The notes under the pieces were generated by a model, which was given only the letters and a program-made list of their open reading frames with translations, had not been told where the DNA came from and did no database searches. The translations under genes were made by a program, and so were the position numbers. Shown piece by piece: positions 1 to 64,000 of a stretch of 64,000 bases of DNA. This DNA is from Tubulanus polymorphus (taxonomy: Eukaryota; Nemertea; Palaeonemertea; Tubulaniformes; Tubulanidae). Every line of letters starts with the position of its first letter. Positions within the stretch are counted from its first letter, which is position 1. The DNA is taken from contig NC_134030.1 of assembly GCF_964204645.1 (NCBI RefSeq), positions 3,511,855-3,575,854 of the forward strand, in the 5' to 3' direction.

Positions 1-192
1 GATAATACCCTGAGTGGAGCTCAGCGGGTTGAGGGATAAAACTGGACCTGCTGATAATACCCTGAGTGGTGCTCGGCGGGTTAAGGGATAAAACTGGACC
101 TGCTGATAATACCCTGAGTGGAGCTCAGCGGGTTGAGGGATAAAACTGGACCTGCTGATAATACCCTGAGTGGAGCTCAGCGGGTTGAGAGA
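1..192. repeat. Tandem array, 52-bp unit
   Basis: Copies begin at 1, 53, 105 and 157; the last is partial and decays near 190. Units begin GATAATACCCTGAG and contain AGCTCAGCGGGTT; the second copy carries a few substitutions. About 3.6 units are visible and the array probably continues left of the window. No coding potential is seen. Confidence 0.95.
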
Positions 193-1696
193 TGCAAAAA
201 TGATTTCTCATTCTATGAAAAATGCTAGATAAAAATTGTTGGAATGAAGTTCAGGCGATTAATGCACAGGTATAATAAACCGCACTGAGTCTTGCCGAGG
301 AGATTGGCACATTTAAAACATGTGAAAAATATCAGGTTTACAGTAAAATATCAGTGTTGTAGCTGTATTCGTTGTTGATGTAATATTCAATTATCAGTAT
401 GTACAGCCACACATCTGAACATGCCACATGTACAATAGTAAACTTACATTCAATCGATAATAGCCAATGATTGCGTATTGGGTTCGACAGAGAGAGAACC
501 GTTATAAGGGGAAAGGCCATATGGTAATGGCTTAATCGTATATAGAAATTCTAGGCTCAACGGGTAGTGACCCGACCAAAATGACAAAATCATAAAAGCC
601 CATTCATCACTTAGCTCCCGGGCCTAGACGTGACTCGGATTTCAGACCATTTCAATACAATAGCCAATCTAACAACTTAAGACCATTTTTGGACGCGACT
701 GAGCCCAGGACAACACTGTGACTTCAGTCCAAAAATCGTCTAAATTGAATTGATTATAGAAATGAGACTGGTATCAAAACTCGAACCCTTCAACTGTGAA
801 ACAATAAGTCTCGGTGGCCAGATTCAGCTCATCCAGGTCGTTAGTTTAGCCGGGGAGGTGGCTCCCTGGTTTAGCGATGGAATATATACCATTGGGTCTA
901 TAATACCTCAACATCAGCGATTACTATCACAAATTTCGAACATTGAAAAACGCTGACTTTCAAATGTTTTGTGAGCACCGCCCTAGGGACAACAGACAGT
1001 CGGTCCTTTGAGTATGATTAGTCATGAATTCTTGTTGCCAAGCCAGTTGCAATTTGAAAGCCATTCGTAATATTAACAAACAATAAAAACAAAAAGCAAT
1101 CTAGAATTATAGAAATAATGTATATAATAGAATGAATGGTAAAAACCTATAATTTCGTCGCACGATTTTTTTTGGGGAAATGAAAATAATGAAATGTTAG
1201 GCATGTTTTCAGTAAGGTCAGTTTTAATTTCAAGAGCTCAACTATCATCGGTCAAAGGATATGACAACTGAGACTGCACTCAGTTTCACCAGCACCAATA
1301 GTTCTACAGCTCGAATTACTAGTTCATTCCAAATGTGTTTTTTATGTTTAACCAGGGAATTTGTCCCTTTTATCTATTTGATTAATTTATTTGATTTTAT
1401 GCTCTTTTTTGTGTGACCCTCACGGCACCTGCCGGGAACGAAACATGGGTTTGATTTCAATTGGTTTTTACCCATATAGTCAATTGTTAACCAGCGGAAT
1501 TGGGCCCCGATGATTAGCTATAGAAAGTTGCCATGGATAAAACTCGTCCTCACTCCATTCAGGTCAAGTGACTAGTTTTAAAAACTGAAACGATTCGTGG
1601 GCGGAAAATTTAAAAACAAATCATCGATTGTTGGCGAATTCTAGACGTACTTCAATCAAACTGAGCTGATAACAAAATATACAATATTAGTCATTA
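193..1696. other. Spacer without recognised gene
   Basis: AT-rich single-copy-looking DNA with only short open frames (under 70 codons) on both strands. No conserved domain, convincing splice pattern or RNA gene was recognised. Confidence 0.6.
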
Positions 1697-4920
<3,224 letters not shown>

Positions 4921-5240
4921 TCAGGGTTCTTACGGACCAGCAAATCTAAAATTCCGTAATTTCCCCCGGCCCTTGACCATAACGTCCCTGATTAAACTAT
5001 AAGATATATCTTCAGTGGGGGCTGTGTCTCATCAAGAGGTTCCTTGTGCCACTCGTCACCAGCCAAGAACGACAATTCAAAGTCAAAATTCCCTGATTTT
5101 TCCTGCAGGGAATACCCTGAAGTTCCCTGATCTGTGAGATCACTAGATTTTCAATTCGCATTATGAAATATTTTCTCTGAAAATTGTAGCACACAAATAC
5201 GATGAAAAAAATCTTGAGATGGTTCAAAATTCAACAGGAG
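4921..5240. repeat. Dispersed repeat, copy 1 (related to 34021-34375)
   Basis: Shares with 34021-34375 an ordered set of blocks: CCTGATTAA near a TCAGTGGGGG-TGT segment, a TCATCACCGGC/TCGTCACCAGCC block, then ATTCCCTGATTTT and CTGCAGGGAA. The order of blocks indicates homologous mobile-element copies. No coding capacity is visible; the class is unknown. Confidence 0.6.
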
Positions 5241-6433
5241 TTTAAGGAACTGATTACACAACGATCTACCATATTCAACTAAACCCAAAAGTTATAATCG
5301 AAAAACTCTGAATAAAACATTTTGAATTCAACTTCATTGAATCTAATGCTGCGGTATGTTCTATCCTATTTCTATTCTTATACAAAACCCCTTTTGACCC
5401 ATGATCTTAGAACAAACAATCACATATTACATTATGTATATATACATATATTTACATAGGGCTGATATGAAAATCGAGATTCAGTTTAACTGGTATATCA
5501 TTCAAAAACATAAGTAGGTACGTCATTGGTCTGATAACCTGGATGGCAAATATGTCATCGACAAATAATCATAAAACGACGGTAAATTTCGGCGAGGAGG
5601 ACGTTGGGTTTTCTGTAAATGAGCAAAGAACGATATCAATTTACACCGAGCCCGTAAAGATGTCTGCCATTTATTGTCAAACATTGAAATATTATCTAAT
5701 GATTCGTCGTTAATCTTGTTTGTTCCTTCAACAGAATTCGGCATGAAATTCAAACTAACTGTGTGTTCTCGGTAAGGGAGGTTCTCCTGACAAAATAGGG
5801 TTTCTATGCCTAGAGTTAGCATTGAAACTGAAGTGAAGGTCTATTGCACAGCCATATAGCCATATACGGAACTGACTCTAGAAAGACATATGAGCAAGAT
5901 CTTAGACGAAAGTCGATTTGTCCCAACCAAAAACACCAGACTAGGCCCATAGCACCAATAGCTTGATTCCATGTGAATGCTTAGTGATTCACCTCACCTG
6001 CCACAGCATCTTTTTTCGTAGCATTTATTCACAAGGAAGTGAGTGATTCACATAAACCATGGGCCAAATATGAATCTGGCCCGGTCTAGGCCAGTTTTAC
6101 CCTGTGATCGCGGCTTAGGATTAGCATCGAAACTGGCGTCAAGTTTCGTAGCACAGTCATATCTAGGAATACACGAGTGAGATTCATAAGATTATAAGTG
6201 TTGATGATGTAGCCTGATACAGCTAGTCCCGGCACTCACTAACCGCGCTATACTGATTATGAGGTCTCTTTATCTAATCGATATATCACCGATTGGGACG
6301 TTTCGCATGTTCGAATAATATCTAAAACCCCATTGAGAATACCGGTCACCCCAGTAACAAGCGGCGCTTGCCTCCGTAACCCGACGGATGAGCGACAATT
6401 ACGCACGAAGGAATTAATGAATTTATACATGAT

Positions 6434-6469
6434 ACCAGCAGCAGCAGCAGCAGCGGCAGCAGCAGCAGT
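6434..6469. repeat. (CAG)n trinucleotide repeat
   Basis: About a dozen CAG/GCA units with one CGG interruption. Short open frames on both strands read it as poly-Ala, but there is no other sign of a coding exon. Confidence 0.9.
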
Positions 6470-7263
6470 ACACATTCAATACAGAGCAGCAGCACGAAAA
6501 CAATTCATAATGCGACACATGACAAAATCAACATTTCATCAACTGCATCAATCACATGAATCCATATAGATAGATTGAAAACTATCTTTAGATAATCACG
6601 ACATAGCTGCATTCAATACAGCCTACCATAATCCGGGGCATTCACTCGCGATAATATTCAAAAATATATTTACTAATATAATTTACTAGTAATCACCATC
6701 GGTGAAACGCTTTGAGCGTGTGTTGTAATGATAATATATATAAATTGCACACCAAGAACGGAAAATATAGCGCGAAAAGTTACCTCGAGTATGAATGAAT
6801 AAACTATAGCTATTAACATATCAACTGTACAATCGTGATAGTCTGGAATCTGGAAAGGAATATCAAAGACACACATTTCGGACTCGATAACTTTTCCTAC
6901 TTAATGGGATTTTATTTCACTAATAATGTCAATGATTTATATTCTCATTACAAATAAGTTTTTCGATAGTTACTCATAAAAAAAAATATGTATATAAACC
7001 ACAGACCACAAATTGAATTGTGGTTTTGCCACAGTGAATATTCACAGCGATTTCGAAAGGAGCTTATTTTAACCTATAATCTCTAATAACACTCTATACC
7101 TGACAACAACGAATAGTTATTGAGGTTAAGATGGTTTTTTTTCTGCGTCAGAATTCAGTAGATAAACCAGGTAGGCCTATTCATAAACTAGGTAGGCCTA
7201 CTCGACGAGCAACGTTGACATTTCAGAATTATGAGTAACCCCTCTTTATTTACTCCTGTTACT

Positions 7264-7265
<2 letters not shown>

Positions 7266-7306
<41 letters not shown>
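7266..7306. repeat. (AT)n microsatellite
   Basis: About 40 bp of alternating AT followed by a T-run. Confidence 0.95.
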
Positions 7307-7307
<1 letters not shown>

Positions 7308-8841
7308 TTCCATGGATTTCCCACAAAGGATCTTCAGATGAAAAAAATCATGATCAAACACTTTGTTGGCTATTTTCCTGTTTTTCGGAATCTATGCGAC
7401 ATTTTTAACCTTTGCTCCCGAGGAGTGCATTAGAACTGTTTTAAAAATAGATACCTGTGCTATATGAATTACATTCATTATCATTACTTAGGTCTTACTA
7501 TCTATTAATGATAATATTTTATAAATATATCATTCATTATCATTTTTGAACCCAGTTTATTATCATTAAATATCATTTGCAAAATCCCACAATTGTTGAA
7601 AGACTAAGTTTATTCGAATCACTAGAAATGTTTCGGGTGGTTCTGACTCGTCGGTTTCAGACTGAAGATGGGTGGTAGGAACCACTGATTGATTTAATAC
7701 CATCACCGATATCGTTATCATTTTTGGACTTCGACAATTTTAGGGACACTACAGCATAACTGATGAAAAAAAGAGATTAAGCTTGTGTGGCACACGGCGT
7801 AAGTGACTCCATTTCGTTTATGGTTCGTAGAGATTGATATCGGTATAGACTGGAATGCTAATAATGTTGTCAAGGAGAACATTGTCAAACAAAACTCAGC
7901 CAGCGCTACACGTTACACGTCGCATTCAGTACATAGACTTCAACTCATTCAACTGATAATAACATTACATTTTGAATATTGTTACATTCGATGACCTCTC
8001 AGGGTCCGATCTAAGAACTTGTCCGATTGCCCAGGACAAGTATATTCTCATCAGGGCAAGTAGGTTATCATTATCACTTGTCTCCCCCCCCCCCCGGGCT
8101 AGTGAAATTTAATGTCAGAAAATGTTTTTTCCACTCGATGCAACGGATGATAGTGCCACCAATCGGACTGCCTGTGTAGGGGAAGTAGCTTTTGGAGGGG
8201 GCAAGCGAAATTTCAAATATGCTTGCCCCTCGGGCAAGTGACTTTCATTCCTTAAATGTACTGTCATCATTTACAAGAACCAGTTAATTTCGAAATTAAT
8301 CAACTGTAATATTCTCGGGAAGGGTAACAGTGCCGGGTTGAAACCAATGTTCTGAAATGGTCGATTAAGGGGCAAACCAATCCAAACCGATTCAACATTT
8401 TAATGCGCCCTCAAAAACGTTAAGAACGAATGGACAATAAATCCAAATAGACCCTGAAAAAGCCAGATAAACCCTTTTCACTCGGTTTATTTTCTTAAAT
8501 CTAGTGGGGGATGGTTGCCAGAGCTTCATCAACGCTTACACCTTTGGCATTCACATGGGCAAATGCACCCTTTTCAAATGAAATGTCCTTTCAAATTTTC
8601 AGGTCTAACCCCATTCAATCAATCCTAAACGTGTCCTCATTCGCCAATGCGCTGATCAGCTATAAACTGAATCGCCAGCATTGATGATTCCGAAGAAAAA
8701 AGATTTCTATACAAGAATTTTCCATTCATAATAATCATTCAGCGAATACATGTGACTGATAGTCATAGTCTTGACACAGTAAAATACTTGTACATACACG
8801 TTATCTATTCAGTGAAAGGTCGTTTTTCATTCTATTATATG

Positions 8842-8847
<6 letters not shown>

Positions 8848-8872
<25 letters not shown>
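8848..8872. repeat. (AT)n microsatellite
   Basis: About 25 bp of alternating AT after ATGCACACAT. Confidence 0.9.
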
Positions 8873-8873
<1 letters not shown>

Positions 8874-11800
8874 CGCATGATATCAAAGACAAGAAAAAAC
8901 CGCTTGGGAAACAAGTAGACATTTTCTGAATGAGAAACTGATGCAGATACTATGATCTGCGTGTGAGGTGTGAATGAGTGTCACGTTCCTCGCATTCGAG
9001 GCTTTCTCTAGATCTTCTCCGGAACAATTATCGAAATGATCGGATTAATTTGTCATCGTCAATTTCCATACACGGAATCGTTCCGGCAAAATCTGGCTCC
9101 TCACGCGCCATTGACCGGATTGGGTCGATACCCGCACGCGCGCACAGTCCAAAAAAGTAAAAATAACGACAGTCGATGGTTGAAGAATTAACCAAGACTT
9201 AAACCTAGAGAACAAGAGAATATACCGACTAGCCTTGGCTGTGTGTCTTATATTAGATGAAGGACCATTTTGAAGTTTTTCTAGTTTTGCAATGAGTTTT
9301 TCTATAAAAAAATCACAACAATTCCTCTGTAGTTGTGAAAAGACGGATGATTCTGCTCTCAGTCAGTCTTAAAGCGTTCATACTTATTTCAAATACCGAC
9401 GCGTTCACATTAATCATACAATCAAATTCCACGAAAAACTCGCGCATAAAAACGGGTTCCAAAAGAATTTCGTCGCGCAGAATACTTTTCGAATATCCAT
9501 TTCGGAATATGCGGCCGTGACGTTTTCGATTCACGGTGGTTGGATAGAGATAATAGAACCGCGAATTCAACCCGTAAAATTATTGCGGTTACAATGCATT
9601 CATTCTATAAAGAAGCACTCATAAAAGGGTCCATGTTTGAAAGGTTGTTAACCGGTAATTAATGGGTGAAATATGAAGACATACCGGGGTTAGATCACGT
9701 CAAAATGGTGCAAAAATGCTGGACTGCAGTTGAGTTAGTCTGAAGCTAGTACGAGATCTAAAACTCTGTATGATAAGTGTAGATATAATGGAAAAGCATT
9801 AAGTCACAGCGTGAATCTATGATCGGTCGGGAATCTCTGATTCTTACGAACAGATGCCGACTGAAAATATTTACCGATTCTACAAACGGTAAAATGAACC
9901 TAAACCAATGAAGAATTTCAGAATTGCACCGTATCGACCTATAATACACCATCCAACTGACAGACACGGCCATGGATCATGTACTGGACATGACTGACTC
10001 TAACTGGGCGAGCCACTTTCAACCATTCACAAATTCCCTGAAGTTTCCCGAATTTTCAACGCGATTACGCAAAATACCCCTAGTGAATTCGCAGCAGGTG
10101 AATGGAGAAATTTCATTGTTTAGAATTCATTTATCAGAATCATGCATCGATAAAGAATTACATTGACATTAGCATATCCGATTTCCTGAGTTCTCCAAGT
10201 CAGCGGCCCCCTGTTCGATACTTCAAAAAATTCCCACCCCTCAAACTTTTTGACAACAAATTCATAATTTTATTATGTTTATTACGTCAGCATTATTGGG
10301 AGAGGAAGGTCGGAGTGCGCGAGACGAGAGGTATTCACAGAAATAATCACTTCAAAATACAGAAAGAAATTTTCCAATACCAGCTGTAATCAGAACCCGA
10401 CAAAAATGCAGTAGCCATTAGAGATATGTATATAAATAGATCATTGCCTTGTTTGTTGTATAAATACGTTATTCCAGTAGAAAAACTGGAAAGACGAAAT
10501 TTTTTGCCAAGGGTTATAGGCCTACTCTTAAATACACATTAATAGATTAATACACTGTCGAGTAGAAAATACCATCAGCATTTCCGAAACAAAAGACAAA
10601 TCTATGTCACCTACACAGAATATGTGTACACAGACATAAAAACATTGTGCAGCATCTAATAATTCATAATTACTAACGATTAGTTAATTAGATCACGTAC
10701 AAATCACGGCATAGAACCATCATCTGATGCCTACCCCGTTCTTTTTTTCTCTAACAATGAAAAAAGAATGATAATGCTCCGTATTTGTGTCATTACATCG
10801 GATCGGATGAGTCGATAGTCAGCACTTATTCCTGAATCCAAAGACGAACTTCCGGCGTTTATTCAAAAAAAAATCAGCGATTAAACCCTAAGAGAATATA
10901 TAGAAAATACATCTGCAATCAAATCAAATTTTTCAAAATCATAGAAGGCAAGTGACAGGGTCTCACTAATCTGTCCACATAGACCGCGATAAATTTGTCA
11001 GTAGAAATTTCCTATGACGACGTTGAGTCTGAAAAGTAAGTACTTTTCAGTACTTTCAGGATCTTACCTGAAAGTTAGCACTAATCAGGGTCTATCTCAA
11101 TCTTTTCCAAAAGAAAGCACGTGCAGCATGACCACACAGGCTTCGCCACAACCACCACCACCACCGGGCTTCATAATACACCGGGCGCTGGGGGAACAAT
11201 TACTGAACTGTTGAGTGGAAACAAATTCACAGTTTGCAGTAAGTAGAACCAAGGCTTGTGAAGAATTACAACAAAAAAAATTCATTCTTTTCACGTCCAG
11301 ATTGATAGGAAAACCTTACTCATTACGTACACAAATATATAATGTATGTATGTATGTATGATCGAGTATAGTCGAGTATAACTCATCTTACATTCACAGG
11401 CAGCTGCTAAAAATACTGCTAACAGTTTCTTCATCTTCGTCCGTCTATTTTCTGGTATAACAAAGATATATACACGCATACACACACACCCTTCTCTCAG
11501 ACTGAGAACATAAACCTCAACATAGCTGACTTTTCATTGTACAATAAAACAGGGGCAGATCCCCGATCGGGGCATTTTGAGATTATAAGACATGCCGTTT
11601 TGTGGTGGGTCTTTTTGAAAACTCGGAGCTGTGAAAGTATTTGGCCGTTGATGGGGTGGGAGTCATGAGCCCCCATGTAAGCGTCGACAAACATTATCTT
11701 CTCCGTCACATTGTTTCATTTTGATTTTCTTCTAAAAAGTTTTTCCAAACGATTTGATGCTACTACATTTTCAAATGGTCTGAAGCGGCGATATTTCGTC

Positions 11801-13606
11801 AAACGACTGCGACAGACTGTTTAATTATATCAGTGTATCTGACCTTGAGTGCAATTATGCACGAGTCCAGCTCAGTATTGATCAACAGAAGATCAATAGT
11901 CATTATTCATGTGAAGTTCACGCCTTCGCGATGATCGCAAACATTTTTGATGAAAGCAGTAACGGATCGAAAGAGGGCAAACCCATTGATGACCAGAGTA
12001 CTTATTTTGAAAATGGTAGGTCTGCAGCCAGACTAATCTCAGCAGTACGGTAGATGGTTATAATACATTCAATGGTGCGAATGACATGAAAATCAGTGCA
12101 AGTAATTTGCCATCGCACATCAACAGATACTAGGCACTAGACTAGGCACTAGCCTATCTATCTAGTCTATCAAATTGAGGGAAATCAGGACAACAGTGAG
12201 ATAAAATGAAATAATTACAATGATTATCAGTCAGTTATACAATAATCATCATTCTCATCATTCTCGTCATCATCAGCGGCACATCCTCATCAAAAACTGT
12301 GAGATGAAAAACTAGTGTTTACTAAAGTGAACATTGTCGTTGAAATCTCAAAACGCTGAGCGGAGTACAGACTTAAATCTCATTGGAAAGGGCTGATGCC
12401 AGGCTGCAAATTGAAATGGCTTCCTGCATCAATGTTCCTGGTTATTTCTAGGCCTAGTCTGCTGAATCTTAACTGTACTCTCAGTAGACACGGAACTATG
12501 GAACCACCCCCCCCTCCCCCTAATGAGTAATAAATAGGGTGTGGAGCAGAAAACCGATATAGCATTCTGGCCTGGCATATGATATGTATGGTAATAAATT
12601 GGTCTATTGATTAGCGTTACTAGTATTCTTAGTGGTTCAACTGACAAATGTTGCGATCAGAGTTCGAATAAGTCAAATCATTAATGAATGCAGGGTTAGA
12701 TCTACTGGGCAGTTGAAAATCTTTGTAACATTAGGGCCCATTTTTGCTATCAATGACGATTTAAATTGATATAGTTCTAGAGATAGCCTAGATGAGACAC
12801 TATCTGAAATATCTTAATACTTATAGTAGTTTTCAGAGTAATTTGAAATTGAAACTACTCACAAATATTAGCAAAAATATGTATTTTGATATTAGTCATA
12901 GTGAGGTCTGAATATATCTGCAGTATACAGAAAATATATTATTTTTTGGAAGGATCTGTGAATGTCTAAAACTCTGGTTCCAAATCCTATCTCTTGAGAA
13001 GTAGTTAGAAGAACTTATCGATGTTAAGTGGTTAGCAACTAGGACCTACTGATTACTATTCTGTGAATAGGCTAGAATGAAATTTCAATCATTTTTCAGG
13101 TCGCAGGTAATAAATGTTAGGTCTAGCATTAGACAGCAGATGGCAGCACGTTACTAGTCGTATATCCTCACCATTACTCTGATTCATACTCAACAGACCT
13201 CACAGTCGATTCATTACACAATCATGTGTGTAATAATTGTTTTCAGTATAAACTAGCTATCAATAAAATACTACATATCATTACTCAAGATTCAAAAAGC
13301 CCGAGACCTTTGTCAAAAAATGTATATATATATGTAAGTTACACTTCTTTTCTTTCCCAAAAGCATGCTCTAAATTCCAGTCGCTCTATTAGACTATGCC
13401 TAGGCCTACAGTAATTAGGCTAGACTCTAAACATACCTTAATACTTATCCTAATGAAAAAGTATAAAAAAATAAAGAGGACCTATCTATTTATTTTGGTA
13501 GTATATATGCATATAGGTATGCAAGAAGAGATTTTGTAAGGGGCAGCATTAGTCTGGCTTTTAGTAGACCTTGTTCCCAAACAATGTCTATATGTATGTA
13601 TATATA

Positions 13607-13861
13607 TATGCCAAATGTCACAGAGCCGACGGCGTCACCTGTATGATGAGCTGACGTTGACCGCGTAACACCGAACGTCAGACTCAGGCTCTACAAGTCG
13701 CCAACACTCCTCGGGTGACAGGTCACGTATCTCCTCCAAGCGGTCCTGGGTTCTTCGCTCCAGCTACCTACCACAGTGTCTGCACCAATGGGCCGGGACA
13801 AGCTGCGGGAAGCTTTATTAAACGACGAGGGGTGTCCTCAATTGACGAGTAACAGCACCCA
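13607..13861. other. GC-richer island, unidentified
   Basis: About 250 bp with clearly higher GC than its surroundings. In one minus-strand frame it reads a short arginine/tryptophan-rich stretch before a stop. The sharp compositional edge suggests an inserted repeat or a decayed retroelement fragment, but no family was recognised and no terminal repeats were found. Confidence 0.35.
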
Positions 13862-14469
13862 AATTAAACAATGAATACCGAATAAAGTATATGATGATAT
13901 CGCTTTATTTTACGAAAAGCTACCTTTCCATTCCGGTTTCTTTCCAAAACGGAAGCGTGTTCACAAAAATTACAAAAGAAGAGGGCGCCACAATACAGTA
14001 TTAACATCCAGCGGAGCCACCCAATCACATTAGAATTAGGCTGAAAGTGCACATATAAGGTTGATTTTTATCCCTCATTTTGGGGGGACGAAGCTTTGAG
14101 CAGGAGACCACGTACATCATCTGGTATTCAGACTAGGGCAGCATCATCGAGCAATTAAGAACTGGTCGCAGTTGCGCAAAAATTGAAAGAGGCAGACAAT
14201 GTGTGAGACACAGAGTAGATGGAAGCAAGGGCTGGACATAAACTTCAAAAAGGTTCTAAAACTCACACAATGGGTTAAAGTCTTTTAGTTTCGATTTTGC
14301 AACTTCTTCTTGGCAAGTGATGATAAAGACTCAAGACTACTACACAAGAGATACGGCGGTACCGACCTGGGCTGGGGGACGGTACCGACTTATCATCAAG
14401 TCATTTTATTTGATGATTTACTTTACTAATTAACATCAGCAGTCTACAAAACTGTCTGTAAAACCTCAC

Positions 14470-14542
14470 CTCTTTCAAACTTCTTGCCATCTGGATCTAT
14501 GTCTTTGACATCAAAGATATCTTCGAAAAGGACACCAGCCAT
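14470..14542 (-). CDS. POLR2H: POLR2H (RPABC3/RPB8), first coding exon only
   Basis: This 73-bp exon encodes 24 residues, [20 protein letters not shown] then KFER, nearly identical to the N-terminus of the RPB8 subunit shared by RNA polymerases I, II and III. The exon ends with one extra G before a GTGAGG donor, giving the phase needed to continue with the family's Val-Ser-Arg. The ATG follows a short AT-rich leader. RPB8 is a small (about 150 aa) OB-fold-like nuclear subunit. The remaining exons should lie at lower coordinates on this strand but were not found, so they are either behind an intron longer than about 14 kb or this is an orphan exon. The perfect frame and good donor favour a live gene. 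Confidence 0.8.
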
Positions 14543-14981
14543 TTCTTAATTTGTATATTCTGCAAAAAGTTGAAATTTTTGAGTTCAGTCACTTCCGCGT
14601 TTCCTCACTGGAGCCCGAACATGTAACAGGTTCGCAGAAAATGAAAATATTTCTAATTGCTTCTATACAAAACTTTATCAATAAATATCTTCAAAAGGTA
14701 TTTAGACTATTTATAAAAATTTAATCGGCTGATTTTAGTCACTAATTACTCAAAAATTCATTTTTGAACTTTCAGAATGTGCATGGATAGGTGGCAGCAC
14801 GTCCTAGTCATAGATTTGTCGGAACACAAATATTCTTCACGGAAATGAAAGTCAAAGGTCACGATTATGACGCATGATGATAACCGTGACATCAGCGGTG
14901 AAGGGTCACACATTCACGATCCAATAAATGAACAAATTCATCAAACTCGTAAAAATTATTTTTTTGAAAACATTTATTGCA

Positions 14982-15208
<227 letters not shown>

Positions 15209-16030
15209 TCCTAATTCATTACCAACAACTAAAGTACATTTACTAGCACTACGATCCCATGAAACAGATTATATATAAATCACCTTTATATTTCGATACA
15301 TTCAGAAGAATCGTTTAAAAATAAATGTAGTAGTAAAAATTTGACATGTAAATTAAAACAATAAGATCATTGTAAAAAGTACCGGTACGCAATCAACCAG
15401 AATACTGAATGACAGAACTGTTAAAATACAGCAAAGTTATTCAAAGGCCATGAATATTATGAAATGACAGTACTCATTTATTCAACATACACAAATTCCC
15501 TTGGTATTTACCCAGTCATGTAAAAAATATTTTTCTACATCAACACTGTAAGACCCATTCCCTCCCTGTCCATATAAATCAAATCAATTGACTTGAGTTC
15601 TATGCCCTTATATACCGCCCTTGAATGCAACCTAAGAATTCTGCAGTTCACACATAGTAGTTCTATTTTGCAAATATTTTACAGGATCAGCACTTTACTG
15701 ATTTACACAAAATAATGCAATTTGAATCATCCATTTATTCGGTAAAGCAATATTCATAAATCAGTGGATATCATCAACACAATAAATGCTTTAGGGATAT
15801 ACTTAAATAAGATTGTCTTGCTTATGAGAAAGTCAGAAATGTACAAATACAGTAGACCCTGCTAAAGATGGATCTGTAAGGACCATGAAAATTTGAGAGA
15901 TATCCAAGTTAGGTACTTATCATATAGTCACAGAAATATTTCAGGAAATCTCAAACAGTTCTCTAGAGTTGAGCGGAGTCTAACATGAATCAAACATATC
16001 ATTGAAGTAAGGCATTTTACATGAATCTAA

Positions 16031-16251
16031 GGCCAAAAAAAATTGATACCTTGTTTCTCCGCTCTGCTGAGCTTAAATGTTGACCCGGCCGGCCGCCTAT
16101 CTACCCTATACATTACTTTTTAAAAAATCGTGATCAATTTCACCATAACAGACCCGGCCGCTATAGAAATGAACTGTTTATAAATTTTATCATATTTTAC
16201 AAAAATGACCCGGCCGCTGCAGAGAAACAAGGTATGATTTTTGTTTAGCCT
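16031..16251. mobile_element. Foldback (MITE-like) element with three GACCCGGCCG motifs
   Basis: Imperfect terminal inverted repeats: GATACCTTGTTTCTC near 16045-16059 pairs with GAGAAACAAGGTAT at 16222-16235, extending outward through GGCCAAAA-like sequence. Inside, GACCCGGCCG occurs three times (near 16082, 16150 and 16207). It sits just downstream of the LIPE stop codon (minus strand), so it may fall in that gene's 3' UTR. No coding capacity. Confidence 0.6.
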
Positions 16252-16329
16252 CTAAATAATCATTGAAGTGAAAACATTTTCAAACATCATTACATAATTG
16301 CGAATTAACAACTATATCGAAAGACCAGT

Positions 16330-19300
16330 TCAACGTACATCACTCGGGTTTGAATTACTGTCCGTCATGTCGCAGTATTTCTTATATTTTCCCAGTAGTA
16401 ATTGCCGGAGTTTTGCGACGCAGACATCACTGGCGCTTTTCGCTTCTTTGCTGATCAGTACAAAGTTCAGAAAACCATGCGGTAGATCCTTTACAACGGT
16501 GAGTCCGACATCGTTACCAATTCGTTGTAATCGTTTGGCGAACATGACCGAGTCGTCCAGAAGACTATCGAGTTCACTTGTCTGAAAGTATAACAAGGAA
16601 ATAAGTAAAGCATTCATAGTTGGGACGATCTGTATGTTGACTTCTTATCCAATAATGATTTACATTTAGTGAATTAAACTGGAAATAGAAACTCAAAAAT
16701 AGAAATGAATACTTTAACCCAGTTTTACTGCTGTATCAAGCCAGACAGTAAACTGCGTTTGGCGCAGAACCCATTGGATTATTACGGGCCCAACATGAAA
16801 AATGCTTGAAATTTTCCTACCCCAATTCATGTGTTCATTACCCATCATGGCTTTGACTGCCCCAGAATTCCCATAATGGTGGAGAAAAAAGACAGTGAGA
16901 TCTGAGGCAAGCGCAGTCTAGTGTTTGGGGCCAGTTACTCAAAAGTTGGTTAAAGATAACGATTGGTAGAACACTATATCCGTGTTGACGCGGATCCGTG
17001 TCATCTTCAGGAATAATGAAGATTCATTATTCCTGAAGATGACTATTAGGATATAGTCGAAACGTTGAAATAAACTACTATCTCGAAGTTTCATTTTCGG
17101 ACTTTTTATTATCATTGTGGGATTCTCTCCTCATTGGTTAAAGATAGTTTATGGATGAATGCCACTTTGTCAACTATCCACTGGTTAGCTCTAACCAACC
17201 AGCCTCTGATATAATAAATCATACTTACCACGAGTTCGATGGGAGGTAGTTGACTCAACCACTGATCTGACGCGTACCACGGTGACATCAGCGGATCCGA
17301 TGGTATCGGTAGATGCCGATACTTGTACAATCTCGGTTGAATGTCCTCTTTAATCAGTAAACTGGAAGGTTTAACGCGTTGCGGAGTCGTCGGTTGTTTT
17401 TTCGGCGATGATCCCGCGATTAACGCCGGAGTCGATGAACTCTTCGCTATCCCGCGATTACTACTCTTGTAACCGAAGAGTTTACTCAGCGAGAAATTTC
17501 CGTATTCGAGTTTCGACGAAATTTTCGACGTAATCGACGACGAAAACGCCATGAAACCGTCGGTTACGTCATCGTCAGGACTCGGCGTGATGTCCAGTTC
17601 TTCAGAACTGCGGTGGAAATGAACGACCGGCTCGGTAGCTGATCGGTGATTTAGAAGGTGCTGGGGCGGGCGTTCGGGAATCGCCTCCAGGCTGTTCGAT
17701 AGGTCTTCGTTCGCGGTTTGTAAACTCGACGGGCTCGAAGTGGAAACAGACGACGCGCGATAGTCAACTTCATCGGCCGGCGGACTAGAACGCGAATCGA
17801 CTAGCGGACTAGAACGCGAATCGGTGTTTTCATACGCCCGACTGTCGATCAACAACACCGGATCGCTAGAATATCGACGATGGGTATTAACGACTTTCGG
17901 CTTCGCGACGAACTCCGCCGACTTTTTCGATGAATTCGCTTCGGCCGTTGTTTCCGCGATATCCGAACAGGAAACCGACTTTTCGATTTCGGAATCGATT
18001 TTCGCTGACGGACACCCGTTAGTGGCCGCGGCACCGGCGACGACCGGTAGTTTCAAGTCTGTATCGGATTCGACGACGAAATCGGACACGGACACCCCGC
18101 TGTCGACACCGTCAGCTGAATCGTTGCGACAGTCGGCCATATCGGTGCCGGTTTTCGATTTATCACAGACTGAATTATTTTCACAGTTTTCCGCGGTTGT
18201 TAAAATCGAACTCGAACGAGACGACGAATCGTTCAAACTCGATGATTCGTTATCGATATTCTCATCAGCAGACGACGCCAGTTCTAAAATAATGTCGTCG
18301 CTTCCGAGTAGAAAACTGGCGCGCGACAATTTGTCGGGACTCGTTGAAAACTCGGATAGAGGAGTTGCGTAACTCGACGAGGTCATTGAGTCTGGAATGT
18401 CAGGGATATCGCTTTCATCCAAACCGGCATACGCTGAAAACAATCAATATCCTTTAGTTAAATACACATTCAGCGCCATTGATGAGATTCATAGCTTAAC
18501 AAGTGAGAGACATTTCATACTGATTCGTTGATTGCAGATTGAATTTCAACTAAAATATCACGTTCAGGGTACCATGGCCACTTTTTTACTGTTTTTCTGC
18601 ACGTGCGATTTGAAATCTGTGTGGTTAGGATATTATGTGTGAAATCATTTCATATTAGATCGTAACCACACGGACAGTGTTTCATCAATGTTTATCATTT
18701 ACCTGCTAGACATCTGCTGAGTAATCCTATTGGAAGCAGCGGATCCATAGTCGCTAACAGTCGCGACGGACCAGGCACATATCGCACGAGGGTCGGTGTG
18801 TAAACTGCTACGATGCCGTCAGGCATTCGGATTCCTAATTCAGCGGCTTTCAACGCGGTTGCAATGACGAGGTTTCCACCAGCGCTATCTCCTACTAAAC
18901 AGATGTGCTCACCAGTAGAACCTAGCGATAAATCAAGTAGCATTTCATAGTATCATACAATTTTTTTGATATATCATAGAAATGATGATGGGGTGAGATT
19001 GGAGCATGGTGCATTTTCACATCTTTTATCCTTTTCAACTTTGTTCACTATAAAAAACCTGGATTTTTTTCACATTTCTTATCACATTGAAATAATCAAA
19101 ATATGAATATTCTTTATGAAAATTATTGTGAGCGTTGATATGATGACGCAGTCTATAAAATCAGACTCATAAGAATAGGCCTCAATGAAAAGGAGCGAAA
19201 ATACACATGCTCTTCTTAATCAAGGCTGAAAAAGAAAGAACATTCTGCAGAAAAGCACATCAAAATATTCTGCCACCAAAATTTCAACTGATTTCACACA

Positions 19301-22300
19301 TTTTTGTAAATATTCACTTTTTTTTCGCTGTTCTCTACAGTGAACTTTGAGATATGTTCACAAAGTTCACATTAATTAATCGATCAATCTCACTCCTACA
19401 ATGATCTAAATTCCAGTACATACCTAACCAATCACAGTTATCGACAGCCCAGGCGTACGTGTAGATACATTCCTCTAAAGCACGAGGGTACGGGAACTGT
19501 GGAGCCAATGAGTAATCGATGCTCAATATCGGTACCTTCAAATCTTTGGCCCAATGACGAAGATAAGTCTAAACAAATGAATAGAAAAACATTCAACTTA
19601 ACTACAGGCTTTATAGTGAATCAGATACTGGTCTATCAGTGGCGGATCTGGAAGTGTAAGGCCTAGGTCCAGAAGAAAAGGTATTTCTCGGATAGAGCAG
19701 AGGATGAGGGTAAAATTTATAGGTTTTAACGATCTGTCTTGATGAAAAGGGTAACCTCGATAGGAAGGTAGGGATCTGAAACCCGGAGACCATGTCTAAA
19801 TCTACCCCTGTATACACGGTCAAACTTGGTTCAGTCACCATCAGATTGTCGCATTACTTAAGTTATCTTAATTTTGAGTTCCAATTATCATTTGCAATTC
19901 AACTTACTAACCGCAAGTTATTACTTTTTGATAATTCATCAACATAACATTTGTCCCCACTACGACGAGTTAAGCGAGTTTTACTTTACTTTATAAGCCA
20001 GTATTCAATTAAAATACCTCATGCGATTTAGACGACTGCGCTACCCAACCACCTCCATGACAGTGTATAATCAGACAAGGCGACGGAGGCGAAGACTTGT
20101 GGCCAAACATATCTTTCGGGCACAAATGTTCCTGGAATAATTCAATAAAAGCTACATTCAACATAAATTCATGAACGAAAACCTTATTTCAAAAGCCTTA
20201 GAACGAGCATAATCGGAATAGATTAGCTATTTGGCTGATTAGTGTCAATCATCATAATCGGGTATGTTGGTTGAAATTATCCAATATGGCGCACTCAACA
20301 GCGACTTCAACCCCCAAATGCTATCTTTAGATTAGATAATCGGCATACGCTAATCGATTATGATAACCAACGTTCATAAAAATGATGGATTATGACATAA
20401 TCCATGCTCATATTAAAACATTTTGCATAATCATGTACACTAATCGAGTGTTCATAAATAGGCCTCAAGTCTAGTCACAGTAGAAAGTTAAGAATGATCT
20501 CACCTGGCCCTCGCGGAACTCGTGAGATATGAGTCTAGTGTGTATAACTCCGGGGTCGCCGTGAGATGACGGTGGGTTAATCGTAACGAGACGAGTTCCA
20601 TCTCGGGATGGCATCTGATAAACTTCCGGTTGTATATCGATCACCTGACTTACTCTAACCGGTGGACAGACGATCATCGGTAAAGTCTGCACGATTTCGG
20701 TCTCCGCTAAATTCCAGAATCCTTTACAGAAATTCACATCCGCGTTGAAAACAGCATTGCAAACCTGAGGTAATAAATCAATATTATAGTAATAATAATC
20801 AAACTAAAATCAATTATACAAAAAAAATGTAAAATACAACCACTTTCACCGCTTTCTGCCAATTTACAAATTCCCTGATTTTTCCATGTGATCACACAAA
20901 ATTCCCAAAAAGTGAATCAGAGAAATTTCTAGGCTTAAAACGTTACAATTTGTTCATTTAATGAATCACATAGTGATAAAGAGAGGATTTCTCAACCAGG
21001 TTTCGTCTGGACCTTTTTTTGGTCTTTCGTTGGTGAACTGATTCACCCGATGAAGTTTATCTGCACTAGTAGTGAAAGCTCATAATATATTCTAATAAAG
21101 TCAGTGACCAGTACAATCTTCTCATGTAGGCTACATATATCTAGAAAAATGTCAGTTAAAATTGATAGTTACTTTCTGAGCCCTCAATTCAGGATTCATT
21201 AGATATTTTCCGCCACTCATAAGGGATGATGTGAACTTTGACATAGACGTGCCGTGAAGTTCAGCTTTTTCGTAGTTTTCACTGTACCACGCCAACGCCA
21301 CATTTAAACCATTCAGAGGTTTCTGCATCGATTCACAAAACTGTAATTCAAAATTTAGACGAAAGTTTATTGAAAACGAATTCAGTTTTGATGGCACTGA
21401 TCTGGTGGGATAGCTACAGGCACTTATGTAGGTAAAAAGCCCCAAGGTAATCCTGGGCCTAGTTTCCCAAGTTCAGCCTCTAGGCTTTCACTGCTTTCTT
21501 CATTTAAATGCTATTTGTCCAGGGTTTAAGATTATACGTCTATAAAACTTGGCCCTAGGGATTATTACCTGAGGATTTTAAGAGTATTTTGGGGTATTTC
21601 TTCCAAGGGAGAATTTTACATTGAGGGATAATTTAGGTGGGGAATTTGTCCCCTGGGTGATTTTACCTCGGGATATTTATATCAGGGGCTTTTAACTGCG
21701 GACCAAGGCACATGGTACTCATTGAATATTACCTGAAATCCTAAACATCTTCCAAAAAAACATTCCATATTGATCGTTTCGAGTTCTTTGAGCAATGCGT
21801 CAATCAGGGGACTTTCTCGTTCAAGAATTTCTTCCTTCGCGAACAGGTCGCCTTCCTGCGACCATTCGGGTAGTTTTTTGACGTACGCGCAACAAGACTT
21901 CAACTGTCCGAGGCAAGTCACGTACGTTTCGAGTTCCCGACAATAATAACCGCTGCGGAACAACAATGAATCACAATTCGCCGAAACGTACTTCGCCAAA
22001 CGCAAAATAATCAAACAACATTTACGAATAACGAGAATTAAACTTCGATAGCCGTTCGCGCGAATCGCGCCGAAGTCGCATTTCGGTGCGACTTCGAATA
22101 ACATAATCACGAGTTCTTCGACTCCTAGTTCTAAATGTTCGTAAAGCAGGCAGAACGTCGCGTGGAAACGCTGCCGATAGCTATCGGAACAGTCCTGGAA
22201 ATATTCCATATTCCTGATCGCCAGCGACCGTAGCGTTTTGAAAAGTAGTATTATCTCGCGATGTTCTTGTTCATCTTTTTGAGCGTTCATCATCTTGTTC

Positions 22301-22344
22301 AACGCGGTCGCATCGTTTGATGCGCCGTCATCGGTCGTATCCAT
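16330..22344 (-). CDS. LIPE: Hormone-sensitive lipase, 8 coding exons
   Basis: Coding exons: 22344-21733, 21340-21173, 20764-20504, about 20131-20018, 19568-19424, 18921-18703, 18433-17229 and 16581-16330. Phases match at every junction, giving about 991 aa. The first 350 residues are the HSL N-terminal domain. The oxyanion loop HCHGGGW is near residue 373. The nucleophile Ser446 lies in GDSAGGN. Asp near 917 in LLDDSV and His943 in LPHGFLNF complete the triad. HSL hydrolyses diacylglycerol and cholesteryl esters in the cytosol and on lipid droplets. The protein is about 215 residues longer than the short human form. The extra length is a Ser/Asp-rich insert in exon 7, the place of the phospho-regulated module, and it carries RRYSSDP near residue 690, a PKA-type site. 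The final intron holds nested mobile elements. Confidence 0.95.
16959..17135 (+). mobile_element. Hammerhead retroelement, family 1, copy A (nested)
   Basis: This 177-bp insert is flanked by an 11-bp duplication, GGTTAAAGATA (16948-16958 and 17136-17146). Its 5' leader CGATTGGTAGAACACTATAT and its 3' end TTGTGGGATTCTCTCCTCAT are shared with copies at 29.3 and 43.6 kb. Most of the left arm is deleted, leaving GTCATCTTCAGGAATAAT, which is palindromic with the right arm. The right arm keeps a complete ribozyme on the plus strand. The long target duplication and absence of coding sequence point to target-primed reverse transcription by enzymes supplied elsewhere. Confidence 0.8.
17027..17075 (+). 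ncRNA. Hammerhead ribozyme candidate, family 1
   Basis: Core CTGAAGA at 17033-17039 is followed by one extra T. Stem II is GACTAT (17041-17046) pairing with ATAGTC (17053-17058) around loop TAGGAT. GAA (17059-17061) follows, then ACGT (17062-17065) and T17066 as the predicted cleavage-site base. Stem I starts as C-T-T before the core against G-A-A after the cleavage base, then an internal loop. ACGT is self-complementary, so stem III may form only in dimers, as reported for Penelope-type hammerheads. Activity is inferred. The extra T after A9 departs from the strict consensus. Confidence 0.7.
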
Positions 22345-22790
22345 TTTGAGCGGCTCGATGTCAATAAGCCGCCAATAATAGTTAGAGTTTGGTCTTAATC
22401 AAAAAATGCCTGAAAATAATGAACAAACACATTCTAACGATTAGGCCAACACAATATAGAATTAATATTAGTAGATAGGAAGGTTATAAAAAACATTACG
22501 CTATAACCAAACTGACCAAACTAGATAAAGATAAAGACAGACAAGTAAAGAGTAATACACTCCTACACTACAATATTCACTCTTCGTTATGTCTTTCTTG
22601 GGCGACAGGCTCAACAATATAATCAAATTTGGTCAGCCTACACAGTAAATCATTCAAATTTACAATACAGTTGTTAATTGTCATGGTTGTTCACCTATTA
22701 GCCTAGTCTAGTACCTAGCCGTCGTTCTACACAAACAAATTGTTGTTGTAGGGAACCGGTAGGTAACAACGTCAACGTATTCAGACTACA

Positions 22791-23294
22791 AATGTCTATT
22801 TCAACCTGACTAGAGAGCATTCTGGGTGGCCTAGCTTGATCATTTTAGGTAGTACATACCTGATAAAGGTCTTAATAGGACCAGAAAGGACAGGCAGTCA
22901 ACCTAAATCATCATTTTCTAATCCATTTGAAACTGTACTGAAGGATATCTAAAAAGTCTTCACTGAAAGGGGTTAAATGAAGAAAATAGACTCCATGATT
23001 TGAAAGTTTAACAATATGTTTCCATGCCTACATACCAAACTTCAGTTGGTAGGCATGGAAACATATTGTTAAACTTTCAAATCATGGAGTCACAATTCTC
23101 TTCATTTAACCCCTTTCAGTGAAGACTTTTTGGATATTCTTCAATACAGTTTCAAATGGATTAAAAAACGATGATTTAGGTTGACTGCCGGTCCTTTCTG
23201 GTCCTATTAAGACCTTTATCAGGTATGTACTACCAAAAATTAGTGAGCTAGTAGGCCACCCGGAATGCTCTCAAGTCAGGTTGAAATAGACATT
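22791..23294. repeat. 504-bp near-perfect inverted repeat between LIPE and UFC1
   Basis: Arms of about 245 bp meet near 23040-23046 with almost no spacer. The left arm runs from AATGTCTATTTCAACCTGA and the right arm ends with its complement at 23294. Arms differ at scattered positions only. The arms contain GACCAGAAAGGAC, also found at 50500-50530 (left of another element), so this is probably a mobile foldback element. No terminal target duplication was clear. A transcript would form a long dsRNA hairpin. Confidence 0.9.
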
Positions 23295-23835
23295 AATAAG
23301 TAGGCCTAACCTGTAATTAATTAGGTCTAGAGACAATACATCACCAGATCACCAAGTTGTCTGCATTTCGATGAAAGTCCAAAAACATTTTTTTAAAGCC
23401 AGCCTTATGTTATCAAAATCCATAAACTAGAGCGTACAATGTTTACCTAAGTGAAGTGTGTAATTCGAACTTTGACAGCTGGCGTTATTTGAGATTGGGG
23501 TAACTCGAATTGATTATCCAGCCGTTCCCGATATGGACGCCATTCGCCAGAACAACAACCAAAGTTTCAGGTTTATTGAAATATACGATTCAAATCAGAA
23601 ATGTTTAATCATGGCTCTCCAATCTTATTCTCGGCTTTAAAAATCGTGAAACTTGGTCCTTAAAACGAGTGATTTTACATGGCTATTTTCAAGAGCCTCC
23701 AGGATCGGGAAATTTCTGATGAATGACTCCCGATAACAAGTTCATCAAAGTCCATATCCGCGATATGAAGATTTGAAGAGAATAAAACAAGTAATCGGAC
23801 TGAATAATCCGATCCGGGATTTCCCTATTGACAAA

Positions 23836-24797
23836 ATGGTGGACGAAGCGACGAAAAAAACATTGGCCAAGATCCCGATGCTAAAAACAAAAGCCGGGCC
23901 TCGAGACAAAGAGTTATGGATCCAGCGACTGAAAGAAGAATACCATTGCTTGATTAAGGTGAATTTTTGTGTCGATTCGTTCATTACTTACAGAGAATTG
24001 GCGTTAAATATGTCACAATTTCTTCCAACGAGTTGTACTAATTATCGAAAAAAACAGATTTGTCCGCTCTCGATCTAGCCTGATTAGTACTGTGTTCTTT
24101 TTCAGTACGTTCATAATAACAAGGAAGCCGACAATGACTGGTTCCGGCTAGAATCGAATAAAGAAGGAACAAGATGGTTTGGAAAATGCTGGATGATCCA
24201 CCAACTTCTCAAATATGAATTCGAAATAGAGTTTGATGTGAGTGTAGCCGCTTAACCTCTGCAGTCAAAGAGTTTAACGCAACTGTAATGAGGTCTTTAC
24301 GTTTGACTCACAATCTAAGCTCATCTCTCTTAAATTGTTTTTATCAGAGTGCATCCATAAAAAGTCTTATTTTTGTCTTGTATCAGTATGGTTTTGTCTA
24401 AAAATATCTATATTAAATTTTCTCTTTCATTTGTTGTTATTTTTGCAGATACCTATAACATATCCAACTACAGCCCCTGAAATTGCAATTCCTGAACTAG
24501 ATGGTAAAACAGCTAAAATGTATCGCGGAGGAAAGATCTGTCTGACTGACCATTTTAAACCTCTGTGGGCTAGGAATGTTCCTAAATTTGGTATAGGCCA
24601 CGCAATGGCATTAGGGGTATGTCTTTTTGGTTGCTTCAAGAAAATTTCTTCAAGCTTTACTAAATTCATTTGATGATGCTGATTTGTGTTGATTTTTGTA
24701 GCTCGGTCCATGGTTAGCTGTAGAAATTCCAGATCTAATAGAGAAGGGTATCGTAGTACATAAATCAAGTAATGAAGCTGCGACCACTTCATCATAG
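23836..24797 (+). CDS. UFC1: UFC1, UFM1-conjugating enzyme, 4 exons
   Basis: Coding exons 23836-23958, 24106-24237, 24449-24616 and 24702-24797 join in phase 0 to give 172 aa (human UFC1 is 167). The protein is a near-match to animal UFC1 throughout. The E2 active-site Cys is residue 116 within [14 protein letters not shown], the same number as in human. Other landmarks are [10 protein letters not shown] and [23 protein letters not shown]1 accepts UFM1 from UBA5 and works with UFL1 to modify targets such as ribosomal protein RPL26 at the ER. An in-frame upstream ATG at 23773 exists, but the start at 23836 (MVDEATKK) matches the family. An AATAAA signal lies at 24836-24841. Confidence 0.97.
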
Positions 24798-25099
24798 ATT
24801 ACATTATTTACAATTGGTGCTGATATCTGTTTTGAAATAAAGACTTTTATTTATTATTGAAAGAAATTTCAATGAAGTTTATGTATGTTCAGGTCTCTGA
24901 TAATAAAGATTATGAATGAATGGAATGATTAAAGTTTTTTTCACAATTTTCTATATGATTTCATAATGAAGGATCAGGGTCTGTTAAGAGAAAGTGAAGT
25001 GCAAAGAAATTCGAACAGAAACATAGATATACGTTAATCGTAAATTATAGATAACAAATAAAAAGCACCACTTGAAATCAAATAATTCAATTGTTACAA

Positions 25100-25880
25100 A
25101 AATTTGTATCATCGTATCATTAATTACCTAACAGCAGCAAAATTCTATTCCTGAGAACAATTGTGATTTTTCTTTTTCATTAACGAGTTTAATGAAATTT
25201 TTGACGAATATGTTACGATAAAAAATGTTCCCACAAAGGAAAATATTTGTATTTTTTATTTTTTTCTGAAAAATACCAATTCTAATTCCATTTTCTTAGA
25301 TATTTCAGCAAAAATACATATTTCGATTTTTAGTTGCGAGCACTTATTCCGCATGAAATTTTTGTTTCCCTATCACCTTGACTTGCAACTGTTTTAGCTT
25401 AATACGATTAAAAGCATTTGTATTTCTTAATTTATTTCTATAGAATACAGCGTAGTCTTTCATTGCATGATCGAAAACTTTAGTTTGAATCCAAATATCC
25501 CACCGTCTCGAAGTGAGCACAGTGTGAGGAGTGATGCCGCGGCGAACTGTGATAGTGAGCAGATATTTTTCAGTCAGTGTCTTATTGCGGAAACGAAATA
25601 TCAAGACCTCGATTCAGCTATCGAAAATATTCTCTTACATCTACATTAATTAATTCATCTATGCCTAGACCTTATTTTTTCCCTTTAAAAGAAATAAGTC
25701 ATTTTACACATAAAATATTTTCTTCTTATAAATCAACCTTTCAAATGAATTATTAGTCAGAACATTTTCCTTATCGTTATTGTTGAATCATTTTCGATAT
25801 TTACGACGGATCAGAATATTCAATCAACTCAAAATGTTCTTCCATTCGTCTAGCGCGTGCCTAGATATTTCGCCGTTTCG
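25100..25880. other. Spacer between UFC1 and GATAD1
   Basis: AT-rich. An 86-codon minus-strand open frame (25604-25344) has a basic, hydrophobic composition but no recognised family, upstream exon or clear splice site. I do not annotate it as a gene. Confidence 0.5.
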
Positions 25881-25912
25881 TCAAATATTGTCGTGAGTTT
25901 GGGTTTTTTCGG

Positions 25913-25949
25913 GACCTGACATGACAGGTAAGACCTGTCATGTCAGGTC
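25913..25949. repeat. Perfect 17-bp palindromic hairpin upstream of GATAD1
   Basis: GACCTGACATGACAGGT, three-base loop AAG, then the exact complement. It ends 82 bases before the GATAD1 start codon, so it is in the promoter or 5' UTR. In RNA it would be a very stable stem. It could be a protein-binding palindrome, a translation-modulating hairpin or a tiny repeat remnant; the sequence alone cannot tell. Confidence 0.9.
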
Positions 25950-26031
25950 TTGAGGTTCTGGAAACTCTGCAGACATACATCATTCCAAAAATTATTTTCC
26001 TTCCAATTAATTCGGAAAATCGTGCTAGAAA

Positions 26032-28937
26032 ATGCCTCTAGGAGTGAAACCGATCTGCACAACGTGCAAAACGACGAACACTACGATGTGGCGAAAAGGT
26101 TCGCAAGGTGAAGTTCTGTGTAACGCGTGCGGTTTGAAACAACAACAAAACGGCAGCAACAACGAATCGGACAAGTGCAGCAACAAATCAAACAGTAGCA
26201 GCTTGAATGGAAGCAGTTATCATCGAGATCTTCACATCCCGCAAAGGAAGAGTTCAAGAATTAAACCGATGCCGCGTCCTCGGGGTACCTCAGCCGCCAA
26301 GTGGTCGAGTAAGGGTAAAAGCCGCCGTATGATTTTCAAAAGAAATGTAAGTTGACACAAACCCGGTCCGACAATCCCATTTTTTTATGAGTATTTTTCG
26401 GATAAGATTTTCAAGGATTATGCTGAATTTCTAATTGTTGTCGTTGTAGCCAATTAAATCTCCGTCATCGGTTTCTACTGTTGTTACATCTGACTGGGTT
26501 TTCTATCAGGTATGAAGAAGAAGAGCACGTGTTTACGGGTTTATACACAGGGTTTTTACAGATCGGAGAATTCTGCTGGACTTTCACGAAAAGTTGGGGA
26601 ATTTCAATCGTCAGTGTCTTGATATTCTTGCCGGTGATGAGGCATGGGTGTCATAGAGACAGGCCAATTTTTGTTGTTCGTTTGTTTTGGCGTTACGTCG
26701 CTTGGATCTTGGCTTCCCAAGACTAATCCGATTGGATTATTCATTTAACCTCAATACAGGACGGGCTTTGAAGTGTTGCCCGCACGCTGTAAGCAGCCAG
26801 CAGGACTCGAACCTGCTTGTCAATTTAATCAGGGAATTTTGGATTCCATGATCTGTAAGAACCCTACAATTATTACGTACCTTATTATTACATTTAGCTC
26901 TAAATGTCTATGTTACATTAGTGAAAAATTGTCGTAGATTTTGAGTGAATGTTTTTTTATTTTTCAGGGATGTTATTTCCAAGTTGGTGACATCGTTTCA
27001 CTTCTCGATCACGACGGAGGTATTTATTACGCGCAGATACGAGGTTTCATGCAAGATCAGTTTTTAGAAAAGAGCGCCATTATAACGTGGCTACTGCCGA
27101 CTGAAGCTACGTGCGGAGATAGATTTGATCCGGCTACTTATATCTTAGGTGAGTTGTGTCAATTCAAAATTCCGGAGTTCATATCCACCTCAAAGACTGG
27201 CATTATCTTCAGGGTCCCTACAACTCCTTGAATCCTTGAAAACTCCTTGATTTTTGAATATATTTTTCAAGGTCCTTGAAAATCCTTTAATTTTGAGAAA
27301 TATCCATAATCTCCTTGAAACTCCTTAAATTCTGGGAAAGTCCTATTAAAAATTTTCAAAAGGTCCTTTTCAGAAGACAGTGTATTTATTCTATTATTCT
27401 TCATTGTGTGACTTGTGAGTGAAAGTTGTTTCACTTTGAGATTTATAACATTTAAACATGTAAAACCAAAACGGCACACACAACAACTGATCAAAATTTG
27501 AAGAAAACATGGATTTTGTTTTTGAATTTTCGACTTTTTTTCCTTATATATGACCGCGAAAACCTCCTTGAATTTTTAAAATTACTCCTTGAAAATTCCT
27601 TGAAAAGTCCTTGAATTCTGGATACCAGGAATTGTAGGAACCTTGATCTTTAACGCGGGGGTAAACTCAACTCATTTTCAATTGAGTTAACCCCCTGGCA
27701 TCTTCACCCGTCAAGGGATTCGAACCCACTACGCTAAAGCTGTTCGCCGAACCCCTTGACCTCACGAGTCGATGGAGTCGTTACTAGCCGACCAGAATCC
27801 GGTCGTACCAATCACAGCGCTTGTAACAAACGACTTTAGGCTTCTATTGGTTTTCCCGTTAAATGGACCAATCAGCGAACGTTTTACTGAACAAGGAAGT
27901 ATTTCGCAAATCGATATATGACGTCATGCGCAACAGCGCCAGTAATGAAATCACGCTTCGTGAGGCCAGGGGGCTGGTGGAAGCGAGTTCGGGAGTGATA
28001 CCGGACCCCTGGCAAGCGAGGATGACCCCCTGGTTAAAGTTAACACCGCACTATAAAACCGCGCCAGGTTCCATTGATTGAAAGTTCATTTGATATAATA
28101 TATCGTTCCCACAGTTACATGAATTCAAAATTCCAAAGTTTTTCATGGATGATATCAATTTTCCCTTATGGATTTAGGCGTACTTTAAATGGATATATGC
28201 GATCATAGGCCTGCTACTGGGATGTAAATATTTCAGTGGTGGCCGGTCGATAGCGATTTTCTATAAGCTTGCTGAAGAAGGTTGCTCTTGGGCAAGTAAT
28301 CGACATTGCAGAGCTATGCTATATGATGTTAAAATAAACTTCTCAAAGTAATATCTATCAAGTTTTTCACAATTTCCGTTTTGTAGGTACCATTATAAGT
28401 TCTAGCATTACTGTCAGACCTCATTTTCAAGTTGGAAATTACTGGGATGGTGCAGAGGGTTGTGCATTGTTATCTACATCATTGGGATCCCAGATTGATG
28501 AACTTTGAAAACCTTTTCACATCATCCACACTATTGCCTTCTTTCACTTCCATTTTAATGCGTATTTGAATATTATTTTTTCAGGACCTGAAGAAGATCT
28601 GCCGAGGAAACTCGAGTTTATGGAGTTCGTTTGTCACGCGCCATCCGAGTATTTCAAAGCTAAATTAGGTCCGTTTCCAACGATTCCGAATCAACCGGAA
28701 TTATGTTACATCTGGACTACGTTTGGCTCGTGCATACGAACAATCCCGACTAAAGATGAAATATTCGGCCCGTGTTCGAAAGAGGATTTGTTACTGGATT
28801 CCGATTCGTCATACCACGGAGGAGCTACGAGTCGGTCGCTGTCAGGAGGTAATGTAGGACGACCGAGGAAACCTCGCGAACGCAAGATTTCTGTCACCGC
28901 GAAAGATAAAGACGTTGAAGAAATCATGGAGTTTTAA
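26032..28937 (+). CDS. GATAD1: GATAD1, GATA zinc-finger protein 1, 4 exons
   Basis: Coding exons 26032-26346, 26450-26509, 26968-27148 and 28585-28937 join in frame to about 302 aa (human 269). Residues 1-40 hold the GATA-type finger CTTCKTTNTTMWRKGS...CNACG. Exons 2-3 match the family's PIKSPSSVSTVVTS, YFQVGDIVSL and YYAQIRGFMQDQ segments. Exon 4 carries GPEEDLPRKLEF and FVCHAPSEYFKA. GATAD1 is a nuclear chromatin reader partner linked to H3K4me3 complexes. The C-terminus after TIPTKDE is about 45 residues longer than in vertebrates and ends in a basic RKPRERK patch. The 1.4-kb third intron contains two dispersed repeats. An AATAAA occurs near 29020. Confidence 0.95.
27210..27640. repeat. 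CCTTGAA-rich degenerate repeat in GATAD1 intron 3
   Basis: Two clusters of CTCCTTGAA/CCTTGAAAA motifs (27220-27350 and 27560-27620) flank unique sequence. This looks like a diverged dispersed element whose ends share the motif. No coding capacity. Confidence 0.5.
27654..28030 (-). mobile_element. tRNA-like SINE candidate, copy 1
   Basis: Bases 27690-28030 align closely with 55340-55670, covering GCTAAAGCTGTTC, CCAATCACAGCGCTTG and ATGACGTCATGCGCAAC. On the minus strand there is a TAGCGTAGTGG A-box-like motif followed directly by GGTTCGAATCC, a perfect pol III B box. A palindrome (TCAATTGAGTTAACCCCC type) at 27658-27700 is related to the larger one at 59.6 kb. The copy contains TGACGTCA, a CRE-type palindrome, and lies inside GATAD1 intron 3. 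Confidence 0.6.
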
Positions 28938-29331
28938 ACCGGATTGAAGATCTATGAGATTTTGAGAATTGTTAAATTGTGCGCATTTATTTAATTGTAT
29001 ATTATTACCTACTGCCTGTAATAAAATTGTCTTTTTATACGATACACATGTATTTGTTTTATATCTGATCTAGTATTATGAATTTGTAGTGGAACCTCAT
29101 TAAAATCACCTCACAGATAATGATTTTAAGAACGAAGAATTTTGTCCTAAATGGAATGACTTCAATTATTTCATCCTGGATATAACAAATTATTGGTATA
29201 AATATATGGTATTGCTTGTAACTGACTGATTTTTTGGTCCCCTAAAGGTCATTGTAACGAGTATCAATTGTCAAAGGCTGTGTATCCAGGAACAGGTGAT
29301 GTCTTCAGCTATCTTAAGATGCTGGAAGTCA

Positions 29332-29561
29332 TGTAGAGAGAATCCCACAATTATAACGAAAAAGTCCGAAAATGAAACTTCGAGATACTGTAGTTTATTT
29401 CAACGTTTCGACGATTTCCTAATAGTCATCTTCAGGAATAAGGGTATAGGATATAGTCGAAACGTTGAAATAAACTACAGTATCTCGAAGTTTCATTTTC
29501 GTTATAATTGTGGGATTCTCTCTACATCGCGTCAACACGGATATAGTGTTCTATCAATCGT
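29332..29561 (-). mobile_element. Hammerhead retroelement, family 1, copy C
   Basis: A 230-bp insert flanked by a 14-bp duplication, GATGCTGGAAGTCA (29318-29331 and 29562-29575). It is in reverse orientation: the leader complement GATATAGTGTTCTATCAATCG is at the right. Both inverted arms (AGAGAATCCCACAAT ... ATTGTGGGATTCTCT) are present. It lies between GATAD1 and the small gene at 30.4 kb. Confidence 0.85.
29398..29442 (-). ncRNA. Hammerhead ribozyme candidate, family 1 (decaying)
   Basis: On the minus strand CTGAAGA is followed by GACTAT, a loop, ATCGTC, then GAAACGTT. Stem II has one mismatch compared with the copies at 17.0 and 43.7 kb, so activity is less likely. The opposite arm keeps only the 3' half (ATAGTCGAAACGTTG). 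Confidence 0.55.
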
Positions 29562-30418
29562 GATGCTGGAAGTCAATTTAGCGGAGGGGTTGGCACATGA
29601 TTGGTACAACTGCTCATCCACCAATGAGTTCAGACGATAATGAGCCGAGAAGTTTAGATAACTAGGAGTGAAGTGTTTGCCCTAGTCTGTAACCTATTAA
29701 AACACTGGAGAGGTAATTAATGAACGGGATGTCATGTGAAATCAACAGTCACGTAATTCTCTAAAAAAAAACCATTAACAAGACTGCCATTTGTTAGGGT
29801 ATTTACATTTTCACTTGTTTTTATTTTTGAATATACAAACGGCTCATACATTACATAACACAGGATTCCAGTCGCCTCGTTTAACATACCCCTAAAATAC
29901 GCAGTGTCCAAATGTTTCGTATGTTTTTCAGAGGAGGGGATTAAGATTGATGAAATTTTGTACAAAATTTATATGAAGGAATCTGCGAGTCGAATCATCG
30001 CCCGACCCATGAACAGAATCGCTGGTTTAATAAAATCTATCTACGGTAGAACCAAACATAAAATATGATCCAAATGTTAAAATCCGATAAATCTCTCACT
30101 CTATATTTCAACCCGAACTCGATGAAACTTTCCAGTTCCAGAAGAAGCTGGAACAGAAAAGCTAAAGGGGTCATTCATAGATTATCCTAGAGTCCATGGG
30201 GTAATGAAGAGGTTACTTCACCCGATTAAGGTTAAAATTGCGTACTGGAACATATTGGGGAAGCAGGTTTGATCAACAACAAATCTGCGTACATACTTTA
30301 ACTTATGAATGATCCCAAACTGTGACATTGAGACCAAAACATTCAACATTTTACTCAGGAATTTCCATTCAAAAACACATGCACATAAACTTTACACATA
30401 AATTTGTTCTATTTCAAA

Positions 30419-31666
30419 ATGGCTGCAAGTCTAAGGCAGGTTTCGATTGGTCTCAAACAATTCCGCAATCATTGGTTTCAACCAGAATACGTTCTCCCCA
30501 TCGGTCGCGAGAAAGTACCTGGTAAGTAATCTGGAATAGCTCATCGTCTGAAACCGGAATTACTACGTTCAATCAAAACCTGCCTAAAAATACTTATACA
30601 CAATGAGTTGACAGCAAATAAACGATGACATTACATAGTATACAATCAGTTAGACATATATAGACAATAAACAAATCATTCAAACAATCAATAGCAAATT
30701 AACAGAACACCCTTTCATAACCATCCCCCCCCCGCGTCAGCCCCAGCTATTCACATACTCAATTTGATCGATTGTCATTTTGTACAAGAAAAGTATATTT
30801 AAATAAATGCAGTATTTGAGACAAACTGATTTTTTTTTTCATTTGGCTCCAAAAATACACTGATCTTAAACGATAAGCGCACAAAAGAGTGGCGTCAATG
30901 GTCTAAAGGTTTGTAATCAAAATACAATAATAATGAAACATCAACTTACTGTAACAGTGTTCTTCTCTGCAAAGGCTTTTGATTAAAGGGGTGCGGGCAC
31001 CTGTTATTTTCACATCTATCCCTCTGATAATCAACCTTCATGTCAAAGATTCTGCCCAAACCGTTCATTACGAGTTGATAAAATTGGTTTGATAAGTAAT
31101 GAATTAATCCGAAAGATTGCACCTAGATTAAGCTATGTTTTTGAGGCAACTCACACTCCTTACATTACCAATAGCATTGCAACTGTGTCATCGGTAGGTA
31201 AAACTTAAAATGAATGTTATACAGCCGCTCTAAAAACCCAGCGTACACTGGTACAATTCAATCGAAGTTAATCATGGCAATAAAACTTTAAATATCCTGA
31301 TAGCGAGAAAGCGGTTTAATCATAAAAGTTTATAGGCTAAAATAACTCGCAACATTTACAAGAACGCCGACATAGACAATACTGTACATGACTTCAATCG
31401 GAGTACTTACAACATAAATCATGAATTATTACTTATTGATAGCTGTAGGTAGTTTGTAGTAGGAGTTTGTTGCAAGTCCCGGGAAATATTGCTTATTTAC
31501 AGTGATTCTACAACTTTGTGGACTGGTTGTACAGTTCGTAAGACAAAAACTCGATCGACAAATGCAGAAATGGGAACAAATACCACGAAAAATGCGTAAA
31601 TCCAGATATTTCATGCAAATTTGCAAAATAATACAGAATCAACTGAATAAGGGGGCCATGCATAAG
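30419..31666 (+). CDS. Unrecognised small spliced gene, at least two exons
   Basis: Exon 1 (30419-30521) starts at CAAAATGGCTG and encodes MAASLRQVSIGLKQFRNHWF then QPEYVLPIGREKVP, ending before GTAAGT. Exon 2 (31503-31666) follows a TTATTTACAG acceptor, restores the frame across a split codon (G+TG), encodes VILQLCGLVVQFVRQKLDRQ and a basic stretch, and ends before another GTAAGT. The protein so far is 89 residues: a basic amphipathic N-terminus, one short hydrophobic segment (about residues 35-47), then a Lys/Arg-rich tail. This recalls small mitochondrial proteins, which is a guess. The terminal exon was not settled. A candidate from 31712 would stop at 31783, exactly at the edge of an inserted element, after an implausibly short 45-base intron. 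The gene converges on USP1. Confidence 0.55.
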
Positions 31667-31780
31667 GTAAGTACGTGTAATTGGGCATAACTGCCAGTAC
31701 TGAAAGGGTTAACAGATGCTTCATCTAGCAAACATTAAAAATGGAGTGTTCCTTTATAGAAGAAACATCTCTTATTGCCA

Positions 31781-31949
31781 ATGAGCAAAACCCACACTTG
31801 ATGATTTAACAATCTAAACTTCATCATCAGAGAAATAAAAATAACAAATGATGATGAAGTTTAGTCAAAACTTAAACTGTCAGAATGAATTATTGTGGGT
31901 TTTGCTCATTAACTGTGAATACCGAGATAATCATCAGTCTCTATCGGTT
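31781..31949 (-). mobile_element. Hammerhead-type foldback element, family 4, ribozyme core lost
   Basis: Flanked by a 14-bp duplication, ATCTCTTATTGCCA (31767-31780 and 31950-31963). Arms AATGAGCAAAACCCACA and TGTGGGTTTTGCTCATT plus CTAAACTTCATCATC and its complement form a long hairpin. The plan (about 40-base unpaired leader, arms with TGTGGG near the end) matches the families that carry ribozymes. CTGATGATG is present near the centre, but the GAAAC half is missing. It lies just past the USP1 stop codon. Confidence 0.75.
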
Positions 31950-31989
31950 ATCTCTTATTGCCACTTATTTGTTTATGAATCATTCTCAA

Positions 31990-34900
31990 TCAACACCTGC
32001 GATAGAACAGAACGTACGGAGTACAATTACTAGCAGACGATAACAACTCTTTGAACTGTTGCTGCGTGTACGCGTGCACCATAGTGTCATCGCATTCGAG
32101 CCATTTATCGACGAGACTCGAATTCATCAACATCAGTTTCGTTTCGCCGTTGTGATCGGTCATCAATTGTTCGGTGGCGACGTCGTTACCGTCGCCCTGA
32201 CCGTGCTCGGCGGGCGGGTTATCGAACGCGGTCCGATCGGCGGGCATCTTCACGTACGCCGTGTAGTGACCGGCGGATAGAGTTACGCCACAATGCATTA
32301 TCATTCCATACAGTTCATACCTGCAAGTAGAAATAACAGGGAAATGCTTAAAACACTCAGTATAATGATTACTGGTAGTACTAAAATCTATCTACAATAG
32401 AACCATGTTATAATCGATAATCAACATAAAAAGTGATCCAAATGTTAAAATCTGATTAATCTCACTGTACATTTACATATCTCTCACCCCAAACTATCAA
32501 TGAAACCTTTTCCAAGCACATTTTAATAATTACCATGATAATAATAATTAAGTCCGTAAATTTTTATAGATTTGTTACAGCCACATGCTCTCTCCTCGTG
32601 ACTACGCCTCTAATGGTGGTCAAACTCAATAAGCTATTCCCATGACGATCCGTCAAAGTTCTTAAATCCACCAATTATTATTTAATGTCTCTCCAACACT
32701 TGCTCAAAATCACGTTACATGCATAACATAAATCGCGCCTTCTTCATCTTTAGATATGTTCACCAGTGCACGAAATATTGGCACAGATCAGGACTGAGTC
32801 AAATTTGGCCCATGCCTAATTAGAGAGCGTTCACATGCTAAACACTCACTCGTTACTTAACAATGCTCAAAAAAAGCGCAAAGTGATCAGGGCTAATAGC
32901 TAACATTTTCATCATTCTAACAAAGGGGAAAATGCCTCGCTATGTTAATGTTTATACAAAGACAATATTTGAAAACTTGTAACATCTAAATACAGTACTG
33001 CTGATACATCTAATTAGAGTACTAATCTAGTACTGCTGATACCGGAACTTCTAAATACCGGTAATAGGATAGGATTGACTCACCAGTGTTGATTACAAGG
33101 CTGCACGCATTTAGCGCTGAAGCATGAAAAGTCGAACGGAATTATCACTTGGTCGTTGATTTTGGAAAGACCGCCGAAAAGACTGCAAAAAAGTATATAA
33201 AGTATTATACAATGCCTCGCCGAATATCGTTATCAAGAAGAGGAAGACATTCGCAATGTGTCACGAATAAAGACATAATACATCATCAGTTTAGTTTCAC
33301 CGTTGTGATCAGTCATGTTGACGTCTACAGCAAATTTCAAAACTTGTTCATGTTTTCAAAAATTTCGATCGTTTCATATTGGGTGGGTTTGATTCTCATG
33401 GTTTTAAGAGTACGCTTTCAGATATTTCAATCATATAAGACGAGAAGATACACAATATCCGTGTATGATGAAAACGAGAGAAATCCCACAATAACGAAGC
33501 CAAGATTGAAAAATTCTATATCAGAATGATTATATTCGAGGAGCAACGTTTCGGCTAATAACTGTTAGCCATCATCAGGCATACCTCATCAACGTTGCTC
33601 CTCAAATATAGTCATTCTGATATAGATTTTTTCAATCTTGGCTTCGTTATTGTGGGATTTCTCTCGAATCCAATCATGTAGTATTAAATTAGTTATTCGG
33701 GTTTTTCTTTCTTACCCTGAAGTCGCTTTGAAACGTTTCAAGTGGAAAGTCAACACGTCCGGCATCGTCATGTAATGCAGCGAGCGTTCGGCTTCGCAAA
33801 GATGTTGACAGGTATCACAGTAATAACGATTGTCATCTCGTAACCTCTCCACTTCCGACATAGCGTTCAACATCCACGAGGTCGGCTTTTTATCCGTATC
33901 AATATCTGTATCGTATAAAACATCTACAATTCATTATAGACCGTTCCATAGCAATAACTACAGACTTATCATTGTTCATTACATGGTTGTTACAAATCGG
34001 GCAATCAGATATTGCTTGATGTTTCCCTAACCCTCGACCAAAAATGTCCCTGATTAAGATATCCTCAGTGGGGGTTGTTTCTTCTCAAGATTATTAAACT
34101 TATATCAAGATTATCACTTATTAAATTCTAGTGCTTCTCATCACCGGCAAGGACAAGACTCCAAATAATTCTAATTCCTCTACTTTTCCTTGTTTCTCAA
34201 GAAGAGTCAGAATTCCCTGATTTTCTCTGCAGGGAAAAATTATACCAAAATTCCCTGATTTATCATCCAGAAAAATTACTAGTGGTCCAAGGAACATACA
34301 CTGCAGAAACCTACGACCTTAAAACTAACCACAATCAAAGCTATTAAACACCTCCTGGAGTAGGCTAAAAATGGGAATCCCCTGATTTTACCAGAACCCG
34401 ATCAAATACTCACCAAATTCGGAATCATCCTCCTCGTTTTCCTTGTCATCTTCGTCTCCATCGTTTCGTATTCTGACGGGAATTCCGATATCCTGAAAGT
34501 TCTCGTTACGCGACGTACAACTTTCACATTCGAGGCACTTCGTTTTCAGAGTCATCTCTCCCTGGAAGATCTCCTCGACGACGTGAACGCGTTTCTCGTC
34601 GTATTCGCTCTGCAGCGTCGTCTGCTTGTGCAGCGTCGCCGAGATTTCCGGATATTTCCGAGCGACGTCGGAATCCTCGAGTTTACGCAGGCAGACGACG
34701 GGCGTTCGAGCGCCGTTCATCGCGTCGTGTTTCAAACGTTCAGCAGTTGATTCGCTATGATTAACGTCGTCCACGGTTACGACCCCTCGTCGCTGTTCCG
34801 AGTCGTTGAACAGAATCTTTCGCGCCGATGAATTCGGTTTCGTAAAACTGTGATTTAATTTCGCTTGTCGTAACGGCGTTTTACGAATAGTTTTTGACGC

Positions 34901-37900
34901 CGAAGCCGTCAGTCGTTTATTCGTCGTCTCGACCGTCGATTCTAACGCGTTCGTATCACTGGCGGTGGCGCCACCGCAGTTATTCATCAATCCAATGCAC
35001 TCTTTATTGCCACCGCGTACTTTAATCGATTTATCTGCGCTGTGATCGACGGTGGATGGTTTCGTGACCCTCGCGCCGCGTACACCTAAACGCTTACAGG
35101 GCGTCGTCGCTTCCGCCGTGAAATACGACTTGATTCCCTGCGTCTGCGCCGATGAAGTTTCCGGCGACGATTTTCGTTTCGATTTCGCTGAGTTGTTGCC
35201 GATTTTGTCGTCGGTATTAATGGCGGCGGCGGGGTCGCCGGATGAGACCGTGCGTCGTCTACGCCGTCGCTTGTCGGCCCGTCCATCGTCCAGCTCCGCG
35301 CTACCGTCGTTAGATCGTTTACGAGGATTACGCGACGATACGGCGCCGGTTGAACCACCGCCGCGTGAACTACGACGTAACGTTTTCGCGACCGGAATCA
35401 GAATCGACGGCGCCGATCGAGTTTTACTCGAGTTCTTCACGAGTTCATCGTCCGAATAAACCGCACTGATCGGAGTAACCGAACGTCGCGGTCTTAACGA
35501 CTTCATCGTATTCGCTCCGTCGTCATCTGTTTCCGCATCCGAACCCGCGTTTTTAGTCATACTGACAGAACTTTTCGACGGTCTATAAGCGTGGATTGAT
35601 CTACGCGGACTCACGCAGCCCTCGGTTCTGTTCGACATGATTCGCTCCCAGACATCGTCCTCCGGTGTCGATCGCCTCGACTGGCGTTTACTGTACGTTT
35701 GAGAGCACGGTCGCACCGGTCTGACCGGTGACTCGCGACACATCGGTCGATCAGCCTCGCACGCCTCGGCGGCCTGCGGAATCATCGGCTCACTGTCGAA
35801 TCCATCCACCCGGTCCACCGGCGCGGTCGCGTGGATCGAAATCGGTTTCTTCAAATCGGTTGAGACGTAACAATCATTTTTAATCGTCGCCGGTTGCAAC
35901 TGATCGAAATATCGCGTATTTGGTGCGTGCTTCTTACTCAATAAACTATCATCATCGTCATCATCATCGACTTCGATATCTTCCTCCTTCATATCATCAA
36001 AATTTTCCTCCTTTTTCGCTTCATCCTTCACCCGGATCACCGGAGTGCTATCGCTTTCTATTTTCGGGGACCATTTTTTCTCCTGGTCCTCTTTAACTTC
36101 TTCTTTGACTCCGAGCTCTTCGATTTTTTCGTCGATCTGTACGGAATATTTGTTCGGAGAGGTTGGCAGACGTCTGCCTTGCATCGTCGGAGACAGTTTA
36201 CACGGACTGACGTCACTGGCGCCGCGAGAAGGTGATGAGGTGTCCTCCTGTTTAACGACGGCGTGGTGCAACTCGACCGGAATGTTCTGATTGATTTGCA
36301 GGTCTTCTAATCCGGGCATTTGACGCTTTTCGGCGACAAGATTTTTCGCGGAATCTTCAACATAACACAGAACACAACGAAGCAATTCTTGAGCATCGTG
36401 CTGTAAATTACCTTCAAACATTGGATTCAATAATCTGAAAACAAACACGAAACACTTATTTGAAATCTACTGTTTCACATACATTTAGAAACAAAAACAT
36501 CCAAACCCACTTCAATCAAAGAATCTACAATCAGGTTCCACCTATAGTCCGATATCAGACAAGCCACTGAAAGTTTCACACAATATTTTGATGGCGAAAC
36601 TTTGAAAATTCCACCGCAGTGCGATGTATAACGGACCATACCGCTTTATTACATCTACACCACAGTGCAGTGTATAATGAAAATACCCTGTTCCGCGATT
36701 TATCGCAAGTTACCAGTACTAATCATTAGCAATGTTTGACAGATGTCATCTTTCAGTAGAGATTATAATCATCGGTAAGTCACATGGATACACCGCACCA
36801 CAGGGTACACGCGTAAACCTACTGAAAAGCGAATAAATTCACCTGATACAATCTAGTACTTCATAAGGTCTAACGGCGAGAGAATCCAAATCAGCGCCCG
36901 GTTGGTAAGACTTCTCGACACTTTTCATATCCGAAAACAGCTAAAAATAACAATAAACACCTTTGAATGATGAACAACTAAAACTTTCCTGACTAAATTC
37001 AAAACGTAAATCTAAACGATGACACAGACCTTCCCCAATCCAGTAACCAGTTTCCATTCTGTTGACATTTTTTCGTCGTTACCCTTCAGAATAAAATAAA
37101 TCAACCTTCAAATATCGACATAGGACGTACTAACCCGAATAAGTATTGTACAGCTAGCTAGAAGCGTTGATACATACCTGTTGTTTTCTTGCTTCATTGA
37201 AGAACTGCAACTCTTTAGATAAGTAGTGAATTCCTCTTACAAAACGCGGAGTATAGCGAAGAATCTGAATGACACTGTTCAGAAAACATGTGTTACCTGA
37301 AACAATACATCATTATTAGTAGAATAATCCATTTCCATAATAAACCTTCATCAAGAAGTCAGAATAGAGTTATTCAACATTTCAACTATATACTTATTAT
37401 AAGTGCTAGTGTAGTCCTAAACTACTAGCTCAATGAAACATTCTGGGGGCAGTTGCTCAAAAGTTGGTTAAAGATAACCGGCCGTTAAATACCATAGTAA
37501 CAATGAAATTTCAATTGTCACCATATCAACTATCCACTGGTTAACTCTAACCAACTTTTGAGCAACCGGACTCTATTTCTTCATTGTTAGTGTGAGATTT
37601 TATATCATTGTTACAACACGGACTCAAGACAATGTTTCAACAATGGTTACCCAGTTCTACCTGATTAAAACATTTGATTCTAGGGTCCAAACATTGAGAA
37701 AGAATTAATATCAATCTGGACAGTAAACCTCTGATCGATACTTACCCATATTGACGAGAGAAGCAACCGCCGCCAATTTAGGCTTATCAACTTCCGATTC
37801 TTGATAGGCATCAGCACACGCATCACTTCAATAAATATAGAAAGTCAAAATCAGTCGGACTGAATTCAAACAAGTATTTCGTCCGAAATTGGACACTTCT

Positions 37901-38462
37901 CGTTAATGATGAGCACTGAAATAATTTGCTAGGGTTCAAAGTCGTACGGCTGACGCAAAAGTAAACATTTTCATAGTAAAATAAGCACTTTGGTAAGGCA
38001 TAAGTAACACTTTATTATCTAACCCTTTCAGTGCATCTACACTGCAGTGCGGTGACGTGACATTACTAGTACACCGCATTGACGTGTACTGATGTTATTG
38101 AATTAATACTGAAGTGGCGTGAAAAAATGCCATTGTATTTTCAAAAGATCACGGGAAAACTGCGACGGGAGCACCGCGTGCTCCTTGTGTCCCGTTTTGA
38201 TCCGCCCCTGCACAGGAATTAGAACTTACAACTTTTCAGAGCAATCTCCGTTTATCGGTTGTTCTTCCTCGTTTTCTTTCTTCGCCGTCTCCTCGGTGAT
38301 TTCTGTCTTCACGGTATCCGTTGTTTCTTTTTTCGGTTTGATATTTTTTTTATTTGCCGCCGATGATTTAAGAGACAGCCTCGATCGTTTGACAACAGGC
38401 GGATCATCGACCTCTGACGTAGCTTCTTTATTGTTAACCGTCATTATTTTATCGTCTGTCAA
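31990..38462 (-). CDS. USP1: USP1, ubiquitin-specific protease 1, 8 coding exons
   Basis: Coding exons 38462-38230, 37825-37746, 37296-37178, 36940-36843, 36434-34414, 33905-33716, 33182-33084 and 32320-31990 join in phase to 1056 aa (human 785). The Cys box is GNTCFLNSVIQILRYTPRF with Cys108. LNPMFEGNLQHDAQELL, the zinc-binding KCLECES and CDTCQHLC pairs, and GGLSKIN follow. The His box is GVTLSAGHYTAYVK with His965, and the protein ends TPYVLFYRR. USP1 with WDR48 removes ubiquitin from PCNA and FANCD2 in the nucleus. The N-terminal RSRLSLK matches the family. Exon 5 encodes a 670-residue exon with a long Ser/Arg-rich insert. A 5' leader exon probably ends at a GTAAGT donor near 39254, joining at 38503. 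No LLGG autocleavage motif is seen. Confidence 0.95.
33435..33670 (-). mobile_element. Hammerhead retroelement, family 3, in USP1 intron
   Basis: Arms beginning GAGAGAAATCCCACAATAACG and ending GTTATTGTGGGATTTCTCTC enclose the ribozyme. Outside the arms on the left is a leader with ACAATATCCGTGTATGATG, similar to the family 1 leader ACTATATCCGTGTTGACG. CAATCAT at 33428-33434 and 33671-33677 is a probable but short target duplication. It lies between USP1 coding exons 6 and 7. Confidence 0.75.
33538..33592 (-). ncRNA. Hammerhead ribozyme candidate, family 3
   Basis: Minus strand: CTGATGA (33578-33572), extra T, stem II GGCTAA (33570-33565), loop CAGTTA, TTAGCC (33558-33553), GAA, then ACGT and T as cleavage-site base. 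Stem I pairs GC next to the core, then GAGG with CCTC across an asymmetric internal loop, the usual hammerhead arrangement. An alternative long stem III (GAGGAGCAACGT with its complement) is also possible because the element is a foldback. Confidence 0.7.
34021..34375. repeat. Dispersed repeat, copy 2 (related to 4921-5240)
   Basis: Carries the same ordered blocks as the 4.9-kb copy, including TGTCCCTGATTAA, CTCAGTGGGGGTTGT, CTCATCACCGGCAAG and CTGCAGGGAA. It is inside the USP1 intron between coding exons 5 and 6. Confidence 0.6.
37446..37572. mobile_element. Intact MITE, about 127 bp, in USP1 intron
   Basis: Terminal inverted repeats GTTGCTCAAAAGTTGGTTA and its complement TAACCAACTTTTGAGCAAC enclose about 80 bp. 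Same family as the interrupted copy in the last LIPE intron. No coding capacity. Confidence 0.8.
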
Positions 38463-38888
38463 ATTTTGTCAATCCACATTTATTCACAGCGTCACTGACT
38501 CAACTAAAAAATAAATATACAAATGAAGTCATGAATTGCAGAAAATATGCGTAAAGTTATGTTGGACATTCTTTTCAAATAATCCACGCACCCGTCGCAC
38601 CTCACCCAATGGTCCAAACCAATTCAATTCAATACAGTTTTATTGCTACCGAGTAATAACGTAGGATAGAAATGGCAATAAATACAAACGTGAACAAATC
38701 AGAGACAAATTGATTAAACATAGAGACAAATACAAATATTCACTTAAGTCAAAGCATGCATTAAAAACAGAACAAATACTGGAGAATCGCGTGATACTGA
38801 GGGTTATCAAAAGGTCAATAATGAAACCAAAAATAATTTTAGCAATTTTTATGTCCATATTGACATTCAAATTTGACACCTCTTTTTT

Positions 38889-38911
38889 AGGGGGTGGGGG
38901 GGGGGTGGGGC
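38889..38911 (+). repeat. G-rich run with quadruplex potential
   Basis: Runs of G5, G10 and G4 separated by single T bases. Such runs can fold into G-quadruplex DNA; it lies in the probable first intron of USP1. Confidence 0.7.
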
Positions 38912-40951
38912 ATCAAGATTTTGATTAAAAAAAAGAGGAACAATCGTGAATCACTCTAACATGAGAAATTTTATGAAATAAGTGAGGGCAGTCGTCCTCA
39001 GCTTCAAACCAGTCCACTCCACACAGACAGCGGAAGGCTATTCTACACAGTACTGTACAGCCAGCCCATTGAGCCAGCTTCCAAAAATTCCAGATAGATA
39101 GAGACACACTTTGACTTTTGACACACACTATACACTTATTACACTACAACAGTACTACAGCCTATACAGGACAGGAGGCAGGCATCATCAAGCGCAGGGG
39201 GACAGTGTCCATTCCCCACACCATCGTTCGGCCTCGTAATCTAAACTACACTTACCCTCGCAGTCTTTAGAAAACAAGACAGCTTTTACAGTTCAATTCT
39301 TTTTCGCTGTGACGATGATTATTTGATGATTTTCTATTTGCCCGGTGCAACAGGAAATGAAAATATCAAATACGGACGCGTTTAAATGACGGACGGCTCC
39401 AACAATTTCCGACCCGACTCACACGGGTGAACTCTCCACTTCCCTGTTGCCAACTAGACTCAGCCACGGCACGCTCCGGTTATTTCCACAACCCGTCGGT
39501 AAACCCTCGCTTCCCTGTGCCTCTTTGCGGCGCGGGTTTCGAATTGGGTTTCGTTTCGTTTTTTACTACGACATAAATACTTTCCCATCCATTATGTGTT
39601 ATCTACGCGTGTTCCTAGTTACTCAGTGCTGCCTGTCACTCCCCCGACAACTCATGAAATGCCTGATCGGCTAGAACACGCCTGGCGTCATTCTTATGGT
39701 CGGTGTAGCCTCATCTAGGCCGATTTCGGAGACCAGGGGGGCCGACCAGATGCCAGTTTCTGAAAAAATATTCTGTGAAATAACCCCCCATCAAAATTGA
39801 ATTTCTTTTTATATCGATCCATCTACGGCCTTGCATTACTCTTCTACGGCTGCCGGGCAGCATTATTGATGATTCGCATGCGCGAGATTATAACCACCGA
39901 GTAGATTCGTTCACAACACTGTCTACCATGATAGTCGCCGGGTCCAATAACTTTCCCATGGCGACTATGGTTACCGAGTTAGGGATGGCAATTAGCGATA
40001 AAACGACTTTTGTCTGGTGGTGAATAGAGAGAAAAACTATAAGGCGGGATTATCGGTGCACGAATCGAGACGAAAAAAAAATTCATCGATGAAAATCAAC
40101 CTAGTATTTTCTTCATTCAGACGAAGCCGTGTTTAATCAACCAAATTGAATATTTGAATTAGACGTCGGGTCTATTTCTGCACGGCGATATTCTGCTTCG
40201 AAATTTCACCTTCGTTTCTTTTTTTGATAGGGATTAGAGTCCCTATAATGTGCGGCTTGGTTACTTATTTGGTGTCCCCCACACCTGCTCGAAACGACGC
40301 CGTAGGGGGTTTGATTTTGAAATCGAAAATTACGGTACAGCTATACGGTAATCGCGTGGTCGGTCGAATTTGCAGAAAGTTGTTTTTGTTAAATCGAAGT
40401 ACATATTCGGACAAATCAGTTCCGTTCTTTTTTAACGATCTGCTTTCCAGCCTGAACCGGCAAGCGAACTGAGTGGAATTTATTCTTGTTGGCTGCTTAA
40501 TTTCATACATCGAGATAGACGATGTTTTGAGGTCATAATATATCATCATTTCGGTAAATGTACAAATTATCGATATATATATTTCGAGTCGCTAAATTCG
40601 ATGTCGTTAAACCATCTCAGCGAAGATTGTGTACTGGAAATAGCAAAACCATTCGTCGTAAAATAAAGATATTGTTCTTGATGTCTGGCTTTTGGATTGA
40701 TCTATGTTTAACAGACGAGAGACGGCTTAATAAACGCCTGTCTCGGTTTATTATTAATCAAATTATCGGACAAGGTATACACCAGGCAGACGGTAACTGT
40801 CGCAGATGATGACGTCCCACTACCACAAACCAAATGCTTGTATTACGCTCAATAAATATTTACTATCGTTGAACCCCCGTTGCCCCTGTCCCAATGATGA
40901 ATTTCAGCAAATATAAAAACGGTCAATAAATACTACGGGTATATATATACA

Positions 40952-41104
40952 TAATGTTACGATCAAGTATACAAGATGGGCGACCGGATGATATTGAGAT
41001 TAGGTGTTGATGTTCTAGTTGGTTTACCACGGTATATATATTAACACCTAATCTCAATACACTATCCGACCGCCACCCGTCTTGTAAACATAATCGTAGC
41101 ATTA
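40952..41104. mobile_element. MITE, about 153 bp, long terminal inverted repeats
   Basis: Arms of about 60 bp start TAATGTTACGAT and end ATCGTAGCATTA. They share ACAAGATGGGCGACCGGAT-like and TTGAGATTAGGTGTT blocks with their complements. The short centre is GATGTTCTAGTTGGTTTACC. Flanking duplication was not resolved. Confidence 0.8.
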
Positions 41105-42304
41105 CCGGTTGGGAAGTACATTTACAATATGTGTGTTACTTATTCATAACCGCACTTATCATTAATTTCAAATATAGAATTTTCCAGTTTCAGCCTTTAT
41201 ATTCAATTGAAATTGGGCTGAAATACCGTCTCATCTCGTTTATAGGAGCCCTACCTCCTTCTCGATATAAAGCTTGATTAGATTTTTACAGCGCTTGAAA
41301 ATTCGATCAATTCGTATTCGACTTTGTCTGATTCCAGGAATCGGGGACTTATTTAATTTAACAGTTGCATTAGCATTGTTTACGACTTTCAAACCACCGC
41401 AGGACTTTTTCAATACGGTTACACTATACATCTGAAACGAAGTTTACCCCCGACCTTCGAACGACGGTGGTGTAGTATAAAGTCGATAAATCACTTTTTC
41501 GATTCGAAATATTTCAAGTCGTTAATCATCATACCGTTAAATTCCATCGCGGTAGTATAACTGAATGGGAGCCTGGGATCCAGAAACGTTTTTGCTGAAG
41601 TCGTGGCTGAAGACTAGCGCGAGCGCAACAATAACATTAGTTGCCTAAGCGACATCAGAGATGTGGACTATACGACGCAAATGGTTAAAAGAGACGACGA
41701 GGATGTACTGATAGTTTGCCATTCGTGGGTCTTTCATTGTCTTGAGTACGCGAACTTGATAGAGTTATCGACGCGCGTAAAACAAAGGCGATGATCCATA
41801 TTTAAACAAACCGACAAACGACCGCAATCTGTAATCGTACAGTTCGATCGAATTCGCGCAATAACGACAGACAGGGTTTCACGAAGGTGAAGATAGTGTC
41901 GGTCTAACGATACGACTCGGTCTAACGATACGACACGGACACGATGCAACAAATGGGACATCATTGTTCGCAAGGGCGATGGATATGTGTATATTTGATG
42001 ACGAATTACTACGAAAGGAATTTCTCGCAATGACCAACTGGATACGTTATTAAAAAGATCAGGTAGGTTGAAAAATATATTTAGATTATTTTATTTCCTC
42101 CATATAATATGAAATAATTTATCATCTTTTTCCGGGTTTTTCCTTTTTTTCTAATTTTCATTTTGCGCGCGATGTTCTGTTACTAGAAGTAAGTGATATC
42201 GTGAATTAACGTGAATTAAACCTATTTTAAACCCGGATTCATCACATTGAAAGCGATAAGGGTTCGTCCTTTATGTAGAAGAGGCGCTGGTCACATTCAC
42301 CATT

Positions 42305-42455
42305 AGTAAGACGCTATATCCATGTTGAAACGATAATATGAAGAGAATCCTGCTATGACAACGAAAGAAAATAAACGTCGAATAAACTACTAGCTGAAGG
42401 AAACATTTTCGGACTTCATTTTTTTCCGTTATTATCGTGGGATTCTCTTTTTGTA
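42305..42455. mobile_element. Degenerate relative of the family 1 hammerhead element
   Basis: Contains CGCTATATCCATGTTGAAACG (compare the family 1 leader), AGAGAATCC, ATAAACTACTAGCTGAAG, TTTTCGGACTT and TTATCGTGGGATTCTCT in the family order. The ribozyme core is not intact. Confidence 0.6.
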
Positions 42456-43576
42456 AATGGTCATATTATAATATAAGACAGTTCCGCTTCAATTCAAAAT
42501 AGGGGCACTTAAAAAAGATTTACTGAGAAAAATATTGAATATATGAATGTAACAAGACACTTTTCCATGGCAACAAACTGCATGCTCGAAACAGAGCAGT
42601 GAAAACCTCTTAAATTGTCATGTGGTCATGAAATAAAGTTGAAAGTGCTAAATTGGCAGCAATGCTATCACGTTACTGCGTGCAAAATTATGAAAATGCG
42701 CACTGAGATATCACCATATATTTGCTCCGGCTTGTAGATGCTCAAATTACACCAGTAGAAATGAATTATTCACAAATATATCAGTGAAAAAGCTCAGTTA
42801 GCATTTCAAGTGTTTTACAGGGAGCAGATTCGTTTGAAATGGGTACATGGACTGTAGTTGATGAAAGACTTAGTTTCTGTGATTTGTAATCAATAATTAC
42901 ATTTTTTTCTAATGATAAATACGCCATCCAACGATAGAAACCAGGGACAAGTCCATAGAACAATACGAGAAGTCAATAAAAATGCGATTGCCATTATTGA
43001 ATCATAAATAATTCTGTTTTTTGACAGTAAAATCTGGATCATTCGAGAGTTTTACACACAGAAAGCTTTGACAAATGGCTGCCATTTCCTTTTCCGTTCG
43101 CTCGAAAACGCACGTTTTGTTGTTTATTCGAATGGGACACACACACGAACGTTTCTCTGGATATTATTCGAGCAGCTTCAGGTATAGCTGCCAGCTATAT
43201 CTACCTTCGCAGTGACAATAATAGTCGGTAGAACAGGTGAAAGCGTCTTTTGAAATGGCTCGTAATTCCAGTCTATCGGCTTCTTAATGTAACCTGACAC
43301 CTAGTCGTACTGACTTCCTGGTAACATCGACTCGTCGTCACGATACCAGCGTGCGCGACATTGTTTCTTTTTGTTAGCGTTCTTTCATCGTTACGAGACA
43401 GATTTGTGGAAAGATTCTGAATTGAACGTTCTATACTTGTCGGCTCTACTTTGTTCATGTTTCAGTTCACTCACCCGATGAAGGTGCTATTGTCTTGGGA
43501 CACACTGCGAGTTATTTCTACGAGAATAAACATTGCGAAGTACAAAGCATGTTATGATTGACTTTGTAACTCAATC

Positions 43577-43896
43577 ACGATTGGTAGAACACTATATCCG
43601 TGTTGACGCGATGAGGAGAGAATCCCACAATGATAATAAAAAGTCCGAAAATGAAACTTCGAGATAGTAGTTTATTTCAACGTTTCGACTATATCCTAAT
43701 AGTCATCTTCAGGAATAATGAGATACTACAGAAATTATGAGATATATATATACAATCCAGAGACAAAGAGACTAATTCAAGTAATCAGAGATGATACGAA
43801 CAGTCTTTGATATAGTCGAAACGTTGAAATAAACTACTATCTCGAAGTTTCATTTTCGGACTTTTTATTATCGTTGTGGGATTCTCTCCTCATTTA
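43577..43896 (+). mobile_element. Hammerhead retroelement, family 1, copy B (most complete)
   Basis: A 320-bp insert flanked by an 11-bp duplication, GTAACTCAATC (43566-43576 and 43897-43907). Order: leader CGATTGGTAGAACACTATAT, left arm AGAGAATCCCACAATGATAA, complete minus-strand ribozyme, a 90-bp loop that matches 2101-2162, then a right arm ending TTGTGGGATTCTCTCCTCAT. Arms of about 100 bp are nearly perfect complements. The inverted duplication resembles the rearranged terminal repeats of Penelope-like elements. Confidence 0.85.
43672..43718 (-). ncRNA. Hammerhead ribozyme candidate, family 1
   Basis: Minus strand: CTGAAGA (43712-43706), T, stem II GACTAT with ATAGTC around TAGGAT, then GAAACGTTG at 43686-43678. 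Identical to the plus-strand ribozyme at 17.03 kb. The right arm keeps only the 3' half (ATAGTCGAAACGTTG). Confidence 0.7.
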
Positions 43897-45442
43897 GTAA
43901 CTCAATCCTTGGAATATTTGTGCTTTTTATTTCTTATTTTCCTACAACAGTAACCTGTTGGTTGCTATTCGCCATTTTAACATAATAGTCTGAAAGAAGG
44001 TCAGTCTGGAGAACCACTCCTGCAGCTAGCTGCCTTTCAGCCACTTCAAACCGATGTCACTCCCGTCTCGGAAAGTGGTGACAAAACACGCCGATTCGAT
44101 ACGACGTGTTTCGAGGGTGCTACTATAAATCTCTAGAAAAAAATCCCCGTGCATTCTCGACGACTGAACGGTGTGTTAAATGGCACCATTAGTAATCATC
44201 CGGCGACGCGTAAAAACATAACGGGGAAAATCTATATAACCTTGTTGCGTAGCTACTAGCTGGAGGTCCTACTGTCCAATGAAAGATTTTACACGATAAT
44301 TTCATCAAATATTATGCAGAACTAAATTTCAAAAAGCTACTAATTAAGTGCTGTCCATGGAGATTTCTTGAAATATACACTAGTGGTTAGAAACTTCTGG
44401 TAGGGCGATGTCTAGTAATCAAATCCACAGGAAATCCTGCTTATGGGCGCTAGGCCAGCATCTTAGCTACGCATTTTTCGCCCCACATACCCGACAAAAC
44501 TTTTGAAATAATCAAACCGTTAGAAAGAAGGGGTATTCCAGTACAGGTATGTTCGGTACATCCGAGCCGAATATTGATGGGAATCCCCCACCGTGTTTGG
44601 TACCCTTACTCCATCCAAAAAAATGGCCAGGGAATCCACTATTTCTTTATCAATCTGTCTCTGATGACCAATGGATTTCATACCTTGCAGTAATAAGCTG
44701 ACATTTATGAAAGACCTCTATTTCATTCCAAGTACTATTTTTGGGGTCCGGCCGTACGCATCTTGAAGCTACTAACCTAATTGTGGTCTGATGTCTGATT
44801 TCCGCACTATAGTCCCGATTAACTGAGATTTGGTTTCATAGTTCGACTATAGTAACCAAAGGTCGCCCAGGCTTTCGATTCAAGAGGTCATTGGTTCGAA
44901 TCTTTTTTTGATTCTTAAGTTTATTGATAGGTGGTATTTCATTGAATAAATCCCATGTTTTATTTTTGAATAGGAGATGAAGATGCCTTTTAGTGGAATA
45001 AAAAAAACTTCCTTGACTCCAAGACTGCATTTGGAATAACATTTGCATTTTGCATTCGTCGTATTTACTCAGTTAGCCGATATTTGGCGGTGACGTTGTA
45101 GGAGTCGTTATCTCCAGTTAGAATATTGGAATGATCTGTAGTTGGTTGATTATGATTAGAAGGAATTCAAGAACAATCTGCTAGACATTTTCGAAATCAC
45201 GTTTTTCAATTTGTACCCGGTATTCATACATTCTACGCCATTCATCTTTTCCGAGGGGATTTATAATGTCGGGTAAATTTGCTTATCCTAGGAAGCTGTA
45301 ACGGTCTCGCATATCCGAAATACTGTAGTAAATCGTAAATTCAGCGTCCGTCGCTCGACTGAAAACGTTGCCTCCAGACGAAATGTTTCGATGTTTATGT
45401 ACAATTTATCAAGTTTAATTTCAGACTACAAGATAATTAAAA

Positions 45443-48400
45443 ATGTCCTCGCGTCATCCCAGAAAACCCCGTCGAGAACGGAAGCCGAAACCCGTCCTGC
45501 CAGAATACGACGAAACGCCGGAACAAAGGCAAGAGTTAATTCGTCGGGTGCGCAAGAAAAAAAGGAAAGCAAATCCCGGCATGAGCCTGGCCGATCGAAT
45601 TCTCATACAACGAAAAGTGATGGAAGAAAACCGACGAATTCACGAAGAGGTTCGTTGATTATTTTGAATGCGATAACATGCTTTCATTCAAGCATTTCAA
45701 CAAGCTATGTCTATTCCAAGAAACAACGTGAATTTAAAGAAGCGAAAATTAACACCAGGGACCATAGCTACAAAGCAGCCGTTTTAGCTATCCTGAAAGA
45801 TTTACGGTTGATCTTACGGGTGGATCTATAACCTGTCTCAACGTAGGCTTAAAATTGTCCCAGTTCATAATCAAACCTTCCCCAAAAATTGCTATATTAC
45901 ACCTTGATATTTACAAAGCATTAGTTTACACAGGGATAAAGTTTTGAAAGAAACGAATATTATCAAAGAATTTACAAACGGAAATGCATTTCTATAACGC
46001 CATGAATAAACTTGAGAAGTATTAAGTAGGGTTTACCAGGTTTAACACAACGAGAAAGTACATTTTAATCTCTTAGATGTAGTGAATAATATCGGGAGAT
46101 TTAATGCAACCGTGAATTGAACTGCAGTAAACTCCGATTGCCTTCCTACTGAGACACATCTCGTACCCCTGCAGCTTCCAGACGGCCAATATCCGTACTT
46201 AGTAAATCACGCAATAACGAATGACAAGTTTATAAATGTACGCATATCCATATTCCGCGTAATAACACAACACCGGAATTTGCTACAATCGATCACATAG
46301 TTTTAATGCGTGCGCAACTTCGAATATATTTGATAAAAACAGACCATTGATTGATTGCATACGTAAGGAAAAATAGCATAATGTGGTCCTACAGTAATTC
46401 AACGGAAGAATTGTTGATCAGGCAAAGTGAGTGTGTAGCTTCAAGACATCCGAGACGCTAAATCTAAGCCCTAGCTGACTACGTCTTCCACTCACGATAA
46501 TATCTTAAGTTGATTTGGAAGACAAGGAAAAACTCAGAACACAAACCAAACACAAGACTGATCTGTAGGAGGGCAAAATGAGAAACAACCGACATTTATC
46601 GCCAATGCAACTTAAATCAAAAATATTTCTTGAAATTTGCGTTTTCTATTACATATGGTCATGTCAGATTTGCATATTTCTTATAATTGGTATCATCTAC
46701 ATTTCAGGACAACGAAATCAACATGTCACGCATGAGCTTCTCGAGTATGCCGATATCCGAACTGGACGCTCGTGCGGCCACTCCGAAGCGTTCATCACCA
46801 CCTGCACCCGTGCCAAACGATAATCACATGGAGAAAGTTAACGAAACTGCTGAGACACCCGAAAAACACGTCGACGAAGTTTCAAAAACCTACCATAATG
46901 ATCAAGTAGGTTATTCGAAACCGACTGAGCCTGGATATGTGAAAACATCGCAAGGAGATAACAGGCCGCGTTTAAGTAAGACTTCTGATAAAAATAGTCG
47001 CTCGCAAAGTTTCTCAGCCGTGCAAGAACGATTCTATCATGAACCTGAAAATAGACAATTGAAAACGTCATACGGCACGCGAACAGTTTCAGAAAACGAA
47101 CGCACCGATAAAAGATCGGTTGAAATTCGACAAATTGACAATCAAAGTAACGCGCAAGGTTCACGTGCAGGACGTGTTATTGCGACAAGTCGAAGTGAAA
47201 GCTCAATCATAACCCTACCTCCTGTCGAATCACCCGAACGTTGCCCATCGGAGCCAACCTTGCGGGTCACAGCGCCAAGAGTATACTCAGCCACTTCGAA
47301 AGTGGTCCGTGTCACCGAATTGAATAAAACCTCAGACGAGGAAAATCGTACGGATAAAAAAGAAACTGAAATTGTTCACGAAAGCCACAAAAATGACAAT
47401 AGCACTTCAGAAACAAAGGAAAGCACCCATCATAAAAATGTAGTAATAGTGAATGCAGATGCATCATCGAATGGCGTCCAGGTCCAAGAGGAAAATAGTA
47501 GTAAAATCATCGGCGAAGAAAGTATAGTAGAAATGAAAGAAAATACCGAGATTGCGGTAGATACGAAAACTGTCAATATCGAAAAGGAGACAACGACTTA
47601 CAGCGAAAAAGAAACAAAAGAATGCCAAGAAGAAACAATCGTGGTTGAAAAACAAACATCCTTGAAAAACGAGGAATCAATAGTGGCCAATACAGACATC
47701 ACTCAAAGCATTGTAAATAACCAAGTCGAATCAAAGTCGATTGAAATCAATGAGGTCGAAAAGAGTTCAAACGAAACTGTCATTGTTGCCGAAATCACCG
47801 AGACTACTGAGACGAAACGTGAGGAAATTAATAATTCATCATCTAATGAAGAAACAACGCATCTTACAAATGATGTATTGACAGAAATTAACGAAGAAAC
47901 CGTTACTACAGCTGACTTAGAGGCGAAAGAACAAAATGATAATATTGTAAAAAACAACCAGGAAATTAAGGTTGATGAACAGAAAAGCGATATTGCAGAA
48001 ATCGAAACTGAAGTAGAAATTGATAATAAAGAAATCAATGAAGAAACGATTGACACGGAAGACAATAACGCTGTCGAATCGGCAATGAAATCTACAGAAG
48101 AGGTTACGGTAGATTCAAGAGTGAACATGAATGCTGATGAAGATGGTTTGGAAATCACTGCAGATGAGAGTGAAGAAAATATTGAAAACAACAAAGTGGA
48201 AGAAGATTTGAACAATTCAGATGAGATTGTTGACGCAACAAACGCTGGTGAATTAACCGAGAATGCCAAAGAGGAAGTCAATGACAATGTATCTGAAATA
48301 AACCCATCAGATGAACAACTAGAAGAGGAAAATGGAAATAAAACCGATGTCAACGTCGAAAATGAAGTAGTTGATACACTCATTGACATTGAAGATGAGG

Positions 48401-48789
48401 TGGCTGCGGCAAGTGATGAACATTCTGAGGTGGCTACGGCAAGTGATGAACAGTCTGAGGGCAAACAAGATGACGAAGATGAAACGACTGGTGAAAATGA
48501 CGATCACGCGCCAGACGATAACGACGAGGAAACTGAAAACCTAACGACGGCTGATGCTGATCGTGGACAGACTGAAGACGAGAAACAAGAAGAACCGGAA
48601 AACGAAACAAATCAAAATACGAAAGGAAGCGACGATGACGAATACCTATCAAATCTAGAAAAGAAATTAGACGCAGATTTAAACGATCTTATCGAAGGAA
48701 ATCAGACGAAAAATCCACTTTCTCGCGAAGAGGTCGAAGAAAACAAAGCTGCAATTGAAGATATATTGGCCGGCGATTTCTTCAAGTGA
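45443..48789 (+). CDS. Unrecognised Glu-rich, probably disordered protein
   Basis: Exon 1 (45443-45649) encodes a very basic start, MSSRHPRKPRRERKPKPVLP, then RQELIRRVRKKKRKANPGMS and a helical SLADRILIQRKVMEENRRIH segment. Exon 2 (46708-48789) begins after TTTCAG, keeps frame (HEE-DNEIN) and runs to a TGA, giving 762 aa. The donor, GTTCGT, is weak. Residues 70-230 are polar with SFSSMPISELD and RSESSIITLPPVESPERCPS; 270-690 are repetitive Glu/Asp/Thr/Asn-rich with no domain. The last 45 residues (YLSNLEKKLDADLNDLIEGN ... AAIEDILAGDFF) look structured and helical. Basic head, acidic middle and ordered tail suggest a scaffold or cytoskeletal linker, but the family was not recognised. A leader intron may end at TTTCAG near 45424. 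AATAAA lies near 49004. Confidence 0.8.
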
Positions 48790-48840
48790 TCGATCATGAA
48801 ATAATTACAATTTTATAGACGCAGACATTAAGGTTGCATA

Positions 48841-48960
48841 CATCTATCCCTACCCTACCTGTGGGAGAGGCTTCCTTGCCCGGATTGGCCTCACCAGCAG
48901 CTATTTCCAAACTTATCGCAGCAGCCCAATAGTCAAGTGATGTCATGGTCATAAACATTC
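48841..48960. repeat. Dispersed repeat, related to 54486-54560
   Basis: CCCTACCCTACCTGTGGGAG, AGGCTTCCTTG and GGCCTCACCAG recur in order at 54486-54560, and GGGCCTCACCAGAC with a CAGCTCAATAGT-like block recurs near 55668-55712. Probably a short interspersed element; here it falls in the 3' UTR of the Glu-rich gene. Confidence 0.6.
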
Positions 48961-49019
48961 CCGATCGTTCTTTCTGTTTTATACAGTCCGAATGAATTAT
49001 TCCGAATAAATAAATGAAG

Positions 49020-50480
49020 TTTATTTCTCAAAATATGATGTACAATATACATAATCAAAATGTGGAATATTAACACAATGTACTTTATTGAGAGGATTAG
49101 AGACGATTAAGTTTAGAGACGATTATCGTTTTAATTCGACGTCTTAAGAGATCATATTCTACTTATCCATCTGCCCACGTAGAAAATCATATTTTTTACA
49201 TAGGTTTTGCACTTATTCAGAATAATGACTAATAGTTTTATAAGTTTTTCGAGGTATGAAAAACGAGGAAGAAAATACAATTGCGCCATGCTTATCTGCG
49301 TTCGGTTTATCTTTTCATTATTCTCTACAAAGACTCGTTTCTAAACATAGAAATTTGGTGATTTGTCTGACAGTCGTTTGACTCGATGAATTTCGTTTCG
49401 TTTTGATAGGGCGCGCTGAATTTCGCTGACGTTGAACTTGAACCTTATTGTTCCAAATAGTACATATTTATGTATGAGATACGTGCGATAAAATATAAAC
49501 ATCAATACAGGACAGTAGATAAGACAATGAAATGAACACCTAATTTGAATAACGGAGTAACAAAGAACAGTTTTTATACAAGATCCCCCAAGGGCACAAT
49601 GGCAAGCCTGTCAGCTTTTCATAAAATGGCAAATGATGCATTTCGTGGGTTATATTCGTCAAAATACACTGTGCCAGCTCCAAGTCAATACGAATAATAT
49701 ACACAATACAATTCACACACCTGACGATGATCTCTATGGTGAGATTCATAAGTTTTCATAAGTAGCACAGACAGCGACTGGAGCTGGCAGGAACAAATAC
49801 CTGTGATAAATCATTTCCCTTGGTCTTATTGATTTGAATGCGGCATAGAATTTAATTTTCTGAAATTTGCTCAATAAAACAAAACTGAATTGGATCTGAT
49901 GCTTGAGTTGTTCAATTAAGTAAATTTGAATTAGATTTGTTATTCTTGCAGACAAAAATCTGATTGAATTTGCAGTTTGAGCACATGGCTAATTAGCATA
50001 TCAGGTCCTCTATCCGATTTGAGAAAATTTTTCCCAGACTTTACATAATTGCCAATGATATTTTCTGTAGTGCAAATAAAAATATTCCTCTCAAAAACCA
50101 AATCAACTAAAGATTTTACAGAAATCGATTTTGAAATACAATCTTTAATCTTATAAAACAGTAGAAATTGCGTTCAGATTTTCGCGAAAAAGCTCATATA
50201 AATTTTAACGAAGCCCTTTTTCAAAATTCAGCTTTATAGGGTTTGGAGAATCGATAATGCTTTAATGAATGATTTGTATGAATATATGCTCAGTGTTACA
50301 CAGTCAAAGAGCCTTTGCTCAGGAAACCATGTCAACATTTAAATTCGCTCTATATTTGTATACGTAGCAATAGAATACGGCAGGCCTAAAAAATGTTAGT
50401 TGACAGACTGTCATCTCCTCGTATTTAACGAGGAAGTTATAAGTAACCCGACTCTAGTGCACATCGGGCGGCCCAGCCAA
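49020..50480. other. Spacer without recognised gene
   Basis: AT-rich; nothing recognised beyond the right-hand GACCAGAAAGGAC block (50500-50530) shared with the large inverted repeat at 22.8 kb. Confidence 0.5.
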
Positions 50481-50582
50481 GTCAGGTAACAAAGGTCCCA
50501 ATAAGACCAGAAAGGACCTGACAGCTGACCCAAAACACTGGCCCCTAAACACCCAAAACTGCGCCGAAGGACTGCAGAAGAG

Positions 50583-50848
50583 TAAGATAAAATCTCACTA
50601 TTTACAGATTAAAAGAATTTAAAAACCAGAATTTATTTATTAAATCTAAAATATTTAAAAGACACGACGTTTCGATCTCACCCTAGAGATCATCGTCAGG
50701 TGTGAGTCTAGGGTGAGATCGAAACGTCGTGTCTTTTAAATATTTTAGATTTAATAAATAAATTCTGGTTTTTAAATTCTTTTAATCTGTAAATAGTGGG
50801 ATTTTATCTTATTATCCGTTCACCACGTTTGAGTGTGGTCATCGTTCT
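50583..50848 (-). mobile_element. Hammerhead retroelement, family 2
   Basis: A 266-bp insert flanked by a 12-bp duplication, ACTGCAGAAGAG (50571-50582 and 50849-50860). Reverse orientation: the leader (GAACGATGACCACACTCAAA on the minus strand) is at the right, and the arms run TAAGATAAAATCTCACTATT ... to its complement AATAGTGGGATTTTATCTTA. Arms exceed 100 bp and are almost perfect. A decayed family 2 end is also seen at 59265-59370. Confidence 0.85.
50661..50704 (-). ncRNA. Hammerhead ribozyme candidate, family 2
   Basis: Minus strand: stem I CAC before the core pairs with GTG after the cleavage base. Core CTGACGA (50699-50693), extra T, stem II GATCTC with GAGATC around TAGGGT, then GAA, ACGT and C (50666), which makes the preferred GUC cleavage triplet. 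This is the closest of the copies to the textbook motif. Confidence 0.75.
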
Positions 50849-51171
50849 ACTGCAGAAGAGACTCCACCGATCGGCGTCAGCCATTTTAATGAAAGAAATT
50901 CTTAACGGAATGTCGTTATATGAAGAAAATAAAACAGGTCTAAAATCAATTCCGCTTTGTGATATGTGCATAGTTTGTGATATATTAACTGAAGCACCCT
51001 GATGACGATTATATTTATGTTCCCAAAAATATCAAAAGAGATGAATTTCTGTGCAAGAAAACAAAAAAAAAATGAAAAATATCTTTTTATCGCGCCTCTA
51101 ACCGTATCGAAATTATTTCTAGTATGCCCCGAATCAGCCACCATATGAAGATATTTTCAGGAATGAATTAT

Positions 51172-52635
51172 TCAACTTATTATCCTAGTATTTACATAGT
51201 AAATCTCCTGGCAACAGCGTTCAGCTTTACCAGTCAGTGAAGACAGGTATGTCGGTGCCTGCATATTCGTGTGGAAATGAAAAATTTTAAAACCATCTAA
51301 CTCAAGATTATCAAATATAGTTAAATGCTGCCGTAATTCATTCATGTGTTTTTTTACATATTCTTCGTTACTAACATCGGAGTTATTCAAATGATATTCA
51401 ACTCCTAATTGTCTAACGTGACTGAAAGTTCCCGCTTTAATCATCTGTTCAAAAGTTTCCCATTCACTAGATTCGACGTCTATTTTCAAATAGTCTATGA
51501 TCATCTAAAAAAAAGACAGAAAAAATAGCAAAATTCCGCATCTCTGATAAATAAGCATATAAATGTAGAGTAGAAATACGTACATTTTCATGGCCCAGAG
51601 CTTTCATAATGCTAGCAACTGTTAGTAGTTTCCATCCCATTGTATTCATACCATTCGTACCACCAACACCCAAATCGTGAAAGCTGATGTATTTTCCACG
51701 TTTATAATCGACCTGATTAATGCTTTAATGTAAAAACATACATATACGAAAACATATTTCGGAATTACATAAAAGAGACTATGTGAAAATGTAAAAAATA
51801 GGATCTCCGTTTGTTTTACCTTGGATCAAACGAATGTATTTCACAATTTAATTCTTCGGCTACACTATCGTCAAATGAATAATCATAGGCAATTCTGAAA
51901 AATAAATAGATGGAGTTTTTAAGATACCAAAAACTTATTCTTATATGGGCCCGACCCTTCAATCTTGGAGTAATCATTTGTCAAATGATTACTCCAAGCT
52001 TCAATACATTTGTTGTAATTTTATATTCGGTTCAGCCTCGATCATTTATATTATCATTTACTGAATAAATTTTGAATTGAATTGAATACGGTTTATAAGA
52101 TGTCTTACCCGAATGAATAAACCAGACAATTTCCTCTTTTCAAAGCATGTGGTTCATCGAGACACATTTCCCAACCACCGTCACCGACATTTCCAAAACG
52201 ACGCATCCGTTTACAATAGAAATTCTGGCGCAGTATTTTGCTACAATTTAAGATGAAAAGAGACATAATTAGGCTCTCTTGTTTATAATATATCGTTTAT
52301 ATGATTGTGTTCTTGCTTTTGTTACGGTGAATCCTGATCGTTGGCTTTTAGTTACCTGTGATAGAGATGAAACAACTCGGAATAAGAATTCGGGTATTCG
52401 AATTTCTTCATCTGTAATACATTACGAAATATCATTGTATCATCAGTCGAATAAACCAATGAACTCGCTTATTACGGGTTTCACTTGGCGGTGTACGTAC
52501 CTCTCTGATAGCTTTAGGCATTGAGAATTTCTTGAGCCATAGTGGATTGTCTTCACCACGCCGAAATAGAATGAAACATCCCCCAAACACAAGCACGACT
52601 GCTATAAGCAAGTATGGTAAGCGGAATCGACGCAT
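51172..52635 (-). CDS. METTL24-like methyltransferase, copy 1
   Basis: Exons: 52635-52501, 52411-52356, 52240-52109, 51894-51820, 51722-51584 and 51504-51172. All phases agree, giving 289 aa. Residues 3-25 (RFRLPYLLIAVVLVFGGCFI) form a type II membrane anchor between arginines. The FkbM-type (Methyltransf_21) fold follows: VGDGGWEMCLDE, CEIHSFDPS as the SAM-binding strand, DYLKIDVESSEWE, LGVEYHL, GFKIFHFHTN and YYVNTR. Each has a counterpart in animal METTL24. Location is probably the Golgi or ER lumen; the substrate is unknown. The 56-bp second exon (MKKFEYPNSYSELFHLYH) is too short for open-frame scans. Starts further upstream in frame (52689, 52719) are possible; 52635 is conserved with copy 2. 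Confidence 0.88.
51964..51998. repeat. Perfect 17-bp palindrome in METTL24-like copy 1 intron
   Basis: CTTGGAGTAATCATTTG, one T, then the exact complement. It is absent from the matching intron of copy 2, so it arose or was inserted after the duplication (or was lost there). Confidence 0.9.
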
Positions 52636-52719
52636 CGTTCCCGTTAGTCCGAGGATCGACAGTTGATCGTTTTTTTCTTTCAGCTGCATAATGAATACAC
52701 ATAAACGTATGATACACAA

Positions 52720-55120
52720 TCGTATAGCAGTTGATCGACTTGGTTTCTATGCACCTGGGCTGGTTCATTCAAAACCGGTTTCCTCACCACTTTTTTGACG
52801 CCGTAAAAAACCGGTTTACATATAAACATTTTGATAAGTGAGTCTTTATGCACTGCGTCATCAATACGAGCTTTGCGAGATAAATTTCCAACTGTAATTG
52901 CGAATTTTTGCGTTTATTTTTATAATTAGATTTATTTCATAACTCTCATTTTATATTGGACACATTTTGACTGGTTGCCGGTCAGTCCAATTCAATCATC
53001 GATATATTCGAATTCAAATATAATTATCTATTAATCCTCAATAAATCTTATGTTAAATTATCTATTATCAAAACTGTGTTATTTTCAAGCTGTCAATAAA
53101 TTTTCAAGTTGGTTTTCTTGTCGTATGGATGAATGTCGAATGGAGTTACTACTACACATGTACAGAGACAAAACGTTTGCAAATTCAAGTTCAAGTTCAA
53201 GGTTGGCCGGGTGACGATGTACGTACCATATGAAAGTTTAAGTGACTTTTCTTTATCTTTTTTTCCCAAGATCGTTTTGCTTTCTTTCTGACAATATTAG
53301 ATTAATACTCCTAAAGCTTCTTTCTGATCTACATGCATTTTTTCAATTCATCACTGAATAACAAAGTGTCCCTGAATATCGGGCTTTTAAAGACCACATT
53401 TTAAACATGTACAAGCCAACTCCATATAAGGGGACATCCAAAATTATGGGACATATAGCCTATCTTTGACCCAAGATTTTATATAGCACGCAATTGTATA
53501 GAACTGATGGGATTCCCAATAAGGCGATGTCATGACCGCACTGGCCCTGCGTCGTGGCAGACACATTTTCATTGTACATGTTGTAGAGAAGGTTAACGTC
53601 ATACGACATAAGACATACTAACATAAATGCGTTCTGAAGAGGCAGCGGTAATTCCTATTCATTTCATCGGATGTTTGCTTAGGCGTAAAAGGAAAATGAG
53701 AGGCATTCATGAATGATTTCCATCTAACCTGTATCTGCAACACAACTAAATCCACTCCAGTTATATCAGTAATGCTTACGTATGTAGACATACATGTTTT
53801 CGAAAATGTTCATGTACGTATTTTGTTATCGTCGATAAATAGCTCAGAATCTTAAATTTACGCACCAATTCCCATGGACCGGTGACAGACTTTTATCGCC
53901 TATGGCTAGAAACTTTTCATTCGTGTATTTACCTTATTCGACAGGTTCGAATGTATCAATTGACACCTGCCTGTGGTTTACTTTCACGATCGGATATCTT
54001 TTTTTTCACAAACCACATATGGTACGGTATCATCCGATTATAAAAGCTATACTTATTGTACGGCCCATCCGATTATAAAAGCTTACAATTAGGTGCCGGT
54101 AACTGATGTTAACTGCTTACCCGCCATGTTTATGTGAGTGTACGGCTCAATGGCCGTGGAGAAAGATGCGCCGGAGCTTGGGTGAAGCTATGGATTCGAC
54201 GTTTTGTCAAGACTTACATCTAACACATGCGCGCATCCTTTACCTCAGTAAGGATCTCTAACTTTTTGTCTCTGGAGACTGTATCCATTCGGTGGAAACT
54301 CCCATGAGGTATTTTCCCATATTTATTCCTACTCTCCACGAGCGACTGAATCTATCGTGGATCAATATACATGTATATTGAGAAGACGTCACGACACGTC
54401 ACGTCGCATGGCTACCCAGAGGATGCTTGCGGATGCAAAGCAGCAATACATATGTACATTCGATACATATATACAATATATATGGTTGTACATCCTACCC
54501 TACCGTGGCAGAGGCTTCCTTGTCTGTAATGGCCTCACCAGAGGCAGACATCTCCATAAAAATTGTGCATTAGCCTACATACCAGTAATACGGGATATCG
54601 ACAAATTCAGGTTCTGGAATTTCTCGTTTGATGGCGATAGTCAGAAAGAACCGGAAATGGGAACCTAAATCCGCCATGTTCTAGTTCATGTGCATTAAAA
54701 ATAAAAGCGGCGCTGTGGTGATGTCATATAAGAAGAAAGCAATAAGAATCGCGCTTCAAGTCATTTTAGTAAGCGTTGTTTTACTAACTATACATCGTCA
54801 CGCGTAATCCTTTAAGTATGATATCCTGACAATGTGTTGGATTCGATAAAACCTGAGTCACTTCAAGCGCTATATTACTAAAAACATAAAATTCATTACC
54901 AACACAAATTTAACCTCGATGACGCTCGAAGCAGCTAACGGAAAGTAAAGACTGGTGCCCGGGTGTCATCACGACTCTAAGGTGAATTGCAGGCTACACT
55001 GATAAATATGAAATAACATTATGAAATAAAATTGATTTTAGAAGGATTTGCAATGTAGAAAGATTATGAAATCAACGTGGAAGAAAAATATAATTAGTCC
55101 CTGGGAACATTTTGAAATGT
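52720..55120. other. Upstream region of copy 1, no gene recognised
   Basis: 52720-53760 aligns in patches with 59950-60740 upstream of copy 2 (for example AAAATTATGGG-CATATA, TAGCACGCA, TTCATTTCAT-GGATGTTTG), showing that the duplication included upstream DNA. The rest is spacer with short repeats; 54486-54560 matches the 48.8-kb repeat. Confidence 0.55.
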
Positions 55121-55129
55121 GTTTCTGTA

Positions 55130-55700
55130 CCATGGTTTCTCATTGTGACTACTGGTTGTCACCCGGTTTGAGGATTTACCCAGTAGGGATAACTGTGATA
55201 CCTCGAGTCGGTCTGATGTTGAAACCCGGGCCCAGGAATCGAACCGACAATCAAAATTGGGCCGTAAAGTGCTGCCACCAGGTGATAGCCGGCAACCAGT
55301 CTCAGCTGTCGCAAAATGTCTTTTGGCATCCTCCCCAGCACATCTTCACCCTTTAAGGAATTCGAATCCACTACGCTAAAGCTGTTCCCCGAACCCCTTG
55401 ACCTCAGGAGTCGTTGGAGTCGTTACTACTTGACCAGAATCCGGTCGTACCAATCACAGCGCTTGTAACAAACGACTTTAGGCTTCTATTGGTTTTCCCG
55501 TTAAATGGACCAATCAGCGAACGTTTTACCTAACAAGGAAGTATTTCGCAAATCGGTATATGACGTCATGCGCAACAGCGCCAGTAATGAAATCACGCTT
55601 CGTGAGGCCAGGGGGGCTAGTGGAAGCGAGTTCGGGAGTGATACCGGACCCCTGGCAAGCGTGGATGGGCCTCACCAGACCTCCAGACATAGAGCGGCAG
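55130..55700 (-). mobile_element. tRNA-like SINE candidate, copy 2 (composite)
   Basis: 55340-55670 matches 27690-28030 closely. Further along the minus strand (55320-55215) is a second tRNA-like head: TATCACCTGGTGG as A box and GGTTCGATTCC as perfect B box about 35 bases later. The two heads in tandem suggest a composite or nested element. No RNA polymerase III terminator was assigned. Confidence 0.6.
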
Positions 55701-56302
55701 CTCAATAGTTAACTCAGGGATGATCCAGAAATTTTAACTGAGAATACTCAAGCGCAGTGTTTTCCAAGATTGTTTTTATATTTCAATGAAAAATACATTT
55801 TTCTGAGAAAAGAATTTCATTCATAAAAATTGTGCATTATACGTACCAGTACCAGTAATTTCTGACAGACGCCAAAACAGCAATCGCCATAAAGATTTGA
55901 ATTGTGATTAGTTTCATCATTACTATGATTGATACATGTCTCAAATGATTAAAAGATATTCGTTCACGAGACAGCGCTAATAAGAGACAAATGTGTAAAC
56001 TATATGATTTTATTTGGAAAAAATACAAAGGTCTTTGCCATGATTGCATAAACAACAGTGCGCGGACATTCATTACAATATCGCTAGATAAGATAGACAT
56101 ATGGATCAAATTACTAAAAAAAACTGAAAGAAAGCATGAACCAAATCATTGAGGTTACATTTGATAAACTGAGCACAATAATCCCTCTCGCAGAATCTGC
56201 GACGAGGCCGGGGCGGATCCGGGAACTTTGCTAGGGGTTCATACGTATTCAAATGGACGAACAGTTTGTACAATTTGGCTTTATGAGTTGCATTTTGAGG
56301 TA

Positions 56303-57081
56303 AAGTCATACCTCGATTTAACGCCACCCTTGGGCATTCCTGATTTTGGCGGTAAATAGAGTGTGGCGGTAAATCAGGGTTTAATGTCGAGTCACTAAAA
56401 TAACTAACCTATCATCTGCTCAGTAGGCTACGATGTATATTGATGTGATGAATAAAGAAAAAAATCTGAAAAAAACATCCTTTTACAATTAAAAACTTTT
56501 TACATAATAAATATCGGGGCACATCATCAGGAAAACATCGTAGGCTAGAATAGGAATCATATCACATGCAACATTGATTGTTCATACTACGATACCAATC
56601 GCCGCAGATGATTCGTAAATCATTGTCTTATTCAATCGTATGGAAAATAATGGTCAGCTATTTTCTATCGCGAATGGATCTTTAATCCTCCCGTTTTTCT
56701 TTTACCGTTAATTCAATTCGTTTCGGTGTCGGTGCCATCTAATGAAATAGTTTTAATTACCGTACCTTACTGGTGGACTAGACTTGCAACAAAGTAAGGT
56801 GGTCATGATCGATGAACGAGGTCATCGGAATAGTTTTACGGGGGCGCATCGCAATATTATTAAAGATCAAGTTACTAAACTTTTATGATGGCGGTAAATC
56901 GGGAAATCATTTGTATAGGATTGTACCAGGAGATTACGTTTGCGGTGGCGGTATGCGAGGGGCGGTAAATCGGGGTTTTTCCTGTACATTTTAGACACGA
57001 ATGTTCAGTTTCCCATGAAATCCAGGCGGTAGGCGAGCTTGGCAGTGATTCGGGGGGGGGCGTTAAATCGATGTATGACTG
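56303..57081. mobile_element. Tc1/mariner (pogo/Tigger)-like non-autonomous DNA transposon
   Basis: Left end AGTCATACCTCGATTTAACG and right end CGTTAAATCGATGTATGACT are inverted repeats of about 25 bp, flanked by TA on both sides (56301-56302 and 57082-57083). The end sequence is of the type known for Tigger/pogo elements. Internal GGCGGTAAAT motifs recur near both ends. About 780 bp long, with no transposase open frame, so it is internally deleted. Confidence 0.75.
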
Positions 57082-57210
57082 TATATTGATGAAGACAGTA
57101 AGTACATGTTTGATACCCTCTTATCCTGGAAAGGTAGCTCGCAATCTTTTCTGCAGGCTTTAAGGGGGTTCAACGGCAACCCCCTGGATCCGCCGATGAG
57201 ACGAATCCCT

Positions 57211-57326
57211 GGGCCCGGTTTCACGAACGGGGATTAAGCCACTAATTCGGGTTAGTTTGCTAATTCGAATTACACGTATCACCTAATTCGATTTAAAAGT
57301 TAATCCCCGTTCGTGAGACCGTGCCC
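57211..57326. mobile_element. Short MITE-like inverted repeat
   Basis: TCACGAACGGGGATTAA at the left and TTAATCCCCGTTCGTGA at the right are perfect complements; arms extend through GGGC-GGT. Inside are repeated CTAATTCG motifs. It lies about 100 bases downstream of METTL24-like copy 2. Confidence 0.8.
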
Positions 57327-57430
57327 TGTCGAGAGGGGGATGCGTAATTCAAAATGGCGATTGAGCATGTATATGTAATTCTTCTAGATTTGATATGAAG
57401 GGACTACGCAATTTTTGGGAGTGAATGATT

Positions 57431-59918
57431 TTATCTGATCATCCTAGTATTTACATAGTAAATCTCCTGGCAACAGCGTTCAGCTTTACCAGTAAGTGAA
57501 GACACGTATGTCGGTGCCTGCATATTCGTGTGGAAATGATATATCTTAAAACCATCTAACTCAAGATTATCGAATATAGTTAAATGTCGTCGTAATTCAT
57601 TCATGTGTTTTTTTACATATTCTGCGTTACTAATGTTGGCTTTATTCAAATGATATTCAACTCCTAATTGTCTAACGTGACTGAAAGTTCCCGCTTTAAT
57701 CATCTGTTCAAAAGTGTCCCATTCATTAGATTCGACGTCTATTTTCAAATAGTCTATGATCATCTGAAAAGACAGAAAAAATAGCAAAATTCCGCATCTC
57801 TGATAAATAAGCATATAAATTTAGAGTAGAAATACGTACATTTTCATGGCCCAGAGCTTTCATAATGCTAGCAACTGTTAGGATTTTCCATCCCATTGTA
57901 TTCATACCATTCGTACCACCAACACCCAAATTGTGAAAGCTGATGTATTTTCCACGTTTATAATCGACCTGATTAATGCTTTAATGTAAAAACATACATA
58001 TACGAAAACATATTTCGGAATCACATAAAAGAGACTATGTGAAAATAGAAAAATAGGATATCCGTTTGTTTTACCTTGGATCAAACGAATGTATTTCACA
58101 ATTTAATTCTTCGGCTACACTATCGTCAAATGAATAATCATTGGCAATTCTGAAAAATATATTTATATATCTTTATTCGTGACAATGTTACAAGTAGAAA
58201 AATAGAAAAATAGTCAAAAAGCAAAAATAACACTATTGTTACTATTTACATAAATGGCCTAGGGGCCAAGAAACATAGACATCAGGTTAATTACTCAAGG
58301 GAGGTAGGAGTTCCAATTATCATCGTAGATTAATCAATTTAATACGAATAAATAGATGAAGTATTAGATACCAAAAACTAATTATTATATGGGTGCAACC
58401 ATTCAATACGTATTAAAGAGGGCCCATGTTCAAAACACTTCGAAAGCTATTACGATTTATAAGATGTCTTACCCGAATGAATAAACCAGGCATTTTCTTC
58501 TGTGTAAAGTAAATGGTTCATCGAAACATATTTCCCAACCACCGTCACCGACATTTCCAAAACGACGCATCTGTTTACAATTGAAACTCTTGCGCAGTAT
58601 TTTGCTACAATTTAAGATGAAAAGAGACATAATTAGGCTGTTGTTTATAATATATCGTTTATATGATTGTGTTCTTGCTTTTGTTACGGTGAATCCTGAT
58701 CGCCGGCTTTTAGTTACCTGTGATAGAGATGAAACAACTCGGAATAAGAATTCGGGTATTCGAATTTCTTCATCTGTAATACATTAAAAAATATCATTGT
58801 ATCATCGGTCGAATAAGCTTATTTCCGGATCCACTCATAAATTGGGTATTATCGATACTTATGGCGGGCTCGACCAAGACTATCGTCAGTCTACGTACCT
58901 CTCTGAGAGCAATGGGCATCGGGTATGTCTTAAGCCATAGTGAGTTGTCTACTTTTATTTCTACACTTTCCATCTGTGGTATATAATATTGAAACATGTT
59001 AATATGATTAGGCCCTAAATGTCAGTTGCGCATAAAGATAGGCGTATTGGACGATGGAATATACAACCGCTATCCATGTCCTGTTTCATTCTAGTATTTT
59101 CATTTATTTCAATAATGTTTCATAATGAATTTTTTACCATACAAATTTAATAAAGTAAAACATAATTTCAACGATGTGTTTCAATAGAGATCAACAGTGG
59201 AGATGTTGTTTTGATACAGAAGCATAATACCACGGTGATGGATGTGATCCGAAGGATATGACCGTTAATATGATAAAGACCCACTTTAAGATAAAAACCC
59301 ACAATAATTATTATATCGGGCATTTATCTTATTATCTGTCCTCCACGTTTGAGCGTGGTTATTCTACTGTAATAAGCGTTGTTTTTATGTCCATGCTGAA
59401 AAAGGTGATTTATCGGTAGAAAACTTATAACATGTTGTATTGATCTTCAAATCTGATTTCTTAAAAAAATGTGAACATGTTACACTTTTACTACGTGTGA
59501 TATAGTGGTTTGTTCGGTATAATGCCGTCTTTAAACACCAGGGGCCGGCGCTTTACAGACTGGTATTAACTTTAACCCGGGGGCTAAATCAATTCATTTT
59601 CAATTGAGTTAGCCCCCGGGTTAAAGATGACACCCAGTCTATAAAACTGACTATGAATTTAACGTAAAAACCGTGAAAGAGTATAAAGGACACATTCCGG
59701 ATTTTGCTGGTCACTGCAACGACTACGATTCGGCAGAACCTGCGGAGTTATCGGCAGGCTTGCCCGGCGGTAACGTCAGCGGTGCAGCTACATACCTCCC
59801 GGATTGCAATAGGCATCCGGTGTATCTTGTTATCTTCACCACGCCGAAATAGAATGAAATATCCTCCAAACACAAGCACGACTGCTATAAGCAAGTATGA
59901 TAAGCGGAATTGACGCAT
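57431..59918 (-). CDS. METTL24-like methyltransferase, copy 2
   Basis: Exons: 59918-59796 (membrane anchor RQFRLSYLLIAVVLVFGGYF), 58773-58718, 58604-58473, 58149-58075, 57978-57840 and 57763-57431. This gives 285 aa, with phases and exon lengths identical to copy 1 for the last five exons. The motifs VGDGGWEICFDE, CEIHSFDPR/S, DYLKIDVESNEWD, LGVEYHL and YYVNTR are kept, so it is likely functional. A further in-phase 75-bp exon lies at 58973-58899 (MESVEIKVDNSLWLKTYPMP then IALRE) with an ACAG acceptor and GTACGT donor. It repeats the end of the anchor exon and may be an extra or alternative exon. Introns are still alignable to copy 1. Confidence 0.85.
59265..59370. mobile_element. Decayed end of a family 2 hammerhead element
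   Basis: TTATCTTATTATCTGTCCTC and CACGTTTGAGCGTGGTTAT match the right end of the element at 50.6 kb (TTATCTTATTATCCGTTCAC, CACGTTTGAGTGTGGTCAT). The ribozyme core is missing. It lies in the long first intron of METTL24-like copy 2. Confidence 0.6.
59556..59641. mobile_element. Foldback element, about 86 bp
   Basis: CAGACTGG...TTTAACCCGGGGGCTAA pairs with TTAGCCCCCGGGTTAAA...CCAGTCT around TCATTTTCAATT. The same core (GGGGG-TAAA...TCAATTGAGTTA-CCCCC) appears in shorter form at 27658-27700 next to the SINE candidate. Confidence 0.8.
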
Positions 59919-60739
59919 CGTTCGCGTTCGACCGAGGATCAATCTCTCGATCATTTATACTATACTCTCAGCTGCGTCTGTGAATATACTAGTGCACATG
60001 TATAGGCCTATATTTAGATGTTCCACTGGGCTGTAAATGCGCCTGGGCTGGTTTTTTTAATAACCGGTTTCACCAGGTTTTTTTGTAAGAATGAATGGGA
60101 AATCAAGTCACTTCTACAGAGAAAAAAAACGTCTAGGTACAACACGATGTGGTTGGCCTGGTTACGACGAGGCGTATAATAATATGACATTTGAAGTTTT
60201 TTTTTTTCAGAGACCGTTGTCGCCTTCTTAAGCTATTGCTTTCCGCTGTTTATATTACAAATAATACTTCTAAAGCTTCATTCTAATCTACAGGTATTTC
60301 TATTATTTATCAAACAAGTGTCGCAAAGAATATCGGACAGAGGTGACCGTTCAAAAAAAATTCTAAGCATGAAAAAGTCAAAATTATGGGTCATATATAT
60401 TTGACCCTAAATTTGATGTAGCACGCAGCCTATTCATTTCATTGGATGTTTGTTACCTACATGTGAAAGGAGAATTTGTTTATGTAATTACAGACATGAG
60501 CCATATACATGAGTGCCATTTTTGTCATTTGGGCGCTTTGGGTGCCAAGATCCAGAGTTCCTTCAAATTGTCAAAATTTTCACAAAGATTTCCGGAAAAA
60601 GCTTCACACGTGCGACACTCATAAAGATATGAGTCTACGACACTCGTAACAGCGTGCGCTCCATATTTCGATGGACCGAGATTAATTGCGTGGCCTGAAG
60701 TATTCTTAATGAGTTCCATTTAACCTATATTCCCCCACT

Positions 60740-61930
60740 CCAATTATACTAATTGTACTACATAAGGTAAATACGTGCATGATCATTTTTGTAAACAGCC
60801 GGGTTGTTGTCAGATGAGTCTTCTTAATGTGTGCTCCTCGATTAACTGTTATTCGTACTCTTAGAAATGCTATGTAAATTTGTCGAATCATTTGACGGTA
60901 GATTTAATGCGTACGTAATGTTTGGAGTTTTTATTAAACATATCGCTGCACATTTATACATGCGTTCACTTCAATACATGCATAGATAATAAGTTCTTTT
61001 CCTTACACGTCAACTGCACGATCAACTATGCTGCTTCAATAGTTATTGGATTTTTTGCTATAAATTAATGACAGATGTGCATCCGGGTCGTCTTTTGTAA
61101 CCGTTTTTTTTATGTATCGAATGAAAACAATCAAAATGAATTTATTTTTCAGAGCATACTTACTACACAGAGACTGCATAAACCATATACTGCCGTGTGA
61201 CAGTGGTCTCAAACATTTTACAGTTGTTAGCCACCATTTTGTTCGGATAGTTTTGTTCGGTAGACTAGTCAAATGCACGCATAAGAAAAACGGCCATGAA
61301 CCTCTTGACTGGTTTCAGAAGCACTGCAACGGAATTGGATGACAACTCGCCAAGATATAATATATTGCTATATTAAGATGAATTTTATTTGAAAAGGGGA
61401 GTGATTTAATGTGTGCATTCTTGAAATGTTTGAGAATTGGAAAATCATTCTTGAAAATTATAACGAAATCTTCACGGTTATTACACGTGTTACAAATAAA
61501 AGAGAAGACACAAAAATGCCAACTCGGGACACAACAGGAAAAAGTTCCCTTTTACAAAATGGCACTAAAAAGAATCCATATTTTATCAGAAATTCATATT
61601 CCTTTTCATAATTATAAAAAAAATGTAGTTTTTTATCAAGATCAGATGTTTAGTCACAATGGACAAGGATGGATGTTCAGTATTTTGGCAATGAATTTCT
61701 CCACTCAATTAAAGTTCCAATAAAAGGCGAGTACACATAAACTATGATGATAGAAACACATTAGCGTCAAATTTAGACGTATTTCTTGAGATCACGATTT
61801 GTAGAATGTTTGATATTACCTTTACATACGTATAGCTGATAATCAAATAATGAAATAAGGATTTTCTATAAGATTTACAATTCGTACAAAAGTACCATGG
61901 AATGCGAGGAGTTAGTAAACTAGGGGTCCA
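60740..61930. other. Spacer without recognised gene
   Basis: AT-rich. Overlapping short open frames on the plus strand near 61410-61720 (up to 104 codons) show no recognised domain and no good splice signals. Confidence 0.5.
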
Positions 61931-61940
61931 GGGACACCAT

Positions 61941-62238
61941 GCCCACTTGGGAAGTGGTTCCAAATGCTCAACAATCTAACAATTTCAATATTCAACGCCC
62001 CGCAACGTTCAAAAATGTGTAAAACGTGCTGATTTTGGCGAACAACAATGGCTGCCAGTCGGCCATCTTGATTCTGACAGGGCCAGTTTTTGGGCTGAAG
62101 ATGGGTCTAGGGTAGATACATGTGTAACCCAAATATCAAAACTTCCCAAAATAACTGGATTCCGTCTACGGACGGACGGACGGACGACGGACGAAAAGTG
62201 AACGCAATAGCCCGCTGGGACTAAAGTCCCAAGTGGGC
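61941..62238. mobile_element. MITE-like element ending in GCCCACTTGGGA repeats
   Basis: GCCCACTTGGGA (61941-61952) and TCCCAAGTGGGC (62227-62238) are perfect inverted repeats. Inside are a GGACGGACGGACGGACG run near 62170 followed by GTGAACGCAATAGCCC. That combination is common in dispersed repeats of marine invertebrate genomes. No coding capacity. Confidence 0.7.
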
Positions 62239-62980
62239 TAAAAAAAATTAACGCCTTGGTTCTATAAGTTACCACCAACTAATCATAGCCACTGTCTCTG
62301 ATCCATGTTTCTCACCGCAACAAGGACAGACCGATAAGTTGTGTCAAATTTTCACCCACCCATTATGTTGGAATACGTCATAAAACATCACACATAGACA
62401 TTTATAAAATCATATTAAAAATCTTTAAATATTTTGGATTATAAAATTAATTTAAATCTTAAGACTTAACGATTATTGAAATGATATTTCGTTTTTTTAC
62501 CTTCATTTAAATCTTTGTAGCATTCTATTTTACTTTTCAAAATCATCATCTTAAGGTTTAAATTATATACATAAAAACTACAGAACGTCTTAAAAACACC
62601 AATAATCACAATAATATTAAAATTAAATTTGATAAATAATAGTTTTGAGTGGAAACAAGAACTTTCGTAGAAAAAGCACATTTCAATTTTGATCAATACA
62701 CTTCCAAACTGGGAGTCTGGGACGTGGTACTGAAACGCTCAAACATCTGACAATTACGACATCCATTCAATGACGTCTTCAAAATTTCAAAAAGATCGTC
62801 AAAAAGATGTAGATGTGTCGAGCGACTAAGGTAGAGACAGATGTGTCTAGAAGATATGTAAAAATTTTCGAGACAATCATTCAAAGCGTTTTCAAAACTT
62901 TCGAGAATAATTCTACGATGGACGAAAAGAAAACGCAACAAACACTATAACATACTAACATACGGCAGGAACCAACGCTT

Positions 62981-63729
62981 TCAATTTTCTATAAACCTAG
63001 TATTTACATAGTATATTTCCTGGCAGCAGCGTTCAGTTTTGCCAGTAAGTGAAGAGACGTATGTCGGTGCCGCCATATTAGTATGAAAGTGATATATTTT
63101 AAATCCGTAGGCTTCGAGATTGTCGAATATCGCTAGATTCCGTCGTATTTCAATCATGTGTTTTTCCTCTTCTTTTGCGTTGCCTTTGTAAGCGTTATTT
63201 ATGTGATATTCAATTCCAATTTGTTTGACGCGATCAACTGTTCCCGCTTTCATCATTTGTGCCAATGTGTCCCATTCGGATGATTCGACGTCTATTTTGA
63301 AATAGTCTATAATTCTCTGAAAACAACAGGAAACATTTTCTTATTCTGTCATTGATAATCGTAAAATGCGTATCCTACAATGCGTACATTTTCGTGTCCC
63401 AATGATTTCATAATGCTGTCAACCGTCATCAACTTCCAACCGTTCTTATTCGTGAAATCAGTCCCAGACACTCCCAGATTGTGAAACTGGATATAATTTC
63501 CTCGTTTATAATCTTTCTGACCAATGCTTAAACGGCAATTAAAATGTATTCTGTTTAGGCAAGTGATTAGCCGTAATTTGAAGGACGCTTTAATTCAAAG
63601 ATTTACAGATCAAAAAGAGAATTTCGAATCTACCGTTACGGTATTAAGACCTACCTTGGATCAAACGCGTGTATTTCACAATTCAGATCTTTTGCCACGT
63701 GATCATCGAATGAGTAATCGTTAGCAATT
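62981..63729 (-). CDS. METTL24-like methyltransferase, copy 3, 3' part
   Basis: Three exons are in the window: 63729-63655, 63526-63388 and 63316-62981. The anchor and first catalytic exons lie beyond the right edge or in the last 270 bases. Exon lengths (75 and 139) equal those of copies 1 and 2; the last exon is 3 bases longer. Motifs kept: CEIHAFDPS, DYFKIDVESSEWD, IGIEYHI, GFKIYHFHTNM and YYVNTR. It is more diverged from copies 1 and 2 than they are from each other, so it split off earlier. There is no frameshift or stop. Confidence 0.88.
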
Positions 63730-63934
63730 CTGAGATATAGAAGAAAGTTTCAGGGGAAATCGATTTGAGTGCATTTCAATAACAGATAATCATTCGTATC
63801 AAACTCACAATGTTAGTTACGGTTACAGTATTTCAGATATGAATTCCCATTAAAGGACAAGGTACTGGTATTGACGATATTGGTGATCATTAAAAAGATT
63901 TGGCAGCGACAAGCTGTACATACATCTAATTTAA

Positions 63935-64000
63935 CATTACTTTACTTTACTTTATTTTACTTTACTTGACTTAACATTACGGTACTTTACTTTATTTGAC
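63935..64000. repeat. Degenerate (TTTAC)n repeat at right edge
   Basis: Repeated ACTTTACTTTA/TTTTACTTTAC units with TTGAC variants; it may continue beyond the window. Confidence 0.85.

Follow-up and report, generated by a model that had tools for sequence, protein, structure and literature searches.

The stretch of DNA analysed here (the window, 64,000 nucleotides of the Tubulanus polymorphus genome, 3511855–3575854) raises the question of what the short elements are that carry a hammerhead-like RNA motif at 17.0, 29.4, 33.56, 43.7 and 50.68 kb, and by which route they were inserted. An earlier note, made from the letters alone, had taken them for three foldback families of non-autonomous elements. 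We believe, with a probability of roughly three in four, that they are short insertions made by the RT-endonuclease of related Penelope-like elements (PLEs) of at least four families, from uncleaved RNA, with two cDNAs joined.

All five copies were located in the window by the pattern CTGANGAT-N18-GAAACGTY, which has five matches there and none in 100 shuffles; the looser CTGANGA-N10-40-GAAAC has 8 matches against a shuffled mean of 1.22. Together with a sixth, partial copy, the motifs are:

17033–17066, forward strand: hammerhead motif copy 1, from C3 to H17, stem II GACTAT/ATAGTC, predicted cleavage after 17066
29402–29435, reverse strand: hammerhead motif copy 2, stem II GACTAT/ATCGTC with one mismatch
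33545–33578, reverse strand: hammerhead motif copy 3, stem II GGCTAA/TTAGCC
43679–43712, reverse strand: hammerhead motif copy 4, stem II GACTAT/ATAGTC
50666–50699, reverse strand: hammerhead motif copy 5, stem II GATCTC/GAGATC, cleavage triplet GUC
49715–49746, forward strand: sixth, partial copy, the 5' part of a family-2 motif, GAAAC lost

The loop is 6 nt long in each of the five, and the 6-bp stem II described earlier, with its pairing kept, is complete in four of them; the copy at 29.4 kb retains 5 of the 6 pairs.

In the genome searched (268 Mb, 77 contigs), CTGANGA-N9-29-GAAACGTY has 4213 matches (2130 + 2083) against 42 (20 + 22) for the reversed pattern, which serves as a control for the core letters of the motif, since the copies were chosen by those letters. 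Among the first 100 genomic places listed, 66 have at least four uninterrupted stem II pairs and 34 have shorter stems or none; the longest stem requires a 1-nt insert after A9 at all 66 paired places, and a T follows A9 in all 73 of the 34-mers among the same 100, which upholds the extra T noticed at this position by the earlier note. The dominant stem II sequences among these places are GATCTC (19), GACTAT (16), GGCTGT (10) and GGCTAA (9), the third belonging to a fourth family (GGCTGT/ACAGCC) that is common in the genome among the matches listed. The core letters CUGANGA ... GAA, together with A15.1 and the H17 cleavage site, are those of a minimal type I hammerhead, and stem III consists of ACGU only, without a loop, so that a single copy is unable to form it and two copies are able to. 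The observation of the motif is confirmed in the window and in the genome; its letters and pairing are those of a minimal type I-like hammerhead motif, in which the self-complementary ACGU replaces stem III and an extra U follows A9.

Covariation was assessed on 44 distinct 42-mers of 45 collected, a chance match at window position 43144 having been dropped, and over nine pairs: those of stem II and those of a 3-bp stem I, in which the bases immediately preceding CTGA pair with the bases that follow directly on the predicted cleavage site. The covarying stem II reported earlier is borne out, and stem I, absent from that account, covaries along with it. Paired cells make up 91.9% (97.0% in stem II, 81.8% in stem I) against a shuffled mean of 69.7%, with none of 500 shuffles as high, and 26–47% when the pairing is slid; the covariation score reaches 0.689, where shuffles give 0.270 and slid pairings no more than 0.207. 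Three of five measures beat all 500 shuffles, while the other two equal them (pairs changed on both sides, 8 vs 7.1; pair types, 20 vs 20.1), and the change is mostly between families, so that it represents few independent events. The pairing of stem I places the cleavage site after GU(U/C).

The Rfam hammerhead models, by which the earlier note had proposed to check its reading, gave it no support: there are no Rfam matches in the window at gathering threshold, and no hammerhead at E ≤ 10 either in the whole window or in short slices around the copies at 50.7, 33.5 and 43.7 kb. The below-threshold matches are mainly to miRNA, snoRNA and other models, with long hairpins scored under their gathering scores. 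The energy model prefers, for single motifs of families 2, 3 and 4, an extended non-hammerhead hairpin that uses the core bases; a double hammerhead on two strands is predicted at −13.1 to −21.9 kcal/mol, and other cofolds lower, at −17.9 to −36.1 kcal/mol. The 50.7 kb foldback transcript is predicted as one long hairpin (−153.5 kcal/mol) that occupies most of the ribozyme, so solo foldback transcripts are unlikely to form it. By analogy with other PLE hammerheads, predicted self-cleavage would require two motif copies, that is, a dimer. These lowest-energy folds are also what one would expect if the covarying RNA were a conserved hairpin at the 5' end that binds protein or serves reverse transcription, and not a working hammerhead. 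We consider this unlikely: the hammerhead core letters are conserved, although the copies were selected by them, and cleavage is known for PLE hammerheads elsewhere, in one case with the element's protein (PMC11167929).

What ties the elements to PLEs is coding sequence. The family 1 and family 3 copies of the window are 80–99% identical to loci that bear GIY-YIG, and the motif with at least six stem II pairs is present in 20 of 30 GIY-YIG loci (family 1 in 15, family 3 in 4, family 4 in 1), several of the 30 overlapping or neighbouring one another. Locus L069 (family 1) has the order pLTR, motif, tail, ATG and an ORF of 799 aa, in which Pfam finds RVT_1 (5.7e-10) and GIY-YIG (1.5e-5), that is, RT and GIY-YIG in one ORF as in a PLE. 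Its pLTRs are direct repeats (1183–1514 and 4041–4371) with an inverted copy (83–377), again the PLE arrangement, and carry motifs in tandem at 1380 and 4237 and an inverted one at 181; the arm end lies at 1480, the tail runs to about 1518 and the first in-frame ATG is at 1519.

Long open frames with RT/GIY-YIG sequence adjoin families 1 and 3, and related coding sequence adjoins families 2 and 4. The coding segments beside the motifs of families 2, 3 and 4 are 48–71% identical to the L069 protein: 59–71% in family 3; 53% over 373 aa in family 2 (L112, a broken copy with an inverted piece); and 52% in the family 4 locus, where the match is confined to 84 residues. Pfam has no match to the 399-aa family 2 piece; a further locus taken as family 2, L111, has no ORF of at least 110 aa; and PDB sequences contain no relatives at E ≤ 0.001. 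The motif thus lies beside PLE coding sequence, as had been anticipated for a type I-like hammerhead with self-complementary stem III. Judged by these matches, the window elements look like truncated insertions of related PLEs, not independent foldback families. They are laid out as follows:

16946–17146, forward strand: copy 1, family 1; element 16959–17133, 13-bp target duplications (TSDs) TTGGTTAAAGATA at 16946–16958 and 17134–17146
16959–16992, forward strand: PLE tail of copy 1; inverted stretch of 21 nt at 17000–17020/17023–17043, left arm mostly missing
29318–29575, reverse strand: copy 2, family 1; element 29332–29561, 14-bp TSDs at 29318–29331 and 29562–29575, tail at the high-coordinate end
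33435–33668, reverse strand: copy 3, family 3; arms 33475–33550/33591–33666 (76 nt), tail about 33435–33474, imperfect TSD, read by eye
43566–43907, reverse strand: copy 4, family 1; element 43577–43896, 11-bp TSDs at 43566–43576 and 43897–43907
43611–43695/43809–43893, reverse strand: arms of copy 4 (85 nt), from the inverted-arm comparison; tail 43577–43610
50572–50860, reverse strand: copy 5, family 2; element 50583–50849, 11-bp TSDs CTCTTCTGCAG, read by eye
50583–50687/50707–50811, reverse strand: arms of copy 5 (105 nt), from the inverted-arm comparison; tail about 50812–50849

Of the foldback families first proposed, the inverted arms hold in four copies (55 + 32 nt in copy 2); copy 1 is hardly a foldback, the 21-nt inverted stretch being all that remains, the families are PLE-derived and not independent, and a fourth exists. 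The window also contains exons of UFC1, hormone-sensitive lipase and a ubiquitin hydrolase, which point to animal DNA. TTAGG repeats form two clusters only.

Long inverted arms flanked by TSDs are the marks of foldback or MITE-type DNA transposons with terminal inverted repeats, in which the hammerhead match would be incidental. This explanation is hardly credible, as the TSDs of family 1 vary between 9 and 15 bp and extra PLE sequence stands at one end, where symmetric ends and a TSD of fixed length would be expected; moreover, covariation extends to both helices, and the sequence recurs in full PLEs, these PLE matches being decisive.

The asymmetry of the ends becomes clear in a larger sample. 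Family-1 arm ends have 768 exact genomic matches (385 + 383), and among the first 100 places listed there are, within 5 kb, 35 head-to-head pairs against one ++ and one −− pair; 26 of the 35 are shorter than 400 bp. We examined 27 family-1 elements, namely 24 of these 26 short pairs and the three window copies. In all 27, one arm carries the PLE "tail" (ending at +124 to +143) and the other lacks it (+96 to +109), for which the chance, were the arms independent (at most one half for each element), is about 7e-9. TSDs of 9–15 bp, with a mode of 13, are found in 25 of the 27; a tail of 30–40 bp at one end with a variable TSD is the PLE pattern. With the 25 family-1 sites turned so that all tails point the same way, the tail-side flank is rich in A and the opposite flank rich in T, a pattern suggesting that a similar A-rich motif is nicked on each strand.

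In families 2 and 3, searched with single-copy probes that may miss divergent tails, one tail is present in 13 of 20 loci, none in 7 and two in 0; where both arm ends were found (n = 8), six have one tail, two none (L024, L099) and none two. The one-tail rule is therefore strict in the family-1 sample, which the systematic TSD search covered, and mostly seen in families 2 and 3.

This rule bears directly on self-priming, in which a single cDNA or antisense RNA would fold back onto its own end and be copied into a palindrome, a route that the available text of PMC3846280 proposes or favours for rotifer Penelope elements. Many junctions are indeed near-perfect palindromes at GAATAATGA/TCATTATTC, and two two-armed family 2 elements have no tail on either side, as symmetric products would. 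Snap-back, however, predicts the same outer end on both arms, against which stand the 27 of 27 family-1 elements with one tailed and one untailed arm and, in families 2 and 3, the one tail seen in 6 of the 8 elements with two arms. We regard self-priming as quite unlikely, and return to two cDNAs joined head to head.

Where, then, do the arms stop on their inner side? For 20 loci (L070–L089, 40 arms), taken by arm end and not by motif and restricted to pairs below 400 bp, 28 of 40 inner ends fall within −11 to +2 of the motif (24 of 40 with other alignment settings, both counted by hand); five run beyond −36, past the promoter, and seven stop inside, one of these at the cleavage site (+34). 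In solo copies with the motif, identity to the PLE-like upstream sequence breaks off between −3 and −9 in 31 of 41 arms of family 1, between −3 and −8 in 13 of 17 arms of family 2 and between −4 and −9 in 7 of 12 arms of family 4, while in family 3 all 9 arms lose it between 0 and −12; one family 2 row and one family 4 row are the reference itself. In the window, the arm of copy 4 that carries the motif passes the predicted cap site to −86, TATA included.

An initiator-like TCA stands at the arm stop in four families, its A at −7 in families 1, 3 and 4 and at −4 in family 2; compared with family 1, the arms of family 2, like its initiator, tend to end closer to the motif, with overlapping ranges. 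From the start of the TATA box to the initiator A the distance is 31 nt in families 1–3, 29 nt in family 4 and 42 nt in a fifth PLE (see below), and 9 of 11 ORF-bearing loci offer the 31-nt spacing. Family 2 has 154 matches with TATA 20–28 nt before TCACAC, of which some overlap and one or more came together by chance; most of those listed share one spacing. A rotifer pLTR with TATA box and initiator, and a tail on one inverted pLTR, are described in the available text of PMC3846280. The junctions often show the palindromes mentioned above, and microhomology at the joins blurs arm ends by a base or two. The simplest reading of these ends is that both cDNAs ran off the capped end (the predicted cap site) of uncleaved RNA.

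A ribozyme-cut template would lead one to expect arms starting at +35. Internal ends at +33 to +37, counted by hand, number 3 of 29 (L081 at +34, L109 at +34, L004 at +37) against about 1.5 if ends were uniform over about +3 to +100, and those of families 2–4 were sampled via an intact motif and are biased accordingly. The 38 rows of the internal-end table comprise 8 with no inverted arm, 12 (6 elements) with the motif in both arms and 18 internal ends; L024 and L108, which the automatic assignment placed at +35/+36 but which have the motif in both arms, were counted by hand with the elements whose arms reach past the motif. A clustering of breakpoints at the cleavage site or loop II was tested and dropped, the internal ends being scattered. 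That ends at the cleavage site are not enriched also counts in favour of the conserved 5' hairpin discussed above.

The same ends speak to the proposal that the elements are retrozymes or other non-autonomous elements, whose ribozyme would cut a multimeric transcript into single units, to be circularised and then copied back. It has in its favour the minimal hammerhead motifs, whose ACGU could pair between copies, and the three internal ends at or near the cleavage site. As far as the available text of PMC7229834 goes, animal retrozymes share with our elements a type I hammerhead in a short non-coding repeat, but are direct tandem repeats with monomers of about 300 bp and circular RNAs, whereas the elements here are inverted and PLE-derived. 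Short direct tandem repeats with one hammerhead each were not found for family 1 among the first 100 of 768 matches listed, where only two pairs within 5 kb share an orientation against 35 head to head; arm ends number 28 (or 24) of 40 near the predicted cap site and 1 of 40 at the cleavage site; and PLEs with long open frames carry the same motif. A retrozyme origin is, on this basis, improbable. Likewise, the view that non-autonomous members use the ribozymes to process their RNA is not supported, given the adjoining PLE coding sequence and a family-1 sample in which most arms end near the predicted RNA 5' end.

The insertion by a PLE protein that we propose would proceed from a transcript starting at the TATA/Inr promoter, with a putative cap site 4–7 nt upstream of the stem-III-less hammerhead, so that the ribozyme would be the first structure of the PLE RNA. 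The protein would nick both target strands about 13 bp apart, and one cDNA would be primed per strand, from two fixed RNA start sites at about +138 (the "tail") and about +101. Both cDNAs would mostly reach the RNA 5' end across the uncleaved ribozyme and then join head to head, leaving a foldback flanked by a TSD in which just one of the two arms is tailed. The order of steps, and which strand is primed where, we infer. The one-tail rule would arise because the two cDNAs are separately primed, and two such cDNAs of uncleaved RNA argue against both self-priming and ribozyme-cut templates. More tentatively, and with the odds against it, the dimer-only hammerhead at the cap might serve as a concatemer sensor: RNAs with two copies, from tandem read-through, would pair via ACGU and be cut into units, while single-copy capped transcripts would stay whole as mRNA and insertion template, and insertion would be an obligately asymmetric twin priming, with one cDNA from each of the two fixed sites, one per nicked strand.

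Comparison with Penelope/Poseidon-type PLEs, namely Anolis PAc (PMC11167929) and Adineta Penelope (PMC3846280), is instructive. As far as their available texts describe them, these share the single ORF with RT and GIY-YIG, tandem and inverted pLTRs, an optional tail of 30–40 bp at one end and a TSD of about 10 bp. PAc also has its hammerhead in the pLTR near the ORF start, and both target strands are cut and extended; two adjacent start sites bound its tail. By analogy, this fits the two-cDNA model, although no start-site difference between strands was seen in PAc (PMC11167929). The RT start sites inferred for the present elements precede the first in-frame ATG; those of PAc are inside the ORF (PMC11167929). 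Catalytic mutants of the Anolis ribozyme leave insertion in vitro unaffected, the main substrate being unprocessed RNA (PMC11167929), with which the scarce ends at +35 agree. Unlike in these PLEs, short ORF-less foldbacks are common here (26 pairs below 400 bp among the first 100 of 768 places listed), exactly one arm is tailed in 27 of 27 family-1 elements, and the motif abuts the predicted cap site.

PLE insertion, and the reason for keeping a weak hammerhead, have been called poorly known (PMC11167929), and the role of the PLE hammerhead "still a mystery" in the available text of PMC7761336. The numerous simple, TSD-flanked insertions of a single genome are relevant to both questions, by indicating two separately primed cDNAs per insertion and templates with an uncut ribozyme. 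Neither a ribozyme at the cap site nor a strict one-tail rule is mentioned in the literature surveyed, in the texts available, which is weak evidence of novelty, two key papers lying outside the survey.

Finally, the motif has close relatives. Minimal PLE hammerheads were reportedly described by Cervera and de la Pena in 2014 and by Lunse, Weinberg and Breaker in 2017. The CChMVd hammerhead, the subject of a 2001 paper by de la Pena and Flores, reportedly has, like the present motif, one extra core nucleotide after A9, in a viroid RNA with an ordinary stem III. Minimal PLE hammerheads without stem III, possibly active as dimers, are established in the available texts of PMC7761336, PMC7229834, PMC6155905 and PMC6466107; these hammerheads agree with ours in the type I layout, the reduced or absent stem III, the thousands of dispersed copies and the supposed dimeric form. 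Unlike them, the motif here has an extra nucleotide after A9, U in four families and A in a possible fifth, a variant that may already have been reported. The fifth, a distant PLE (L062/L063, 28% over 392 aa), has its motif at two places 5.5 kb apart on contig C4, where the candidate hammerhead has A and not U after A9, a 3-bp stem II and, read by eye, a 5-bp stem I.

Copy 1, the family-1 hammerhead-bearing fragment, is seen by eye to be hosted by a small inverted-repeat element (CAAAAGTTGGTTAAAGATA...) at window 16936-17210. A relative of this element, also recognized by eye, lies without interruption at window 37452-37566 and contains the TSD sequence of copy 1 a single time, as would an empty site for the insertion.

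Short imperfect inverted flanks, TGCCAGCTCCAAGTC and GACTGGAGCTGGCA, are visible by eye on either side of the partial family-2 motif (window 49660-49800), and these are absent from the repeat finder output.

A distant Penelope-like element (PLE) was found elsewhere in the genome:

G000:C4:51000-59000 (loci L062/L063), distant PLE with amino-acid similarity to family 1

The identity to family 1 is 28% across 392 aa, and the element carries two hammerhead-like motifs spaced 5.5 kb apart, in which A follows A9 and stem II has only 3 pairs.

The window also contains:

14849-15268, long TA repeat whose open frames on the two strands are just the simple repeat itself
22932-23150, nested inverted repeats (repeat finder), one of 43 nt (100%), the other of 56 nt (93%)
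21685-24670 and 31993-36466, host gene exons (Pfam)

The nested repeats form a foldback distinct from the hammerhead-bearing copies, with a weak match to a miRNA model in the Rfam search of the window. Pfam assigns the host exons to the N-terminus of hormone-sensitive lipase, to UFC1 and to a ubiquitin hydrolase split into two pieces, one of which scores under the Pfam cut-off.
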